Of a DNA stretch of 64,000 nucleotides, positions 1 through 64,000 are shown piece after piece. Under the pieces are notes generated by a model, which was given only the letters and a program-made list of their open reading frames with translations, was not told where the DNA came from and ran no database searches. The position numbers and the translations under genes are program-made. The stretch covers positions 248,001-312,000 of the forward strand of contig NZ_JAQQKV010000003.1 in NCBI RefSeq assembly GCF_028550435.1. Reading direction: 5' to 3'. Every line of letters begins with the position of its first letter. Within the stretch, counting starts at the first letter, position 1. This DNA comes from Asticcacaulis machinosus (GTDB lineage Bacteria > Pseudomonadota > Alphaproteobacteria > Caulobacterales > Caulobacteraceae).

Positions 1-1
1 T

Positions 2-1918
2 TCTGTTAATGCCGCCCTGCAATGGCGAGTTAACGATAATCTTGATTTTGTTCTCGAAGGGTCATACTTTGGTAGTGAGGAAGAGCGCAATTATAACAAC
101 CTGAAAGTCATTGCGCGTGAGTGGAATAACGACGTTTCAGATGTGGTTCTAACGTCTGATGGGCGTATGGTGGAATCTTTAACTGTATCAACTCCGGGGG
201 GGCGTCTCACAGGTGGGCCGCAGTCTGATTATATTGAGGCCGATACAGATAACTACCGTGCCAACTTTGAGACCCATTGGCGTGGTGAGCGTCTAAATAT
301 TAATGCGGCTTTAAGTTATAACGAAAGTGAGTATAATGACTATGCTGTCCTGACCGTTATGCGTCTAGATGGTGTTGATACTGCCCACATTGATTTCAAT
401 TCTTCGGCAGTTTCTGGGCGTGGGCCACTGATAACATTCCCAGGGGTAGATCTGACGGATGCCAGCATCTATCGTATCACTAATTTTACAGATAGACAGG
501 AAAACCTTAAGAGCAACGAACTCGTCGCTGAGACTGATATCAGTTATCGTATTTCTGATGACAAACTGCTGCGCCGCGTTCAGGTCGGGGCCAGATATTC
601 TGACCGGGACACGCGTCGGAATTATGGTTATCGTGATGCCTGGGCGAACACAGGTGGTTGGACCTTTGATCAATTCCCGGCGGGCTCTGTTGTTTCACAT
701 ACGCCCGATGTCAAAGGCTTTGATGGCCCGACATGGCTAAGCCTTTCGTCTTCTGAAATCATGGCTAACATGGACGACGTGCGGGCTTTCTTCCAAGACC
801 CCGCTAACAATGCCGGTATCGGCGGCGGTGGTGTGTCCTGGACCAGTGAGCGTCCGGGAGGGGAAGTTGGGGGTGTCTGGGAATCCAAGGAAGAAACTAC
901 GGCAATATTCGGCCAGCTTTTCTACGCCTTTAATCTCGGAAGCATTCCTGTTGATGGCGTAGCTGGTGTGCGGGTTACCAAGACATCAGGCTATATCAAA
1001 AGTCAGCAAATCAACTTTGATAAAGACTGGAACCGGGTCGTCAAAGACGCCTATGGTGAAAATGATTACATTGATACGCTACCAAGCTTGAATGCAATCA
1101 TGCACTTCACACCGAAACTTCAGTTGCGTTTGGCTTACACATACAATGTTCAGCGTCCTGACTTTATGGCAACGTCATCATGGCGTACCGTTGAGTTGAA
1201 CAATGCTGTTATCTGGGCGGGTAATCCGGATTTGAAGCCTTATCGTCAAACGAGTTATGATGCTTCGCTGGAATATTATTTTGGTCGTGCAGGGCAGCTC
1301 TCGTTAGGGGCCTTCCTGAAAAAGCCGAAGGGCTTTATGTTCTATGATTACTCTTGGGTTGAAGACCCAGAGTTGGTTCGCCCAGAAAACCCGACCGGAC
1401 GTGGCCGACTTTACATGAACCGCAATGCTAGCGACGGCGAATTCTCAGGGCTTGAATTTACAGCGCAGGGTTTCTTTGACTTCCTGCCTGGAAAGTGGAG
1501 CAACTTCGGTGGTAGCCTGAATGCTACTTACATGAATAAGTTTGAGATAACTTATCCTGTTACTGCGGATGGGGCAACGGTGGAGCCAACTGCTGTTGGT
1601 ACTTCTAAGTATACTTATAATGCGACGTTGTATTATGATACGCCACAATTTAGTGCACGTGTCGCTTACAACTACCGTGATGGCTGGCGTGAATCGGTTT
1701 ATTCAGCGTTCCCCGAATATTCTATTTATGCCGATCCTACGTCGCGACTGGATGCCGCCGTCAACTATACGCCGGTCAAATGGCTGACACTTAGCCTTGA
1801 AGGCGCCAATCTGCTGGAAAACGACTACCGCAGCTATTGGGGGGAAAACAAGATACTTGCGAAAAACATTCGTATGATGGCCAAAACCATTCAGTTGAGT
1901 GCACGTTTCCGCTTCTAA
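2..1918 (+). CDS. TonB-dependent receptor, C-terminal part (5' end outside window)
   Basis: Outer-membrane, energy-coupled importer. The frame is open from base 2, so the plug and first barrel strands lie upstream; about 638 residues remain. The visible part has the alternating aromatic strands of a 22-strand beta-barrel, a receptor-like segment (LQLRLAYTYNVQRPDF), and a C-terminus ending in aromatic SARFRF, as expected for an outer-membrane protein recognised by BAM. A halogenase-like gene follows convergently, a pairing common in Caulobacterales and Xanthomonadales glycan loci. The substrate cannot be read from the barrel; the neighbours suggest glycopeptide or oligosaccharide. Base composition is less GC-rich than in the genes from 3700 onwards. 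Confidence 0.93.
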   Translation, partial: SVNAALQWRVNDNLDFVLEGSYFGSEEERNYNNLKVIAREWNNDVSDVVLTSDGRMVESLTVSTPGGRLTGGPQSDYIEADTDNYRANFETHWRGERLNINAALSYNESEYNDYAVLTVMRLDGVDTAHIDFNSSAVSGRGPLITFPGVDLTDASIYRITNFTDRQENLKSNELVAETDISYRISDDKLLRRVQVGARYSDRDTRRNYGYRDAWANTGGWTFDQFPAGSVVSHTPDVKGFDGPTWLSLSSSEIMANMDDVRAFFQDPANNAGIGGGGVSWTSERPGGEVGGVWESKEETTAIFGQLFYAFNLGSIPVDGVAGVRVTKTSGYIKSQQINFDKDWNRVVKDAYGENDYIDTLPSLNAIMHFTPKLQLRLAYTYNVQRPDFMATSSWRTVELNNAVIWAGNPDLKPYRQTSYDASLEYYFGRAGQLSLGAFLKKPKGFMFYDYSWVEDPELVRPENPTGRGRLYMNRNASDGEFSGLEFTAQGFFDFLPGKWSNFGGSLNATYMNKFEITYPVTADGATVEPTAVGTSKYTYNATLYYDTPQFSARVAYNYRDGWRESVYSAFPEYSIYADPTSRLDAAVNYTPVKWLTLSLEGANLLENDYRSYWGENKILAKNIRMMAKTIQLSARFRF

Positions 1919-1940
1919 ACTATTTGAAGCGTGTAAACGA

Positions 1941-1970
1941 ACAGCCCGCCGGATACGGCGGGCTGTTTTG
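1941..1970 (+). terminator. Intrinsic terminator of the TonB receptor gene
   Basis: Stem ACAGCCCGCC / GGCGGGCTGT with a short loop, followed by TTTTG, 22 bases after the receptor stop codon. Confidence 0.88.
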
Positions 1971-1983
1971 TTATGTGAACAAA

Positions 1984-2009
1984 ATAAAAAAAACGCCAAT
2001 TGACTGGCG
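1984..2009 (-). terminator. Intrinsic terminator of the halogenase-like gene
   Basis: On the minus strand CGCCA / TGGCG forms a short stem followed by eight T residues (complement of 1986-1993), just after the halogenase stop at 2021. The stem is only 5 bp, so strength is uncertain. Confidence 0.6.
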
Positions 2010-2020
2010 ATTGGTTGGAT

Positions 2021-3532
2021 TTAAACGGCAACCCGTTGCGGGGAGGGGCAGGTCTTGGCGAGGTAGCTTTCGTGGCTAGGCATCATGTCGGCTAATCCTG
2101 TACTCCCGTCTCGTATTTTCTGCATTCGCCAGCGGAATTCCTCTTGTGGCATCTCATCGGCAGCTGGGTGATAAGAACGAGGAACTAGCCCTTGTCCAAC
2201 CAAAATGGCAAACCAGCTTGGTTCCGTGAACAATTCAAGTGAGGTGACGCGTGCATCGTTATGATATTGAAACATTTCCAGCCGCATTTTGAGACTGTCC
2301 GGGATGTCCATGTGTTTGCAATAGGCCCAGAACGGCGTGTCTTCCCGTTTCGTGACCTTATAATGGGCGATAAGGAAATCCTTGACATTGTCATAGGCCC
2401 TTAGCATGTCTTGATTGAAGGCAATGCGTATTGATGGTGTAATCTCATCTTTTGGAAAGTATTTTAGAAGCTTGAGAACGGCATGTTGCACCAGGTAGAT
2501 CGAAGTCGACTCCAGCGGTTCCAGGAACCCCGACGACAGGCCCATAGCGATGACATTCTTATTCCACATCTGCTTACGGTGGCCGGTGACAAATCGGATA
2601 ACGCGTGGCTCAGCCTGAGCCTTGCCATCCAGCCGTTGCAGGATCAGCTCACTGGCCTTGGCCTCATCCATATAGGCGTCGCAGAAGACATAACCATTGC
2701 CGGTGCGGTGCTGGAGCGGGATGCGCCATTGCCAGCCGGCTTCCTGCGCGGTCGAGGTCGTGTAGGGCGTGGCGGGCCCGACCTTGTCACACGGCACAGC
2801 GACGGCACGATTGCACGGCAGCCATTGCGACCAGTCCTCATAGCCGCTTTTCAGCGTCTGTTCGATTAGCAGGCCGCGAAAACCGGAACAGTCGATAAAC
2901 AGATCACCGCTGACTGCCTGACCATTAGCCAGTGTCACCGACGTGATATCGCCGGTTTCAGGGTGTTGCGCGACGCTGGTGATCTTGCTTTCCTGACGCA
3001 CCACGCCGTTTTTCTCACAGTATCCGCGCAGGAATTTGGCGTAGAGCGAGGCATCGAAATGAAAGGCGTAATTGACGTTTGGCGCATTGGGGTTGATCTC
3101 GGCCATGCGTCCGAACCGGCCTTTGCGGGCGGCCAGGGTCTGCGGGTTGAACAGGCCGAAATCGCCTGAGCCACCGGCTTTGTGATAGCGCATCCAGAAA
3201 TGATTGAAATTCAGCCCCCCCATATCAACGCCGTACACACCAAACGGGTGGAAATAGTCGCTGCCGGGCGCCGACCAGTTCTGAAAACGGATGCCGAGCT
3301 TGAACGTGCCGTTGACCGCCTTCATAAAGTCGTTTTCGTCGATCCCCAGCAGGGTGTTGAATTCCTGTATCGTCGGGATGGTCGCTTCGCCGACGCCGAC
3401 CGTGCCGATCTCATCGGATTCAATCAGGGTGATCTGATAATTGCGCGTGCCCATGACCCGCGACAAGGCAGAGGCCGCCATCCAGCCAGCGGTGCCGCCA
3501 CCAACGATTACCAGTTTACGAATTTGGGGCAT
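2021..3532 (-). CDS. Flavin-dependent tryptophan halogenase family protein
   Basis: FADH2-dependent halogenase of the PrnA/RebH/BrvH family, 503 residues. Visible: N-terminal GGGTAGW flavin-binding motif (residues 11-17), WQWRIP (the family WxWxIP motif), a Lys in TFKLGIRF (about K78) matching the catalytic lysine, and the Glu in SGFLEPLEST matching the catalytic glutamate. It therefore looks catalytically complete. I chose ATG 3532, which has GAGGA four bases upstream, over a TTG codon 33 bases further up. It is convergent to the TonB receptor gene; such halogenases sit beside receptors in many glycan loci and their physiological substrate is generally unknown. Free tryptophan should not be assumed. 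Confidence 0.9.
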   Translation of the reverse strand: MPQIRKLVIVGGGTAGWMAASALSRVMGTRNYQITLIESDEIGTVGVGEATIPTIQEFNTLLGIDENDFMKAVNGTFKLGIRFQNWSAPGSDYFHPFGVYGVDMGGLNFNHFWMRYHKAGGSGDFGLFNPQTLAARKGRFGRMAEINPNAPNVNYAFHFDASLYAKFLRGYCEKNGVVRQESKITSVAQHPETGDITSVTLANGQAVSGDLFIDCSGFRGLLIEQTLKSGYEDWSQWLPCNRAVAVPCDKVGPATPYTTSTAQEAGWQWRIPLQHRTGNGYVFCDAYMDEAKASELILQRLDGKAQAEPRVIRFVTGHRKQMWNKNVIAMGLSSGFLEPLESTSIYLVQHAVLKLLKYFPKDEITPSIRIAFNQDMLRAYDNVKDFLIAHYKVTKREDTPFWAYCKHMDIPDSLKMRLEMFQYHNDARVTSLELFTEPSWFAILVGQGLVPRSYHPAADEMPQEEFRWRMQKIRDGSTGLADMMPSHESYLAKTCPSPQRVAV

Positions 3533-3608
3533 AGCGTCCTCAGTCTGCGGCCATTTAGAATACAAAAAGACCCTAGGCGACGGGTAAAATTTGTCAATAT
3601 ATCGGTAT

Positions 3609-3622
3609 ATCGTATAAAATAT
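3609..3622 (+). promoter_or_regulatory. Operator-like site 1 (ATCGTATAAAATAT)
   Basis: First of seven matches in the window to ATYGTATAMNNTAT. It lies between the divergent halogenase-like gene (start 3532) and the lectin-like/DPP genes (start 3684). I infer a FadR-type GntR operator; binding is not shown. Confidence 0.55.
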
Positions 3623-3683
3623 TTGACTGTTTGGCGGAATTGCTCAACATGTCTGACAATATCATAGACCGAGGGGAACAGAT

Positions 3684-4232
3684 ATGTCGGCTAAGATCGC
3701 TATGGTCATTATGGCCACCTTTTCAGTTATGGCTGGGGCTACATTTGCCGAGACGGTGACGGTCAAGGTGCCGGGCACAAGTATGCCGTGGAGCCTGAAG
3801 GCCAACAAGAATATTCCGTTCGGCCGCAATGATGGCACCAAGCCGATCGAGGTCAAGGGTGGCGATATTGTTCCGGGCAAGGAGATCATGATCACGGCCA
3901 CCGGCGGGACGTCGACCATTCCGGGCGGGCCGACCTTTGGGCCTGCAGGGCAGGAATCGTTCATTGCCACCGATCAGGTCGGCGGGTCGGGCTCGATCTT
4001 TCCGGCGCGGTTTATCGATCCGGCCATGTATCCGGTGCACCTTAATGAGCTGATCGGCGTGTTTGTCGACGATAAGGGTGCCCTGGTCGCCCGTCCGTTT
4101 GCGGTCGGCGAGGCGTTTCAGGTGATCGTGCCGCCGAATGCCAAAAAGCTTCAGTTCGGCCTGAATGACGATATTTTTGCCGATAATGCCGGTGAACTGA
4201 CGGTCGTGGTCACAGCGGTTGCGGCCCAATAG
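3684..4232 (+). CDS. Secreted LecA (PA-IL)-like carbohydrate-binding protein
   Basis: A 182-residue secreted protein. Residues 1-22 are a signal peptide ending AGATFA. The mature part is a single beta-rich domain ending with GLNDDIFADNAGELTVVV. This resembles the ND...DN.G.L.V pattern of PA-IL/LecA-type galactophilic domains, where these acidic and Asn residues bind calcium and sugar. That assignment rests on motif shape only. GAGGGGAAC lies just upstream of the ATG. The DPP IV gene follows after 24 bases, so the two are probably co-transcribed. A role in holding galactosylated or arabinosylated peptides near the peptidase is possible. Confidence 0.6.
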   Translation: MSAKIAMVIMATFSVMAGATFAETVTVKVPGTSMPWSLKANKNIPFGRNDGTKPIEVKGGDIVPGKEIMITATGGTSTIPGGPTFGPAGQESFIATDQVGGSGSIFPARFIDPAMYPVHLNELIGVFVDDKGALVARPFAVGEAFQVIVPPNAKKLQFGLNDDIFADNAGELTVVVTAVAAQ

Positions 4233-4256
4233 TTTTTGTAACCCGAGAGTAGTTTC

Positions 4257-6554
4257 GTGAAATTCAAATCCTCCCTTTTGGCCTCATCGGTCATGGCCGC
4301 CACGCTTATGGCGACCGGCCTTGCGGTTGCGCCGTTGCAACTGGCCTATGCGCAGGCTCCGGCGACTGCGACCCAGCGCGCTGAGCGTTTCAAGGCGGCC
4401 GAGGCCTATATGCACGGCAATCTGTCGGCTCTGGTGACCGACCTGAATATGCAGGCATCGTTTGCGGGCGGCGGCAGCGGCGTGATCTACCGCAAGGGGC
4501 CGAAGGGGCAGGGGGCGATCCTGCTGGCTGACCCGACCAAGGGCACACAGACCGAACTGACGATGGAAGCGGCCCTGACGCCTAAGCTGAAAGACGCGGG
4601 TGTAAAGGCAGATGGCATCGTCGATGTCCGCCCGACGGACTATGATGCCGATAAGAAGGTGCTGAAATTCGCCGCTGGCGGGCGTGACTGGACCTATGAA
4701 CTGGCTACCGGTAACTTGACCGCCAATGCGCCCTATGTGGCCCCGGACGGGATGGTATCGCCGGATGGCAAATATAAGGTCATCGCCCGCGACTATAATC
4801 TTTATCTGGTTGAGGTCGCCACCAACCGCGAAACGCCGCTGACTTTTGACGGGGGCTACGATCAGCGTTACGGCCAGAACTATCCGCTGTTTGGCGACAT
4901 GGCCGATGCCAATTCCGAAACCCCGAAAATGCGCCTGAGTGTGCAGTGGTCAGAGGATTCGCAACAGATACTGACCTACCGCATGGATCGCAACGGCGCC
5001 TATATCTGGACGGGCGTGCAGCAGAGCCCGCAAGGCAGCCATTTCCCGCGCGCGTTCAACTATGTTTATCCGTCCGCAGGGGCCGCCAATGTGCCGCTGG
5101 TTAAGCCGGTGCTGATTGATCTGAAAGGTAAGGCGACCTACCTTGAGGTGCCCGCGACCGAGCTTCTGTGGCCCGGCGATCCGGCGGTCTACTGGGCCGG
5201 GGATAAGATCGTCTATGAATGGTCAAAGCGCGGCTATGGCGAGATCCTGCTGTACGAAGTCGATCCGGCCACCGCCAAGGCTGTGGTACGGGTGCGTGAG
5301 GCGCTGAAACCGATCGTGACCGTGACCTCCAGCGGTATCCGCCACGCGCCGGAATGGGGCGGTAACTTCGTCATTTCCGAACGCAGTGGCTGGGCGCAGC
5401 TCTATTTCCTCAAGACCGGCGAAAATCCGGAGGGCGGCAAGGCCCTGACAACCGGCGACTGGGAAGTCACGGGCATTGAACGCATCGACAAAGACGATGT
5501 AATCATTGCCGGTATCGGTCGTGAAAAGGGCATTAATCCTTATTATTCATCGCTTTATCGCGTCACCAAAGCGGGTAAAATCACCCACCTGACGCCCGAG
5601 CCGCTGGATCACAGCACGACGATCTCACAGGATGGCAACTGGATCATCGACCGCATGTCCTCACCCACCGATCCGACGCGCACCGTGCTGCGGGACGCGA
5701 AGGACGGCAGGATCGTTGCCGAACTGGGCCGCGCCGATATTTCGGCTTTGCTGGCCACCGGCTTTACCCTGCCGGAGCCGTTTGAGACGGTGGCCGATGA
5801 CGGTAAGACCAGGCTTTACGGCATGATCCATCGCCCGAAGAATTTCGATCCGTCGAAGTCCTATCCGGTCATTGAAAATGTCTATACCGGCCCGACGACC
5901 CACCGCTTTAACGAGGATTACGGCGGCAATATCGTCAATGGTTTGAACGCTATGGCGCAACTGGGGGCGATTGTCGTGACCATCGACGGGCGCGGCACGT
6001 CCCAGCGCGGCAAGGCCTTCCGGTCTTCGGCCTATCAGAATCTGGCCGAGGCAGGTCTTGATGACCACATCTGGGTGCTGAAGGCCATGAAGGCGAAATA
6101 TCCCTATTTCGATCTGAACCGCGTCGGCGTCTATGGCGGCTCGGCCGGTGGTTATGATACGGCGCGCTTTGTCCTGCGCCGGCCGGATGTCTATAAGGTC
6201 GGAGTTGCCTCATCCGGCAATCATGATCAGCGCATCGATAAGGCGTGGTGGCCGGAAGTGTCGATGGGCATTGCCGATGACGCGACCTGGGAAGCCAATT
6301 CCAATATTCCGGTGGCCAAAAACCTCAAGGGCAAGCTGATGCTGATCCACGGCGACATTGATGACAATGTGCCGATTGCCGCGACCATGAAGCTGTCCAA
6401 GGCCCTGATCGATGCCGGTAAGGACCACGAACTGGTCATCCTGCCCAATACCAAGCACAATGTGACCCAGCCCTATTACTTCCAGAAGATGTTCGGGTTT
6501 TTCTATGACAACCTGATCGAACCCAGAGCTGACGATCCGATCGTTCAGAAATAA
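4257..6554 (+). CDS. Secreted dipeptidyl peptidase IV (S9B family)
   Basis: Serine exopeptidase that releases X-Pro (and possibly X-Hyp) dipeptides from N-termini; 765 residues, the usual size. GTG start with GAGAG upstream. Signal peptide about 1-33 (ending QLAYAQA). Residues about 100-530 form the DPP IV beta-propeller region, and the C-terminal alpha/beta-hydrolase carries the nucleophile in YGGSAGGY (S629), the Asp in HGDIDDNVP and the His in NTKHNVT. The nucleophile elbow is GGSAGG rather than the mammalian GWSYGG. It follows the lectin-like gene by 24 bases. In this locus it would trim proline/hydroxyproline-rich peptides in the periplasm. Confidence 0.93.
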   Translation: MKFKSSLLASSVMAATLMATGLAVAPLQLAYAQAPATATQRAERFKAAEAYMHGNLSALVTDLNMQASFAGGGSGVIYRKGPKGQGAILLADPTKGTQTELTMEAALTPKLKDAGVKADGIVDVRPTDYDADKKVLKFAAGGRDWTYELATGNLTANAPYVAPDGMVSPDGKYKVIARDYNLYLVEVATNRETPLTFDGGYDQRYGQNYPLFGDMADANSETPKMRLSVQWSEDSQQILTYRMDRNGAYIWTGVQQSPQGSHFPRAFNYVYPSAGAANVPLVKPVLIDLKGKATYLEVPATELLWPGDPAVYWAGDKIVYEWSKRGYGEILLYEVDPATAKAVVRVREALKPIVTVTSSGIRHAPEWGGNFVISERSGWAQLYFLKTGENPEGGKALTTGDWEVTGIERIDKDDVIIAGIGREKGINPYYSSLYRVTKAGKITHLTPEPLDHSTTISQDGNWIIDRMSSPTDPTRTVLRDAKDGRIVAELGRADISALLATGFTLPEPFETVADDGKTRLYGMIHRPKNFDPSKSYPVIENVYTGPTTHRFNEDYGGNIVNGLNAMAQLGAIVVTIDGRGTSQRGKAFRSSAYQNLAEAGLDDHIWVLKAMKAKYPYFDLNRVGVYGGSAGGYDTARFVLRRPDVYKVGVASSGNHDQRIDKAWWPEVSMGIADDATWEANSNIPVAKNLKGKLMLIHGDIDDNVPIAATMKLSKALIDAGKDHELVILPNTKHNVTQPYYFQKMFGFFYDNLIEPRADDPIVQK

Positions 6555-6556
6555 CA

Positions 6557-6592
6557 AAAAAACCCTCCCGAACGCTTCGGGAGGGGTTTTTT
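6557..6592 (+). terminator. Bidirectional intrinsic terminator
   Basis: Stem AACCCTCCCGAA / TTCGGGAGGGGTT with A-run before and T-run after. It lies between the convergent DPP IV and ABC-F genes and can serve both. Confidence 0.9.
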
Positions 6593-6608
6593 GTGAGCAG
6601 GGCGGCGC

Positions 6609-8237
6609 TTATCCTCCCGGATGAAGGCCCGGCGCTTCCTGACCCGTGCGGGCGACATATTCGCTGTAGCCGCCGCCGTACTGGTGGATGCCTTCCGGTG
6701 TCAGTTCCAGCACACGGTTCGACAACGCGCCTAAGAAATGGCGGTCGTGGGACACAAACAACATGGTGCCTTCGAAATCGGCGAGCGCCGCCACCAGCAT
6801 TTCCTTGGTCGCCATATCCAGGTGGTTGGTCGGCTCATCCAGCACCAGCAGATTGGGTGGATCGAACAGCATCTTGGCCATGACCAGCCGCGCTTTTTCG
6901 CCGCCGGACAGGACGCGGCACGGCTTTTCGACATCATCGCCGGAGAAACCAAAACAGCCCGCCAGTGTGCGCAAGGCCCCCTGACCCGCCTGCGGGAAAG
7001 AGCCTTCCAGCGACTCGAAAATCGTCTCTTCGCCGTCGAGCAGGTCCATAGAGTGCTGGGCGAAATAACCCATCTTGACGCTGGCCCCAACGGTGACGGT
7101 GCCCTTATCGGGTGAGGCATCTCCGGCCACCAGTTTCAGCAGGGTGGATTTGCCGGCGCCGTTGGCGCCGAGGATGCACCAGCGTTCTTTGCGCCGCACT
7201 TTGAAATCCAGCCCCGAATAGATGGACAGATCGCCGTAACCTTTGTGGACATCGCGCAGGTTGAGGACGTCATCACCCGACCGCGGAGGGCTGCGGAATT
7301 CAAACTGGACGGTTTGACGGCGCCGTGGGGCTTCGACCCGTTCGATCTTGTCGAGTTTTTTCACCCGGCTTTGCACCTGTGCGGCGTGGGAGGCGCGGGC
7401 CTTAAAGCGCTCAATAAACTTGATTTCCTTGGCCAGCATAGCCTGCTGGCGTTCATACTGTGCCTGCCGCTGGGCTTCGGTCAGGGCGCGCTGCTGGTCG
7501 TAGAAATCAAGATCGCCCGAATAGGTGATCAGCGTGCCGCCGTCGATTTCCACCACCTTATTAATAATCCGGTTCATGAAGGCGCGGTCGTGTGAGGTCA
7601 TCAAAAGCGCGCCGTCGTAATCTTTAAGAAAGGCCTCCAGCCAGATCAGGCTTTCGAGATCAAGGTGGTTGGAGGGTTCATCCAGCAACATGCCGTCGGG
7701 CCGCATCAGCAGGATGCGCGCCAGCGCCACCCGCATCTTCCAGCCGCCGGAGAGTAAGCCCACATCGCCGTCCATGCGTTCCTGACTGAAGCTCAAGCCC
7801 GCCAGCACTTCGCGCGCGCGGGCCTCAACCGAGTAACCGTCCAGTTCCTGAAACCGCTCCAGGACATCGCCATAGCGTGCCATGATGGCATCGAAGGCGT
7901 CGGCCTGATCCGGATCGGCCATAGCGGCCTCCAGGCTTGCCATTTCAGCCGCCAGCGCGCTCACCGGGCCGACACCATCCATTACGGCGGCGACGGCGCT
8001 CTGGCCCGACATTTCGCCCACGTCCTGACTGAAATAGCCGATCTTCATGCCGGTATCGATGGCGACCTGACCGTCATCGGGCTGATCCTGATCGGTGATC
8101 ATACGGAACAGCGTCGATTTGCCCGCCCCATTGGGCCCGACCAGCCCGACCTTTTCGCCCTTCTGGATGCCCATCGACGCATCGATGAACAGGATCTGGT
8201 GGCCGTTTTGCTTACTGATATTATCGAGGCGGATCAT
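6609..8237 (-). CDS. ABC-F family ATPase (Uup/YheS-like)
   Basis: Soluble protein with two ABC nucleotide-binding domains and no membrane segments, 542 residues. Walker A GPNGAGKST (about 34-42) and GANGAGKST in the second half; signature LSGGWKMR and LSGGEKAR; Walker B LLDEPSNHLD and VLDEPTNHLD. A charged linker (about 235-305, rich in Arg, Lys, Gln) is the P-site tRNA interaction motif region of ABC-F proteins, which act on the ribosome. A housekeeping or antibiotic-tolerance role is likely; it has no evident link to the surrounding glycan genes and interrupts the locus. Confidence 0.93.
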   Translation of the reverse strand: MIRLDNISKQNGHQILFIDASMGIQKGEKVGLVGPNGAGKSTLFRMITDQDQPDDGQVAIDTGMKIGYFSQDVGEMSGQSAVAAVMDGVGPVSALAAEMASLEAAMADPDQADAFDAIMARYGDVLERFQELDGYSVEARAREVLAGLSFSQERMDGDVGLLSGGWKMRVALARILLMRPDGMLLDEPSNHLDLESLIWLEAFLKDYDGALLMTSHDRAFMNRIINKVVEIDGGTLITYSGDLDFYDQQRALTEAQRQAQYERQQAMLAKEIKFIERFKARASHAAQVQSRVKKLDKIERVEAPRRRQTVQFEFRSPPRSGDDVLNLRDVHKGYGDLSIYSGLDFKVRRKERWCILGANGAGKSTLLKLVAGDASPDKGTVTVGASVKMGYFAQHSMDLLDGEETIFESLEGSFPQAGQGALRTLAGCFGFSGDDVEKPCRVLSGGEKARLVMAKMLFDPPNLLVLDEPTNHLDMATKEMLVAALADFEGTMLFVSHDRHFLGALSNRVLELTPEGIHQYGGGYSEYVARTGQEAPGLHPGG

Positions 8238-8348
8238 GCGGGGCTTACTGTATAAGGGAACGTTGAGAGGCCTCTACAATGGCGCGCAGGTTTAGGGAAG
8301 GGGGTGTTTGACCGCCCCCGCCGTCAATACCCGAAACAATCCGAAGCC

Positions 8349-9851
8349 TTACCGGCTAACCGTGAGCAGCACCGCGCCGTGGGCAGGCAAGGTGAAGCTA
8401 TAGGCCGCCGTGGCCTTGGCGTCCTTATGGGCCCAGACATCGCGCACCTTACCGGCACCCCCAAGACCGATCTCCGCCCAGTTTCCGCTGACGGTCACCG
8501 GCGCCTCGGCGCGGTTAAACAGGCCGACGGCGGTGGAGCCATCGCTCAGTTTCTTGGTCCAGATTTCGGTCGTGCCGTCTTTTTTGACCGGCAGGCCCTG
8601 CACGCCGGCCACGTCCTGATCGATGGCGATGACTTCGCGGTTGGTCAGAAGGGCTATGGTGTCCGGCGTCATGGTGCGCACATCATTGCCCAGTAACAAT
8701 GGTGCGGCCATCAGCGCCCACAGCGACATGTGGGTTTTATATTCATCATGGCTCATGCCGCCATTGCCGACTTCCAGCATGTCCGGGTCGTTCCAGCCAT
8801 TGGGGCCGGTGTGGTTAGGCTTGCCATTGGCGTCAAAGCCGATCCACGACATGCGGGCATAATTATCTTCGATGTCACCGGTCGTCCGCCACAGGTGCCC
8901 GCCGACATCGCGCCCCCACGCGCCGACATCGAAACGGCCGTACTGGCACAGGCTGAAGATGATATCGCGGCCGGTGGCGGCCAGAGCCTCCCCCATCTGC
9001 TGATAGGAGGCGTAGACGGTTTCTTTGGTGTGGTAAAAGGCTTCGCCGGAGCACAGGTCGTATTTCAGATAGTCCATGCCCCAGGCGGCAAAGGTTTTAG
9101 CGTCCTGCTCGACGTGACCGTATGAGCCTTCATAGCCGCCGCAGGTCTTTGGCCCTTGCGAGCTATAGATGCCGATTTTCAAGCCCTTGGAATGGACGTA
9201 ATCGGCCAGTGCCTTCATGTCCGGGAATTTTTCGTTGGGTTGCAGCACGCCGTTTTGGTCGCGCTTACCCTGCCAGCCGTCATCGATATTGACATAGATA
9301 TAACCGGCATCGCGCAGGCCGGAGCTGACCATAGCGTCGGCGATTTCGCGCACGGTTTTATCGTCGATGTCGGTGGCGAACTTGTTCCACGAATTCCAGC
9401 CCATAGGCGGTTTGGCGGCCAGATTCTTCTGCGGCACCACCCGGTGCGGGGGCAGGGGATAGGTCGGAAAATCAAGCGCTTTGAGTTCGGCCTTAGTCCC
9501 TGTGCGGGCGGTGATGTCGAAATCCTGATACCACAGCTTACCCGTCATGCGCACCGATGCGCCCTCGGCCTTAAGCGTGATATCAGTCGGCGTCAGGCGC
9601 GGATTGCCGTTGACGATCTTAAACTTCAGCACATCGCCCTCTGCGCGCAGATCGGTCATGGGCAGATCGCCGTACCAGCGTGAGGTGATAATGCCGGTCA
9701 ATGTGCCGCCGGATTGTGTGACCGTCACGCGTGTAAAGTCGGGATATTTGGGAGAGCTGTCAAACACCCAGGCACCGGTCGGCGGGGCGGCCATAGCGGC
9801 TGATGACAACAGTGTGCTGATCAGTAAGGTCGCAACAGGCAGAAGGCGCAT
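8349..9851 (-). CDS. Secreted GH27 alpha-galactosidase
   Basis: Retaining glycoside hydrolase removing terminal alpha-D-galactose, 500 residues. Signal peptide 1-21 (SSAAMA). Residues about 22-125 are an extra beta-rich N-terminal domain, then the GH27 barrel starts at PPMGWNSWNKF (149-159). YLKYDLCSG gives nucleophile D265 and RTTGD gives acid/base D326. Divergent from a GH97 gene across an 85-bp region with operator site 2. In an extensin-degrading setting it would remove serine-linked alpha-galactose; galactomannan or raffinose sugars are alternatives. Confidence 0.95.
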   Translation of the reverse strand: MRLLPVATLLISTLLSSAAMAAPPTGAWVFDSSPKYPDFTRVTVTQSGGTLTGIITSRWYGDLPMTDLRAEGDVLKFKIVNGNPRLTPTDITLKAEGASVRMTGKLWYQDFDITARTGTKAELKALDFPTYPLPPHRVVPQKNLAAKPPMGWNSWNKFATDIDDKTVREIADAMVSSGLRDAGYIYVNIDDGWQGKRDQNGVLQPNEKFPDMKALADYVHSKGLKIGIYSSQGPKTCGGYEGSYGHVEQDAKTFAAWGMDYLKYDLCSGEAFYHTKETVYASYQQMGEALAATGRDIIFSLCQYGRFDVGAWGRDVGGHLWRTTGDIEDNYARMSWIGFDANGKPNHTGPNGWNDPDMLEVGNGGMSHDEYKTHMSLWALMAAPLLLGNDVRTMTPDTIALLTNREVIAIDQDVAGVQGLPVKKDGTTEIWTKKLSDGSTAVGLFNRAEAPVTVSGNWAEIGLGGAGKVRDVWAHKDAKATAAYSFTLPAHGAVLLTVSR

Positions 9852-9882
9852 CCGATATCCTTTAAGTGCTTTACAGATGTGT

Positions 9883-9896
9883 ATCGTATACAGTAT
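9883..9896 (+). promoter_or_regulatory. Operator-like site 2 (ATCGTATACAGTAT)
   Basis: Second match to the shared element, with a full GTATAC core, in the 85-bp gap between the divergent GH27 and GH97 genes. It could control both. Confidence 0.65.
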
Positions 9897-9936
9897 TCAT
9901 ATTTTCAATTGTCCGTCTATTGAAAAAAGGCCCGCC

Positions 9937-11934
9937 ATGTTTCGCTCATTTTTACCGCTGATGCTGATGGCCGTAGCGGGAGGGGCTGCTGCTGACACCT
10001 ATACCGCCGCATCGCCGGACGGGCAGGTGGTGGTGACGCTCGATAAGTCCGGGGCTGACCTGCCGACATGGCGCGTGACCTATAAGGGCCAGCCGGTGAT
10101 TGCACCATCGGCTATGGGCCTGCGCACCGATGTGGCGGGCTTTGGACTTAAGGGCTTCAAGGCCCCGCTGGTGACCACACGCACGGTCAATGAAACCTAC
10201 AATATCGTGGTGGGCAAAGCCAAATCGGCACCAGATCATTACACTGAGACGACCCTGACCTTTGAGGAGGTGGAGGGCGGGCGTAAGATCGCGATTGTGG
10301 CGCGCGCCTATGATAACGGGGCGGCGGTGCGCTATGTCCTGCCCAACCAACCGGGCTTTGAAAGCTTTGGGATATTGGGTGAAAAGACCGAGTTTGCCTT
10401 TGCTAAGGATTACGACTGCTGGGGCCTGAACCTCGGCAAATTCCACAATGCCCACGAGGGCGAATTTGATGCGGTCAAATCATCGCTAATCCGCGATCAT
10501 TACCTGCTCGATTCGCCACTGGTGTGTAAAACGGGAACCGGTGAGACGGCGTTTGCGCTGGCTGAATCCGATGTAAAGCACTATCCGTCGACCTTCTATA
10601 ATCGTAAGGGCGATAATGGTTTAGGCGTGGCGGTCAAGCTGCCGCCGCGTCTGGACAGCGACTCCATCAAGCCCTATGTCGCCAAGATCACCCAGACCGA
10701 ATCTGAGTTCAAAACCCCGTGGCGGGTGGTCATGATTGGCGACAGCACGCGCGAACTGGTTGAATCCAACCTGATCGCCACATTAGGCGAGCCGTCAAAG
10801 ATTGCGGACACAAGCTGGATCAAGGGCGGCAAGAGCGCCTGGGACTGGTGGAACGGCTTTAATGCGCCGGTTAAAAACCCCGGCATCAATACCGAGACCT
10901 ATCTGGCCTATATCGATTTCGCCAAGGCAATGGGGCTGGAATATATGCTGATCGACGAAGGCTGGTCGGTCGGATCGTCGACCCGCCCGAAGCCCGGATC
11001 GGATGTGACCAAGGCCATTCCGGCCCTCGATATGCCTAAAATCCTGAAATATGCCAAAGACCGTAACGTCAAGGTCATGCTGTGGCTGCAATGGCAACAA
11101 CTGGACTGGCAGATGGATGAGGCACTGGCGGCCTATGAGCAATGGGGCATTGCCGGCATCAAGATCGACTTCATGGACCGCTCTGATCAGGACATGGTCG
11201 ATTATTACCACAAGGTGCTGTCCAAGGCCGCGAAACACAAGCTGCTGGTCGATCTGCACGGGGCCTATGCGCCGAACGGTCTGGTGCGTACCTATCCGAA
11301 CTACATCACGCAGGAAGGTGTGCTAGGGGCGGAATACAATAAGTGGACGACACGCATCACTGCGACCCACAATGTCACCTTGCCCTATACCCGCATGATC
11401 TTAGGCCCGATCGACTACACACCGGGCGGGTTTGCTCACCGCACGCCGCAGGATTTTAAGATCCAGATTGACCGGCCCATGACCATGACGACCCGCGGTC
11501 AGGCCGTGGCCATGTATGTGGTTTACGACAGCCCCCTGACCATGCTGTCGGATGCTCCGCAGGCCTACAAGAAAGCGAGTGGTGAGTGGGAAGACGGCGT
11601 TGATTTTATCAAATCCGTGCCGGTGACGTGGGATGAAACCCGCGTCCTTCAGGGCGATATCGGGCAGTTCATCGTCACTGCCCGCCGCAAGGGCGAGGTC
11701 TGGTACATCGGCGCCATGACCAATGAGCAGGCTCGTAACCTTACCCTGCCGCTGTCATTCCTCAAAGGCGGAACCTATGAGGCGCGCCTGTGGCAGGACG
11801 GCGCGACGGTGTCTCGCCTTAACACCACAACCCAGAAAGCCACGTCCACGGACAGCCTTACTCTGACATTAGCGCCCTCCGGTGGCGCGGTGGCCGTCAT
11901 TGCGCCGGCCGGAAAAGGTAAAAAAACCAAGTGA
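9937..11934 (+). CDS. Secreted GH97 glycoside hydrolase, retaining type
   Basis: Calcium-dependent glycosidase of the SusB/BT1871 family, 665 residues from ATG 9937; the frame runs on upstream but that part overlaps GH27 on the other strand. Signal peptide 1-19 (VAGGAAA). N-terminal beta-sandwich to about 260, then a TIM barrel with YMLIDEGWS, GIKIDFMDRSDQ (D411) and ITQEGVLGAEYN (E460). An Asp at the KIDF position, and DLHGAY where inverting SusB enzymes carry a base Glu, point to the retaining alpha-galactosidase branch. With the divergent GH27 this gives two candidate alpha-galactosidases under one operator. Confidence 0.88.
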   Translation: MFRSFLPLMLMAVAGGAAADTYTAASPDGQVVVTLDKSGADLPTWRVTYKGQPVIAPSAMGLRTDVAGFGLKGFKAPLVTTRTVNETYNIVVGKAKSAPDHYTETTLTFEEVEGGRKIAIVARAYDNGAAVRYVLPNQPGFESFGILGEKTEFAFAKDYDCWGLNLGKFHNAHEGEFDAVKSSLIRDHYLLDSPLVCKTGTGETAFALAESDVKHYPSTFYNRKGDNGLGVAVKLPPRLDSDSIKPYVAKITQTESEFKTPWRVVMIGDSTRELVESNLIATLGEPSKIADTSWIKGGKSAWDWWNGFNAPVKNPGINTETYLAYIDFAKAMGLEYMLIDEGWSVGSSTRPKPGSDVTKAIPALDMPKILKYAKDRNVKVMLWLQWQQLDWQMDEALAAYEQWGIAGIKIDFMDRSDQDMVDYYHKVLSKAAKHKLLVDLHGAYAPNGLVRTYPNYITQEGVLGAEYNKWTTRITATHNVTLPYTRMILGPIDYTPGGFAHRTPQDFKIQIDRPMTMTTRGQAVAMYVVYDSPLTMLSDAPQAYKKASGEWEDGVDFIKSVPVTWDETRVLQGDIGQFIVTARRKGEVWYIGAMTNEQARNLTLPLSFLKGGTYEARLWQDGATVSRLNTTTQKATSTDSLTLTLAPSGGAVAVIAPAGKGKKTK

Positions 11935-11954
11935 TAACGCTGTCGTTATGATAA

Positions 11955-11968
11955 ATCGTATAATTTAT
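11955..11968 (+). promoter_or_regulatory. Operator-like site 3 (ATCGTATAATTTAT)
   Basis: Third match to the shared element, 20 bases after the GH97 stop and about 210 bases before the DUF5695-like gene. It is a weaker palindrome than site 2 (GTATAA core). The flank ATATTTGAC resembles the flank of site 1. Confidence 0.55.
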
Positions 11969-12107
11969 ATTTGACGGTCTTGTCATATGATGGTTACTAT
12001 CGAACTTAGTCGTTCGCGGCTGTTGTAGATTTGTTTTGCGTATCCTCACTCCGGCACTGAAATCTCTGGTCCTCCCTGGTGCAGAGCATTTTGTCGGCAA
12101 CTTTAGG

Positions 12108-12145
12108 CGTCTGCCGTGGAAGGACTGCGGCAGACGTTCTTTTCG
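12108..12145 (+). terminator. Terminator-like hairpin in the leader of the DUF5695-like gene
   Basis: CGTCTGCCG (12108-12116) pairs with CGGCAGACG (12128-12136), followed by TTCTTTT. It lies after operator site 3 and 30 bases before the next start codon. It may be a late terminator of GH97 or an attenuator in the leader of the following gene. Confidence 0.6.
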
Positions 12146-12175
12146 TCATAAAGACCTATTCGGAGACTGCCCCTA

Positions 12176-14947
12176 ATGACCCGCATCCCCGCCCCGCACC
12201 TCACGAGACGGACGAGCCTGATTTCATTAGCTGCCGCCATGACGGCTGGCCCTGCACTGGCCCAAACGGCGCCCAACGCCCAAGGAAATTCATGGAACAG
12301 CCCGGATGCGGCCACCACGGTCTTTGAAACACCTGATTTTCTGATTTCACTGCAAGACACCTCCCAGACCCTCGTGTCGCTGGCGCCCAAGGGCGTCGCC
12401 GGTGGGTTTGATTTCGCCCCGTCAGGCAAGTTCACCCAGCGCCTGGCCGATGGCTGTTATCGTCTCGGTGACCTTGATCTGCGCGTGCGTTCAGAAGGCG
12501 ATACGGCATGGAGCGACCACTCAACCGCCTTTAAGCGTGCCAAGGTCAAGGCCCTGCCGAAACCGAAAGGCGCGCTGGCCTCGGCTGATATTACGCCGTC
12601 ACTGGGGGGCGTGCCGCTGAAAGTTGTCCGCACATGGGCCGTGGTCGGCGGCAAGCTGGTCTTGCGTTTCACCCTGTCGAACCCGACTACAAAAACCGTT
12701 GAAGTCGGCGGCTTAGGCATTGCGATGGTGTTTGACAATATCATCACGGGCCGTCATCTGGATGAAGCCCATGATGTGGCGTCGTTCTACGATCCCTATG
12801 TCGGTCTCAATGCGGGCTATTTGCAGGTCAATCGCCTGAACGGGCAGGGGCCGTCGCTGCTGGTGCTGCCGGAAACCGATACCGCTAAGTTCGAGCTTTA
12901 TAAGCCGATCCTCAATGAGCGTGACGCCGAGAAAAAGCTCAAAATCTATAACGACGCCGAACCCCGCAACATGACGTTTGAAGGCTTCTATAGCTGGATG
13001 ACCAACGCCAAGGGCTTTGCCGATACCGAATGGAAGGGGATCGAGCAGTGGAACACGCCGACCTCGTTCACGCTAAAGCCCGGTCAATCGACCACGGTGG
13101 CCGTCAAGTTTGTCCTGTCGCCGACCATCCGTGAGATCGAACCGACCCTGATCAAGCACAAGCGTCCGGTGGCTGTGGGCCTGCCGGGCTATGTCGTGCC
13201 GACTGATCTGCCGGCTGATCTGTTCCTGCATGCGCCGAAACCTGTGAAGGCGCTGAGCGTCCATCCCGCCGGTGCGCTGGAGGTATCTTCCGCCAGCACC
13301 GTTAAGGGCGGCTGGGTCAAGTATTCGGTGACCGGTAAGGTCTTGGGGCGCGCCCGTATTGACGTGACCTATGCCGACAACACGGTTCAGACCATCCACT
13401 ATAAGGTCACCAAGCCTCAGGCCGAAGCCGTGGCCGATATGGGCCACTTCCTGACCACCAAGCAGTGGTACGAGAACCCTAACGATCCGTTCAAGCGCTC
13501 GCCGTCGATCATGATCTATGACCGCGACAAGAACGAGATCGTACTTCAGGACAACCGCGTCTGGATATCCGGCCTGTCGGACGAAGGCGGCGCCGGTGCC
13601 TGGCTGGCCGCGATCATGAAGCAACTGGATAACCCCAAAAAGGAAGAAGTCGCCAAGTTCGAGCGCTTCGCCAACACCACCTTGTGGGGGCAGATACAGA
13701 CACCGGACGGCCCGGATAAGTACGGCGTGCGCAAGTCGGTAATGTTCTATGATCCTGACACCATGCCCGCAGGTACCTATGATCCGGCCCTGAACTGGAA
13801 GGTCTGGTCGGCATGGAACCGTAAGGGCGCCGGTGATCTGGGGCGATCTTACAACTATCCGCATCCGGCGGCGGCGTGGTGGACACTCTATCGTCTGGGC
13901 CGCTACCACACCGGCATGACGGCGGGTGAGAGCTGGCAGACCTATCTGACGCGGGCCGCGGAAACGACCAAGGCCATGATGACCAAGGCGCCGTACTACA
14001 CCCAGTTCGGTCAGATGGAAGGCGATGTCTTCCTCTATATCCTGCTGGATCTTAAGCGCGAGAACATGACCGAACTGGCCGCAGAGGTCGAAACCCTGAT
14101 GAAGGGCCGCGTCGAAATCTGGCGTAAGCTGAAATATCCGTTCGGCTCGGAAATGCCGTGGGATTCGACCGGTCAGGCCGAAGTCTATATGTGGATGCGT
14201 CATTTCGGTCATCAGGATCAAGCCGATGTCACCCGCGAAGTGATCATGGCCTATGATCCGGCCATTCCGCACTGGGGCTATAACGGTTCGGCGCGCCGGT
14301 TCTGGGACTTCCTCTATGCCGGTAAGCAGTCGCGCATCGAGCGCCAGCTTCACCACTATGGGTCGTCGCTTAATGCCGTGCCGCTGTTTGATGCTTTCCG
14401 CGAAACGCCGGACGATCTTTACATGCTGCGCGTCGCTTACGGCGGCCTGATGGGGTCGCTGACCAATATCGACAACGAAGGCTTTGCTTCGGCGGCGTTC
14501 CACTCCTTCCCGGACGCCATGAAGTGGGATGCCATCAACGGCGATTACGGCATGAGCTTCTTTGGTCATGCGGTGACGACGGCGTCTTATCTGGTCAATC
14601 ATCCAACCTTTGGCTGGACCGGCTTTGGCGGTGTGGTCACGCAATCGGGTTCGGTGATCACCATCGCCCCGAAAGACAGCGGCCGCAGACGCGTATTCAT
14701 CGCCCCTGCCGGTTTGTGGATCACGCTCGATGCCGGTAAAATCGCGTCGGTCGCCTATGATACGGCATCTGGCATGGTCAGCGTCACGTTTGAAGCCGCC
14801 GATCAATATACGCCCAAGGCCTATGTCAATCTGGAGGCGACGGTCAAGGGCGCCAAGACCTACAGCCTGTCGGCACCTAAGGAACTGGGGGCCTATGCCG
14901 TCAAGCTGGGCGCGGGCACGACCACAGCGGAACTTACACCCGCATAA
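12176..14947 (+). CDS. Secreted DUF5695-like protein, candidate glycoside hydrolase
   Basis: A 923-residue exported protein. The N-terminus HLTRRTSLISLAAAMTAGPALAQ is Tat-like, with cleavage near residue 30. Residues about 40-420 are beta-rich, and about 430-780 look like an alpha/alpha toroid with many aromatic and acidic motifs (GRSYNYPHPAAAWW, DSTGQAEVYMW, HWGYNGSARRFW). A C-terminal beta domain follows. The DSTGQ.EVY segment matches what I recall of DUF5695 proteins; activity is unproven. GGAGA precedes the ATG. It is framed by glycosidases and sits behind operator site 3, so an arabinogalactan- or glycopeptide-active enzyme is plausible. Confidence 0.7.
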   Translation: MTRIPAPHLTRRTSLISLAAAMTAGPALAQTAPNAQGNSWNSPDAATTVFETPDFLISLQDTSQTLVSLAPKGVAGGFDFAPSGKFTQRLADGCYRLGDLDLRVRSEGDTAWSDHSTAFKRAKVKALPKPKGALASADITPSLGGVPLKVVRTWAVVGGKLVLRFTLSNPTTKTVEVGGLGIAMVFDNIITGRHLDEAHDVASFYDPYVGLNAGYLQVNRLNGQGPSLLVLPETDTAKFELYKPILNERDAEKKLKIYNDAEPRNMTFEGFYSWMTNAKGFADTEWKGIEQWNTPTSFTLKPGQSTTVAVKFVLSPTIREIEPTLIKHKRPVAVGLPGYVVPTDLPADLFLHAPKPVKALSVHPAGALEVSSASTVKGGWVKYSVTGKVLGRARIDVTYADNTVQTIHYKVTKPQAEAVADMGHFLTTKQWYENPNDPFKRSPSIMIYDRDKNEIVLQDNRVWISGLSDEGGAGAWLAAIMKQLDNPKKEEVAKFERFANTTLWGQIQTPDGPDKYGVRKSVMFYDPDTMPAGTYDPALNWKVWSAWNRKGAGDLGRSYNYPHPAAAWWTLYRLGRYHTGMTAGESWQTYLTRAAETTKAMMTKAPYYTQFGQMEGDVFLYILLDLKRENMTELAAEVETLMKGRVEIWRKLKYPFGSEMPWDSTGQAEVYMWMRHFGHQDQADVTREVIMAYDPAIPHWGYNGSARRFWDFLYAGKQSRIERQLHHYGSSLNAVPLFDAFRETPDDLYMLRVAYGGLMGSLTNIDNEGFASAAFHSFPDAMKWDAINGDYGMSFFGHAVTTASYLVNHPTFGWTGFGGVVTQSGSVITIAPKDSGRRRVFIAPAGLWITLDAGKIASVAYDTASGMVSVTFEAADQYTPKAYVNLEATVKGAKTYSLSAPKELGAYAVKLGAGTTTAELTPA

Positions 14948-14956
14948 ATTTCATCA

Positions 14957-14987
14957 GGCCATGTCGCTCCGGCGGCATGGCCTTTTT
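14957..14987 (+). terminator. Intrinsic terminator after the DUF5695-like gene
   Basis: GGCCATG / CATGGCC stem with a GC-rich inner part, followed by six T residues, shortly after the stop codon. Confidence 0.85.
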
Positions 14988-15096
14988 TCGCAACAGAGTG
15001 ACATGTTGCATTTGAAACAAAATGATGACGATATGTTGACAGTGTCGGGATTCGTCATCCTAATTCGGTAAATGGTAGTTCAAGGGGACTTACACA

Positions 15097-16503
15097 ATGG
15101 GATTATTTGGGCCGTTAAAGCCTCTGCACAGAGCAGAAGAAGACGGGAAGGCGCTGGCTAAGACGCTGAGCTGGCCGCACCTGATGGCGCTGGGTATCGG
15201 CGGCATTATCGGTACGGGGATCTATTCGTTGACAGGCACAGGCGCAGGCTTGGCCGGTCCGGGCGTGCTGCTGTCCTTTGCACTTTGCGGTATTGTCTGC
15301 GCCTGTGCGGCCTTGTGCTACACCGAAATGGCGACAATGATCCCGACGGCGGGTTCAGCCTATACCTACACCTATTCTGCATTAGGTGAGACCCTCGCCT
15401 GGATTGTCGGATGGGCGTTGATTCTCGAGTATTCTCTGGCCTGTTCGACTGTGGCGGTTAGCTGGTCGGCGCATTTGTTTGGTTGGCTCCATGACGGGGT
15501 TGGGCTGCAACTGCCGGCTATGCTTATGAATGCCCCACATGCCGGAGGTCTGATCAACCTGCCCGCCGTGCTGGTATCGCTGGCGGTCATGGGCCTGCTG
15601 CTGATTGGTGCACGTGAAAGCGCTACACTCAATATTCTGCTGGTCATTATCAAAATCGTTGCTTTGGGAGCCTTTATCTTTTTCGCGCTCCCGGCGGTGC
15701 AGGCCGGTAACTACGATCCGTTCGCCCCTTACGGCTTTCTGGCGCACGAAATGGAAGGTAAGAAATATGGTATCATGGCCGCGGCTGCGATTGTTTTCTT
15801 TGCTTTCTTTGGTTTCGATGCGGTCTCGACGTCCGCTGAAGAAGCCAAGAACCCCGGTCGTGACCTGACCATCGGTATTCTGGGCTCTATGGGTATCTCA
15901 ACCATCATCTATATGCTGGTTGCAGGCGCCGCCGTCGGTGCGGTGAATTTCAAGGAGTTCGCCTTCTCCGGTGAGGCCCTGCCGCATGTTCTGCGCAGCC
16001 TTGGTCAGCCTTTAGTTGCTACTCTGGTCGGTGGCGCTGCCCTAGTCGCCTTACCATCCGTCATTCTGGTCATGATGTACGGCCAAAGCCGCATCTTCTT
16101 TGTTATGGCCCGCGACGGTCTTCTGCCGCCCGCTGTGGCCAAGGTCAATAAAAAGGGCTCGCCCGCTCTCATCACGACCTTGACCGGTATTTTCGTGGCC
16201 GTGTTTGCAGGCTTTTTCCCCCTTGACGAGATTGCAGCCCTTTCCAATGCCGGTACGTTGATCGCCTTCGTAGCGGTGGCTGTGTCGATGCTGGTTCTGC
16301 GCAAAAAGATGCCTGACGTCGTGCGCACGTTCAAGACGCCTGCACATTGGTTAGTTGGTCTGGTCACCATCGGCGGCTGTATTTTCATCTTTTCCAGCCT
16401 TCAGGTCAAAGCTCAGATGTTTACCCTGATATGGATGGCAATAGGTCTTGCGTTCTACTTCTCCTATGGCCGCTGGAACAGCCGCCTGCGTAAAGGTGCT
16501 TAA
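15097..16503 (+). CDS. APC-family amino-acid permease (CAT-like)
   Basis: Inner-membrane amino-acid transporter, 468 residues with about 12 hydrophobic helices. The first helix holds the APC signature GIGGIIGTGIYSLTG, and helix 3 region has YTEMATMIPTAGSAYTYTY, both typical of cationic amino acid transporter-like permeases. AAGGGGA precedes the ATG. It is transcribed towards the GntR regulators and hydroxyproline genes, so hydroxyproline or proline uptake is a reasonable guess. No copy of the shared operator element is visible upstream, so it may be regulated differently. Substrate cannot be read from the sequence. Confidence 0.88.
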   Translation: MGLFGPLKPLHRAEEDGKALAKTLSWPHLMALGIGGIIGTGIYSLTGTGAGLAGPGVLLSFALCGIVCACAALCYTEMATMIPTAGSAYTYTYSALGETLAWIVGWALILEYSLACSTVAVSWSAHLFGWLHDGVGLQLPAMLMNAPHAGGLINLPAVLVSLAVMGLLLIGARESATLNILLVIIKIVALGAFIFFALPAVQAGNYDPFAPYGFLAHEMEGKKYGIMAAAAIVFFAFFGFDAVSTSAEEAKNPGRDLTIGILGSMGISTIIYMLVAGAAVGAVNFKEFAFSGEALPHVLRSLGQPLVATLVGGAALVALPSVILVMMYGQSRIFFVMARDGLLPPAVAKVNKKGSPALITTLTGIFVAVFAGFFPLDEIAALSNAGTLIAFVAVAVSMLVLRKKMPDVVRTFKTPAHWLVGLVTIGGCIFIFSSLQVKAQMFTLIWMAIGLAFYFSYGRWNSRLRKGA

Positions 16504-16603
16504 AGCTTATCTTTAGCCCCTCGCCGGGCGGTGGCTCCGCCACCTTGGCCGTGCCGCAATGGCGGCTTGAGCGGAATGGTTCCCTCAGATCATTCCGCTC
16601 TAA
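16504..16603 (+). repeat. Palindromic intergenic repeat, copy A
   Basis: About 95-bp element: TTTAGCCCCTCGCCGGGCGG, the hairpin GGTGGCTCCGCCACC, a CCGCAATGGCGG segment, then GAGCGGAATG...CATTCCGCTC and TAA. The same order of blocks occurs at 17425-17626 (reverse) and 58619-58709. It is REP-like and non-coding. Confidence 0.85.
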
Positions 16604-16611
16604 CCCCAAAT

Positions 16612-16643
16612 GAAAAGGCCCCGGATTTCCGGGGCCTTTTTTA
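16612..16643 (+). terminator. Bidirectional intrinsic terminator
   Basis: AAAAGGCCCCGG / CCGGGGCCTTTT stem with T-run, between the convergent permease and GntR genes. Confidence 0.9.
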
Positions 16644-16646
16644 TGA

Positions 16647-17285
16647 TTAGTAGTGGTCTTTGAGTTCCTCGAACGTCGCATTGATATGGTCATAGACCAG
16701 TTGCGCGACCTCATCGCCCTTGCCGGACATCCAGGCGTCATACATGACCAGATGCTCCTGATGGGCGCGGTCTTCGCTGCCTGCCGCCACCAGATGCTCA
16801 CAGACATTGCGCTCGGAGATCAGATGAAGCCGCTCGATAAAGCTGATGGTAACCGGTTTGCGCACCGGTTGCACCAGCGACAGGTGGAACAGGCGGTTAT
16901 AACGACCCACCTCGCTGCGGTCGGACTCGGCGGCCTGTTGCAGGCGGTCGAGGGCGGCGGTGACCGCCAGACGATCTTCGGGGGTGGCGCGCATGGCGGC
17001 GATCGCCGCGGCCTGCGGCTCCATGGTCAGGCGAAGACCGTAAGCATCCTCGGCCTCTTCCAGCGACAGCGGCGAGACGAAGAAACCGCGATTGGCCTCC
17101 AGCACCACCAGCCCCTCGTTCTGAAGCCGGATCAGCGCTTCACGCACGGGGATTTTGCTGACCCCAAGTTCAGCCGCGATGGCTTCCTGACGAATGGCGT
17201 CATGCGGGCTCAAAGTGCCTGACACCAGCCGATCGCGTAAAAGTCTGTAGACCTGTTCGGAAACGGTCTGGACATGTATTCCCAT
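16647..17285 (-). CDS. GntR family regulator, FadR (FCD) subfamily, copy 1
   Basis: Transcription factor of 212 residues. N-terminal winged helix (about 8-75) with AAELGVSKIPVREALIRLQ as recognition region; C-terminal all-helical FCD ligand domain (about 85-205) with the metal-site pattern N..FH and H..H (RYNRLFHLSLV; RAHQEHLVMYDAW). It is clearly a paralog of the gene at 17681-18337. FadR-type regulators control hydroxyproline and uronate catabolism in other bacteria and bind GTATAC-centred sites, matching the elements found here. Its own promoter region carries site 4, consistent with autoregulation. Confidence 0.92.
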   Translation of the reverse strand: MGIHVQTVSEQVYRLLRDRLVSGTLSPHDAIRQEAIAAELGVSKIPVREALIRLQNEGLVVLEANRGFFVSPLSLEEAEDAYGLRLTMEPQAAAIAAMRATPEDRLAVTAALDRLQQAAESDRSEVGRYNRLFHLSLVQPVRKPVTISFIERLHLISERNVCEHLVAAGSEDRAHQEHLVMYDAWMSGKGDEVAQLVYDHINATFEELKDHY

Positions 17286-17343
17286 GATAGCACCACTGAA
17301 ATGATTACCAGCGCTTTCTGGGGCGTACTTCCTGTGTGTTGTT

Positions 17344-17357
17344 ATATCTTATACAAT
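17344..17357 (-). promoter_or_regulatory. Operator-like site 4 (minus strand ATTGTATAAGATAT)
   Basis: Match to the shared element about 60 bases upstream of the first GntR gene, in the orientation of that gene. Confidence 0.55.
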
Positions 17358-17424
17358 CCATATAGCCGAGATGTGGTGATTTTACGACGGTCGGCTGTAA
17401 AAAAAGCCTACACATATTGTTTCA

Positions 17425-17626
17425 TTTAGAGCGAATAATGTTTGGAAGGCAGCCGTCCGATCAAACCGCCATTTGCAGCGCAGCCACCGCCCGGCGAGGG
17501 CTGAACAAGCCGCCATTGCGGCGGCGGCCAAGGTGGCGGAGCCACCGCCCGGCGAGGGCTGAACAAGCCGCCATTGCGGCGGCGGCCAAGGTGGCGGAGC
17601 CACCGCCCGGCGAGGGCTTTAAAAGT
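17425..17626 (-). repeat. Tandem array of the palindromic repeat (copies B-D)
   Basis: Reverse-orientation copies of the element at 16504-16603. Two near-identical 59-bp units (17501-17559 and 17560-17618) follow a more diverged one starting at TTTAGAGCGAAT (17425). Each unit carries the GGTGGCGGAGCCACC hairpin and GCCGCCATTGCGGCGGC. The array fills most of the 395-bp gap between the two GntR genes; no gene is visible there. Confidence 0.88.
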
Positions 17627-17627
17627 A

Positions 17628-17656
17628 AAAAAGCCGCAGAGGGCTGCGGCTTTGTA
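17628..17656 (-). terminator. Intrinsic terminator of GntR copy 2
   Basis: On the minus strand AAAGCCGCAG / CTGCGGCTTTTTTA downstream of the 17681 stop codon. Confidence 0.8.
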
Positions 17657-17680
17657 ACATCGTTTTTTTTTTTGACCAGA

Positions 17681-18337
17681 TTACCCGGCTTTTTCAGCCT
17701 CGAATTGCTTACGCAGATCAACCAGGGTTGAGGCGATGTGCTCATACATCACGGCAGCCACTTCATCGGCCTTACCTGTGGCCCACAGTTCCAGCATAGC
17801 GGTATGCTCATTGTGCGCACGGTCACCGCGTCCGGCGGGTTCCAGATGCTTACCCACATAGCGTTCAGAAATGATGTTCAGGCGTTCGATAATCTGAATT
17901 GTGACTTGCTTATGCAAGGGGCGAACCAGTGACATATGGAACGCGCGGTTAAGGCGTCCGACCTGAGTTTTATCGGTGATCGCAGCCTGATCAAGGGCAT
18001 CAAGCGCTTCTTTGGCGGCTTTACGATCGGCATCAGTGGCGACTTTTGAGGCCATGCCGACGGCTTCGGGCTCGATCTTGAGGCGCAGGGCATAGACCTC
18101 ATCGACCTCATCGGCATTCAGCGGGCGGACAAAAAAACCGCGATTGGCCTGAGACAGCAAAAGCCCGTCCTGTTCAAGACGAGCCAGAGCTTCGCGCAAT
18201 GGTATCTTGCTGACCCCCAGTTCCGCCGCCAGAGCGTCCTGACGGATGGCAACGTCAACCGGGAACTTGCCTGAGATGATGCGGTCACGCACCAGGGAGA
18301 ATATTTGCTCTGAGAGCGTCTGAACCACAATGGCCAT
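17681..18337 (-). CDS. GntR family regulator, FadR (FCD) subfamily, copy 2
   Basis: Transcription factor of 218 residues and close paralog of the 16647-17285 gene: both share LRD/VRD..SG, AAELGVSKIP.REAL.RL, ANRGFFV.PL and the FCD core. Winged helix about 8-75, FCD domain about 85-210 with RLNRAFHMSLVRP and RAHNEHTAMLELW as putative metal ligands. The tandem copies are separated by the repeat array, so duplication followed by repeat insertion is likely. Site 5 lies upstream. It is the nearest regulator to the hydroxyproline genes. Which copy binds which ligand is not visible. Confidence 0.92.
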   Translation of the reverse strand: MAIVVQTLSEQIFSLVRDRIISGKFPVDVAIRQDALAAELGVSKIPLREALARLEQDGLLLSQANRGFFVRPLNADEVDEVYALRLKIEPEAVGMASKVATDADRKAAKEALDALDQAAITDKTQVGRLNRAFHMSLVRPLHKQVTIQIIERLNIISERYVGKHLEPAGRGDRAHNEHTAMLELWATGKADEVAAVMYEHIASTLVDLRKQFEAEKAG

Positions 18338-18414
18338 CTATTAAATCCATTATAACCGAATAATCGGCGTTCCCCTGCGGCCTTTATTCCGTAAGAATTC
18401 TGGCACTTTTACTT

Positions 18415-18428
18415 ATAAAGTATACCAG
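18415..18428 (-). promoter_or_regulatory. Operator-like site 5 (minus strand CTGGTATACTTTAT)
   Basis: GTATAC-centred match to the shared element about 80 bases upstream of GntR copy 2 (start 18337). Confidence 0.55.
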
Positions 18429-18486
18429 TATTTCATTAAATTGTTACGAAAGGCAAGGGGGGATTCACGCGGTTTTGTTAGCGCTG

Positions 18487-19506
18487 TCAGACGACCTGAA
18501 AGCCTTCCCAGAACTGGTCTTCGCGGTCAATCCAGATGGTGTTGAAGCCGGTCGAAATGGCCGAGCCTTCGATAGACGGAATGATGGCGGCAACACCGTT
18601 CAGATCAACCTCTTCGGTCACCATCCCGGTGAACCGACTGGTGATATAGCTTTGATGTATAAAGGGTTCTCCGACTTTCAGCTCGCCCTTGGCGTGCAGG
18701 TGGGCCAGTCGTGCCGAAGTGCCGGTGCCGCAGGGTGAGCGGTCAATGGCGCGCTCACCGTAGAATACCGCATTGCGGCCATGAGCCGGGCTAGGCTCAC
18801 CTTCGGTATTCTTAGGTTTGTCGGCCCACAGGACGTGGCTGACGCCGCGGATGGTCGAATCAAGCGGGTGGACGGGCTCATAGACCTCCCGAACCAGGGT
18901 GCGGATCGTGCGCGACAGTTCGATGATTCGCGCGGCCCCCAGATCATCAAGGCCGGTATAGGGGCCGTCGATGGTGGGCTCAATGATGGCGTAATAGTTG
19001 CCGCCGTAAGACACATCCAGCGTCAGGTGACCGAAATCCGGTACATCGATTTCGATGCCGGTCTTGGCCAGATAAGCCGGGACATTGGTGATCTTGACCG
19101 CCGTGACCTTGGGGCCGTTGGTCTTATAATCGATATTGATGATGCCGGCGGGAACTTCGAGCTTAAGCTTACCCGGTGTGCGCGGTGTGATCAGGCCGTT
19201 TTCCAGCGCAAACGTCACCATACCAATGGTGCCGTGGCCGCACATAGGCAGGCAGCCGGAGGTTTCGATAAACAGGATGCCAGCGTCAGTGTCTTCGCGG
19301 GTCGGGGGATACAGGAACCCGCCTGACATCATGTCGTGGCCGCGCGGTTCATAGCACAGGCCGGTTCTGATCCAGTCGAAGCGGTTCAGAAAGTCCTGAC
19401 GCCGCTCGGACATGTTGCTGCCCGTAAGCAACGGCGCGCCACCGGCGACAAGACGGACCGGATTACCGGCGGTATGACCATCGATGCAGAAGAAGGTATG
19501 ACGCAT
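18487..19506 (-). CDS. 4-Hydroxyproline 2-epimerase (proline racemase family)
   Basis: Cofactor-independent epimerase converting trans-4-hydroxy-L-proline to cis-4-hydroxy-D-proline, 339 residues. Both catalytic cysteines are present: C89 in PMCGHGTIG and C259 in DRSPCGTGTSA, so it is an epimerase rather than the Thr-containing trans-3-hydroxyproline dehydratase. N-terminal CIDGHTAGNPVR is typical. It lies downstream of the DapA-like gene on the same strand, 215 bases apart with a terminator-like hairpin between. Proline racemase activity is the alternative, but the neighbours favour hydroxyproline. Confidence 0.92.
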   Translation of the reverse strand: MRHTFFCIDGHTAGNPVRLVAGGAPLLTGSNMSERRQDFLNRFDWIRTGLCYEPRGHDMMSGGFLYPPTREDTDAGILFIETSGCLPMCGHGTIGMVTFALENGLITPRTPGKLKLEVPAGIINIDYKTNGPKVTAVKITNVPAYLAKTGIEIDVPDFGHLTLDVSYGGNYYAIIEPTIDGPYTGLDDLGAARIIELSRTIRTLVREVYEPVHPLDSTIRGVSHVLWADKPKNTEGEPSPAHGRNAVFYGERAIDRSPCGTGTSARLAHLHAKGELKVGEPFIHQSYITSRFTGMVTEEVDLNGVAAIIPSIEGSAISTGFNTIWIDREDQFWEGFQVV

Positions 19507-19575
19507 AAAGCATACTCACGGATAAAGTTTGGCGGCAAAGCCGCAAATACTTTGCCGTGTAATGTCAGGAAAGGG

Positions 19576-19610
19576 AAAAATCCGCGAAGAACCGCTTCAA
19601 GCGGATTTTT
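19576..19610 (-). terminator. Terminator- or attenuator-like hairpin
   Basis: AAAAATCCGC (19576-19585) pairs with GCGGATTTTT (19601-19610), between the DapA-like gene and the epimerase gene. Followed by weak T content on the minus strand, it may limit read-through. Confidence 0.5.
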
Positions 19611-19689
19611 CTCATCACAGAGCAATATGCCGAAAAGTGTTTGCGGTTTTCGGCTATAATATTGCGATCAAACAAAAACCAAGGGGGCA

Positions 19690-19715
19690 CATGGGGGGAG
19701 GTAACTCCCCCCATG
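19690..19715. other. Strong hairpin CATGGGGGGAG / CTCCCCCCATG
   Basis: Perfect 11-bp inverted repeat with a 4-base loop just after the stop of the DapA-like gene (minus strand). No T-run follows on the minus strand, so it may act by protecting the mRNA 3' end rather than terminating. Confidence 0.6.
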
Positions 19716-19721
19716 AGTAGT

Positions 19722-20636
19722 TTAGGCGGCTTTGTGGATCGAGAGGCTTGGACGCGACGCGGCGGCCTCTTCAACCATCTTGGTGACTTCGGCGCGGCGC
19801 GCCCCCGTCAGCGGCAGGCGCGGCATACGTACACGCTCAGAGCCACGACCCATGATCTGCTCGGCCAGCTTGATCGACTGAACGAGGTCATGATCGGCAT
19901 CAAGGTGCAGCAGCGGCAGGAACCAGCGATAGATCTCAAGCGCGGTTTTCAGGTCACCGGCCTTAAGCGCCTTAACCAGCAGAACCGATTCAGCCGGGAA
20001 GGCCGAGGTCAGGCCCGAAACCCAGCCCTGAGCACCCAGCAGCAGGCCTTCGTAAGCCACGTCATCCAGACCGGCAAAGATCGAATAACGATCACCGAAA
20101 GCGTTATAGACATCGGTGAAGCGGCGGGTATCGGCAGCCGATTCCTTAATGGCGACGATGTTCTTAACCGGACGCAGAGCTTCCAGAGCGTCATTACCAA
20201 TATTGACGCGGTAGGCGGTCGGATTGTTATAAAGCATGATCGGCAGCGAGGTCGCATTGGCGACTTGGGTGAAGTGCTCAACCAGTTCAGCGGTCTTAGG
20301 GACATAAACCATAGCCGGCAGCAGCATCAGGCCAGTGGCGCCGATCTTTTCGGCATCCTTAGCGAATGCGGCTGCGCGCGGGGTGGTCAGTTCGGAGGTG
20401 CCGACAACCACCGGCACGCGACCGGCGACGACTTCGACGATAGCGGTCAGGAGTTTACGCTTTTCGTCAGGCTCAAGTGAATTGTTTTCGCCGCAGGTGC
20501 CGAGCGCGATGATACCGGTAACACCGTCATTGATCAGGTCATCAACGACGCGCTGACTGTCAGCATAATCGATTGAAAGATCTTCTTTAAATTGCGTGGT
20601 AACGGCCGGAAACACGCCCTGCCAATCGATTTTCAT
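19722..20636 (-). CDS. DapA-family lyase, likely pyrroline-4-hydroxy-2-carboxylate deaminase
   Basis: Class I aldolase-fold enzyme of 304 residues. Schiff-base lysine K164 in VAIKESAADTRR and Tyr136 in PIMLYNNPTAY are present; GTCGENNSL replaces the usual GTTGE. In hydroxyproline loci a DapA-like protein (LhpC/HypD type) deaminates pyrroline-4-hydroxy-2-carboxylate to 2-oxoglutarate semialdehyde. The divergent D-hydroxyproline dehydrogenase and the downstream epimerase support this over dihydrodipicolinate synthase. AGGAG precedes the ATG. Site 6 lies between it and the divergent operon. Confidence 0.88.
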   Translation of the reverse strand: MKIDWQGVFPAVTTQFKEDLSIDYADSQRVVDDLINDGVTGIIALGTCGENNSLEPDEKRKLLTAIVEVVAGRVPVVVGTSELTTPRAAAFAKDAEKIGATGLMLLPAMVYVPKTAELVEHFTQVANATSLPIMLYNNPTAYRVNIGNDALEALRPVKNIVAIKESAADTRRFTDVYNAFGDRYSIFAGLDDVAYEGLLLGAQGWVSGLTSAFPAESVLLVKALKAGDLKTALEIYRWFLPLLHLDADHDLVQSIKLAEQIMGRGSERVRMPRLPLTGARRAEVTKMVEEAAASRPSLSIHKAA

Positions 20637-20671
20637 TTTATACTACTCCTGAGTCTTGTATAGGAACATAT

Positions 20672-20685
20672 ACCGTATACTATAT
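20672..20685 (+). promoter_or_regulatory. Operator-like site 6 (ACCGTATACTATAT)
   Basis: GTATAC-centred match in the 84-bp gap between the divergent DapA-like and DadA-like genes; it could control both hydroxyproline operons. Confidence 0.65.
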
Positions 20686-20720
20686 GCGATGGTGTAATGC
20701 AACACAGATTGGTTGGTTAA

Positions 20721-21947
20721 ATGAAGGCGATTGTGGTCGGCGGTGGCGTGGTGGGTTTGAACATCGCTCTGGCGCTCCAGAACAAAAATATCAGCGTTAT
20801 CTTGCTGGAGGCCGAGCCCGTGCGCAAGGCGGCGTCTTATGGCAATGCCGGACATATAGCGATCGAACAGGTTGAGCCTCTGGCGTCGGTGGCCATGATC
20901 CGTTCGGCCTTTAAGCGCTGGTTTGCTCTGGGCGGGGCATTATCGTTTCCGGCAGCAGGTTTTGGGGAATGGCTGCCGTTTTCATGGCGTCTGCTCAAGG
21001 CATCGTCGCCCGCCCGGTTCGCCAAAGGCAAGGCCGCACTGTCGGCGCTGATCGCAGAGGCCATGCCCGCCTGGAAACGCAGGGTGGCAGATATAGGTGC
21101 GACTGACCTGCTGCGCGAAGACGGACACTTTGTTATATGGGAGACGCCGGAAACCGCGGCCAAGGGCTTGGCAGGATGGAAGGAAACCGACACTGGCACA
21201 GCCCGCTTTCGTGAGGTGACCGATGATGAAATGGCGCAGCTTAAAGCCATTACCTCTACGCCCATAGCGGGGGCCATCCGTTTTGAAAATACCGGACAGG
21301 TCAGCGACACTGCCCGTCTTCTGAAAACGCTGGAGGCCGTCTTTGTTGAGCGCGGCGGGGTGATCTACTATAAATCCGTGGCCGCCCTTAGCGTCGAAGG
21401 CGGGCAGGCTTTCGTAAAACTTAGAGGCGGAGAGATACTGACCGCTGATCGCGTGGTCATCAGTGCGGGCGTGGGATCAAAGGCCCTGCTGGAGCCATTG
21501 GGGCACCGCGTCCCCATCATTGCCGAGCGCGGCTATCACATTCAAACGGCGCAGCATGGCTGGCCGAAGGGCTTGCCACCAGTCGTGTTTGAGGATCGTT
21601 CGATGATCGTCACAGGGTTTGAAAGCGGTCTGCGCGCGGCCAGTTTTGTGGAACTAAACCGCCCTGATGCGCCCGCCGATGGGCGCAAGTGGCAACGGCT
21701 GCGCGGCCATGTCAAGGCGCTGGGCCTGCCATTTGAAGGCGAGGGCGTCGAGTGGATCGGGGCGCGACCAACCCTGCCGGACTATTTGCCTGCCATCGGT
21801 AAAAGCGATAAGGCGGATAATCTTTATTATGCGTTTGGTCATCAGCATCTGGGCCTGACGCTGGGGCCGGTGACCGGTGAGATCGTGGCGGACATGATCA
21901 CCACGGGACATGCGCCCAAAGCCTTTGATTTGAATAGATTTGCGTAA
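20721..21947 (+). CDS. FAD-dependent D-hydroxyproline dehydrogenase (DadA-like)
   Basis: Flavoprotein amine oxidoreductase of 408 residues oxidising cis-4-hydroxy-D-proline to pyrroline-4-hydroxy-2-carboxylate (inferred from context). N-terminal VVGGGVVGLNIALALQ is the FAD-binding Rossmann motif, followed by EAEPVRKAASYGNAGHI, the DadA-type SYGNAG segment. The C-terminal GARPTLPDYLPAIGKS and YYAFGHQHLGLTLGP complete the family pattern. It starts the operon with the prolidase gene (10-base gap). A general D-amino-acid dehydrogenase role cannot be excluded. Confidence 0.9.
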   Translation: MKAIVVGGGVVGLNIALALQNKNISVILLEAEPVRKAASYGNAGHIAIEQVEPLASVAMIRSAFKRWFALGGALSFPAAGFGEWLPFSWRLLKASSPARFAKGKAALSALIAEAMPAWKRRVADIGATDLLREDGHFVIWETPETAAKGLAGWKETDTGTARFREVTDDEMAQLKAITSTPIAGAIRFENTGQVSDTARLLKTLEAVFVERGGVIYYKSVAALSVEGGQAFVKLRGGEILTADRVVISAGVGSKALLEPLGHRVPIIAERGYHIQTAQHGWPKGLPPVVFEDRSMIVTGFESGLRAASFVELNRPDAPADGRKWQRLRGHVKALGLPFEGEGVEWIGARPTLPDYLPAIGKSDKADNLYYAFGHQHLGLTLGPVTGEIVADMITTGHAPKAFDLNRFA

Positions 21948-21957
21948 AGGATAGACG

Positions 21958-23136
21958 ATGATCGGTGGATCGACGATTGAGGCCGAACTGGCCAAGCTTA
22001 AGCCCCCAGTGGCGGCAGAGGCTATTTCAGCCGCGGAATATCAGGTGCGTCTGGATAAGGCCCGCAAACTGACCCGCGACCTGGGCGCCAAAGCGCTGTT
22101 GGTCGGGGCGGGTGCATCGCTACGCTATTTCGCCGGCGTGCCGTGGGGCGCATCGGAGCGGTTGGTGGCCATGTTGCTGCCGGTGGATGGGGAGCCGCTG
22201 ATTATCTGCCCGTTCTTTGAGCGCGGGTCGTTAGAGGCCGATCTGAAAATTCCGGCCGAACTGCGCCTGTGGCAGGAGGACGAAAGCCCCCACGCCCTGA
22301 TTAAGCAGGCCATGTCCGACTGGGGCGGCGGGGGCATCGCGGTCGATCCGGCCCTATCATTTGAAATGGTCAGTCGTCTGATGCGCGAAACGGGTCTGGC
22401 GATCCAGGAGGCATCCTCAGTGATTAATGGCTGCCGGATGTATAAATCGACCGCCGAACTGGCCCTGATGCAGCAGGCCAAATCCATGACCGAGATTGTG
22501 CATAAGGCGACCGCGCGAATCCTGCGTGATGGCATCACCACGACCGAGGTCATCAACTTTATCGAAGCCGCTCACCGTAAGATGGGGGCGGCGGGCAATT
22601 CGTTTGTGATTGTGCAGTTCGGCCATGCCACCGCCTATCCGCACGGTCTGCCCGGTGTGCAGACGCTTAACGAGAACGATCTGGTGCTGATCGACACCGG
22701 CTGTTACGTGCAGGGCTATACGTCAGATATCACCCGCACCTATATTTACGGTCGGGCCACGCCTGAGCAGCAGCGCATCTGGGATATCGAAAAGGAAGCC
22801 CAGGCGGCGGCCTTTGCGGCGGTCGAGGTCGGCAAACCGTGCGAAAGCGTCGACTATGCCGCCCGCGCGATTCTGGAAAGACATGGGCTGGGGCCGGACT
22901 ATAGCCTGCCCGGTACGCCGCACCGCACCGGGCATGGCATCGGGCTGGCCATCCACGAACCGGCCTATCTGGTGCGTGGCGACAAGACACCGCTTATGCC
23001 CGGCATGTGTTTTTCCAATGAACCGATGATCGTGGTGCCGGAGCGCTTTGGCATCCGGCTGGAAGACCATATGTATGTCACCGAAACTGGCGCTAAGTGG
23101 TTTACGGAACCGCAGGCCGCGATCGATCGGTTGTAG
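21958..23136 (+). CDS. M24 family Xaa-Pro dipeptidase / aminopeptidase
   Basis: Metalloprotease of the creatinase/prolidase fold, 392 residues, no signal peptide, so cytoplasmic. Metal ligands are all visible: the two Asp in VLIDTGCYVQGYTSDITRT, His in HRTGHGIGLAIHEP, Glu in FSNEPMIVVPE and Glu in GIRLEDHMYVTE. N-terminal creatinase-like domain about 20-160. Tightly coupled to the D-hydroxyproline dehydrogenase gene (AAAGGA in the 10-base gap), which suggests X-Pro or X-Hyp peptides feed the hydroxyproline pathway. Confidence 0.92.
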   Translation: MIGGSTIEAELAKLKPPVAAEAISAAEYQVRLDKARKLTRDLGAKALLVGAGASLRYFAGVPWGASERLVAMLLPVDGEPLIICPFFERGSLEADLKIPAELRLWQEDESPHALIKQAMSDWGGGGIAVDPALSFEMVSRLMRETGLAIQEASSVINGCRMYKSTAELALMQQAKSMTEIVHKATARILRDGITTTEVINFIEAAHRKMGAAGNSFVIVQFGHATAYPHGLPGVQTLNENDLVLIDTGCYVQGYTSDITRTYIYGRATPEQQRIWDIEKEAQAAAFAAVEVGKPCESVDYAARAILERHGLGPDYSLPGTPHRTGHGIGLAIHEPAYLVRGDKTPLMPGMCFSNEPMIVVPERFGIRLEDHMYVTETGAKWFTEPQAAIDRL

Positions 23137-23142
23137 AATAGG

Positions 23143-23170
23143 TACTCACGGTGTATATACATCGTGAGTA
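23143..23170. promoter_or_regulatory. 28-bp near-perfect palindrome, candidate antitoxin operator
   Basis: Arms TACTCACG and CGTGAGTA flank GTGTATATACAT; only one base pair breaks the symmetry. It lies 18 bases upstream of the antitoxin ATG, as expected for toxin-antitoxin autoregulation. It is distinct from the ATYGTATAM sites although it also has a TATATA centre. Confidence 0.7.
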
Positions 23171-23187
23171 TATTCTCGGAGATCGCC

Positions 23188-23484
23188 ATGTCCAAGGAAG
23201 CCGTATTTACCTTGAAAATCGAGCCGGAACTGCGCGAAGCCTTTATGGCGGAAGCCGCCGCCGTGCATCGTCCGGCGTCACAGATCGTGCGGGAATTTAT
23301 GCGCGACTATGTTGATCAGCAACAAAAGGCCCGTGAATATGATGACTGGTTCCGGGCCGAGGTTGAGGCCGGCCTGAAAGAAGCCGACGACCCTAATACC
23401 GTCTGGCATAGCCATGAAGAGGTTAAGGCAAATATGGAGCGCCAGCGTCAGTCGTTTCTCGCCCGGATCAGGGCGGGTGAATGA
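23188..23484 (+). CDS. Orphan antitoxin (ribbon-helix-helix / CopG type)
   Basis: 98 residues from ATG 23188 (CGGAGA upstream). N-terminal KEAVFTLKIEPELREAF is the RHH beta-strand and first helix, with HRPASQIVREFMRDYV as second helix. The C-terminal half (residues about 52-98, WFRAEVEAGLKEADDP...HEEVKANMERQR) is the charged toxin-binding region seen in ParD/RelB-like antitoxins. No complete toxin follows: the overlapping ATG at 23481 opens only 14 codons. It probably binds the palindrome in front of it. Confidence 0.82.
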   Translation: MSKEAVFTLKIEPELREAFMAEAAAVHRPASQIVREFMRDYVDQQQKAREYDDWFRAEVEAGLKEADDPNTVWHSHEEVKANMERQRQSFLARIRAGE

Positions 23485-23525
23485 GGCAGATCATCCGGTT
23501 TCTGCACGCCGCCCAAAACCGCTGA
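23481..23525 (+). pseudogene. Possible toxin-gene remnant (14 codons)
   Basis: ATGA overlap with the antitoxin stop, the usual coupling of antitoxin and toxin genes, then MRQIIRFLHAAQNR and a stop. Convergent metallopeptidase coding sequence begins at once after it, so a toxin gene may have been deleted. The peptide is too short to assign to a family. Confidence 0.35.
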
Positions 23526-24407
23526 TCACGAAAAACAGTCGTTGACCAGATCGGCCTTGGCCACGTTCAGGCGGGCGGGGTGCATGTAAAAAGCATCGGT
23601 AGGGATGCGGTGGTCGCGGCGGTAGACTTCTGATAATACCTTATAAAGCTCGGGATCGTGGGCCTTTAGGTCATCAGAGGTGGCAATCATCACATCATCG
23701 GTCTTATAGGCCTTATTGGAGTTGAACCAGAACTGGGTGCCTTCGGCCCAGTATTCGTCGATGTTCAGCGCCATATAGGCCCCGCGCCACAGGCCCTTTG
23801 ATTTGGCATTGGCAAAGGCGGCTTCAATACGGCTCATCAGGGCCTGATCGGTTGTGCGGATGGCATTCAGGATATTGTGCGAAAACTCATGGATCATGAT
23901 GTTTTCACCGTAATAGCGGGTGTTTGGCACGCCTAAGATATTCTCCGCCGCCCCGGTCGTATAAAGTCCGCCCATGCCGCGGGCACGCATCGCCCAGTAA
24001 TCACGGTCGGTCATCTTGCCGATAGTGGTGTCATAGTCGCGGACATCGCATTTCGACAGGCGCGGATCGTCCTTGGCCGGTTTTTTCCAGTCGCTTTGTT
24101 CGGGCAGGTCGGTGGTGGTTTCATCCACCGCCATGACCCCGACGCGCGCCCCTTCGCGGATCAGGGCATCGCGCAGGTCGGGCCGTTCGCTCAACAGATA
24201 GACCACGATGTCGCGGGCGGCGAGGATGGCGTCATCCGGCACTTTGGCTGAGGTCGTCACCGGTATGCCGCCTGCATCAGCATATTTGGTATAGAACGGA
24301 TCGAGGGCCAGCGAGGGCGGCGGGGGCGTGATGACAGGCTGGGCGTAAGATAGGGACGCGGACGCCCCGACCAATGCCAGTCCCAAAAGCCCCGCAGCCG
24401 CTTTCAT
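23526..24407 (-). CDS. Secreted HExxH zinc metallopeptidase-like protein
   Basis: 293 residues with a signal peptide (1-22, ASLSYA). IMIHEFSHNIL supplies an HExxH zinc motif and, about 55 residues later, DEYWAEGTQFWF offers a third Glu ligand, a gluzincin-like arrangement. A Cys in SKCDVRDYD and the last-but-one Cys (NDCFS) could form a disulfide. I do not recognise a named family. The gene starts two bases after the DUF885 stop, so both are one operon behind site 7. A role in glycoprotein backbone cleavage is only inferred. Confidence 0.75.
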   Translation of the reverse strand: MKAAAGLLGLALVGASASLSYAQPVITPPPPSLALDPFYTKYADAGGIPVTTSAKVPDDAILAARDIVVYLLSERPDLRDALIREGARVGVMAVDETTTDLPEQSDWKKPAKDDPRLSKCDVRDYDTTIGKMTDRDYWAMRARGMGGLYTTGAAENILGVPNTRYYGENIMIHEFSHNILNAIRTTDQALMSRIEAAFANAKSKGLWRGAYMALNIDEYWAEGTQFWFNSNKAYKTDDVMIATSDDLKAHDPELYKVLSEVYRRDHRIPTDAFYMHPARLNVAKADLVNDCFS

Positions 24408-24409
24408 AC

Positions 24410-26164
24410 TTAGTCTTTACCTTCATAAGGGCTGGTGCCACCACGGGCGATGAACTTATCGACCGCCGTTTCCAGCACCGGCAAAGGCACCGAGCCCAGT
24501 TCCAGCACGGTATCGTGGAAGGCGCGGATGTCAAACTTTTCACCCAAAGCGGCTTCGGCCTTGGCGCGGGCTTTCCATATCGCCATTTCACCAAGGTAGT
24601 AGCTGAGGGCCTGACCCGGCCAGGCGATATAGCGGTCGGTCTCCGTCGTGATTTCGTGCTCACTTAGTGCGGTATTATCGCGCATGAAGGCCATAGTCTG
24701 ATCGCGGGTCCAGCCCTTGGCGTGGATGCCGGTATCAACCACCAGACGGGCGGCGCGCCACATCTGATAGCTCAGCATCCCGAAGTGCTCATAGGGTGTG
24801 TGATACATTCCCATTTCCACACCGAGACGTTCTGCGTACAACGCCCAGCCTTCGCCGTAAGCCGAGATATAGGTGTTCTGGCGGAACTCCGGCAGGCCTT
24901 TGTTTTCCATGGCCAGCGGCATCTGGAAGGCGTGGCCGGGGGCGGATTCGTGCAGGGTCAGTGCGGGCAGGGAATAGAGTGGACGGGCGGGCAGGTTATA
25001 GGTATTGACCCAGTAACCGCCGGGGCCGCCGCGGCCGCCGGTGTAAAAGGGCGCCAGTTCAGGGGCGACGGGGAAAATGCCGAACCTCATCCGCGGTTGA
25101 CGGCCGAAATATTTGCCGGACACCGCATCAAATTCCTTGGCGGTCCAGGCGGCACGATCGAGCAGGTCCTGCGGTTTGGTGACATAAAACTGCGGATCGG
25201 TGCGCAGGAAGTTCAAAAATGCGGACAGGTCGCCCTCAAACTTGACCTCTTTCATGACGGTGAGCATTTCAGCCTTGATCTTGGCCACTTCATCGAGGCC
25301 GATCTGGTGGATTTCCTCCGGTGTCAGATCAAGCGTGGTGTATTCGCGGCTTTGGGCGGCATAAAACGCTTTGCCGTCGGGCAGGTCATAGGCGCCGATT
25401 TTGGCCGTGGCCTTGGGCTCATATTCCTTGGTGATGAAGGTTAGCACCGACTGGTGGGCGGGGATAACGCTCTTATTGATCGCCTCAAGCGCCAGCTTTT
25501 TCAGTTCCGCCTGTTTATCGGCGGGGATGGAGGCGGGCATGGACTTGAAGGGTTTATAGAATGAGTTGTCCTCACCCTTGGCGTTGATCACGGTGGTCAG
25601 GGACACATCACGACCGGCCAGTGCGACCTTAGGCACGGTAAAGCCACGCTTTAAACCTGCGCGCATATTGTCCATGTTCTGGCCAAAATAGCGCGGCATG
25701 TCGTTCAACTGACGCAGATAATTGCGGTAATCGGCCTCGGTGCGATAGGTGCCGCCGGTGATGTAGCTGAGGTCGCTCCAGAAGGAGGTATCCCCCGCCA
25801 GCGGACGCTCATAGGTCTTGAATTTTTGGGCATTATAGAGCGTTTCGATCTGGAAGCGGTAGATCTGGTAATCGACGGCAGCGGCTTCCGACAGCTTGGA
25901 TTTATCGATGGCGTCCAGTTGTTTCAGCACGTTCTGCCAGTAGGTCAGTTTCTTATCCTGAGCGGCTTTTGACACGTCGGGCAGGCCGCCGCCGCGCTGA
26001 TCGGCGGGGATGTCTTCGCTGACTGACATTTGCTCACCGCGCCATTTCCATTCGGTGGTATAGATGTCTTTAAACTGGCTGTCGGTGGCGGGATCGGCAA
26101 ACGAGGTCATGGCACTTAACGACAAAACAGCGGAAACAGCGGTGGCGGCGAACAGGGACTTCAT
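24410..26164 (-). CDS. Secreted DUF885 family protein, putative metallopeptidase
   Basis: 584 residues, signal peptide 1-23 (MTSFA). The DUF885 hallmark HESAPGHAFQ is present in the sequence LTLHESAPGHAFQMPLA, with a distal ELGSVPLPVLE and YLGEMAIWKAR near the C-terminus. The HExxxGH motif resembles zinc-peptidase helices. It is divergent from the GH146 gene over a 108-bp gap holding site 7, and is followed by the HExxH protein in the same operon, so a peptidase pair controlled together with arabinofuranosidases is likely. Confidence 0.88.
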   Translation of the reverse strand: MKSLFAATAVSAVLSLSAMTSFADPATDSQFKDIYTTEWKWRGEQMSVSEDIPADQRGGGLPDVSKAAQDKKLTYWQNVLKQLDAIDKSKLSEAAAVDYQIYRFQIETLYNAQKFKTYERPLAGDTSFWSDLSYITGGTYRTEADYRNYLRQLNDMPRYFGQNMDNMRAGLKRGFTVPKVALAGRDVSLTTVINAKGEDNSFYKPFKSMPASIPADKQAELKKLALEAINKSVIPAHQSVLTFITKEYEPKATAKIGAYDLPDGKAFYAAQSREYTTLDLTPEEIHQIGLDEVAKIKAEMLTVMKEVKFEGDLSAFLNFLRTDPQFYVTKPQDLLDRAAWTAKEFDAVSGKYFGRQPRMRFGIFPVAPELAPFYTGGRGGPGGYWVNTYNLPARPLYSLPALTLHESAPGHAFQMPLAMENKGLPEFRQNTYISAYGEGWALYAERLGVEMGMYHTPYEHFGMLSYQMWRAARLVVDTGIHAKGWTRDQTMAFMRDNTALSEHEITTETDRYIAWPGQALSYYLGEMAIWKARAKAEAALGEKFDIRAFHDTVLELGSVPLPVLETAVDKFIARGGTSPYEGKD

Positions 26165-26208
26165 AGGGTGCGAACCTCACGAACAGAACGAAACAATGTG
26201 TCTTGACA

Positions 26209-26222
26209 ATTGTATACAGTAT
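26209..26222 (+). promoter_or_regulatory. Operator-like site 7 (ATTGTATACAGTAT)
   Basis: Best GTATAC match, between the divergent DUF885 and GH146 genes. TTGACA lies just upstream (26203-26208). Confidence 0.65.
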
Positions 26223-26272
26223 AATGATTGTGGTGCAACTGTCTGACTATTCAAAAATGCGAGGCCGCTATC

Positions 26273-28684
26273 ATGTCCCGACCCGCCCTTATCACCAACC
26301 GCCGCGCCCTTCTGGGTGGGGTGGCTGCAAGCACATTTATCAGTGGCCTGAGCCTGCCGGTCATGGCCGCCACAGCGGTGCCGCTCAAGGCCGCGCCCGT
26401 GCCGATGAAGGATGTGCGGCTGTTGCCATCGCCGTTCCTCAATGCCGTTGAGGTCAACACCAAATATCTCATGAGCCTTGAGCCCGACCGCCTGCTGCAC
26501 AACTACCATAAATTCGCGGGCCTGCCGGTCAAGGGCGAAATCTATGGCGGCTGGGAATCGGACACGATTGCCGGGGAAGCTTTGGGCCATTATCTGTCGG
26601 CCCTGGCGCTGATGTACGCCCAGACGGGCAATGCTGAATGCATCACCCGCATCAATTACATCATTGCCGAGCTGAAAAAGGTGCAGGCCGCTCATGGTGA
26701 CGGTTATGTTGCCGGCTTCATGCGTAAGCGCAAAGACGGCACGGTCGTTGATGGCAAAGAGATTTTCCCCGAAATCATGGCCGGTGATATCCGCTCGGCT
26801 GGTTTCGATCTCAATGGCTGCTGGGTGCCGTTCTATAACTGGCATAAGCTCTATGCCGGTCTGCTCGATGTTCAGGCCCTGACCGGAAACGATGCCGGTA
26901 TTCCGATCCTGGTTGGGCTTGGCGGTTACATTGAAAAGGTGTTTGCTGCCCTGAACGATGAGCAGGTGCAAAAGGTTCTGGCCTGCGAATACGGCGGGAT
27001 CAACGAGAGCTTTGCCGAGCTTTATGTCCGCACCAAGGATGCGCGCTGGCTGGTGCTGGCCGAGCGCATCTATGACAACCGCAATCTTGATCCGCTCAAG
27101 GCCGGTGAGGACAAACTGGCCAACTTCCATGCCAATACTCAGGTACCAAAGTTGGTCGGACTGGCGCGTCTTTATGAAATTACCGGCAAGCCGGAGTATC
27201 AAAAGGCCTCGTCCTTCTTCTGGGAGCGGGTCACCAACCACCATTCGTTTGCTATTGGTGGTAATGCCGACCGTGAATATTTCTTTGAGCCCGATACCAT
27301 TTCGGCCCACATCACTGAGCAGACCTGCGAAAGCTGCAACACCTATAATATGATGAAGCTGACGCGTCATCTCTATAGCTGGTCGCCGCAGGCGTCTTAT
27401 TTTGATTATTATGAGCGGGCGCATCTGAACCACATTCTGGCGCATCAGCACCCTGAGACCGGCATGTTCACCTATATGATGCCGCTGATGTCGGGTACGG
27501 CGCGGGAATATTCGACGCCGTTCGATTCGTTCTGGTGCTGCGTGCTGTCGGGGATTGAGAGCCATTCCAAGCACGGCGATTCCATCTATTGGGAAAGCGG
27601 CGATACGCTGTTTGTGAACCTGTTTATCCCCTCGACCCTGAACTGGGCCACGAAAAAGGCCGAGTTCGAGCTTCTGACCAAGTACCCCTATGAGGGCAAT
27701 ATCGCGCTGAAGCTCAAGCGTGTGCAGGGGGCGAAATCGTTCACCGTCGCTGTGCGTATTCCGGGTTGGGCCAAGTCAAACACCCTGCTGGTCAATGGCA
27801 AGCCGGCGTTGGCCAAGATCGATAAGGGCTATGCCCTGATCACCCGTAAATGGCGCTCCGGCGATGTGGTCACGCTTGATCTGCCGCTCGATCTGCGCTT
27901 TGAAGCCGCTGCGGGTAACGATAAGGTCGTGGCGCTACTGCGCGGGCCGATGGTCATGGCCGCTGACCTGGGCGCGGCACCAAAAGCCGATGAAGATCCG
28001 GAATATAAGGGCGATGCGCCCGCTTTGGTCGGGGCTGACCTGCTGGCGGGTATTGTGCCGGTCTCAGCCTCTGAGGCCATCTATAAAACCAATGGCATTG
28101 GCCGTCCGGGCGACCTGACGTTCAAGCCCTTCTATGCCCAGTATGAACGCCGCAACGCCGTCTATTTCAACCGCTATAACGATGCCGAATGGGCAACGGC
28201 TCAGGTGGCGTTCCGTGAGGAGCAGGCCCGCCTGAAAGACCTCGCCGCGCGGTCGGTTGATGTCATGTATCTGGGGGAAATGCAGCCGGAACGGGATCAT
28301 AACCTGACGACCGGTGGTAACTCATTCCCGGTCGTCTATCGTGGCCGTAAGGGCCGCGATGCCCGCACTATGGGCTTCTTCCAGTTTGACATGAAGGTGA
28401 CCAAAGACGGCAAAGACGCTGGCCCATTGGTGCTGCAGGCGACCTATTGGGGCTCGGAGTTCAACCGCAGCTTCACGATCGAGATCGACGGCACCGTCAT
28501 CGCCCATGAACGCCTGTCGGGTCGTCAGCCGGGTGACTGGATCGACGTCAGCTATCCGATCCCGCATAACCTGACCAAGGGTAAGTCAAAGGTCGTGGTC
28601 AAGTTCAATCCGCAGGAAGGCAAGACCGCTGGCCCTGTGTTTGGCGTGCGTCTGTTTACCACGGCTGCGGCCAAAGCGGTTTAA
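26273..28684 (+). CDS. Secreted GH146/GH127-like beta-L-arabinofuranosidase (DUF1680)
   Basis: 803 residues from ATG 26273 (GAGG upstream). Tat-like signal (NRRALLGG, cleavage near residue 30). The DUF1680 alpha/alpha barrel carries the zinc and catalytic set of HypBA1-type enzymes: E353 and C355 in CESCNTYN, C422 and C423 in FWCCVLSG, C423 or C422 being the nucleophile pair position. The CC...SGIESHSKHG segment is nearer GH146 than GH127. A C-terminal beta domain (about 630-800) follows. First gene of a GH146-GH43-GH127 operon. Expected to release beta-L-arabinofuranose from Hyp-linked or pectic arabinan. Confidence 0.9.
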   Translation: MSRPALITNRRALLGGVAASTFISGLSLPVMAATAVPLKAAPVPMKDVRLLPSPFLNAVEVNTKYLMSLEPDRLLHNYHKFAGLPVKGEIYGGWESDTIAGEALGHYLSALALMYAQTGNAECITRINYIIAELKKVQAAHGDGYVAGFMRKRKDGTVVDGKEIFPEIMAGDIRSAGFDLNGCWVPFYNWHKLYAGLLDVQALTGNDAGIPILVGLGGYIEKVFAALNDEQVQKVLACEYGGINESFAELYVRTKDARWLVLAERIYDNRNLDPLKAGEDKLANFHANTQVPKLVGLARLYEITGKPEYQKASSFFWERVTNHHSFAIGGNADREYFFEPDTISAHITEQTCESCNTYNMMKLTRHLYSWSPQASYFDYYERAHLNHILAHQHPETGMFTYMMPLMSGTAREYSTPFDSFWCCVLSGIESHSKHGDSIYWESGDTLFVNLFIPSTLNWATKKAEFELLTKYPYEGNIALKLKRVQGAKSFTVAVRIPGWAKSNTLLVNGKPALAKIDKGYALITRKWRSGDVVTLDLPLDLRFEAAAGNDKVVALLRGPMVMAADLGAAPKADEDPEYKGDAPALVGADLLAGIVPVSASEAIYKTNGIGRPGDLTFKPFYAQYERRNAVYFNRYNDAEWATAQVAFREEQARLKDLAARSVDVMYLGEMQPERDHNLTTGGNSFPVVYRGRKGRDARTMGFFQFDMKVTKDGKDAGPLVLQATYWGSEFNRSFTIEIDGTVIAHERLSGRQPGDWIDVSYPIPHNLTKGKSKVVVKFNPQEGKTAGPVFGVRLFTTAAAKAV

Positions 28685-28694
28685 GGGGAATACT

Positions 28695-30281
28695 ATGAAA
28701 CGTTTTGCGGCTTTAAGCCTTTTGCCGTTAATCGCGGCGTGTGCGCCGGTTATCGCCCAAACTCCATTGGAAACCCGTCAGGTTACCGCAACCCATAATC
28801 CGATCCTGTCGGACGGGGCGGATTACACGACCGATCCGGCCCCGTTGGTGGTAGGTGACAAATTCTATGTCCTCACCGGCCGCGATATGGCCGAGCCGGG
28901 CGTCAACGACTTCATCATGCCGGAATGGCAGATGCTGGAAACCTCTGACCCCAAGTCGAGCAAGTGGACCCACTATCCGCATTTCCTGAAACCGGATGAT
29001 GTCTTCAAATGGGCGACGCCGGGCCGCGCCTATGCCGCTCAGATCGTGCAGGGGCCGGATAAGAAGTTCTATCTCTATGCGCCGGTGATGCAGAAGGGCA
29101 CAACCAACAAAGACGGTTTTGCCATTGGTGTAGCCGTCTCGGACAGCCCGACCGGCCCGTGGGTCGATGCCCATCCGAAGGGGCCGGTGGTGTCGCAGTC
29201 CTATCCGGTGGCCAATGACATTCAGAACATCGACCCGACGGTTTTGATCGACGATGATCAGCGGGTTTATCTCTACTGGGGCACGTTCGGCCGCCTTAAA
29301 GGCGTCGAACTCGAAAAAGACATGGTGACCTTTAAGGGCGCGCCCGTCGATGTGAACACCTTAACCGGTTTCTTTGAGGCGCCTTGGATTTTCAAGCGCA
29401 AGGGCATCTATTATATGGCCTATGCCGGCAATAAGGCCGGGCCTGATTCCGAATGTACCGAAGCGGTTTACTATGCCTGTATCGCCTACGGCACCGCCAA
29501 GTCGCCGCTGGGGCCGTGGACCTATCGCGGGGTGATGCTCGATCCGGTATCGTCGACCACCTCGCACCCCGGCATCGTTGAATATAAGGGCGAGTGGTAC
29601 ATCGCCTATCACAATGCCGATGCCAAAAATGGCGGCCATTTCCGTCGTTCGGTCGCGGTGGATAAGGTGACCTGGGACGACACCGTCTCCCCGCCCGCCA
29701 TTGAGGTGGTGGAAACGACCAAGGCTCCGCCGCCGGCGCCCACCCCGACCCGCAATCTGGCCCCTGCCGCCCGCATCGTCGCCTCGAACTCACCCGTGCC
29801 GGTGCAATACTGGATCAGGGCGCTCAATGACGGCAAGGTACGCGAAGCGCCGCTGCCGCCCGACACCTGGGGCACATGGTCGCCCAATAACCCCAAGCAG
29901 CAGTGGGTGGTTTACCAGTGGGAGCAGGCGCTGAAGTTCAATGGCTCACGCATCTACTTCTGGGGTGATCAGCCCGCCGGTTCCGGTATTGGTGTCGCTC
30001 CGCCCAAGGCCTGGCATCTGGAATACTGGTCCGACGCCGACAAAAAATGGACGCCGATTGCCGCCCAGTATCCGGCCGCGACGCTCAACGCCTTTAATGA
30101 CGTGGCGTTTGAGCCGGTGACCACGCGCTGTCTGCGGGCGGTGTTTGACGCCTCGACTGATGGTAAAACCTATGCCGCCGTGGCCGCCCAGGAATGGGAG
30201 GCGCTCTACCCTAGGCCTGTGCTGGTCGAAGCTGCCGACACCAAGCTTGCGGCCTCCGCCACCTGCGTCCCATCTGAATAA
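28695..30281 (+). CDS. GH43 family glycosidase lipoprotein with F5/8C-like C-terminal domain
   Basis: 528 residues, start 28695, ten bases after the GH146 stop. LPLIAACAP near residue 16 is a lipobox, so it is probably membrane-anchored in the periplasm. The five-bladed propeller holds the GH43 triad D47 (TTDPAP), D180 (NIDPTV) and E228 (FFEAPW). Residues about 370-510 (PVQYWIRALNDGK, WVVYQWEQALKFNGSRIYFW) look like a galactose-binding, F5/8 type C domain. Likely alpha-L-arabinofuranosidase or a related activity; the exact linkage is not readable. Confidence 0.88.
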   Translation: MKRFAALSLLPLIAACAPVIAQTPLETRQVTATHNPILSDGADYTTDPAPLVVGDKFYVLTGRDMAEPGVNDFIMPEWQMLETSDPKSSKWTHYPHFLKPDDVFKWATPGRAYAAQIVQGPDKKFYLYAPVMQKGTTNKDGFAIGVAVSDSPTGPWVDAHPKGPVVSQSYPVANDIQNIDPTVLIDDDQRVYLYWGTFGRLKGVELEKDMVTFKGAPVDVNTLTGFFEAPWIFKRKGIYYMAYAGNKAGPDSECTEAVYYACIAYGTAKSPLGPWTYRGVMLDPVSSTTSHPGIVEYKGEWYIAYHNADAKNGGHFRRSVAVDKVTWDDTVSPPAIEVVETTKAPPPAPTPTRNLAPAARIVASNSPVPVQYWIRALNDGKVREAPLPPDTWGTWSPNNPKQQWVVYQWEQALKFNGSRIYFWGDQPAGSGIGVAPPKAWHLEYWSDADKKWTPIAAQYPAATLNAFNDVAFEPVTTRCLRAVFDASTDGKTYAAVAAQEWEALYPRPVLVEAADTKLAASATCVPSE

Positions 30282-30305
30282 TTAAATCCGTAAGAGTCCT
30301 GACCC

Positions 30306-33143
30306 ATGACCCGCAAATTTACCGCTGAAGCTAATCCTCATCTGTGCCAGCCCGATTGTCGCTGCCTTGACCGGCGCGGGTTTCTGGCCACTGCTGCGGG
30401 GGCATCGGTTGCCGCCGGAATCGGGTTGGGCGCAGGTTTTGCCTTTGCCGACACAACCGTAGTCAATCTGGCTAAGGTCGCCGTTCCCTCGACCTCCTTC
30501 ATGTCGGGCGACGGTAAGCTGACGGCGCTTAATGACGGGGTAGAGCCGCAGAATTCTGCCGACAATGCCGCCACCTCTTATGGTAACTGGCCCAAGACCG
30601 GCACCGAATGGGTGCAGTATGACTGGAGCCAGCCGGTGACCACCAATAAGGTCGATGTCTATTGGTGGATCGACGGGCAGGGCGTGGGCGCGCCAAAATC
30701 GTGCCGCGTGTTATACTGGAACGGTAAGGCCTTTGTGCCGGTGCCCAATACCAAGGGGCTGGGTGTTAAGGCCAATGGCTACAACACCACCACCTTTGAT
30801 GAGATCAAGACCGATAAGCTGCGCCTTGAGATCGTCTCGGACGGAAAGCTGTCGACCGGTGTGCTGGAATGGAAGGTCTATAGCTTTGGCGTCGTCCCAG
30901 CCTTTGCGCCGGCCGTGGTCGCGGGCGTTGACCGCATCGTCATCAGCGGCGGCAAGACCTATCTGATGGGTAAGGCTGATTGGCTCAAGACAGGCCCCCA
31001 GACTGGCAGCCTGTGGCGTAAGGTCTCCGGCCCCGGTCAGGTGACCTTTGCCGATGCCCTGACGCCTGATACGACTGCGACCTTTTCTGAGAACGGCGAC
31101 TATGTGCTGGAACTGGCCGGTCATGACGGCAATCTCATCACGACCTCGCGCCTTAGGGTCCGGGTTCAGGCCGCGCCGCCGAAAGAGCGTCTGGATGTGG
31201 TCTATACCCGTCGCTACAGCCTCGACAGCCCGCTGTGGAATGCCCGCGCCAAGTCTTTGATCGTCAACTGGATTCCGCATTGCATCGACTATTGTGAGCG
31301 TACCGATCTGCCGACGGGGCAGGGCGGTATCGACAACTTCTTTGAGGCGGCCAAGGCCAATCGCGGCGAACCGCACGGCCCGCATAAGGGGCTGGTGTTC
31401 TCGAATGCCTGGGTACTGCAAACGGTCGAGGCTATCTGTATCGCTCTGATGGTTGACCCGCAGGGCGACGCCGACATGATTAAGGCGCAAGCCCACATGA
31501 AGGCGACACTGGATAAATGGATACCGCCAATTCTCGCCGCGCAGGAATCCGATGGCTATCTGCAAACGGCCAAGACTCTGGCCGCGCCCGGCGCGTGGGA
31601 TAAGCGTTGGGACCCGGCCCATCGCGCCGACCACGAAGGCTATATTGCCGGTTACTTTATTGAGTCGGCCATCAACCACTACACCCTGACCAATGGGCAG
31701 GACGTGCGGCTCTATAACGGCGCCAAGAAACTGGCCGATTGCTGGGTTGCCAATGTCGGCCCGGGCAAGATCGAATGGTTCGACGGCCATCAGGAGATGG
31801 AGCAGGCGCTGGTGCGCTTTGGTCGCTTCGTCAATGACATGGAAGGCGGCGGGCGTGGCGATGCCTATATCGATCTGGCGCGCTTCCTGCTCGAATCGCG
31901 CAAAGGCGGTCATGAATATGACCAGAGCCACCTGCCGCCCGAAAAGCAGTATGAGGCCGTTGGCCACGCCGTCCGTGCCGTCTATTCTTATTCCGCTATG
32001 GCCGATATCGCGGCGGAAACCGGCGATATTGAATACCAAAGTGCTGTCATGTCGTTGTGGGATAACATCGTCAACCGCAAATACTATGTCACCGGCGGCA
32101 TCGGCTCAGGCGAAACTGCCGAAGGCTTTGGCGCGGACTATTCTTTGCGCAACAATGCCTATTGTGAGTCCTGTTCATCGGCAGGGGAGATATTCTTCCA
32201 GTATAAGCTCAACCTGGCCTATCATGACGCCAAATACGCCGACCTCTATGAGCAGACCATGTATAACGCTTTGCTGGGCGGCACGGATCTTAACGGCACC
32301 AGCTTTGGCTACACCAACCCGCTGATCAACAGTGAGCGCACCCTGTGGCACGTCTGTCCATGCTGCGTCGGCAATATTCCGCGCACGCTTCTGATGGTGC
32401 CGACCTGGACTTATGTGAAAGACAAGACGGGCATCTACGTCAATATGTTCGTCGGCTCAAAGATCGTGGTCGACCGCGTCGCCGGCACCGACGTTGAGAT
32501 GGTGCAAAAGACTGAGTATCCTTGGAAGGGCGCGGTCTCAATCATCGTCAATCCCAAAGAAACCAAGACCTTCACGGTCTATGTGCGCATCCCGAATCGC
32601 AAGACCAGCGATCTCTACACCCTGACCCCGGCGGTCAGCGGCGTGAAGTCGTTTAAGGTCAACGGTAAGGTCGTCACCCCTACCATCGAAAAAGGCTATG
32701 CCGTCGTCACGCGCGAATGGAAAGCCGGTGACCGCATTGAGCTTGACCTGCCGCTGGCGCCACAACGGATTCATGCCGATGAGCGCATTGAGGCGGACCG
32801 TGGGCGCGTCGCTCTGGCCTATGGGCCCTTGGTCTACAATGTCGAAAAAGCCGATCAGCCGAATATCGAGCAGGCTTTGAGCAAGGCACCTATTAAGGCC
32901 GAATGGCGCGGCGATCTGCTGGGCGGGGTCATGGCCCTCACCGGTAAGTGGCAGGACGGGTCACCGATGCTGGCCATCCCGAACTATGCCCGTATGAATC
33001 GCGTCGGTGAGGCGGCGGCGATCGGTAGCGGCGATGTCGACTTCGCACCGGGGGCGACCACGCCGGTGGCGCAGGCACCGGTCGGGCCGCGGGTGCGGGT
33101 GACGGGGCTACAGTCTCAGGTCTGGATTCGCGACAAGGTGTAA
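30306..33143 (+). CDS. Secreted GH127 beta-L-arabinofuranosidase with N-terminal accessory domains
   Basis: 945 residues, 24 bases after the GH43 gene. Tat signal CLDRRGFLATAAG (twin Arg at about 23-24). Residues about 50-200 are an F5/8C-like domain (WVQYDWSQPVTTNKVDVYWW, similar to that of the GH43 protein), about 205-290 an Ig-like domain, and about 295-945 the DUF1680 catalytic part. Catalytic/zinc set: E621 and C623 in CESCSSAGE, C686 and C687 in CPCCVGN. The CPCC form is the GH127 signature. Third gene of the operon; its HypBA1 relatives cleave beta-L-Araf from hydroxyproline-linked oligosaccharides. Confidence 0.92.
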   Translation: MTRKFTAEANPHLCQPDCRCLDRRGFLATAAGASVAAGIGLGAGFAFADTTVVNLAKVAVPSTSFMSGDGKLTALNDGVEPQNSADNAATSYGNWPKTGTEWVQYDWSQPVTTNKVDVYWWIDGQGVGAPKSCRVLYWNGKAFVPVPNTKGLGVKANGYNTTTFDEIKTDKLRLEIVSDGKLSTGVLEWKVYSFGVVPAFAPAVVAGVDRIVISGGKTYLMGKADWLKTGPQTGSLWRKVSGPGQVTFADALTPDTTATFSENGDYVLELAGHDGNLITTSRLRVRVQAAPPKERLDVVYTRRYSLDSPLWNARAKSLIVNWIPHCIDYCERTDLPTGQGGIDNFFEAAKANRGEPHGPHKGLVFSNAWVLQTVEAICIALMVDPQGDADMIKAQAHMKATLDKWIPPILAAQESDGYLQTAKTLAAPGAWDKRWDPAHRADHEGYIAGYFIESAINHYTLTNGQDVRLYNGAKKLADCWVANVGPGKIEWFDGHQEMEQALVRFGRFVNDMEGGGRGDAYIDLARFLLESRKGGHEYDQSHLPPEKQYEAVGHAVRAVYSYSAMADIAAETGDIEYQSAVMSLWDNIVNRKYYVTGGIGSGETAEGFGADYSLRNNAYCESCSSAGEIFFQYKLNLAYHDAKYADLYEQTMYNALLGGTDLNGTSFGYTNPLINSERTLWHVCPCCVGNIPRTLLMVPTWTYVKDKTGIYVNMFVGSKIVVDRVAGTDVEMVQKTEYPWKGAVSIIVNPKETKTFTVYVRIPNRKTSDLYTLTPAVSGVKSFKVNGKVVTPTIEKGYAVVTREWKAGDRIELDLPLAPQRIHADERIEADRGRVALAYGPLVYNVEKADQPNIEQALSKAPIKAEWRGDLLGGVMALTGKWQDGSPMLAIPNYARMNRVGEAAAIGSGDVDFAPGATTPVAQAPVGPRVRVTGLQSQVWIRDKV

Positions 33144-33146
33144 AAG

Positions 33147-33172
33147 AGGGGGAGCGATCCCCCTAATTTTTT
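33147..33172 (+). terminator. Intrinsic terminator of the GH146-GH43-GH127 operon
   Basis: AGGGGGA / TCCCCCT stem with GCGA loop, then AATTTTTT, four bases past the GH127 stop. Confidence 0.88.
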
Positions 33173-33212
33173 GATTCTATTGAAATTATAAAAATGTTCC
33201 AAAATCGAGCGA

Positions 33213-33227
33213 GAACATATTGCGAAC
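33213..33227 (-). promoter_or_regulatory. LexA (SOS) box
   Basis: GAAC-N7-GAAC, i.e. GTTC-N7-GTTC on the minus strand, the alphaproteobacterial LexA site, about 93 bases before the recA ATG. Confidence 0.85.
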
Positions 33228-33319
33228 TTGGAACAAATGGGGTACGAATATCGCGTCAGAAAGATTTCGAGATTTAGGACATTCCTGAATGGGAATCGTG
33301 ACATAGGGAAGGGATTGGT

Positions 33320-34402
33320 ATGTCACAAGCGGTATTGAAACTCGTGGGAAAAGACGAAGCAGAAAAACAACGCGCCCTGGAATCGGCGCTGGCGCAGATT
33401 GATCGCGCCTTTGGTAAGGGCTCAGTGATGAAACTGGGCGCATCGGGTAAGTTTGCCGAGGTCGAATCGGTATCGACCGGCTCGCTTGGCCTTGATATTG
33501 CGCTCGGAATCGGCGGTCTGCCAAAAGGCCGGGTGATTGAAATTTACGGGCCGGAATCGTCGGGTAAGACGACCCTGGCCCTGCATACGGTGGCGGAAAT
33601 CCAAAAGCAGGGCGGCACGGCGGCCTTTGTGGATGCCGAACACGCGCTTGACCCTGGCTATGCGCAAAAGCTGGGCGTGAATCTGGATGAACTTCTGGTG
33701 TCGCAGCCCGATAATGGTGAGCAGGCGCTGGAAATCACTGATACGCTGGTCCGTTCAGGTGCCGTTGATATCGTGGTTGTCGACTCGGTGGCGGCGCTTA
33801 CGCCGCGTGCGGAAATCGAAGGCGATATGGGCGACAGTCTGCCCGGTCTTCAGGCCCGTCTGATGTCGCAGGCCCTGCGTAAGCTGACGGGTTCGATCTC
33901 CAAGTCCAAGTGCATCGTGGTCTTTATCAATCAGATCCGGATGAAAATCGGCGTCATGTACGGCTCACCCGAAACCACGACCGGTGGTAATGCTCTGAAA
34001 TTCTACGCGTCGGTCCGTCTGGATATCCGCAGCATCGGTAAGATCAAGGTGCGCGACGAAATCATCGGCAACAACGTCAAGGTGAAGGTCGTTAAGAACA
34101 AGGTCGCCCCTCCGTTCCGCGAAGTCGAGTTCGACATTCTGTACGGTGAGGGCATCTCAAAGCTTGGTGAAGTCATCGATATGGGCGTGAAGGCTGGTAT
34201 CGTTGAAAAGTCGGGCTCATGGTTCTCATATAATTCGACCCGCATCGGTCAGGGCCGCGAAAATGCCCGTGAATTTCTGAAGGCCAATCCGGATATGGCG
34301 CGCGAAATCGAAATGGGTGTGCGCAAGAAAACGGAAAAACTCTCCGAAGATCTGCTGGGCTCTCCTGAACCCGACGCCAATGAGGGCGATGAGTCGCTGT
34401 AA
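33320..34402 (+). CDS. recA: Recombinase A
   Basis: DNA strand-exchange protein and LexA co-protease, 360 residues, usual length. Walker [10 protein letters not shown], the ...[10 protein letters not shown]-terminal segment, [17 protein letters not shown] and [36 protein letters not shown] are classical RecA landmarks. AAGGGA precedes the ATG, and the LexA box upstream fits SOS control. A terminator follows, and alaS is the next gene. Confidence 0.99.
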
Positions 34403-34467
34403 GGTCATTCGGTTAGGGCGTGGGGACGAATCCCTAAACCAACCCGATCCCACCCCTTAACCGTCTT

Positions 34468-34498
34468 AAAAGCCGCTCTGAATGGGGCGGCTTTTTTG
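34468..34498 (+). terminator. Intrinsic terminator of recA
   Basis: AAAGCCGC / GCGGCTTTTTT hairpin about 70 bases past the recA stop. Confidence 0.8.
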
Positions 34499-34617
34499 TA
34501 AATTTTTCACGTAAACTTCAAATAACGCGCAAACCCCTTTGCGCTCAGGCATAAGCCCTTTATATACGCCTGAATTTTGTAATCCCCTGAACGCGGAGCG
34601 GTTATTCCGTCTTATCC

Positions 34618-37254
34618 ATGCCCTCATTAAACGACATCCGTAAGACCTTTCTGGACTACTTTGCCCGCAACGACCATGAGGTGGTGTCATCCTCCTCGCT
34701 CGTGCCGCAAAATGACCCGACCCTGATGTTCACCAACGCGGGCATGGTGCAGTTCAAAAACGTCTTCACGGGTGCGGAAACCCGTCCCTATAAACGCGCC
34801 ACGACCTCGCAAAAGGTTGTCCGCGCGGGCGGTAAGCATAACGATCTCGATAATGTTGGCTACACGGCCCGCCACCACACCTTTTTCGAGATGCTGGGGA
34901 ATTTCTCCTTTGGCGATTACTTTAAGGAACAGGCGATTGAACATGCCTGGAACCTGATCACCAAGGATTACGGCCTGAACAAAGACCGCCTGATGGCCAC
35001 GGTCTATATCGATGATGATGAAGCCTTTGGCCTGTGGCAGAAGATTGCGGGTCTGCCAGAATCGCGCATCGTACGCATCGCCGGTTCGGACAATTTCTGG
35101 AGCATGGGTGATACCGGCCCGTGCGGTCCGTGTACGGAAATATTCTATGATCACGGCGAACACATCTGGGGCGGCCCTCCGGGTTCCCCCGAAGAAGACG
35201 GCGACCGCTTTGTCGAAATCTGGAATCTGGTGTTCATGCAGTTCGACCAGCAGGCCGACGGCACACGCCTGAATTTGCCCAAGCCCTCGATCGACACCGG
35301 CATGGGCTTGGAACGCGTCGCCGCGGTTTTGCAGGGTGTGCACAATAATTATGACATCGACCTGTTCCAGTCGTTGATTGGCGCCAGCGTCGAGGCGACC
35401 GGCGTTAAGGCCGAGGGGGAGGCCCTGCCGTCGCACCGCGTTATCGCCGATCACCTGCGTTCGACCTCATTCCTGATCGCTGATGGGGTGACCCCGTCGA
35501 ACGAAGGCCGTGGCTATGTTCTGCGCCGGATCATGCGTCGCGCTATGCGTCATGCTTATCTCTTGGGCGCCAATGAACCGTTGATGCCGCGTCTGGCACC
35601 GGTTCTGGTGCAGGAAATGGGCGGCCACTATGGTGAGCTGAAACGCGCCGAAGCCACCATTGTTGAGACCCTGCGTCAGGAGGAAGAACGCTTCCGCCGC
35701 ACCTTGGGCCGGGGCATGACCCTGCTGGACGAAGCGACCGAAAACCTGAAAGACGGCGACGTCCTGTCAGGCGATACAGCGTTCAAGCTCTATGACACCT
35801 ATGGCTTTCCGCTCGATCTGACCCAGGATGCCGTGCGTGCCAAGGGCCTGACGGTCGATACCGCCGCATTTGAAGTCGCTATGGAGGCGCAACGTACCCG
35901 TGCGCGCGAACACTGGACCGGCTCCGGCGAAAAGGCTGTGGCGGCGGAATGGTTCTCGATCAAGGATCAGATCGGCGCGTCGGAATTTGTCGGCTACGAC
36001 CACCTCAATGCGCAGGCCCATGCCCAATTTATCGTCCATGATGGTGAAGGCATCGAATCGGCCCATGCCGGTGATACGGTTGAGGTCGTGTTTGAAAAAA
36101 CCTCCTTCTACCCCGAAGGCGGCGGGCAGGCGGGTGATACCGGCGTGGTCGATTTCATCCACGGTCATGGCCGCGTGCTCGATACCCAAAAGCAGGCCGG
36201 TGACCTGATCGTTCATCGCATTGAAATCATTGAGGGTGTGCTTAAGGTTGGCGATAAGGCTGAACTTCAGGTCGACCCGGTAAAGCGTAAAACCACGCGC
36301 TCCAACCACTCGGCGGCGCACCTGATGCACGCCGCGCTGAAAAACGTGCTGGGGCCGCATGTGGCGCAAAAAGGGCAGTTGGTTGATGCTGAGCGGATGC
36401 GCTTTGACTTCAGCCACGGCGGGCCTGTGACGGCCGAAGAGATTGAGGCGATCGAAGCCGAGGTCAATGCCGTCATCCTGCAAAATCAGGCGGCTGCGAC
36501 CAAGATGATGTCGCCCGAAGCCGCTATCGAAGAAGGGGCTGTGGCCCTGTTTGGTGAAAAATACGGCGATGAAGTGCGCGTCCTGTCGCTCGGCACCAAG
36601 CTGGCGGGCGAGGGGGGCTATTCGGTCGAACTGTGCGGCGGCACCCATGTGGCGCGTACCGGCGATATCGCCCTGTTCAAGATCGTGTCGGAAACCGGCA
36701 TCGCCGCCGGTGTGCGCCGGATTGAGGCTGTGACCGGTGAGGCCGCCAGACAATATCTTTTGGAACAGGCAGGTATCGCCAAGGGGTTAGCTGATCAGTT
36801 CAAGGTGCCGGTGGCACAGGTATCCGCCCGCGTTGAGGCCCTGATTTCTGATCGTAAACGCCTTGAGAAAGAACTGGCCGATGCCAAGCGCGCTTTAGCG
36901 GTCGGCGGCGGCGGGGCCGCGTCCGGCCCCGAAGAGATCAATGGCATCAAGGTCACGGCACGTGTCCTGGAAGGGGTTGGCGGCAAGGATTTGCGGCCGC
37001 TGGCTGAGGATTTCCGCAAAGCTCTGGGCTCCGGTATTGTGGCGCTGGTAGGTGTATTGGATGGTAAAGCGGCGGTGACGGTTGCCGTGACATCCGACCT
37101 GACTGACAAATACAATGCTGCCGAACTGGCCAAGGCTGCCGTCATCGCTATGGGGGGGCAAGGCGCGGGCGGTAAACCCGACTTTGCCCAAGGCGGCGCG
37201 CCGGACGCCTCACAGGCTGAAGCGGGTCTGGCGGCCATTAAGGGCCTGATTTAA
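34618..37254 (+). CDS. alaS: Alanyl-tRNA synthetase
   Basis: Charges tRNA-Ala; 878 residues, family-typical. N-terminal class II catalytic core ([32 protein letters not shown]), tRNA recognition region, the editing domain with zinc ligands HSAAHLMH and CGGTH, and a C-terminal oligomerisation domain with a Gly-rich hinge at about 762-768. The recA-alaS order is common in bacteria. Confidence 0.99.
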
Positions 37255-37414
37255 CGCATCTAAGAAATTGTGTTTGGGGTGTTCCCTAAATGACAAAACC
37301 GCTTTATAGATGACGGCAACAACCCGCGCCCGGCCGAAAAGGCTGGGCGTAGCCGTTTCTGAATGGTGGTTTTTCAACAAAAATCATCGTTCTCCGCTCA
37401 GGAAAGATAGTCCT

Positions 37415-38116
37415 ATGTCTGAGATTTTGATGCCGAAAGCGACCGCTGTGTGGCTGGTCGACAATACCTCGCTCTCGTTCGAGCAGATCGCTGATTTCTG
37501 CGGCCTGCACTTTCTTGAGGTTAAGGGCATTGCCGATGGTGAGGTCGCCCGCGACATTCGTGGTGCCGACCCCATTGCCAACGGCCAGTTGACCCGCGAA
37601 GAGCTGGATAAGGCCGTAAGCACCCCGGCCTACCGTATGAAGGCCCTGGTCAGCCGCCATGCTGAGTTGCTTAAGCCGTCCAAAAAGGCCCCGCGCTATA
37701 CGCCGGTGTCGCGTCGTCAGGATCGCCCGGACGCCATCAAATGGTTCGTGCGTCACCATCCGGAAGTGACCGACGCGCAGATTTCCAAGCTGCTCGGCAC
37801 CACCAAATCGACCATCGAGCAGGTACGCAACAACACCCACTGGAACGCCGCCAATATTAAGCCGGTCGATCCGGTGACGCTCGGCCTCGTGTCGCAGATC
37901 GAACTGGACGCTGCGGTGCGCAAGGCTGCCGCCGTCAAGATCAAGCAGGCCGAGAAACTGGGGATTCCGCTTGACGATCCGTCGTTGAAACCGGCGGCCG
38001 CTATCATTCCGGATGAGGAAGAAGATACCTACAACAGCCGTCCTGATCTTAGCGTCGAAGACGTGTTCGGTTCGGCCCCGTCGCGTCCGGTTCACGATGA
38101 GGACGACGAGGATTAA
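37415..38116 (+). CDS. trcR: Cell-cycle transcriptional regulator TrcR (DUF1013)
   Basis: 233 residues from ATG 37415, preceded by AGGAAAG; the frame extends 105 bases further up without a better start. N-terminal SEILMPKATAVWLVDNTSLSFEQIADFCGLH and the later DAQISKLLGTTKSTIEQVRN look like two helix-turn-helix modules, as in DUF1013. Acidic C-terminal tail (HDEDDED). DUF1013 proteins are restricted to alphaproteobacteria and named TrcR there; regulation itself is known from the family, not shown here. Confidence 0.9.
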   Translation: MSEILMPKATAVWLVDNTSLSFEQIADFCGLHFLEVKGIADGEVARDIRGADPIANGQLTREELDKAVSTPAYRMKALVSRHAELLKPSKKAPRYTPVSRRQDRPDAIKWFVRHHPEVTDAQISKLLGTTKSTIEQVRNNTHWNAANIKPVDPVTLGLVSQIELDAAVRKAAAVKIKQAEKLGIPLDDPSLKPAAAIIPDEEEDTYNSRPDLSVEDVFGSAPSRPVHDEDDED

Positions 38117-38137
38117 TCCTTTAAATCCAATCGCATC

Positions 38138-38166
38138 AAAGGCCTCCGTAACGGGGGCCTTTTTTG
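38138..38166 (+). terminator. Intrinsic terminator of trcR
   Basis: AAGGCCTCCG / CGGGGGCCTT stem followed by T5. Confidence 0.88.
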
Positions 38167-38268
38167 TGTGATAAATCCTGAAAATATAATGGCTGGGGCG
38201 GGTTGTCCGTTGCCGGGGTGCGCGTTAGCTTTAGCGCTAACATAAATAATAATTCAGGGAAGATGTAT

Positions 38269-40221
38269 ATGAAGTTCACTGCAATCGCAGGCACGCTTTG
38301 TGCCGCGCTGATAAGTGTGCCCGCTGGTGCGCAAACACCGGCAAACCGGCCGCTTTTGGCCGAGATGTTTCAGGATCATGCGGTGCTGCAACGCGATCGC
38401 GCCGTGCCGATCTGGGGGCAAGCGGCCCCGAATGAGGCGGTGACTGTAAAGCTGGGGGCCCAGACCCTGACGGCCACGGCGGATGCGCAAGGGGTGTGGC
38501 GGGCCAGCTATCCGGCGACAGCCGCGGGCGGGCCCTATACGCTCGATGTGTCCACGGTTTCCGGCAACCGGCAGATTGTAAATGATGTGCTGTTCGGCGA
38601 TGTCTTCCTGTGTTCGGGGCAGTCGAACATGGAGTGGAATGTTCAGGGCACGATTGGATCTCAGGGCGCGATTGCCACCGCCAAAGATGACACCATCCGT
38701 ATGATGACGGTATCCAAGACTCAAAGTCTTGCGCCATCGGACAGGTTCATGGCGCCGGTCAACTGGCAGGTGGCGTCGCCACAGACCGTGCCGAACTGGT
38801 CGGCGGTGTGCTATTACTATGCGCGTGACCTGAAACGGACAATCAATGTGCCCATCGGCCTGATCAATGCGTCGTGGGGCGGGTCAAACATTCGCCCGTG
38901 GATGAGCGAAAAGGCCCTGCGGGAGATTGGCGGCTATAACGATCAGCTTGATCTGATGACGGTCTATGCCAAGGATAGGTCTGCGGGCACGGCACGCTGG
39001 GGCGCGAACTTTGAGACCTGGTGGGCCGCGAATGGCGGCGCAGGCAAGCCGTGGGTGGTCACGCCTAAAACACTCGCGACATGGGACAAAGTTCCCGATA
39101 TTTCAAAGAATTGGGAGCAGTGGGGCTTAAGCGAATTTGCCGCCTATAATGGCGGTCTGTGGTATGCGGCTTCGGTCAAGCTGACCGCCGCTCAGGCCAA
39201 AGGGGCGGCGATGCTGAACCTTGGCACGATTGATGAGATTGATCAGACCTGGGTCAATGGCAAACCGGCAGGCTATACGTCTGGGGCAGGGACGTCGCGC
39301 GTTTATAAACTGGCGGCGGGCGCGCTTAAAGCCGGTGACAATACGGTCATTATCAATGCGGTCGATACCTGGGGGGCGGGGGGCATCTATGGTGACGGGC
39401 CGCGCAACCTGACGCTTGCCGATGGCACCACGGTTGCGCTGACCGACTGGCGGTTCCAGCGGGTACCGAAAACTGTGCCTCAGCCGCCGCGCGCGCCGTG
39501 GGATGCGACGGGTGGCCTGATGACGCTTTATAACGCCATGATTGCCCCGATCGGTCCTTATGGCCTGAAAGGCGCGCTATGGTATCAGGGCGAGTCCAAT
39601 GCGGGTGAAGCCGAAACCTATGCCGGATTGCTGGGCGGCATGATGAAAGACTGGCGCGGGCAGTTTGGGCCGGATCTGCCGTTCCTGATCGTGCAACTGG
39701 CCAATTACGGGGCGCGTCCAACGCAGCCGGTTGAATCCGGTTGGGCGCGTTTGCAGGATCAGCAGCGGCTGGCCGTGGCGCGTGATGGCAATGCCGCTCT
39801 GGCAGTCACGATCGATATCGGTGATCCGAACGATATCCATCCGCTGGATAAGAATACGGTCGGTAAACGACTGGCGCGGGGGGCGCGGTCGGTGATCTAT
39901 AAGGAAAATATCACGCCGTCCGGGCCGCAACCGCAATCGGCCACACGCGCCGGTGACACGGTGACGGTAGCCTTTACCGATATCGACGGCGGGCTGATTT
40001 CCTATTCGACCGATAAGCCAATCAGTTTTGAACTGTGTGACTCTAACCAAGGGCCGTGCACCTATGCCGCCGCCCAACTGAGCGGCAACAGCGTGACCTT
40101 AAAAGCGCCCAATGCGGTCAGCGCCCAATATGTGCGCTATTGCTGGGCTGATGCGCCCACCTGCACGCTCTATGACCGGGCGGGCCTTCCGGCCGGGCCG
40201 TTTGAGATCGCCATCAAATAG
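38269..40221 (+). CDS. Secreted sialate O-acetylesterase-like SGNH carbohydrate esterase
   Basis: 650 residues. I prefer ATG 38269 (AGGGA eight bases upstream) to ATG 38263. Signal peptide 1-22 (SVPAGA). SGNH esterase blocks are visible: FLCSGQSNMEWN, SWGGSNIRPW, LWYQGESNAGE and DIHPLDK (catalytic Asp/His). A jelly-roll insertion at about 290-400 (WYAASVKLTAAQAKG, INAVDTWGAGGIY) separates the two halves, as in family SASA proteins. Targets of relatives include acetylated sialic acid, xylan and pectin; here plant polysaccharide is likely. Not coupled to the glycosidase locus by operator sites. Confidence 0.88.
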   Translation: MKFTAIAGTLCAALISVPAGAQTPANRPLLAEMFQDHAVLQRDRAVPIWGQAAPNEAVTVKLGAQTLTATADAQGVWRASYPATAAGGPYTLDVSTVSGNRQIVNDVLFGDVFLCSGQSNMEWNVQGTIGSQGAIATAKDDTIRMMTVSKTQSLAPSDRFMAPVNWQVASPQTVPNWSAVCYYYARDLKRTINVPIGLINASWGGSNIRPWMSEKALREIGGYNDQLDLMTVYAKDRSAGTARWGANFETWWAANGGAGKPWVVTPKTLATWDKVPDISKNWEQWGLSEFAAYNGGLWYAASVKLTAAQAKGAAMLNLGTIDEIDQTWVNGKPAGYTSGAGTSRVYKLAAGALKAGDNTVIINAVDTWGAGGIYGDGPRNLTLADGTTVALTDWRFQRVPKTVPQPPRAPWDATGGLMTLYNAMIAPIGPYGLKGALWYQGESNAGEAETYAGLLGGMMKDWRGQFGPDLPFLIVQLANYGARPTQPVESGWARLQDQQRLAVARDGNAALAVTIDIGDPNDIHPLDKNTVGKRLARGARSVIYKENITPSGPQPQSATRAGDTVTVAFTDIDGGLISYSTDKPISFELCDSNQGPCTYAAAQLSGNSVTLKAPNAVSAQYVRYCWADAPTCTLYDRAGLPAGPFEIAIK

Positions 40222-40233
40222 GGCCAAAATACA

Positions 40234-40266
40234 AAAACGCCGGAGATCACTCTCCGGCGTTTTTTT
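40234..40266 (+). terminator. Bidirectional intrinsic terminator
   Basis: AAAACGCCGGAGA / TCTCCGGCGTTTT perfect stem with TCAC loop, between the convergent esterase and DUF465 genes. Confidence 0.92.
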
Positions 40267-40289
40267 CACATCAATGATATTTTACGGGG

Positions 40290-40490
40290 TTATTGCAGCA
40301 CCTTCATGCCATCGCCCTGTCGCATAACATCTCTGATGCGTTCAATTTCTTCTTTGAGCTTAAGTTTTTTGCGCTTCAGCTCCTTAAGGTATAGAGAGTC
40401 CACGGACGGATTTTTCGCTTCGCGTTCAATCGTATGCTTGAGGGATTGGTGACGCTGATCCAACTCGCGTACTCTGGCTGCCATGGTCAT
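40290..40490 (-). CDS. DUF465 (YdcH-like) small protein
   Basis: 66 residues from ATG 40490 (AGGATCC upstream). Almost fully helical and charged: MAARVRELDQRHQSLKHTIE then YLKELKRKKLKLKEEIERIR, the DUF465 pattern of two antiparallel helices. Function unknown. A second DUF465 protein is encoded nearby at 41823-42233 on the other strand. Confidence 0.85.
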   Translation of the reverse strand: MTMAARVRELDQRHQSLKHTIEREAKNPSVDSLYLKELKRKKLKLKEEIERIRDVMRQGDGMKVLQ

Positions 40491-40627
40491 ATTGCAGGAT
40501 CCTCTTTGTCTATACCGGTCCGAACCCCATGTCCGAACCCGCTTAGGGAACACCCGAAATGGCTGTGTGTAGAATCACAATGGATTACAATTGATCACGG
40601 AACTGAGAGATTCTAAGTTTATAAATT

Positions 40628-41233
40628 ATGAATGATGGATGCCGTGGCATGACTATACCCAACCGTTTGATCATCGCTATTTCCGGCGCATCCGGGGCCA
40701 TATACGGCCTTAAGGCGCTGGAGACCGTGCGCGCATTGGGTGTCGAAAGCCACCTGATTGTCTCAAAAGCGGCGGCTTTGAGTTTGACGGCGGAACTGGA
40801 TATCAGCCTGTCCGATCTGCATGCCAGGGCCGATGTGGTCTATAAACCGGCCGATATCGGGGCTGCGATTGCGTCGGGATCGTACCAAACACTGGGCATG
40901 CTGATCGCCCCCTGTTCGGTCAAGACCTTGAGCGAAATCACCACCGGCGTGACCTCCAGCCTGATCAGCCGGGCTGCCGATGTGACCTTAAAAGAGCGGC
41001 GACGGCTGGTTTTGATGGTGCGCGAAACGCCGCTGCATCTGGGCCATCTGCGCTCGATGGCGGCGGTGACGGAGATGGGGGCGATTGTCGCCCCGCCCAT
41101 GCCGGCCTTTTATACCCGTCCGCAGTCCCTGGATGAGATGGTGGAGCAGAATATCGGGCGGGTGCTCGACCTGTTCGGGCTGGAGGCACCGTTCAAGAAA
41201 TGGGGCGTCGATGTGGCCCTTAAGCATGACTAG
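40628..41233 (+). CDS. ubiX: Flavin prenyltransferase UbiX
   Basis: Makes prenylated FMN for UbiD-type decarboxylases in ubiquinone synthesis; 201 residues, or 194 if translation begins at ATG 40649 (MTIPNRL). Family blocks: IAISGASGAIYG (FMN phosphate binding), APCSVKTLSEI, LKERRRLVLMVRETPLHLGHLRSM and PPMPAFYTRPQSLDEMV. It overlaps the next gene by eight bases, so the two are translationally coupled. No ubiD is in the window. Confidence 0.95.
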   Translation: MNDGCRGMTIPNRLIIAISGASGAIYGLKALETVRALGVESHLIVSKAAALSLTAELDISLSDLHARADVVYKPADIGAAIASGSYQTLGMLIAPCSVKTLSEITTGVTSSLISRAADVTLKERRRLVLMVRETPLHLGHLRSMAAVTEMGAIVAPPMPAFYTRPQSLDEMVEQNIGRVLDLFGLEAPFKKWGVDVALKHD

Positions 41234-41738
41234 CTTCTGGGATTGGGCTGTGGCGGCCTATGGCGGAGACGGCGTGGCTGCGCAGTGTCTGTCGCTTCAG
41301 GATGATCACGACCAGTGCGTGCCACTGCTGCTGTGGGCGGTCTGGACGGGAGTGTCGGGTGTGAAATTGACAGAGGATATGGTCGAAGAGGGGGCCGATA
41401 TGGCCAGGTCATGGAACGACGCCGTCATTTCACCTCTGCGAATACTTCGCAAAAGGTTGCGAAAACCTTTATCCGACATAGATGATTTGGCGCGGGAGCG
41501 TATAGCTGCGCAGGTAAAATCAGTGGAACTGAACAGTGAGCGCGAACTCATGACGGCGCTCGAATCTCTGTCCATTATTGATTTTTCTAAAGCGAAACAA
41601 AATCTTACCGCTCTTTGTACGGACAATGTAGCGGTGGTGGCAAAAGCGTGGGGGCCAAAAGTGCCACGACCTCAGTTGATTAGTCTGATTGGCACTCTTT
41701 CGGACGGCGGTTTTTTAGAGTATACTCATATGTCTTAA
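41226..41738 (+). CDS. TIGR02444 family protein
   Basis: 170 residues from ATG 41226, overlapping the end of ubiX. N-terminal SFWDWAVAAYGGDGVAAQCLSLQDDHDQCVPLLLW matches TIGR02444, a family of small helical proteins with no known function and often beside other conserved genes. The C-terminal half (about 90-170) is less conserved in appearance. Function not assigned. Confidence 0.78.
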   Translation: MTSFWDWAVAAYGGDGVAAQCLSLQDDHDQCVPLLLWAVWTGVSGVKLTEDMVEEGADMARSWNDAVISPLRILRKRLRKPLSDIDDLARERIAAQVKSVELNSERELMTALESLSIIDFSKAKQNLTALCTDNVAVVAKAWGPKVPRPQLISLIGTLSDGGFLEYTHMS

Positions 41739-41822
41739 ATGTCCTGAATACTCTGGGGCCCAAAGATTTCTGTGAGATTTTCACATCGGGTCCAGTCGTA
41801 CCTTAAAGGAGCGGATGTCTGC

Positions 41823-42233
41823 ATGCACGACGATCAAAGCAATATAAGATCGCTGTTCCCGACTCAGGGCCTGACCCTCGTGAAATCCGGTGCAGGTGAA
41901 GTCAGTGCTGATATTGAGCGGCGTGTCTTTGGGCGGCGCGATGTTGATGCTGAAAATTTTGATGATATTGCCGAGGACGTGCTGGACTACCAGAAGGACG
42001 ACCTTGATCCGACCGTGCGTGAATTGCCGATCAGTGTTGAGACCGTGCAATTGCGTGGGCAGGCGGCCCATCTGCGGATGGAGCATAAGGATCTGGACGA
42101 ATCCATCAGCGCACTGGAATCCATGCCCTTGCCGGATCAGATTCTGATTGCCCGCCTAAAGCGCAAGAAACTGGCCCTGCGCGATCAGATTACCGAGATC
42201 GAAGACAAGATCCGCCCTGATATTATCGCCTGA
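41823..42233 (+). CDS. DUF465-containing protein, longer form
   Basis: 136 residues from ATG 41823, with AAGGAG 11 bases upstream. Residues about 1-75 are acidic and unassigned (RRVFGRRDVDAENFDDIAED); residues about 80-132 (LRMEHKDLDESISALE...LIARLKRKKLALRDQITEIEDK) form the DUF465 helical hairpin, similar in design to the 40290-40490 protein. Function unknown. Confidence 0.8.
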   Translation: MHDDQSNIRSLFPTQGLTLVKSGAGEVSADIERRVFGRRDVDAENFDDIAEDVLDYQKDDLDPTVRELPISVETVQLRGQAAHLRMEHKDLDESISALESMPLPDQILIARLKRKKLALRDQITEIEDKIRPDIIA

Positions 42234-42257
42234 TGACATAAGCATCATCGACGTAAC

Positions 42258-42286
42258 AGGCCGGGTCATCCCGGCCTTTTTTATTT
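42258..42286 (+). terminator. Intrinsic terminator
   Basis: AGGCCGGG / CCCGGCCT stem with TCAT loop and T-rich tail after the DUF465 gene. Confidence 0.88.
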
Positions 42287-42302
42287 TCCGGAAGTTTAAC
42301 TG

Positions 42303-43136
42303 ATGAAACAGTTCCTTGTTGATGCCTTTGCGCGGGCGCCGTTTATGGGCAATCCGGCGGCGGTGGTCGAGCCGTTCAATGCTTGGCCGTCCGATGATTT
42401 CATGAGCCGACTGGCCATGGAGAACAATCAGGCCGAAACCGCCTATATGGTCAGGACTGATGAAGCCAATGTGTTCAGTCTGCGCTGGTTCACGCCGGCG
42501 GTTGAGGTCAATCTGTGCGGCCATGCCACGCTGGCGGCGGCCCATGCCTTGTTTACCGAACTGGGGCTTGAGGCCGAGGTCGTGCATTTCGACACGCTTC
42601 ATGCGGGCCGGTTGAGTGTGCGCCGCGCGGGCGGTCAGCTTGAAATGGATTTTCCGGCCTATCCGGTGCAGGCGATTGAGGCGGCACCTGAAATCGAGGC
42701 GGTGATCGGACAGGCGGCGGTGGCGACCTTTGGCGGGCCGATGCTGATCCTGCAACTGGCCTCAGAGGCCGCCGTGCGCGATCTGAAGTTCAATGCCGGC
42801 GAGATCAGTTACCCTCAGCCCTGCACCCTGTTTGACGCCGCCCATGTGGTCGTGACGGCGTTCGCGGATGAAGACAGCCCCTATGAGGTCATCAGCCGGT
42901 TCTTTGCCCCCGGTTTTGGCATTGCCGAAGATCCGACGACGGGGTCAATGCACTGCGCCCTCATGCCGCTCTATGCGGGCCTGACGGGTAAGGCCGTGCT
43001 TGATTTTCATCAGGCCTATCCCCGCCGCGGCGGGGATCTACGGTGCGAACTTGCGGGCGACCGCGTGAAACTTCGCGGGCAGGCGATCACCACGCAAAAG
43101 ACCCAGGTGATGCTCGCCCCCACAGGGTACGTCTGA
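42303..43136 (+). CDS. PhzF family isomerase/epimerase-like protein
   Basis: 277 residues with the two-lobed diaminopimelate-epimerase fold of PhzF. N-terminal QFLVDAFARAPFMGNPAAVV, the catalytic Glu in ENNQAETAYMV (about E45), NLCGHATLAAAHAL and the late FAPGFGIAEDPTTGSMHCALMP are family hallmarks. Most such proteins in non-phenazine genomes have unknown substrates. Converges on the DUF4349 gene with no gap. Confidence 0.9.
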   Translation: MKQFLVDAFARAPFMGNPAAVVEPFNAWPSDDFMSRLAMENNQAETAYMVRTDEANVFSLRWFTPAVEVNLCGHATLAAAHALFTELGLEAEVVHFDTLHAGRLSVRRAGGQLEMDFPAYPVQAIEAAPEIEAVIGQAAVATFGGPMLILQLASEAAVRDLKFNAGEISYPQPCTLFDAAHVVVTAFADEDSPYEVISRFFAPGFGIAEDPTTGSMHCALMPLYAGLTGKAVLDFHQAYPRRGGDLRCELAGDRVKLRGQAITTQKTQVMLAPTGYV

Positions 43137-44024
43137 TCAGGCGGCGGGCGCCTTGGCGGGCTTTTTCTTCCGCCGGGTCACGAACCAGACAATTGGTGCC
43201 AGCACCACTGCGAATGGCAGAACATAGCTGAAAATCATCACCATAAAGGTCATGACGGCGATAAAGTTCGGGCCGACGCTGCCAAAGGCGCTCAGCAGCG
43301 GCGAGAGTGTGCCTTGCGATTGTGCGGCCGCCGCACCGGAATAGGTCAGGGTCACCTTCGACATCGCCACCCGCTTTTTCATCAGCGCGAGTTGAGAGCG
43401 GGCCGAGTCTATCTGCGACTGAACCTCACTGAGCTGGTTTTGCAGTTCAATAATGTCCGCCATCTTACCCCTGTGGGTGCGCAGGGTGGTTTGCAGATTA
43501 TCGCGCAGGGCGATCTGATTATTGATGCGGGCCTCATGGTCGACCATCTGCGCGGTCAGGTCTTCGGTGGCTATGGTCTGGGTTTCGATCCGGCCATCGG
43601 TCGCCGCCAGTTGTTTGTTCAGGTCGTTACGGAAGCTTTCAATCCACTGGGGTGTGGCCCGCAAAATCAGGCGATGGCTTTGGAAATGTTGTGCCCGATC
43701 AGAGGTGCTGTCCATTGATATGACCTGACAGGTCGCAGCCCCCGCGGCGGTGCAGGCATTGCGATGAGCGGACAAAAGGCTGTCCAGAGCCTTATCCGGC
43801 GCACTTAAACTAAAGCTGTAATCATAGGCCAGTTGTGGCAGGGATGGCGTGTCGGTGCGTGCCTCAGAGGTTTGGTTATTCGTCGTGATTTCCGGTGCGG
43901 CTTCTGCGGCCATTTCCTCGACCGGGACTTCGGCCGGTTTCGAACAGGCGGTAAGATAGGCGGGGATTACAAATAAGGATACGCCAATAATTAGGGACTT
44001 GAGTTTGAATGAGCGCACGGTCAC
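43137..44024 (-). CDS. DUF4349 lipoprotein
   Basis: 295 residues. GTG start supported by AAGGAGG five bases upstream. YLTACSKP (Cys at about 27) is a lipobox. After an acidic linker the DUF4349 domain (about 65-230) contains a coiled coil (ARINNQIALRDNLQ...IIELQNQLSEVQSQIDSARSQLALMKKRV). A hydrophobic segment at about 248-285 and a KKKPAKAPAA tail follow. Likely cell-envelope protein; precise role unknown. Its upstream region (44025-44266) is A+T-rich. Confidence 0.88.
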   Translation of the reverse strand: MTVRSFKLKSLIIGVSLFVIPAYLTACSKPAEVPVEEMAAEAAPEITTNNQTSEARTDTPSLPQLAYDYSFSLSAPDKALDSLLSAHRNACTAAGAATCQVISMDSTSDRAQHFQSHRLILRATPQWIESFRNDLNKQLAATDGRIETQTIATEDLTAQMVDHEARINNQIALRDNLQTTLRTHRGKMADIIELQNQLSEVQSQIDSARSQLALMKKRVAMSKVTLTYSGAAAAQSQGTLSPLLSAFGSVGPNFIAVMTFMVMIFSYVLPFAVVLAPIVWFVTRRKKKPAKAPAA

Positions 44025-44266
44025 GACGGCCTCCTTGGCATGGGTTGATCCCCTGTGGGGATGACCTATTCCGGCGCGTAAACCGTGGCATTTTCACGAC
44101 AAAATCACGAAAATGTGATAATCGTGTGATTTTTCGTTACAATATGTAAAGTATTGATTTTATTTTATTAAATATAATATTTCGAACTGATAAAAATATG
44201 TTTCCGGCGTTTTTATGACGCCTTCGATCACGAAATGGGCGGCGTGGTGCGCCGCCCTTGGTCAGG
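44025..44266. other. AT-rich intergenic region without a gene
   Basis: Contains the promoter area of the DUF4349 gene; 44130-44200 is almost only A and T. A small hairpin GGGCGGCG / CGCCGCCC at 44237-44257 after the PLP-enzyme stop may end its transcript. No ORF seen. Confidence 0.6.
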
Positions 44267-45439
44267 TCATGCCACCGACAGGGCCCGATCCAGCGCCTTG
44301 ATCAGGTCGTCGGCATCTTCTAGCCCGATCGACAGGCGCAGCAGGCCGCCGGTGATGCCGGCGATGCTTTGTGCTTCCGGTGACATGGCGGCGTGGGTCA
44401 TAGAGGCCGGATGGACGATCAGGCTTTCGACCCCGCCCAGGGATTCGGCAAGAGAGAACAGATCAACGACATCGAGGACAGCTTTTACGGCATCCAGTCC
44501 ACCCTTAAGCTCAAAGCTCATCATCGCGCCAAATCCGGCCTGCTGACGGGCGGCCAGGTCGTGCTGCGGGTGGGATTTCAGGCCGGGGTAAAACACCTTT
44601 GCGACCGCCGGATGGCCTTCCAGATATTCGGCGACGGCCTGCGCCGATTGCTGCTGTTGTTTGATGCGCACAAACAAGGTGCGCACCCCGCGCAAGGTAA
44701 GATACGAGTCAAACGCCGGTGCGGTCGAGCCGACGCAATTGGCCCACCAGCGGTAAAGGGTCAGATCCTCCGCCGTAGTGCATACTAATGCGCCCCCAAT
44801 GACATCCGAATGGCCGTTGATATATTTGGTGGTCGAATGCACCACAAAGTCTGCACCGAACTTGATCGGGTTTTGCAGGGCGGGCGACAGGAAGGTGTTG
44901 TCAACCGCGACCTTGGCCCCGGCTTTGTGGCCGAGATCAATCAGCTTTTGCAGGTCAACCACCCGCATCAGCGGGTTCGACGGCGTCTCGATCAGCAGCA
45001 CCGCGGTCGGCTGGGATAGGGCCTCGGCTACTGCCGCGTCATCGCCCTGATCGACATAAACAAGGTCAATCAGGCCCTGCTTGGCGCGGGCGTTCAACTG
45101 ACGCTGGGTGCCGCCATAGCAGTCGTGGGGTGCGACCACGCGGTTGTTATCTTTAGTCAGCGGTTGCCACAGCAGATCAATCGCCGCCATACCCGATGCG
45201 GTCATGACCGCGCCAACGCCGCCCTCTAATTCGGCGATGACTTCGGAGACGACTTCGCGCGTCGGGTTGCCGGAGCGGGCATAGTCAAAGGTGCGCTTCT
45301 TACCGAACCCTTCAAACGTGTAGTTCGATGACAGGTAGATCGGCGGCATGACCGCACCATGAGACGTATCCGTATCTATGCCGATATTGATGACGCGGGT
45401 CGCCAGCTTGGCGTCTTTGAGATAGTCTTTCTTCGACAT
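44267..45439 (-). CDS. Cys/Met metabolism PLP enzyme (cystathionine gamma-synthase family)
   Basis: 390 residues. PLP Lys in HSTTKYINGHSDVIGG, plus YARSGNPTREVVSE, ASGMAAIDLL and LIETPSNPLMRVVDL, all family signatures. Substrate specificity (cystathionine gamma-synthase, O-acylhomoserine sulfhydrylase or gamma-lyase) is not safe from motifs. The metX gene next to it supports a role in methionine synthesis from O-acylhomoserine. Downstream of metX on the same strand, probably after some read-through of a 133-bp gap. Confidence 0.9.
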   Translation of the reverse strand: MSKKDYLKDAKLATRVINIGIDTDTSHGAVMPPIYLSSNYTFEGFGKKRTFDYARSGNPTREVVSEVIAELEGGVGAVMTASGMAAIDLLWQPLTKDNNRVVAPHDCYGGTQRQLNARAKQGLIDLVYVDQGDDAAVAEALSQPTAVLLIETPSNPLMRVVDLQKLIDLGHKAGAKVAVDNTFLSPALQNPIKFGADFVVHSTTKYINGHSDVIGGALVCTTAEDLTLYRWWANCVGSTAPAFDSYLTLRGVRTLFVRIKQQQQSAQAVAEYLEGHPAVAKVFYPGLKSHPQHDLAARQQAGFGAMMSFELKGGLDAVKAVLDVVDLFSLAESLGGVESLIVHPASMTHAAMSPEAQSIAGITGGLLRLSIGLEDADDLIKALDRALSVA

Positions 45440-45572
45440 GGTAATCTTTCAAATATCCCTCTCCCTGCGTGCGGGGAGAGGGGAGGGTGAGGGGCATCCG
45501 GTGGTAAGGTGCCCCCTCCGTCTGCTCATTTCATTCGCATCCACCTCCCCCGTGAACAGGGGAGGAGGTTTT

Positions 45573-46565
45573 TCAGGTTTCCAGAGATTGTTTTACGATA
45601 TTGGACACGCGCTCGATTTCCTTAAGGAAGGCATCGTGGCCGTAGAGTGAGGGCAGGTCGATGAATACGCTATCGCTCAGGCTTTCATGCAGGGCGACCA
45701 TGTCAGCATAGGGCACCAGCCGGTCGGTCGGCACGGCGGCAAGGAACACCTTGGCCTTAATGGCTTTGGGGTCAACGCGGTGGCGATCCAGCGAGTCCGA
45801 CAGCGACACCCAGCGGTTCACATCCGACGCTGTATAGGCATCGCCGCGCGCCCGCAGATAGTTGCAGACGGTGTAGTTCTCACCGGCCACATCAGGCGCC
45901 AGGCCGTCAAAGCGTTCCAGAAACTCCTGCTCAGACCGGTAGGTGGTCATGGCCAGTTGCCGCGCCAGAGAAATGGCGTCGCGTTCATGGCCGGTCTGTT
46001 TGCCGAACATCAGGATACGCCGTTGCAGGCCACGCATGGCCGTGGCCATCGGGTGCGCGCGGTGGGCGGCAGAGATCACGCATAACCGCTTGACGACATC
46101 CGGATAAAGCTCGGCAAAGGCCAGGCCGATCATGGCCCCATAAGATGCGCCGATAAAATCATGTACCTCGGTCACGCCCAACTGATCGAGCAGCAGTTTC
46201 ACCAAGCGCGCCTGATCGTGAGTGGAAATGGTATAGACCTGATCGGCGGGCAGGGACGGGGCAAAGTCGATGCTCAACACCCGCCAGTGATTGAGATCGA
46301 GCGCCTGATTGGGGCCGGCGACCCCTTCCCACCAGCCGGGGGCGGTGTCGGTCGAGTCTTCTTTCTGAAACAGGACGCGGCTGGCCGAAATGCCGCCGAC
46401 GGCGATGACCATAGGTGCACCGGGCGGGCCGTAAACGCGACCGATAGCGTGGCTTTGCATCAGTTTTTGCCCGCTGGCGAGACGAAAATCGGCAGGGATC
46501 GGCGCAATCACATCAACGCCGGTCAGGTCGGGCAGGGTATGCAGGGTCGCGGTCATGTCATCCAT
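45573..46565 (-). CDS. metX: Homoserine O-acyltransferase (MetX family)
   Basis: Activates homoserine for methionine synthesis. Alpha/beta-hydrolase with nucleophile in IGASYGAMIGL and terminal SLYGHDAFLKE (catalytic His). The frame is open to 46706, but that end lies inside a SAM-I riboswitch, so translation must begin downstream; ATG 46565 (or 46556) gives 330 residues beginning MDDMTATLHTLPD, though no strong ribosome-binding site is visible. Acetyl or succinyl donor cannot be told here. First gene before the PLP enzyme. Confidence 0.85.
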   Translation of the reverse strand: MDDMTATLHTLPDLTGVDVIAPIPADFRLASGQKLMQSHAIGRVYGPPGAPMVIAVGGISASRVLFQKEDSTDTAPGWWEGVAGPNQALDLNHWRVLSIDFAPSLPADQVYTISTHDQARLVKLLLDQLGVTEVHDFIGASYGAMIGLAFAELYPDVVKRLCVISAAHRAHPMATAMRGLQRRILMFGKQTGHERDAISLARQLAMTTYRSEQEFLERFDGLAPDVAGENYTVCNYLRARGDAYTASDVNRWVSLSDSLDRHRVDPKAIKAKVFLAAVPTDRLVPYADMVALHESLSDSVFIDLPSLYGHDAFLKEIERVSNIVKQSLET

Positions 46566-46665
46566 ATGGGCATCAAGCAAAACGGGCTCAATCGCGACCA
46601 GAAAATTATCATGACGGGTGAGAAGATAAGACAGCTCTGCCGCAGACGGCGCGTGGCGTCTTTCT

Positions 46666-46778
46666 CTCATCTGTCGAAGATAAATCTTCGCAGGAGTTGG
46701 CACCATACTTTAATCCGCACGCGAATTAAGCGGTTGCCCCAGCGTCAATGGGCCTGTCCCTCGGCTGGTCTCGATGAG
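46666..46778 (-). ncRNA. SAM-I riboswitch (S-box leader) upstream of metX
   Basis: Minus-strand order matches SAM-I: CTCATC opens P1 and GATGAG closes it; CAGCCGAGGGACAGGCCC is followed by GACGCTGGGGCAACC, a P3 stem CTTAAT/ATTAAG, GGTGCCAACTCCTGC, and P4 CGAAGATTTATCTTCG. These are the conserved SAM-binding and kink-turn blocks. About 113 nt. The expression platform towards metX is not clear (no strong terminator seen), so translational control is possible. Confidence 0.9.
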
Positions 46779-46825
46779 TGGCTTTGCTATGCGCAGTTTT
46801 TATAAAATCGTCAAGGGGGATATGT

Positions 46826-48208
46826 TTAGCCAAGCGCTCGCTTCAAAAACTCAAAGACGCGCCCATCCTGCGACTGGGCAATGTTGAAGCGTAAGAAACC
46901 GGAGGCCGATTGCGACAGGCTGAAAGCATTGCCGGGGGCCAGCACGATCTTTTCAGCAAGTGCGCGTTTGGCCAGTTCCGAGGCATCGCGACCGCCCGGT
47001 AGCTCGCACCACAGGAACATTCCCGCCTGCGGCACAACGCCAATTTTGAAACCCATCCGTTCAAAACTCTCAACCGTTCTGCCGCGCAAGGCTGCCAGCT
47101 TTTGGCGAATAAGCTCAACATGCTTGCGGTAGTGGCCGTCGCTGATGACCGCGCATACCAGTTCCGCGGGCAGTTGGTGGCTTGAGAATATGGTCGCGAT
47201 CTTAAGATCGATCAGCGCGTCGATCCAGTCACCACGCACGCAGATATAGCCGCAGCGCATCGAGGCCGACAGGGTCTTGGAAAAGCCGCCGACATAGATG
47301 ACGCGCTCAAAGCCATCAAAGGCGGTCAGGCGCGCTGACGGTTCCGGCTCGAAATCAGCATAGATATCGTCTTCGATAATGGTCAGATCATGGGCTTCGG
47401 CCAGCTTCAAAAGCCGGTGCGCCATCAGGGGCGACAGGGTTGTGCCGGTCGGGTTATGCAGGGCGGTATTGGTGATATAGAGCCGGGGCTTGTGGGCTTC
47501 AAGCGCCGCTGAAAACGCGGCCATATCAGGGCCGTGCGCGGTGCGGGCCACACCCACGACCTTGACGCCATGCGCGCGTAACTTGGCCAGAAAGTTGAAA
47601 TAGCACGGATCATCTACCAGAACCGTATCCCCCGGTTTAAGCAGGAACCGGCACAGAAGCTCGATCGCCTGGGTGGCGGAATCCACCAGCATGATCTGCT
47701 GGGGCGCGACGGTGATATCCAGTTCACCCAATCGGCGCGACAATATTTGGCGCAGGGGCAGGTGGCCCAGAGGCGTGGCATATTCGACCAGATTGCTTTT
47801 GGGGTTGCGCGCCACGGCCCTAAGCGCCCGGCGGATATCGTCCTCTGGCATCCATGATGGCGGCAGCCACCCACAGCCGGGTTTAAGATAATCGTCCGGC
47901 GTTTCCAGCGATTGGCGTGACAGCCATAGTGGGTCAATTTGCCGATCAAGGGCGGGGCCAATATCGGACAGGGCCAGCGGCGCGGTGGGGGCGGCGACAA
48001 AATAGCCCGATCCGCGCCGTGAGGTGATCACCCCTTCGGCCACCAGACGGTCATAGGCGTCAACCACGGTTGATTTCGACACCCCTTGCGCCTCTGCCAG
48101 CGACCGGATCGAGGGCAGTCTGGCCCCTAACGATAACTGGCGCGAGGCGATCTGTTTGTGAATCACGCCGGTGATGCGGGTCACCAGTGAGGGGCTGAGG
48201 TCGTCCAT
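46826..48208 (-). CDS. MocR-type regulator (GntR helix-turn-helix plus aminotransferase domain)
   Basis: 460 residues. N-terminal GntR winged helix (about 1-72: RLPSIRSLAEAQGVSKSTVVDAYDRL) and a fold-type I aminotransferase domain (about 100-460) with PLP Lys in GGFSKTLSASMRCGY and NPTGTTLSP. Such PLP-sensing regulators usually control a divergent gene; here that is an EamA transporter, with direct repeats in between. The N-terminus MDDLSPSLVTRI is compact and the start well defined. Confidence 0.93.
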   Translation of the reverse strand: MDDLSPSLVTRITGVIHKQIASRQLSLGARLPSIRSLAEAQGVSKSTVVDAYDRLVAEGVITSRRGSGYFVAAPTAPLALSDIGPALDRQIDPLWLSRQSLETPDDYLKPGCGWLPPSWMPEDDIRRALRAVARNPKSNLVEYATPLGHLPLRQILSRRLGELDITVAPQQIMLVDSATQAIELLCRFLLKPGDTVLVDDPCYFNFLAKLRAHGVKVVGVARTAHGPDMAAFSAALEAHKPRLYITNTALHNPTGTTLSPLMAHRLLKLAEAHDLTIIEDDIYADFEPEPSARLTAFDGFERVIYVGGFSKTLSASMRCGYICVRGDWIDALIDLKIATIFSSHQLPAELVCAVISDGHYRKHVELIRQKLAALRGRTVESFERMGFKIGVVPQAGMFLWCELPGGRDASELAKRALAEKIVLAPGNAFSLSQSASGFLRFNIAQSQDGRVFEFLKRALG

Positions 48209-48228
48209 CGGTCAAGCCTTAGATTAAA

Positions 48229-48248
48229 ATTGTACTGGTAATTGTACC
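48229..48248 (+). promoter_or_regulatory. Direct repeats ATTGTACT/ATTGTACC, likely MocR operator
   Basis: Two ATTGTAC repeats spaced 12 bp (48229 and 48241) between the divergent MocR and EamA genes. Direct repeats in this position are characteristic of MocR/PdxR regulators. Confidence 0.65.
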
Positions 48249-48334
48249 TGACAGTTTGTTTTGATTTTACCGAAATGTATCTGGGAAGGCTAGTCCCGCT
48301 CATCCATAAACGCCCATCGTCAGGAGTGCGTGTG

Positions 48335-49201
48335 ATGGACAAAAAGACAGTTGGCTGGATAAACGGGGCCTTAGGGATGATCGCCTTTTCAGGCTCGATG
48401 CCGGCGACGCGGGTGGCGGTGCTGGAGATGTCGCCCCTGTTTCTGACCGGCGCACGGGCGGTGATCGCGGCCGTTCTGGGGGCTTTGTGCCTGATCGTAT
48501 TACGTGCCGAGCGGCCAAGGCGGGAAGAGATCATCCCGCTGATGCTGGCAGCCTTTGGGGTGGTGGTGGCATTTCCGCTGTTGTCGGCGATGGCGTTGCG
48601 CGAAATCAGTTCGGTGCATTCGATCGTCTTTACGGGCTTGTTGCCGGTCGCGACCACGACCTTTGCGGTGTTGCGCGGAGAGGCACGGCCGTCGAAAATG
48701 TTCTGGCTGTTTTCGGGTTTGGGCAGCGCCTGCATTCTGATTTACGCCTTCAGTCAGGGATTTGCCCTGTCACCGCGCGGTGATTTGCTGATGCTGATGT
48801 CGATCATTGTGTGCGGCATGGGCTATGCGGAAGGGGCTCGTCTGGCGCGGCGCTTAGGCGGCTGGCAGGTAATCTGCTGGGCGCTCCTGATCGCCTTGCC
48901 GGTCATGGTGCCGGTGATGATCTGGCAATGGCCGCAGGATCTGGGCGCGATATCACCCGCGGCCTGGACCGGGCTTGGCTATGTGTCGCTGTTTTCGATG
49001 CTGATCGGGTTTATATTCTGGTATCGCGGTCTGGCACTGGGCGGGATTGCGGCGGTTGGTCAGTTGCAGCTTTTGCAGCCATTTTTATCGCTGGTGGTGG
49101 CGTCGGTGGTCTTAAAAGAAGTGGTCGGGCCGCAGGTTTTGATCGTCATGGCCTGCATAGTGCTGTGTGTCCTGGGGGCCAAGCGGTTCGCCTCAACCTG
49201 A
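48335..49201 (+). CDS. EamA/DMT family transporter
   Basis: 288 residues from ATG 48335 (CAGGAG upstream). About ten transmembrane helices; two EamA repeats, the second with GLGYVSLFSMLIGFIFWYRGLALGGIAAVGQLQLLQPFLSL, close to the typical DMT second half. Efflux of an amino acid or related metabolite is the usual role; divergent from a MocR gene, so expression may depend on pyridoxal phosphate or an amine. Confidence 0.9.
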   Translation: MDKKTVGWINGALGMIAFSGSMPATRVAVLEMSPLFLTGARAVIAAVLGALCLIVLRAERPRREEIIPLMLAAFGVVVAFPLLSAMALREISSVHSIVFTGLLPVATTTFAVLRGEARPSKMFWLFSGLGSACILIYAFSQGFALSPRGDLLMLMSIIVCGMGYAEGARLARRLGGWQVICWALLIALPVMVPVMIWQWPQDLGAISPAAWTGLGYVSLFSMLIGFIFWYRGLALGGIAAVGQLQLLQPFLSLVVASVVLKEVVGPQVLIVMACIVLCVLGAKRFAST

Positions 49202-49203
49202 TC

Positions 49204-49245
49204 TGGTGTCCCGTAGGTTACGTAAACTGATCTGACGGGACACCA
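49204..49245. other. Perfect 11-bp inverted repeat
   Basis: TGGTGTCCCGT (49204-49214) and ACGGGACACCA (49235-49245) flank 20 bases, between the EamA stop and the chalcone-isomerase-like start. No T-run. It may be an operator or a weak terminator. Confidence 0.6.
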
Positions 49246-49272
49246 AAGATCAGACCAAAAGGGCCATCTGTC

Positions 49273-49782
49273 ATGCACCGCCGCCAGTTTATCGCTTCAT
49301 GTCTTGCCGTTTCGGCATTTGGCGCTCACGCCGAAACGCCGGATGTTCTCAAACATGTGCCTGATGCCCAAAAGGTCGGGGCCGGACGGTTCAGCCATCT
49401 GGGGTTTGATATATTCGACGCCACCCTGTATGCGCCGCAGAGCCGGTATAATGCCGGGGCACCCTTTGCGCTTAAGCTTGAATACCTGCGCAACATTAAG
49501 GGCAAGTCCATTACCGATAACTCGGTTAAGGAAATCCAGAAACAGGGGGTGAGCGGCGATAAGCTCAACCGCTGGCGCGACCAGATGGCGGCGATTTTTC
49601 CGGATGTGTCTAAAGGGGCCAGTATCACCGGGGTGCGCGATGCCAGCGGTCATGCGCTTTTTTACAGCGGTTCAAAATTATTGGGCACTATCAAAGATGC
49701 TGAGTTCAGTCGGGCCTTTTTCAATATCTGGCTGGGGCCCAAAGCCCCGCAAACCTTGCGTGAAAAGTTGTTAGGCCGCTAA
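49273..49782 (+). CDS. Secreted chalcone-isomerase-like protein
   Basis: 169 residues; signal peptide 1-20 (AFGAHA). FSHLGFDIFDATLYAP, FALKLEYLRNIKG and FFNIWLGPKAP match the bacterial chalcone-isomerase-like (PF16036-type) domain, which usually lacks proven isomerase activity. Its stop overlaps the end of the convergent EamA gene by 12 bases. Confidence 0.85.
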   Translation: MHRRQFIASCLAVSAFGAHAETPDVLKHVPDAQKVGAGRFSHLGFDIFDATLYAPQSRYNAGAPFALKLEYLRNIKGKSITDNSVKEIQKQGVSGDKLNRWRDQMAAIFPDVSKGASITGVRDASGHALFYSGSKLLGTIKDAEFSRAFFNIWLGPKAPQTLREKLLGR

Positions 49783-50715
49783 TTTAGGCCGCCCCAGTTC
49801 GGCCAGCGTAATTCCCGCACACACCAGCGCCAGAGCCACAAAGTGGAAGCTGTGTAAAGGCTCACGCAGGATCAGCACGGACAGCCCGACCCCGAAAATG
49901 GGGATCAGATTGATGAACAGGCCCGCCCGGTTGGCCCCGATCAGTTCTACGCCCCAGACATAGGCGACCTGCGCCACCAGAGCGGGCAGCAGCGCAGTGT
50001 AGGCGACAATAGCCCATCCAGTCGCGTCGGGCCAGATGATCTTGCCCGCCATCCCTTGCAGGGCCAAGGCCGGAAGGCAGGCCAGCACGGCCCCTAAGGC
50101 TGAGACCGCCATCAGGCTCTGCCAGTGGATGTCGGGTTTGAACCTGAGGGCAATCGTGTATCCGGCATATAAAAGCACGCACAGTCCCATCAGGGCATCG
50201 CCGCGATTGAGGTTCAGGTGGATCAGCGACATCAGATCGCCGTGGCTGGCGGTCACCAGAACCCCAAACAGGGTCAGGCTGAATCCGGCAATCTGGGCCA
50301 GATTGGCCCGCGCCCGGAATATGGCATAGTTGAGCGCGAAAATAACCGCGGGCATGGCGGCGTGCTCAATGACCACATTGGTGGCCGACGTCAGGCTAAG
50401 CGCCGAATAAAGCACGATATTAAATAGCCCAAACCCCGCGGCGCCATATCCCAGCAGCAATGGCCAGTGGCGGCGGATTTTCGGCCAGTCGCGGCGCAGG
50501 GGCTTTAATGAAACTACGGCCATCAGACAAAAGGCGCTCAGCCAGCGCAAGGTACTCAACGTCACCGGATCGATATGGCCGACCGCCATCTTGCCCGCGA
50601 CGGTGTTACCTGCCCACAACAGGCCCGCGGTCGCTAAAAAGCCATAGGCTTTGAGTGAGGCGGAGGCAGCAGGGGGGGCGGGAACGGGCGACACGAAAAT
50701 TTCTTTTGAAACCAA
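49771..50715 (-). CDS. EamA/DMT family transporter, second copy
   Basis: 314 residues, about ten helices, with GFLATAGLLWAGNTVAGKMAVG at the first helix and VELIGANRAGLFINLIPIFGVGLSVLIL in the second repeat. The TTG start lacks a good ribosome-binding site; the real start may be an internal GTG. Substrate unknown. Not similar in detail to the 48335 protein. Confidence 0.88.
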   Translation of the reverse strand: MVSKEIFVSPVPAPPAASASLKAYGFLATAGLLWAGNTVAGKMAVGHIDPVTLSTLRWLSAFCLMAVVSLKPLRRDWPKIRRHWPLLLGYGAAGFGLFNIVLYSALSLTSATNVVIEHAAMPAVIFALNYAIFRARANLAQIAGFSLTLFGVLVTASHGDLMSLIHLNLNRGDALMGLCVLLYAGYTIALRFKPDIHWQSLMAVSALGAVLACLPALALQGMAGKIIWPDATGWAIVAYTALLPALVAQVAYVWGVELIGANRAGLFINLIPIFGVGLSVLILREPLHSFHFVALALVCAGITLAELGRPKLAA

Positions 50716-50850
50716 GTAAGTGCGTTATATGATCGCCATAACACAATTTGCCGGATGGCTTATCTTTTTCCTTTGAATTTCGGGTCAGGTCTTATAACCA
50801 CGCAAGCCTTAACTCTTAAAATTTGTCGCCTGCCGTAGGGGCGCAAACCC

Positions 50851-52536
50851 ATGATCGGAAATCTTGAAATGTCTACCCTTGTTGTGAAATTCGGCGGATC
50901 GGTTCTGACCTCAGAAGGTGCGCTGCACCGGGCGGTGGCTGAGATTTATCGGTATGTGCGCGATGCCCATAAGATTATTGCCGTGGTTTCTGCCTTTAAG
51001 GGCGACACCGATCAGCTTATGCGGCTGGCGGTTTCCTATACGCAGGCCTCGACCTCTTCGGCCACGCCGCATCTGCTGGCGACCGGTGAGATGAAGGCGG
51101 CCACGCTTTTGGCCATGGCGTGCGAGCGGTCGGGTATCGTGACGCGCTTTCGCTCGGCCTATGAAATCGGCCTGACAGCCGATGGCGATCATTTCAACGC
51201 CAATCCCACCGGCGTGAACGCCGATGTGCTGCGGAGTGATCTTGAAAAGTTCGATTTGGTGGTCGTGCCGGGTTATGTAGCCGAAAATGCGTCGGGCGAG
51301 CCGGTGCTGCTGGGGCGCGGTGGGTCTGATCTGACGGCGGTTTATCTGGCCAAAGCTCTGGATGTGCCGGTACGTCTCTATAAAGACGTGGACGCTATCT
51401 ATGATGCCGATCCGGCGCAGGTCGGCGATAGTGCCAAACCCTATGAGGCACTGGCCTGGGATGAGGCGCTGAAAATCGCCCATCCGGTGGTGCAGAACAA
51501 GGCCATGCGCTACGCCAAGGATAATGGCATGACGGTTGAGGTCGCGGCCCTGACCAAGGGCTATGAGACTGTTCTGGGGGGTAAAACTTCGGTACGCAAA
51601 GCCGCGCCACTTAAACGTAAATTGCGCATCGCCGTTATGGGCGCTGGCGGGGTTGGTGCGAAATTCCTTGAGCGCGCGCAGGAGTGGGACGATCTGATCG
51701 AGGTCGACCGCGTGCTGGTGCGTGATGTCTCCAAACGCCGAGATCATCCTTTGGCCACCAAATTTACCTCGGATGCGCGCTCATTCGCCAAGGCTGATGT
51801 CGATGTCTTCGTCGATATCGGCACGGGCGTGTCGCCGTCGGCCGAACTGCTGGAAGCCTTCCTCAAGGCTGGTGTGTCAGTGACTTCGGCCAATAAACAG
51901 GCGGTGGCGGCCTCAGGTGACAAACTGCGGGCGGCGTCGAAAGCCTCTGGCGCTTTGCTGACCTATTCGGCTTCGGTCGGCGGTGGTGCGCCGATTATCG
52001 AAGCTCTGAAACGGGCGGTGAAAACCCATAAGATCAAAAGCTTCTGCGGCGTGCTCAATGGCACCTCTAACTTTGTGATCGATCAGGTCGAGGCCGGCAA
52101 GACCTTTGATGCCGCTATGGACGAGGCGCGCCGCCTAGGCTTTGCCGAACCGGATTCGACGGCGGATCTTGATGGCACTGATGTCGGCGCAAAGCTGAAA
52201 CTCCTGCGTGAAATCGCCTATCCGGGCCTGACGCCCAAGCATCTTGAGGTCGGTGCGATCACCGAAGAGTCGCTGATCATCCCCGAAGGCAAGGGCCTGC
52301 GCTATGTGGCGCGTTGCTGGCGCACCGATGACGGTATCGACGCCTCGATGAAGCTTGAGGTGCTGGATGCCGATCACTATCTGGTCGGGGCCAAGGGCGA
52401 GCAGAACCGTCTGATCCTTGAACTGGAAAACGGTGAGTTCTGGTACGTGACGGGTAAGGGCGCGGGCGCATGGCCGACCTCTGAGGCGCTTTTGGCCGAT
52501 GTGTTGCACATCGCGCGTGAAGCCAACTTGAAATAG
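50851..52536 (+). CDS. Aspartokinase-homoserine dehydrogenase fusion without ACT domains
   Basis: 561 residues. Residues about 5-245 are an amino-acid kinase domain (VVKFGGSVLTSEG, GRGGSDLTAVYLAKAL, YKDVDAIYDADP); about 270-560 a homoserine dehydrogenase (MGAGGVGAKFLE, ANKQAVAA, GVLNGTSNFVID, DVGAKLKLL). The linker is short, with no ACT regulatory domain as present in ThrA-type enzymes of about 820 residues. It may therefore escape threonine feedback. Alternative start ATG 50869. Followed directly by the YjbR gene. Confidence 0.92.
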   Translation: MIGNLEMSTLVVKFGGSVLTSEGALHRAVAEIYRYVRDAHKIIAVVSAFKGDTDQLMRLAVSYTQASTSSATPHLLATGEMKAATLLAMACERSGIVTRFRSAYEIGLTADGDHFNANPTGVNADVLRSDLEKFDLVVVPGYVAENASGEPVLLGRGGSDLTAVYLAKALDVPVRLYKDVDAIYDADPAQVGDSAKPYEALAWDEALKIAHPVVQNKAMRYAKDNGMTVEVAALTKGYETVLGGKTSVRKAAPLKRKLRIAVMGAGGVGAKFLERAQEWDDLIEVDRVLVRDVSKRRDHPLATKFTSDARSFAKADVDVFVDIGTGVSPSAELLEAFLKAGVSVTSANKQAVAASGDKLRAASKASGALLTYSASVGGGAPIIEALKRAVKTHKIKSFCGVLNGTSNFVIDQVEAGKTFDAAMDEARRLGFAEPDSTADLDGTDVGAKLKLLREIAYPGLTPKHLEVGAITEESLIIPEGKGLRYVARCWRTDDGIDASMKLEVLDADHYLVGAKGEQNRLILELENGEFWYVTGKGAGAWPTSEALLADVLHIAREANLK

Positions 52537-52896
52537 ATGACGCTCGACGACTGTAACGCCTTCTGCGCCGCCTTGCCCGCCACAACCCATGTGGTGCAAT
52601 GGGGTGGCTCGGACGTGTGGAAGGTCGGCGGCAAGGTGTTTGTGATTGCCTCGGTAGAGGACAATCAGTTTCGCGTCAGTTTCAAGGTCACGCCGGTCGG
52701 GTTTGAAATTCTGCGTGATCACCCCGACTGCATCCCGGCGCCGTATCTGGCGTCACGGGGTATGACCTGGATACAGGCGCGCGGAGCCACACAGATGAGC
52801 GATGACGAATTGCGCGATCATTTGCGTGGATCGTACGATCTGATTGCAGTGGCCCTGCCGAAAAAACTGAAGCGTGAATTGGGACTTATGGCATGA
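52537..52896 (+). CDS. YjbR/MmcQ family protein
   Basis: 119 residues, starting on the base after the previous stop. MTLDDCNAFCAALPATTHVVQWGGSDVWKVGGKVF is the YjbR N-terminal pattern (CyaY-like fold), and LLEDHP-like RDHPDCIPAPYLASRGMTWIQ follows. The function of these proteins is unclear. It overlaps rlmJ by four bases (ATGA), so it is probably in one transcript with the fusion and rlmJ. Confidence 0.9.
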   Translation: MTLDDCNAFCAALPATTHVVQWGGSDVWKVGGKVFVIASVEDNQFRVSFKVTPVGFEILRDHPDCIPAPYLASRGMTWIQARGATQMSDDELRDHLRGSYDLIAVALPKKLKRELGLMA

Positions 52897-53750
52897 ACTA
52901 CCGCCACGGCTTTCATGCCGGAAACTTTGCCGATCTGGCCAAACATGCGGCGGTGTTGAGTTTCTTAAAGCACCTGCGCGGATCTGCGGCCCCGCTGACG
53001 GTCATCGATACCCATGCCGGGGCCGGTTATTATGACCTGTCCGATCCGCATTTTGCGCGCTCAAAAGAAGCCGAGGCCGGTATCAAATACCTGCTCAGTT
53101 CGGATGTGCCAGACAGCCTGAAACCGCTGGCCGGTTATGTGCGTGCCAAGAATGAGCGGGCCGGATTTCGCGACTCGATCGGCCTTTATCCCGGTTCGCC
53201 CGTGTTGACGCTGGATCACCTGCGGGTTGGCGATGCCTATGTCGGCTGCGAGTTGCGCCCTGACGATTTCCGCTATTTGCAGGAAGCGATTGTGCCGCGC
53301 GGTAAGGCGCAGAATGTCGATGGTTACAAATTTGCGGTGGGTGCCGCTCAGATTGATGACCCTGCCGACATGTTCTGGCTGATCGATCCGCCGTTTGAGC
53401 GGTCGGATGACTATACGCAGATTGTTGATGCGTTGAAGGCGGGGCTTACGGCGCGGCCAAACCTGACCGCCCTGATCTGGTTGCCACTGAAAGATCTGGA
53501 AACCTTTGACCGCTATCTGCGCGATATGGAGCATGAGCTGTTTAACGGCGAAACCCATGAGCCGGACCTGCTAATCGCTGAACTGCGTCTGCGCCCGCTG
53601 TGGAACCCGATGAAGATGAACGGCTGTGCACTGGTGGCGGTAGGTGCGCCGCAAGGGTTTGAGGCCGATCTGCGGGCCATTGCCGCCGATGTGGTCACGG
53701 TCTTTGGCGATGAGGGCGGGTTGGCCAAGGTCTGGACGCTCAACCCGTAA
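52893..53750 (+). CDS. rlmJ: 23S rRNA (adenine-N6) methyltransferase RlmJ
   Basis: 285 residues. MNYRHGFHAGNFADLAKHAAVLSFLKHL, DTHAGAGYYDLS (SAM-binding) and WLIDPPFERSDDY (DPPF catalytic motif in place of the usual DPPY) identify RlmJ, which methylates A2030 in E. coli 23S rRNA. Start overlaps the YjbR stop. Confidence 0.93.
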   Translation: MNYRHGFHAGNFADLAKHAAVLSFLKHLRGSAAPLTVIDTHAGAGYYDLSDPHFARSKEAEAGIKYLLSSDVPDSLKPLAGYVRAKNERAGFRDSIGLYPGSPVLTLDHLRVGDAYVGCELRPDDFRYLQEAIVPRGKAQNVDGYKFAVGAAQIDDPADMFWLIDPPFERSDDYTQIVDALKAGLTARPNLTALIWLPLKDLETFDRYLRDMEHELFNGETHEPDLLIAELRLRPLWNPMKMNGCALVAVGAPQGFEADLRAIAADVVTVFGDEGGLAKVWTLNP

Positions 53751-53964
53751 TCCCTCATCTAAAGTGCCCTTTAGGGCTCTGTGGCAAGGCCGCCAACTAC
53801 CTGAAACATGGTCGCCCGAACTAATGTGACGAGCCATGCGGCGTTTGAGCTAAATAAGCGCACAATATGCCGCAGTGCAATAACGCGCCTGTGATCTGTG
53901 GTTCATGGTCAGTCAGCGTTTTCCATGTTACGCTGGGTTAACCCAATTCTCATTCAATGGAATC

Positions 53965-54540
53965 ATGCCTATGCCTGACGATACCGTGGATTTCGCCCCG
54001 CTGGCTCAGGCCGAAGAGGCCGGAAAAGCCGTGCAGCAGGCGTCTGAACGCATGGCTAACTTCTGGATGGGAGCGCTGTCGCCCATGTGGGTGCCGTTCT
54101 GGGCGGCGACCTCGTTTGGGATCAGCGCGTGGAGCGTGGGTCAGGCTATGAGTGCTGCTAAGGCGGTGGGCCCGGACGGGGCGCTAAAACCTGTAAACTT
54201 TGTCAATCCGTGGCTGCCCAATGCCTCAGCCTTAAGTACGGTTATGGCCGAAACCGAAAGTGCGATCCGCGACACTCAGCGCGCGGCCATGAAGATGATG
54301 ATAGAGGCCGAAGAGGTCGCCGCCGAAGCCGTGGAGCGTATGCCGCATGTGCCGGTAAAGGCCGCCTTTGTGCCACAAGAGATTGCAACTGAGGCGGCGG
54401 TTGAGGCCGGCGCCGAAGCGGTAAAAACCGCCCCAGAGGCTATGGCGGCCACGATGGATACGGCCGCTGACAGTCTGGAGCCGCTGGCCAAGCCCGCCCC
54501 CAAAAAGAAGCGAGCGCCAAAGCCGAGCGCAGATAATTAA
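53965..54540 (+). CDS. Hypothetical protein with Lys/Ala-rich tail, phasin-like composition
   Basis: 191 residues from ATG 53965. Not recognised. N-terminal half is helical with a Trp-rich hydrophobic patch (FWMGALSPMWVPFWAATSFGISAW); residues about 95-125 are amphipathic (ETESAIRDTQRAAMKMMIEAEEVAAEAVERM); the tail is Ala/Glu-rich and ends PKKKRAPKPSADN. Size and composition recall polyhydroxyalkanoate granule phasins, but no motif proves it. Its stop overlaps the convergent phosphatase-like gene. Confidence 0.65.
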   Translation: MPMPDDTVDFAPLAQAEEAGKAVQQASERMANFWMGALSPMWVPFWAATSFGISAWSVGQAMSAAKAVGPDGALKPVNFVNPWLPNASALSTVMAETESAIRDTQRAAMKMMIEAEEVAAEAVERMPHVPVKAAFVPQEIATEAAVEAGAEAVKTAPEAMAATMDTAADSLEPLAKPAPKKKRAPKPSADN

Positions 54541-55466
54541 GGCTTTGACCTGACCGGTGACACTTCGACCATGATCGGCAGGTGATCTGAGCCGTAATAG
54601 GGCCCGATTGCCTTGGGTGACAGGTGCAGGCCGTCACGCGCAAAGGCGTTGTCGATATTTACCCGCAAAGGAACAGGCAGTCGTGCCGGCCACGTGCCGC
54701 CGAGGCTTGCGGCCACATGCAGCCTCTGGTCTTTCATCAGAACATCCAGAAGACGGGCATGGGGGGCAGAGTTGAAATCCCCGACAATGAGTGTGGCCTC
54801 ATCAGTGGATCTGTGCAGATAGTCGGCCAGAAAATCACGTTGTTTTGCTTGCGCGGCGGGCGGCTGAAACGGCCAGGGGCGGGTAAAGTGCGTCACCAGA
54901 AGTGTAAATCTGCCCTGTGGCGCCATCACATCGACCCGGTGCAGATTGCGATGGTCGATATAGCCTTTGGCATGGGTCAGCGGATAGCGCGAAAAGACAT
55001 GGCTGTCCCACGTCTCAAAATGGTAGGGGTACTGAGCCTTCATTAACGGCATGAGCCGTTCCTCAGCTCTGGGCCCGTCTTCGATATAGACGACAATATC
55101 GGGGTTCGTCTGAGTCACCCAATCGGCCAGCCGCTCAGGGGTTTTGTTATTGACCCACAGATTGGCAAACACGACCCGCACGGGCTTTACATCCGTTGCG
55201 GCGGGGTTGCCGGAGGGCAGCGCTGTGGGCCAAAAGCCTATGCCCATCGCAAGACAGGCCACAAATGTCATCAGGCACGCCACATGCCGCCTGAGCAGCA
55301 ACATCAGCACAGCAAAACACGCGGCCCCGCTCAACAGCGGCAAGGTAAATATATCAATCAGATACAGCTCACGCCCGGCCGGATTGAGCGCAATCATCAC
55401 CCCCAGCGCCAGCAGAGTGGCGGCGGCCAGAAAGCATAGGACATGAAACAGGCGGGTGATCAGCAC
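54537..55466 (-). CDS. Endonuclease/exonuclease/phosphatase family membrane protein
   Basis: 309 residues, GTG start, three bases after the YbjQ stop. Residues 1-80 contain about three hydrophobic helices; the EEP domain (about 90-305) has NLWVNN, the conserved GDFNSAPHARLLD and the terminal YYGSDHLPIMVEV with catalytic Asp-His. Active-site side probably periplasmic. Phosphatase or nuclease substrate unknown. Confidence 0.9.
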   Translation of the reverse strand: MLITRLFHVLCFLAAATLLALGVMIALNPAGRELYLIDIFTLPLLSGAACFAVLMLLLRRHVACLMTFVACLAMGIGFWPTALPSGNPAATDVKPVRVVFANLWVNNKTPERLADWVTQTNPDIVVYIEDGPRAEERLMPLMKAQYPYHFETWDSHVFSRYPLTHAKGYIDHRNLHRVDVMAPQGRFTLLVTHFTRPWPFQPPAAQAKQRDFLADYLHRSTDEATLIVGDFNSAPHARLLDVLMKDQRLHVAASLGGTWPARLPVPLRVNIDNAFARDGLHLSPKAIGPYYGSDHLPIMVEVSPVRSKP

Positions 55467-55469
55467 GGA

Positions 55470-55799
55470 TTAGCGCAGGCGGACCGCGGTGCCTGAGCAA
55501 CTCACCATCAGCATGGTGCCTTGGCCTACGGTCTGATAGTCTATATCGACGCTCAAAATCGCCGTGCCGCCCAGCTTTTCGGCCTCGATCTGCATTTCCT
55601 TGAGTGCCGCATCGCGAGCCTGACGCAGGACTTTTTCGTATGAGCCTGACCGGCCGCCGATGATATCGCGGATGCCGGCGAACAGGTCGCGAAAGATATT
55701 GGCCCCCAGAATGGCTTCGCCGGTAACTATGCCGAGATAGGCCTCGACCGGGCGGCCTTCGACCGTGTTGGTCGTGGTCAGGATTATTCCCTCAGCCAT
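55470..55799 (-). CDS. YbjQ family (heavy-metal-binding-like) protein
   Basis: 109 residues with AAAGGAAA upstream of the [39 protein letters not shown] and [28 protein letters not shown] are the YbjQ/DUF74 pattern, pentameric proteins without a settled function. Three bases before the phosphatase-like gene, so likely co-transcribed. Confidence 0.92.
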
Positions 55800-55883
55800 A
55801 GTATTTCCTTTTGATTTAAGCTGTGCCTAAATGGCAGGTGATTGTACGGATTAATATCCACATCCTTGCGGGGGGCAAGGCCT

Positions 55884-56345
55884 ATGTTTGTAAAATCCCA
55901 TGAAGATGTGCAGCGCGTTTATGAGCAGGTGGGCACAATCAAGCGCCTGTCTGACCGGGTGGTGGGTCTTGGGCCGTTTGGTATAGGGCTTGACGGGATT
56001 CTGACCTGGATACCGGGAGCGGGGCTGATTTACAGCGTCGGTGCCAGTCTTATTATCCTGCTTCATGGTATTCGGGCGCGCATGGATTTGCCGACCTTTT
56101 TAATGGCGATCGGCGTTTTGTTTGTCGATAACGGCGTAAGCTCTGTGCCGGTCGTGGGGCAAGCCGCCGACCTGTTCTTTCAGGGTCATCTCTATGCTGC
56201 CAAACTGGTGCAAAACTATATCGACAAAACCCACTATGTTGCCGCCAGTAAGCGCGAAGCCCATGCGTCAGGCGCCCATGCCGATCATGTCGCAGCCATG
56301 AAATCGGTCAAGGGCAAGAAGCGGGTCATTTACCTTCATCCCTAG
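55884..56345 (+). CDS. DUF4112 membrane protein
   Basis: 153 residues from ATG 55884. IKRLSDRVVGLGPFGIGLDGILTWIPGAGLIYSVGASLIIL and VSSVPVVGQAADLFFQ are the DUF4112 pattern, with a helix pair and Gly/Pro-rich turns; C-terminal tail is basic. Function unknown. Confidence 0.85.
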   Translation: MFVKSHEDVQRVYEQVGTIKRLSDRVVGLGPFGIGLDGILTWIPGAGLIYSVGASLIILLHGIRARMDLPTFLMAIGVLFVDNGVSSVPVVGQAADLFFQGHLYAAKLVQNYIDKTHYVAASKREAHASGAHADHVAAMKSVKGKKRVIYLHP

Positions 56346-56428
56346 GCAGGTGATTGTCCCCCCATCTGTGCCCGCGCCCGGTTGCGCTGCCATCCTGACC
56401 TCAGACCCATTTTATCTGAGGATCAATT

Positions 56429-58087
56429 GTGCCCGACACCCAGACACCGCGCCTGAACCTTGCCCTGCTGGCGGCAGGGCAAAGTCAGAAACACATCACC
56501 CTGAACGAAGCCCTGATGCGCTGCGACGCCCTTATCCACGCCCGCGTATTAAGTGTGAACGTGGGTGCACAACCCGCCACGCCGGTGGATGGTGACGCCT
56601 ATATCCTGCCGTCAGGCGCCAGCGGCGCCGAGTGGGCGGGACAGCCCATCGGGGCGATGATACGTTATGATACCCACCTGTGGGAGGTGATCAATGTACC
56701 CGTCGGTGCACTGGTTTATATCGCTGACACCCAAAGTTTTGTGGTACGCACAGCGTCAGGCTGGGCTGGGCTGGAGGGCTATCTGCACCGGTTTGATAAT
56801 CTGACCCGGCTGGGGATTGGCACGGGGGCCGACAGCTATAACCGGCTGGCGCTCAAAAGCCCGGCGGCGCTTATGTCGGCCGAAGATAGTGGCAGCGGCG
56901 ATTTCAGTCTGGCGCTTAACCGCGGTGCCGATGATGCCGATGTGCAGCTTCTGTGGCAGTCGGCTTATGAGACCCGCGCGCTTTTGGGGCTGTTGGGCAA
57001 TGATGATCTGACGCTTAAGGTCTCGGACGGCATTAGCTGGCGTGAGGCGTTGCGGGTCAATCATGTCTCAGGGCGGGTGCGGTTTGGCGTTGCGCCCCTT
57101 AAATCACCCAATGCCGTTCAGCGTCGTCATGTGACTGGCCAAGGTTGGCTGAACAGCACCACGCCTGCCGATCATGACTGGCAAAGCATCGTCTGGTCAC
57201 CTGAACTTGGCCGGTTCTGCGCCGTGGCCGCGACGGGCACCGGCAACCGGGTTATGACCTCTGAGGATGGGGTGACGTGGACGCAGCGTACATCGGCCAC
57301 TGATAATAACTGGATGAGTGTCTGCTGGTCGCCGGAACTGGGCCGGTTCTGTGCGGTAGCCGCGACGGGCACCGGCAACCGCGTCATGACCTCACCTGAC
57401 GGCATTACATGGACGCAACGAACCTCCGCCGCTGACCATAGCTGGTCAAGCGTATGCTGGTCGCCGGAGCGGCATCTTTATTGCGCCGTAGCCGCGACGG
57501 GCACCGGTAATCGCGTTATGACCTCACCCGACGGGCTGGTCTGGACGGCGCGGACGACCCCGGCTGATCTTGACTGGCGCAGTGTCGTCTGGGCGGCGGA
57601 GATCGGCCTGTTTGTCGCCGTGGCGTCATCAGGCACCGGCAGCCGGATCATGACCTCAGCCGATGGCCTGACGTGGACGCAGCGAACCACGCCCGCCGAT
57701 CTGGACTGGCAGGGCTTAAGCTGGTCTGCGGAACTGAACCGGCTGGTGGCGGTGGCCTCATCCGGTACCGGCAACCGGGTCATGACCTCCGACGACGGCA
57801 TCACATGGTCTTTGCGTACCACACCGGCTGATCTGGACTGGCGCAGCGTGGCGTGGGCGGCGGAAATCGGTCTGTTTTGTGCGATGGCGTCATCGGGCAC
57901 GGGCAACCGCGTGATGACCTCAGCCGACGGTATCCACTGGTCATTGGGTGTAAGTGCGGCTGATAAGGGCTGGCGCGGCGTGGCGTGGTCGCCGGAACTG
58001 GGTTTGTTTGCCACCGTCGCCAATACGGGCACGGGCCAGCGGGCCATGACCTCAGTATCGGCGCATAGCTTTAATTACCGGAGCTAA
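56429..58087 (+). CDS. DUF2793 phage-type protein with seven beta-propeller repeats
   Basis: 552 residues, GTG start with GAGG upstream. Residues about 1-200 carry DUF2793 (TPRLNLALLAAGQSQKHITLNEALMR), found in phage and gene-transfer-agent tail proteins. From about 240, seven repeats of 44-45 residues follow, each like ADxxWxSVxWSPELGxFxAVAxTGTGNRVMTSxDGxTW; the repeat number matches a seven-bladed propeller. It ends FNYRS. It probably acts as a tail-fibre or adhesin-like surface protein. A GTA-holin gene starts five bases later. Confidence 0.85.
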   Translation: MPDTQTPRLNLALLAAGQSQKHITLNEALMRCDALIHARVLSVNVGAQPATPVDGDAYILPSGASGAEWAGQPIGAMIRYDTHLWEVINVPVGALVYIADTQSFVVRTASGWAGLEGYLHRFDNLTRLGIGTGADSYNRLALKSPAALMSAEDSGSGDFSLALNRGADDADVQLLWQSAYETRALLGLLGNDDLTLKVSDGISWREALRVNHVSGRVRFGVAPLKSPNAVQRRHVTGQGWLNSTTPADHDWQSIVWSPELGRFCAVAATGTGNRVMTSEDGVTWTQRTSATDNNWMSVCWSPELGRFCAVAATGTGNRVMTSPDGITWTQRTSAADHSWSSVCWSPERHLYCAVAATGTGNRVMTSPDGLVWTARTTPADLDWRSVVWAAEIGLFVAVASSGTGSRIMTSADGLTWTQRTTPADLDWQGLSWSAELNRLVAVASSGTGNRVMTSDDGITWSLRTTPADLDWRSVAWAAEIGLFCAMASSGTGNRVMTSADGIHWSLGVSAADKGWRGVAWSPELGLFATVANTGTGQRAMTSVSAHSFNYRS

Positions 58088-58091
58088 CACC

Positions 58092-58604
58092 ATGACGATG
58101 TTGGATATGATTGGTGGAGCCGGGGCTTTGGGCGGGGTGTTCGGGGCGGTGGGATCGGGGCTTAGCCGCCTGATCGGCATCTATGAACTGCGCGAAAAAC
58201 GCAAAGACCGCGCTATGGATATCGCCCATGACCGTGACCGCTGGGAGCATGATCTGAGGCTGATAGGGGCGCAGTCGGACGCGCAGGCCCGGCAGGCAGG
58301 ACAGGCGTTAGAGCACGCCGACAGCGAAGGACGCTGGGCCGGGCTTGAGGCATCGGTTGCGGCTGAGGCGAAACTGAACGGCGGCTATGTGTGGGTTGAG
58401 GCGGTGCGCGCTTTGGTGCGGCCGACACTCACGGTGCTGATCTGGGGGGTATTCAGCCTGTTGTTCTTTACGGCTCTGGGGGCGCGATTGCCTGCGGCGA
58501 TCCGCGAAGAGATTGTGATTACCTTCGTCAATGCGGTAACGTTCAGCGCTTCGACCGCGCTGGCGTGGTGGTTTGGCGATCGCGGGCCCCAAAGACCCAG
58601 ATGA
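58092..58604 (+). CDS. GTA-type three-helix holin (PF11351-like)
   Basis: 170 residues. Gly-rich N-terminal helix (GGAGALGGVFGAVGSGLSRLIG), a charged middle (about 30-100, many Arg, Asp, Glu), then VEAVRALVRPTLTVLIWGVFSLLFF and ITFVNAVTFSASTALAWWFGDRG. This fits the holin of three TMs for gene-transfer release. Four bases after the DUF2793 gene. No endolysin, capsid or terminase is seen around it. Confidence 0.78.
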   Translation: MTMLDMIGGAGALGGVFGAVGSGLSRLIGIYELREKRKDRAMDIAHDRDRWEHDLRLIGAQSDAQARQAGQALEHADSEGRWAGLEASVAAEAKLNGGYVWVEAVRALVRPTLTVLIWGVFSLLFFTALGARLPAAIREEIVITFVNAVTFSASTALAWWFGDRGPQRPR

Positions 58605-58618
58605 TCCGGCCCAAGGTA

Positions 58619-58709
58619 GCTTACTTTAGTCCCTCGCCGGGCGGTGGCTCTGCCACCTTGGCCGCCGCCTCAATGGCGGCCTGAGCGAAATGATCCATTT
58701 CGCTCTAAT
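58619..58709 (+). repeat. Palindromic intergenic repeat, copy E
   Basis: TTTAGTCCCTCGCCGGGCGG, hairpin GGTGGCTCTGCCACC, CCTCAATGGCGG and GAGCGAAATG...CATTTCGCTC then TAA. Same blocks and order as 16504-16603, 42 kb away. The TAA end abuts the stop of the GGDEF-EAL gene. Confidence 0.85.
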
Positions 58710-58711
58710 AA

Positions 58712-60403
58712 TTATCTGGCCAGCAAAGCCGGAAAGCGGCCATCGGTCATCAGGGCCGATTTTTCCGGATCGGCGGCAATCAGGGCCGACAGGGCAATGC
58801 GCAGGGCCTCGATCTGATCGTCACAGAAACCGTTGACGGTGATTTCCTCACCGGTGATGGCCTTACCGAACAGGAAGCCCTGACCGGTCTTGCAGCCCTG
58901 CTCCGATAGCCAATGGGCGGTCTCGAAGTTTTCGATCCCTTCGGCGGTGGTCGCCAGATCAAGGCTTTTGCACAGACTTAGGATCGCCTCGACAATTTTG
59001 CGGTCCTCAGGACGGCGCTGCGCCCCCATGATGAAGGACGAGTCGATCTTAAGCTTATCGAACGGCAGTTCACGCAGGTGGTTGAGGTTGGAATAGCCGG
59101 TGCCGAAATCATCGAGGGCTATGCGCACCCCTTGGTGCTTGAGGGCCAGCAGGATCAGTTTGGCGGTGTCATAATCCTGAACCAACGCGTTTTCCGTCAC
59201 TTCGACCTCAAGCCGGGACGGGGCAATCTCGTTGTCTTTCAGTACGGCCAGAATCTGCTTCGACAACCGGTGATCCTTGAGTTGGCTGGGAGAGATGTTG
59301 AGCGAAATATATACGCTGTCGGGCCAGACTTGCGCGTCCTGGCAGGCTTGCCCCAAAAGTTGCAAGGTGAGCTGATCAATCAGGCCCATATCCTCAGCCA
59401 CGGATATAAAGACATACGGCGCGATTGTACCGGCGTGCGGATGGTGCCAGCGGGCCAGCACTTCATAGCCTTCGATTTCGCCGGTCAGAAGCGTCACCAG
59501 CGGCTGATAATAGGCTTTGATTTCGCCGTTGCGAATGGCCTGACGCATGTCGGATTCCAGCGTGGCGCGGGCCTGAATGCGGGCGTCCATATCCTGATCA
59601 TAATATCTGATTTGCCCGCGGCCATCGTCCTTGGCGCGGTGCAAGGCCATGTCGGCCCGCTTCAAAAGATCGCTGCCGCTGAGATTGTCGTTGCATCTGG
59701 CGACGGCGATGCCAATGCTCACGCCCAGATGGCACGGTGGCGAAGCACTTTCTGCATTAAGATCAAACGGCGTCTCAAACGCCTGTAATAAACGTAAGGC
59801 GGCATCTTCGTGGGTATCGGTGTCAGTGACTTTAAACAGCACCGCAAATTCATCACCCGATGTACGATATAGCTGCGAATCGTCGCGCAACCCTGCGCCC
59901 AGACGCTCAGCAACCATCTGGAGCAGGATATCGCCGGCACGGTGGCCGTGGGTATCATTAACAGGCTTGAAATGGTCGAGGTCGATCATCATCAGGCCGA
60001 CATGGCTATGGTCGCTGTAACGGGCCTCCAGAGCCTCGTTCAGATCGACACTGAGGGTGCGCCGGTTGGGCAGGCCGGTCAGGGCGTCAAAGGCCGCCAT
60101 CTCATTCAGACGCATTTCGGCGGCATTGCGGTTTTCAAGGGCCGCTTTGAGCGCTACGGCCCGCCGGTGCGACAGCACGTACCCACAGATGAGCAGGGCC
60201 AGAAATATCAGCGCGCCGGCATTGGTCCATGCCGTCTGAGTCTCATGGGCAAGGTCTACAAACCGGCGAAACAGATCAAGATAGACGCCAAGGCCTGCCA
60301 ATCCGCAAAAGATCAGTACGTAAACCATCTCCTGACGGGCGCTGACCGGCTGAGCTTTACATGTCTTAGGCCTTAATAAGTTCAGCTTGGGGAATATGAC
60401 CAT
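58712..60403 (-). CDS. GGDEF-EAL cyclic-di-GMP protein
   Basis: 563 residues. Two hydrophobic helices (about 28-45 and 60-78) anchor it. GGDEF domain (about 105-275) has RTSGDEFAVLF: the signature is SGDEF, so cyclase activity is uncertain. The EAL domain (about 295-545) has YEVLARWHHP (EVL for EAL), NISPSQL, DDFGTGYSNLNHLRELPFDKLKID and GQGFLFGKAI; most phosphodiesterase residues appear kept. Probably a c-di-GMP phosphodiesterase or sensor. Confidence 0.92.
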   Translation of the reverse strand: MVIFPKLNLLRPKTCKAQPVSARQEMVYVLIFCGLAGLGVYLDLFRRFVDLAHETQTAWTNAGALIFLALLICGYVLSHRRAVALKAALENRNAAEMRLNEMAAFDALTGLPNRRTLSVDLNEALEARYSDHSHVGLMMIDLDHFKPVNDTHGHRAGDILLQMVAERLGAGLRDDSQLYRTSGDEFAVLFKVTDTDTHEDAALRLLQAFETPFDLNAESASPPCHLGVSIGIAVARCNDNLSGSDLLKRADMALHRAKDDGRGQIRYYDQDMDARIQARATLESDMRQAIRNGEIKAYYQPLVTLLTGEIEGYEVLARWHHPHAGTIAPYVFISVAEDMGLIDQLTLQLLGQACQDAQVWPDSVYISLNISPSQLKDHRLSKQILAVLKDNEIAPSRLEVEVTENALVQDYDTAKLILLALKHQGVRIALDDFGTGYSNLNHLRELPFDKLKIDSSFIMGAQRRPEDRKIVEAILSLCKSLDLATTAEGIENFETAHWLSEQGCKTGQGFLFGKAITGEEITVNGFCDDQIEALRIALSALIAADPEKSALMTDGRFPALLAR

Positions 60404-60724
60404 CGGGCTATGCCTAATCGTTTATTTTTGGGCTAAAAGCCGGTTCCATCCACGGGCTGCTACTGTAACGGGTAAAGCATTATACTTCGTTAAGGTGTGG
60501 GTGACGTAACAGTGGTGAAATAATTCGCCATTTGCGCGAATTTAGTGTCTTTTTTGCCCTACCGCACCGCGTCAACGATTCGTGATGCGGATATGTCTTG
60601 CTATGCGATTAAGAATTTATTAACTTTTTATATAAGTCCCCATTGAAACCTATGGGGCGAATGATTTCCGGGCGGCAATATCTTACGCTTGGGAATCGGA
60701 TTTCAGAAGTAGGGCAGGATTAAA
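60404..60724. other. Intergenic region with CtrA-type box
   Basis: Promoter area between the GGDEF-EAL gene (minus) and a 32-residue gene (plus). Apart from the CtrA box at 60609-60623 nothing else recognised. Confidence 0.6.
60609..60623 (+). promoter_or_regulatory. Candidate CtrA binding site
   Basis: TTAAGAATTTATTAA, i.e. TTAA-N7-TTAA, the full CtrA consensus of Caulobacterales, 102 bases before the ATG of the small membrane protein. Confidence 0.6.
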
Positions 60725-60823
60725 ATGGAAGCGTTTGTCGGCCTGACCGCCACTGCGATAATGCTTGCGTGCTTTGTCGCTTTCGTAGTGCTACCCTGGA
60801 TGCAGGATCACGAGCACCGCTGA
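60725..60823 (+). CDS. Small membrane protein, 32 residues
   Basis: MEAFVGLTATAIMLACFVAFVVLPWMQDHEHR. One hydrophobic helix (about 3-25) and a charged HEHR tail. AGGAT precedes the ATG by four bases. It is too short for family assignment. Placement behind a CtrA-type box suggests cell-cycle control, by inference. Confidence 0.55.
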   Translation: MEAFVGLTATAIMLACFVAFVVLPWMQDHEHR

Positions 60824-60916
60824 TTAGCGGGTGTGACCGTGCCACAATGGCGCGGGATATGCCTTAAATGGCATCAGTATTTGTAACCCTTACACTATAA
60901 GCCATTCAACACGTTT

Positions 60917-61138
60917 TCAGGCCGCGCGGTGTCCGGACAGGATGCCCGCGATTTCGCGTTCGGTCATGTCAATCAGGCCGCTGGCGTCATCGCTGTCGCC
61001 AGCGCGTTCAGTGACCAGCTTTTCAACATAGGTGCAGGCCCGCGCATATTCCACCGGGCGCGTGCCAATCTCGTCGAGCACGCGATCCAGCTTTTCAAAC
61101 AGGGCGCGCTTGTCTTCGTCCGATAGGGGCTGGCTCAT
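60917..61138 (-). CDS. Hypothetical protein, 73 residues
   Basis: From ATG 61138, with AAGGAT upstream. Helical and acidic: MSQPLSDEDKRALFEKLDRVLDEIG then ARACTYVEKLVTERAGDSDD and a C-terminal LIDMTEREIAGILSGHRAA. Family not recognised. Nothing else is seen in the 305 bases between it and the SUKH gene at 61444. Confidence 0.6.
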   Translation of the reverse strand: MSQPLSDEDKRALFEKLDRVLDEIGTRPVEYARACTYVEKLVTERAGDSDDASGLIDMTEREIAGILSGHRAA

Positions 61139-61443
61139 GGCGTCATCCTTTGTCTGCAAACACATAAAGGCAGAATGATACCATCAGCCTTAAGGCATAA
61201 GGGATCAATAAGGGCGATGCTGCGCTGCGGTAATGGAGCCGTAGAAAAAGACAGTTAATGCCGATGGGGTTCCAGTCACCAAGTTTCATAAGTTTTGCGA
61301 TACCGCGGTTGGCCATATAGTGCCAAGTTGCTCACGTTAGGCGCCGCATAGAAGATCGGGTTACAATGCAACTGATCCCATAAAGTCCATAATTCTGTGC
61401 GCCATACTGGGGCTGCGGTCATTAGAAATGGAGGTTTTAATTA
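61139..61443. other. Gap without a recognisable gene
   Basis: 305 bases with no convincing ORF, terminator or known site; GGAGG at 61431-61435 belongs to the SUKH gene. Confidence 0.5.
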
Positions 61444-61902
61444 ATGTCGCTAACTCTGCCACAAGCGAAACCGGCTTCGTCAACAACACTTGCAAGGCTC
61501 ACTGAAACTTACGGAGAGTTGCCGCACGGTTACCAGAAATTTATTGGGGTGCACGATGGTGTAACCCCTCCAGAGAATGTATTGCGCGGTACGAACAATT
61601 CGATAGGAGTTCGCAGTTTTATCGCGGCCTCAGATATTTTAGAAACGGCGCAATCTGTTGACGGTCTGTCAGACGATCTAATCCCTATTGCAGATGATGA
61701 CGCCGGAAATTTTATTTGCCTTGGAGTATTTGACCATAAAATCTATTTTTGGGATCACGAGGTTGACCGAAATGAAGTTATCGCGGACAGCTTCGAAGAT
61801 TTTCTTGAGCGTCTCGATCCGTTCGATTTATCACAAGTTCAGTTGGAAAAAGGGCAAGTCATGAGAGTTTGGCTGAACGCTAATTTTAAGCCGGAATTTT
61901 AA
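61444..61902 (+). CDS. SMI1/KNR4 (SUKH) family protein, possible immunity protein
   Basis: 152 residues with GGAGG upstream. LTETYGELPHGYQKFIGVHDGVTPPE, SFIAASDILETAQ, LIPIADDDAGNFICLGVFDHKIYFWDHE and SFEDFLERLDP follow the SUKH pattern. SUKH proteins are commonly immunity partners of polymorphic toxins. No toxin gene is seen nearby. The codon use is more AT-rich than the neighbours, which hints at recent gain. Confidence 0.85.
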   Translation: MSLTLPQAKPASSTTLARLTETYGELPHGYQKFIGVHDGVTPPENVLRGTNNSIGVRSFIAASDILETAQSVDGLSDDLIPIADDDAGNFICLGVFDHKIYFWDHEVDRNEVIADSFEDFLERLDPFDLSQVQLEKGQVMRVWLNANFKPEF

Positions 61903-62105
61903 AAATTAGAATTATTTCAGCGTTGTTTTTACGCAATTAAGCGAGATTTATATTCGCGGCAATGGTTGTTGCGCCCTTAAACCGCTGTCTATATTGGAGA
62001 GCGTCAGGTGAACGTGACTGCACGGATTTTACACGTAATCGCCGGGCAATCCGCACAATGTTCCGCTTCGAAACGTCACTATCCGAAATTTTGATTTTAT
62101 ATGAA

Positions 62106-62137
62106 GAAGGCCCGAACCCTTTAGGGGTCGGGCCTTC
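62106..62137 (-). terminator. Terminator of the tRNA-Thr gene
   Basis: AAGGCCCGA / TCGGGCCTT with ACCC/GGGG inner stem, followed on the minus strand by TCTTCATAT. It lies just after the tRNA 3' end. Confidence 0.75.
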
Positions 62138-62138
62138 G

Positions 62139-62495
<357 letters not shown>

Positions 62496-62547
62496 GGTCT
62501 GGTCTCTCATAGTGGTGAGGCCGTTATTGAGGGTGACGTTTTGCATC

Positions 62548-63573
<1,026 letters not shown>

Positions 63574-63599
63574 CTAAACTAAACACGCTGGACAAATTT

Positions 63600-63616
63600 G
63601 ATTAGCCGCTATAATC
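63600..63616. promoter_or_regulatory. Inverted repeat GATTA-N7-TAATC, likely LysR-type operator
   Basis: Palindromic T-N11-A type site in the intergenic region between the divergent AKR and LysR genes. Confidence 0.6.
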
Positions 63617-63644
63617 GGGATGATGTTATTAGGGAGGCTAATGA

Positions 63645-64000
63645 ATGCCGACGCCCAGTTTCGACGATCTTGCCGCCTTTGCTCAGGTGGCGCGCGAACA
63701 GAGTTTCACCCGTGCGGCGGCAAAGATGGGTGTCTCACAGTCCGCTCTGAGCCAGACCGTGCGGGCACTGGAAGACCGGTTGGGCTTTCGGCTCCTGACG
63801 CGGACAACCCGCAGCGTCTCGCCGACCGAGGCGGGTGAGCGCCTGCTGCGTACGCTGGCACCGAGGCTGGAAGAAATTACGGCGGAACTTGAGGCGCTGA
63901 CGGCCCTTCGTGATCGCCCGGCCGGTACCGTTCGGATTACCGCCGGAGAACACGCGGCGGTGTCGGTTCTGGAGCCGGCACTCGCGCCCTTCCTGCGCGA
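63645..64000 (+). CDS. LysR family regulator, 5' part
   Basis: At least 118 residues; runs off the window. ATG 63645 with GGGAGG upstream. The LysR winged helix is complete: DDLAAFAQVAREQSFTRAAAKMGVSQSALSQTVRALEDRLGFRLLTRTTRSVSPTEAGERLL. The start of the effector domain is visible. Probably controls the divergent aldo/keto reductase. Confidence 0.93.
   Translation, partial: MPTPSFDDLAAFAQVAREQSFTRAAAKMGVSQSALSQTVRALEDRLGFRLLTRTTRSVSPTEAGERLLRTLAPRLEEITAELEALTALRDRPAGTVRITAGEHAAVSVLEPALAPFLR

Follow-up and report, generated by a model that had tools for sequence, protein, structure and literature searches.

A gene block of Asticcacaulis machinosus that is probably the core of a hydroxyproline-responsive regulon for hydroxyproline-rich glycoproteins

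The window analysed here, a 64,000-nt stretch of Asticcacaulis machinosus (GCF_028550435.1, contig NZ_JAQQKV010000003.1, positions 248,001-312,000 of the forward strand), contains at its positions 2..33143 a block in which candidate arabinofuranosidases and alpha-galactosidases lie among peptidase genes, genes for hydroxyproline (Hyp) catabolism and two putative regulators. Gene families were assigned by Pfam and NCBIfam profile searches:

2..1918, +, TonB-dependent receptor, 3' part, gene start upstream of the window (PF00593; TIGR01782 294.8 bits, under the cut-off of 310)
2021..3565, -, tryptophan-halogenase-family protein (PF04820, E 8e-186)
4257..6554, +, DPP IV / S9 peptidase, export predicted from its hydrophobic N terminus (PF00326, PF00930)
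8349..9851, -, GH27 candidate alpha-galactosidase (PF16499; best solved relative alpha-galactosidase 1uas, E 3e-100)
about 9937..11934, +, GH97 candidate retaining alpha-galactosidase (PF10566; 3a24, E 1e-106)
12176..14947, +, DUF5695 protein, candidate glycan-active enzyme (PF18951, 1242 bits)
15097..16503, +, APC-family amino acid permease (PF13520)
16647..17285, -, GntR/FCD regulator 1, GntR1 (PF00392, PF07729)
17681..18337, -, GntR/FCD regulator 2, GntR2, candidate HypR (PF00392, PF07729)
18487..19506, -, 4-hydroxyproline epimerase HypE (NF010578 513.8 bits, cut-off 376)
19722..20636, -, DHDPS-family protein, candidate Pyr4H2C deaminase (PF00701; under the dapA cut-off)
20721..21947, +, DAO-family protein, candidate D-hydroxyproline oxidase/dehydrogenase (PF01266)
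21958..23136, +, M24 peptidase, candidate Xaa-Pro/Hyp dipeptidase (PF00557, PF01321)
23526..24407, -, HExxH protein, candidate exported metallopeptidase (without Pfam match)
24410..26164, -, DUF885 protein, candidate exported peptidase (PF05960, 532 bits)
26273..28684, +, GH146-like candidate beta-L-arabinofuranosidase, Tat-like signal (PF07944 413 bits; 5opj, E 2e-138; tree)
28695..30281, +, GH43 candidate alpha-L-arabinofuranosidase (PF04616; 4nov, E 7e-47)
30306..33143, +, GH127 candidate beta-L-arabinofuranosidase, Tat-like signal (PF07944, PF20736, PF20737; 6ex6 E 2e-94, 3wkw 9e-53; F5/8-type match just under cut-off)

All gene classes named in the original prediction, which had seen here a possible extensin utilisation locus, are present at about the predicted positions. 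The TonB receptor, the Trp-halogenase-like gene, DUF5695, the APC permease and the two GntR/FCD regulators had gone unmentioned, as had an ABC-F gene in the block. The GH97 protein is closest to the retaining alpha-galactosidase 3a24 and keeps an Asp that chain 5e1q has lost, and the GH43 protein has 4nov as its closest solved relative. For the GH146-like protein this is 5opj, which we take to be a GH146 enzyme; the ESCNTYNM and WCCV motifs align and the Cys and Glu motifs are kept. The GH127 protein is closest to 6ex6, followed by 4qjy and 3wre/3wkw, with YCESC and CxCC aligned to 6ex6, 4qjy and 3wre. Alignment to solved relatives places the presumed catalytic Cys and zinc-ligand motifs in both proteins; the split between GH127 and GH146 is made by nearest solved relatives, Pfam not separating the two. 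The genome has six GH127/146 places, and a GH127/146 gene besides those of the window is situated immediately upstream of it (C3:245484).

The first three steps of Hyp catabolism, which had been claimed from the sequence, are borne out by the presence of HypE and of DAO- and DHDPS-family genes, the last two being candidates by family. HypE has Cys89 and Cys259, which are invariant in all 14 aligned sequences including that of the window, and in most loci it adjoins both a DHDPS-family and a DAO-family gene; the hypO, hypD and hypH identities are assigned by family and neighbourhood. A gene for the fourth step, alpha-ketoglutarate-semialdehyde dehydrogenase, was not found in the window, and an unlinked candidate lies at C2:898944-900311. 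Both GntR/FCD regulator genes are near the hyp genes, as in HypR regulons, and a GntR2 homologue is present in 31 of 34 HypE loci of the window's family. As transporters, the profile searches identify the TonB receptor and the APC permease; the block's sole ABC protein is of the soluble ABC-F type, and no SusD family, as would make up a SusC/SusD pair, accompanies the receptor among the Pfam matches there. As for the candidate peptidases, M24 genes lie no more than 9 kb from HypE in 61 of 96 loci and DUF885 genes in 46. The HExxH pattern and a YWAEG motif of the Pfam-less protein are invariant in four sequences, one of them from Pedobacter, and a Foldseek search with its structure model (pLDDT 63) matched nothing at an E value up to 0.001.

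The Hyp and glycosidase genes share a palindromic operator, ATATCGTATACGATAT. Copies of it lie in the GH27/GH97 and DUF885/GH146 promoters, in those of the Hyp genes and of a GntR gene, at a second GH146 locus and before the unlinked dehydrogenase candidate. In its core GTATAC, GT and AC are two bases apart, the spacing described for FadR-subfamily and HypR sites (PMC4494728). Sites in the block are listed below with scores of an operator matrix (PWM) trained only on the DHDPS/DAO sites of other genomes:

9884..9896, +, exact core, GH27/GH97 divergent promoter, PWM 17.7
18415..18427, -, exact core, before GntR2, PWM below 8
20670..20682, -, exact core, DHDPS/DAO divergent promoter, PWM 24.7
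26210..26222, +, exact core, DUF885/GH146 divergent promoter, PWM 9.5
3610..3622, +, operator-like site with 1 mismatch, between the Trp-halogenase gene and the 3684 ORF, PWM 18.6
11956..11968, +, operator-like site with 1 mismatch, before DUF5695, PWM 14.2
17344..17356, -, operator-like site with 1 mismatch, before GntR1, PWM 10.7

An operator-like site also precedes the TonB receptor (L007:19097, PWM 18.6). Genome-wide, the one-mismatch pattern does not rise above background, with 66 matches (the exact ones counted in) vs. 82 for the reversed pattern, so we give weight to exact cores and to matrix scores alone. There are ten exact cores in the 3.77-Mb genome, eight of them at the two GH146 loci, and none in the 16 fetched loci of a clade of GH146 proteins unlinked to HypE. 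The matrix gives 24.2 before the unlinked dehydrogenase candidate (site at C2:900560), which together with the DHDPS/DAO site would bring the hypE, hypO, hypD and hypH candidates under one operator, and values of 17.0-18.4 for three promoters at the second GH146 locus; scores of at least 14 occur 12 times in 323 kb of own sequence vs. a mean of 1.0 and a maximum of 3 in 20 random sequences. A score of at least 10 precedes 13/17 GH146 genes in named loci and 16/24 DUF5695 genes, against a background of 3.5% of 2480 random windows. Such scores are found at 5 of 11 GH146 promoters in the window's own family, where the window's promoter reaches only 9.5 by the foreign matrix despite its exact core, and at 0/10 in f70, a family outside the window's class, and 0/2 in two Pedobacter loci, so the operator does not explain the latter lineages. 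Across loci, sites of their own are few for GH43 (1/16), APC (1/58) and HypE (5/128), and DUF885 has 14/62; HypE of the window, without its own site, is presumably read through from the DHDPS gene. Among GntR genes 23/82 score at least 10, and GntR2 of the window has an exact core but a matrix score below 8. One of the operator surveys kept 124 of 128 loci, leaving out the near-copies L066, L075, L090 and L113, and 14 of the 124 had been chosen because GH146 is near HypE. A generic GntR palindrome was rejected as the operator, being no better than chance (6/100 shuffles as high).

Is the arrangement peculiar to this genome? Tests against random placement, all of which ignore shared descent, found HypE and GH127/146 at most 25 kb apart in 19 of the 28 genomes of the window's family that have both (1.1 expected) and likewise in 5 of 21 genomes of a phylum sample that excluded the own genome (expected 0.42; G299 and G441 are counted as not near, their HypE place lying outside the matches listed), and a second GH127-type paralogue near HypE in 0/12 in f70, where HypE and GH127/146 themselves are within 16 kb in 14/16. 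In seven of eight f70 loci read, DUF885, APC and GH146 share one orientation with the Hyp genes, and the pairing recurs at the two Pedobacter loci. By one of its own criteria the original prediction would have been refuted had glycosidases and Hyp genes not been conserved together in relatives; they do recur together, throughout Alphaproteobacteria, in families of other classes and in Pedobacter. In 67 of 96 HypE loci there is no GH127/146 up to 9 kb away; 23 of 119 loci without full flanks had been dropped to give this set, and associations hold without its four near-copies (92 loci). For one set of relatives' loci, 584 confirmed places were narrowed down to the best 80. Having GH127/146 within 9 kb is a trait that requires 21 changes on the HypE tree, some due only to the 9-kb cut, and, among the pairs listed, phylogeny-aware independent-pairs tests of GH146 gave no significant association with DUF885 (median p 0.125), DUF5695 (0.45), GH27 (1) or GH43 (1). 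Of 33 GH146 proteins encoded near HypE, a tree places 30 within a single supported clade (35 members) and separates them from 16 unlinked paralogues; the tree leaves out matches with fewer than 350 aligned residues, frames under 550 aa and loci L001 and L005-L011, its 20 unlinked paralogues were hand-picked from the family and phylum match lists, and L004 counts as unlinked, yet is about 20 kb from HypE. DUF5695 genes also recur near HypE, Pedobacter included, and in locus L146 a GH2 gene adjoins HypE.

Plant walls contain extensins as major glycoproteins of structure and defence, and to our knowledge little is known of bacterial use of whole extensin, sugar and protein together. The recurrent co-occurrence and, in Alphaproteobacteria, the operator common to both gene sets support the earlier proposal that the enzymes act jointly. 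We consider it probable that the block is the core of a Hyp-responsive, HypR-type GntR/FCD regulon harvesting plant or algal Hyp-rich glycoproteins. Its gene families, their recurrent clustering and the shared operator are computed; from these we infer the likely substrates, export, which GntR is the regulator, and induction by Hyp, with extensin fitting best as the exact substrate, ahead of arabinogalactan protein or algal glycoprotein. Exported GH43, GH146 and GH127 would take alpha- and beta-L-arabinofuranose off Hyp, and exported GH27 and GH97 alpha-galactose off Ser, after which exported DPP IV, DUF885 and HExxH proteins would cut the bared protein chain. Small products may enter via the TonB receptor and the APC permease, and the M24 peptidase would free Hyp from dipeptides, to be carried to alpha-ketoglutarate by HypE, the oxidase, the deaminase and the unlinked alpha-ketoglutarate-semialdehyde dehydrogenase. 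The HypR-type regulator, responding to Hyp, would switch all operator-bearing units.

We lean, with much less assurance, towards a broader reading of a widespread, repeatedly assembled system, in which HypR, a regulator that answers to an amino acid instead of a sugar, would govern deglycosylation and proteolysis of Hyp-rich glycoproteins as well as Hyp catabolism, and which includes DUF5695 as a candidate new glycan-active enzyme, the HExxH protein as a candidate new metallopeptidase, and satellite loci answering to Hyp without Hyp genes. If true, Hyp would be a signal for a carbohydrate-degrading programme, and substrates are suggested for two families of unknown function, that of DUF5695 and that of the HExxH protein. 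For Asticcacaulis, Caulobacter, Sphingomonas and other such genera, the regulon offers a directly testable system with a single operator, a single candidate inducer and a defined enzyme set; another family and Pedobacter have a counterpart that is regulated differently.

A HypR regulon that includes collagenases and glycosidases for Hyp-arabinosides have each been published separately; what is new is the operator common to Hyp catabolism and glycosidase promoters. The original prediction knew of nothing of this kind, and for the joint system this stands, as no paper joining a HypR regulon with Hyp-arabinoside glycosidases was found in open-licence PubMed Central; it does not stand for the components, given the HypR regulons with collagenases and proline peptidases of Proteobacteria (PMC5343134) and the Xanthomonas Hyp-arabinoside enzymes (PMC6085000). 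As far as the available parts of these sources go, HypR regulons resemble the block in a GntR regulator of the hyp genes (autoregulated there), the hypE/hypO/hypD/hypH core, upstream secreted peptidases and, in some taxa, a TonB receptor and proline peptidases; the Streptomyces coelicolor regulator is likewise an FCD-type GntR, and Streptomyces HypR regulons include collagenases (PMC6608401). However, the polymer-degrading enzymes named there are collagenases, in place of arabinofuranosidases and alpha-galactosidases, and the main text of PMC5343134, as available, nowhere contains the stem 'glycos'; its supplement and the RegPrecise tables lie outside this comparison and may already list such members. 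Xanthomonas euvesicatoria has, in XeHypBA1, XeHypBA2 and XeHypAA, GH43 and GH127-type enzymes for Hyp-linked arabinosides with a prolyl oligopeptidase gene adjoining XeHypAA, but that gene is reported to be broken, GH121 is part of the system, regulation is by HrpX, and no Hyp catabolism genes are named in the parts available (PMC6085000). HypBA1, HypBA2 and HypAA of Bifidobacterium longum share the GH127 beta-L-arabinofuranosidase acting on Hyp-linked chains (PMC7263609, PMC6085000) and, according to the same portions, differ by GH121, arabinose as the product used and an ABC transporter, an importer type not recognised in the block, which has a TonB receptor, peptidases and Hyp catabolism. 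For Latescibacteria, GH127 and peptidases were proposed in silico for extensin-type glycoproteins, with no locus, Hyp epimerase pathway or regulator given in the sections available (PMC4454575). The block differs from Sus-type polysaccharide utilisation loci in its TonB receptor without a SusD-family Pfam match.

The same regulon logic could serve mainly arabinogalactan protein or another Hyp glycoprotein instead of extensin, which we regard as a real though clearly less probable option. The DUF5695 model is nearest to BACCELL_00875, which we take to be a lyase acting on gum arabic, and GH2 genes are present at the second and third own loci, which have operator sites, and adjoin HypE in L146; yet this low-confidence model is poor (pLDDT 58), no galactanase-like family is among the block's Pfam hits, and two candidate alpha-galactosidases fit the Ser-Gal of extensin. 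It is unlikely that pectic arabinan or other wall glycans are what the glycosidases act on and that the Hyp genes are merely independent neighbours for free Hyp. GH146 and GH43 enzymes do act on other glycans, arabinan included, most of the 96 HypE loci lack a nearby GH127/146, and the own member of the unlinked GH146 clade sits beside two proteins with alpha-L-arabinofuranosidase C-terminal domains; against this, the clustering recurs in separate lineages, and the operator unites Hyp and GH146 promoters while its exact core is missing from the 16 fetched loci of the unlinked clade. Animal collagen is not known to carry beta-L-arabinofuranose, and we rejected it as a highly improbable substrate because no collagenase family is among the block's Pfam hits, even though collagenases do occur in the HypR regulons of Shewanella and Streptomyces, for which collagen has been proposed (PMC5343134, PMC6608401, as far as available). 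Chance adjacency, which six GH127/146 places in a glycosidase-rich genome might suggest, is hardly credible and was rejected on the clustering counts (shared descent ignored), the changes on the HypE tree (some from the 9-kb cut), the exact operator cores and the matrix scores.

The gene classes that the original prediction had listed for the block, the window's cluster of glycosidase, peptidase and hydroxyproline (Hyp) genes, were recovered with Pfam or NCBIfam at about the coordinates claimed (window, C3:248001-312000; own genome, 3.77 Mb), and recA marks the end of the block. The GH97 protein has the retaining alpha-galactosidase 3a24 as its nearest relative and retains the Asp lost from chain 5e1q; GH27 is closest to the alpha-galactosidase 1uas. 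The GH146-like protein has the same Cys and Glu motifs as 5opj, and GH127 those of 6ex6, 4qjy and 3wre; the split between the two families follows their nearest solved relatives. A simple hydrophobicity and RR-motif check predicts Sec-like N termini for DPP IV, GH27, GH97, GH43, HExxH and DUF885, and Tat-like ones for GH146 and GH127; the predicted structure model of DUF5695 is poor. An ABC-F gene (6609-8237) lies inside the block, has no operator-like site where it starts, and may not belong to it. A SASA-type carbohydrate esterase gene (38203-40221) lies outside, past recA and the alanyl-tRNA synthetase and TrcR genes.

Three steps of Hyp catabolism are encoded in the window by genes for the 4-hydroxyproline epimerase (HypE), a DHDPS-family protein and a DAO-family protein, the second being a candidate Pyr4H2C deaminase by family and neighbourhood. 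The gene for the fourth step, alpha-ketoglutarate-semialdehyde dehydrogenase, is absent from the window. Among nine aldehyde dehydrogenase places in the own genome, C2:898944-900311 is nearest to the dehydrogenase of Hyp locus L146 (49% identity, against no more than 40% for the rest), and it was the only one of four run against NCBIfam to have this enzyme as best model, but with 490 bits against a cut-off of 770. Its relatives occur in Hyp loci L037, L095, L146, L124 and L081 (48-58% identity) and L082 (37%).

The original prediction made conservation of the glycosidase and Hyp genes together in relatives a test of the locus, and they do occur together. Full-length proline-racemase-family genes were found in 34 of 149 genomes of the window's own family (own included), 28 of which also carry GH127/146; HypE and GH127/146 lie within 25 kb in 19 of these 28, against 1.1 expected for random places with genomes treated as independent, and three of the other nine have contig ends nearby. 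In a phylum sample of 397 genomes, both genes are present in 21 besides our own, within 25 kb in five (0.42 expected, genomes again treated as independent). A family outside the window's class (f70, 117 genomes) has GH146-type genes (E 1e-100 or better) in 17 genomes, 16 of them also with HypE and 14 of these with the two within 16 kb; of 12 genomes that carry HypE and a second, weaker GH127-type paralogue, none has this paralogue near HypE. All eight f70 loci compared hold HypE, DHDPS, dehydrogenase, DUF885, APC and GH146, with oxidase genes in 7/8, M24 in 5/8 and GH27 in 2/8; seven have their genes co-directional, and L176 has a glycosidase half facing its Hyp half. In the non-alphaproteobacterial loci L147, L149 and L153 (genomes G237, G524 and G373), HypE is merely 33-35% identical to the window's, which indicates a different HypE branch with similar gene company. 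A scan of named genomes with 14 HypE queries found GH127/146 flanking HypE, among the best 80 of 584 places, in Sphingomonas, Novosphingobium, Sphingobium, Altericroceibacterium, Microvirga, Caulobacter, Niveispirillum/Azospirillum, Nitrospirillum, Parvularcula, Amphiplicatus and Pedobacter. Ten of 13 Bacteroidota genomes searched carry GH127/146, near HypE in Pedobacter loci L131 and L139, in L134 too if contig numbers correspond, and, on the contig matches that could be made, in no others. Two family genomes have related, very long open frames (up to 2221 aa) adjoining Hyp loci (L041:12309-18236 and L043:1018-7683).

Across 96 loci with full flanks, the families within 9 kb of HypE were M24 (61), DUF885 (46), APC (43), GH127/146 (29), DUF5695 (19), GH43 (15), DPP IV (14) and GH27 (12). 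GH146 is associated with DUF885 (Fisher, loci treated as independent, 6e-7), DUF5695 (1e-4), APC (6e-4) and GH43 (2e-3), or 1e-6, 2e-4, 3e-4 and 4e-3 with four near-copies removed; in the 96 loci its association with GH27, M24, DPP IV or the dehydrogenase was not significant. On a 119-row HypE tree, GH127/146 within 9 kb changes state 21 times over 100 labelled rows, some changes arising only from the 9-kb cut, and pair tests on this tree were not significant. The GH146 tree (56 proteins) puts 30 of 33 proteins from HypE loci, with five others, on one side of a branch with SH-aLRT 99, and 16 unlinked paralogues form a separate group; the HypE-locus label changes five times, against 18.1 when shuffled. 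The three exceptions (two Pedobacter, one f70) sit on long, unsure branches. Two other own GH146 genes belong to the HypE clade, one at C1:1655047 and one immediately before the window at C3:245484. A third, at C3:163747, falls in the unlinked group and adjoins two proteins with arabinofuranosidase C-terminal domains. Behind the upstream GH146, L007:13737-16453 encodes a DUF6055 protein and a Pfam-matchless protein with a Tat-like start.

Reading the block's intergenic stretches and the upstream GH146/TonB promoter revealed a common palindromic operator. Its exact core, TNGTATACNNTAT, occurs ten times in the genome: in the window at the GH27|GH97, GntR2, DHDPS|DAO and DUF885|GH146 promoters, and at C3:246816 (GH146), C1:1649623, C1:1656403, C1:1661590, C2:870100 and C4:229654. 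The three C1 sites, which played no part in motif discovery, precede the DUF885, GH146 and TonB receptor genes of a second locus that also holds another DUF885, DPP IV, GH2, GH39 and GH88 genes. A matrix built from 18 DHDPS|DAO sites, all from other genomes (consensus ATATCGTATACGATAT), scored 24.7 at the own DHDPS|DAO site, 24.2 at the unlinked dehydrogenase promoter and 23.9 at the C4 locus. The Trp-halogenase and TonB promoters each reached 18.6, three promoters of the C1 locus 18.4, 18.1 and 17.0, GH27|GH97 17.7, DUF5695 14.2 and DUF885|GH146 just 9.5. Scores of at least 14 numbered 12 in 323 kb of own sequence, against a mean of 1.0 (maximum 3) in 20 random sequences; matches with no evident link scored 14.2 (47364), 12.7 (L064:7051) and 12.6 (L009:17837). 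The third locus, around the C4 matrix match (L216:7652, C4:229653), has GH2, EamA transporter, aminotransferase, APC permease, S10 carboxypeptidase and amidohydrolase genes. The C2:870100 core (L215:8101) precedes a Pfam-matchless gene adjoining an M23 peptidase gene.

The operator recurs in relatives: 124 loci (2.45 Mb) contain 135 exact cores, against a mean of 2.4 and maximum of 17 for 200 column-shuffled patterns, and 124 of the 135 sit -300 to +60 relative to cluster gene starts. Counted by gene, with a site between divergent genes counted for both, matrix scores of at least 10 (3.5% of 2480 random windows) precede GH146 in 21/42, DUF5695 in 16/24, GH97 in 5/6, GH27 in 6/17, DPP IV in 6/18, TonB in 10/28, DUF885 in 14/62, M24 in 9/76, GH43 in 1/16, APC in 1/58 and HypE in 5/128. 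For GH146 this comprises 13 of 17 genes in named loci (among the best 80 of 584 places; Niveispirillum/Azospirillum L078 and L079 and Pedobacter lack it), 5 of 11 in the window's family, where five more, the window's own among them, score 9.5-9.8, 3 of 4 in other loci chosen for adjacency, and 0 of 10 GH146 matches in nine f70 loci. The exact core is absent from 16 unlinked-group GH146 loci, nine f70 HypE loci and 13 Bacteroidota loci, so f70 and Pedobacter must be served by a different regulator.

The components have precedents. Proteobacterial HypR regulons are described that include collagenases and proline peptidases, with a TonB receptor in some Alteromonadales (PMC5343134); other studies report a Streptomyces collagenase gene repressed by HypR (PMC6608401) and Hyp-arabinoside-active GH127, GH43 and GH121 enzymes from Bifidobacterium and Xanthomonas (PMC6085000). 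The claim that no such joint system had been described thus holds in part: both halves were known, and we found no paper in the open-access literature joining Hyp catabolism with these glycosidases. We therefore read the block as a probable HypR-type regulon directed at a glycosylated plant protein.

An exact or near site starts the units TonB receptor, Trp-halogenase-like, 3684-DPP IV, GH27, GH97, DUF5695, GntR1, GntR2, DHDPS-HypE, DAO-M24, DUF885-HExxH and GH146-GH43-GH127. No such site precedes ABC-F, and APC, 149 bp behind DUF5695, lacks one of its own; gaps of 2-215 bp suggest that co-directional neighbours are co-transcribed. A HypR-type repressor, one of the two candidate GntR/FCD proteins (GntR1, 16647-17285; GntR2, 17681-18337), would be lifted by Hyp. 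As substrate, the main rival is arabinogalactan protein; we prefer extensin, because it joins Hyp-linked arabinofuranose and Ser-linked alpha-galactose. Between both regulator genes, ahead of GntR1, lies a GC-rich direct repeat (17286-17680) with units around GCCACCGCCCGGCGAGGGCTGAACAAGCCGCC. By eye, the gap between M24 and HExxH (23137-23525) shows an apparent short plus-strand frame resembling a ribbon-helix-helix antitoxin, with an inverted repeat in front of it.
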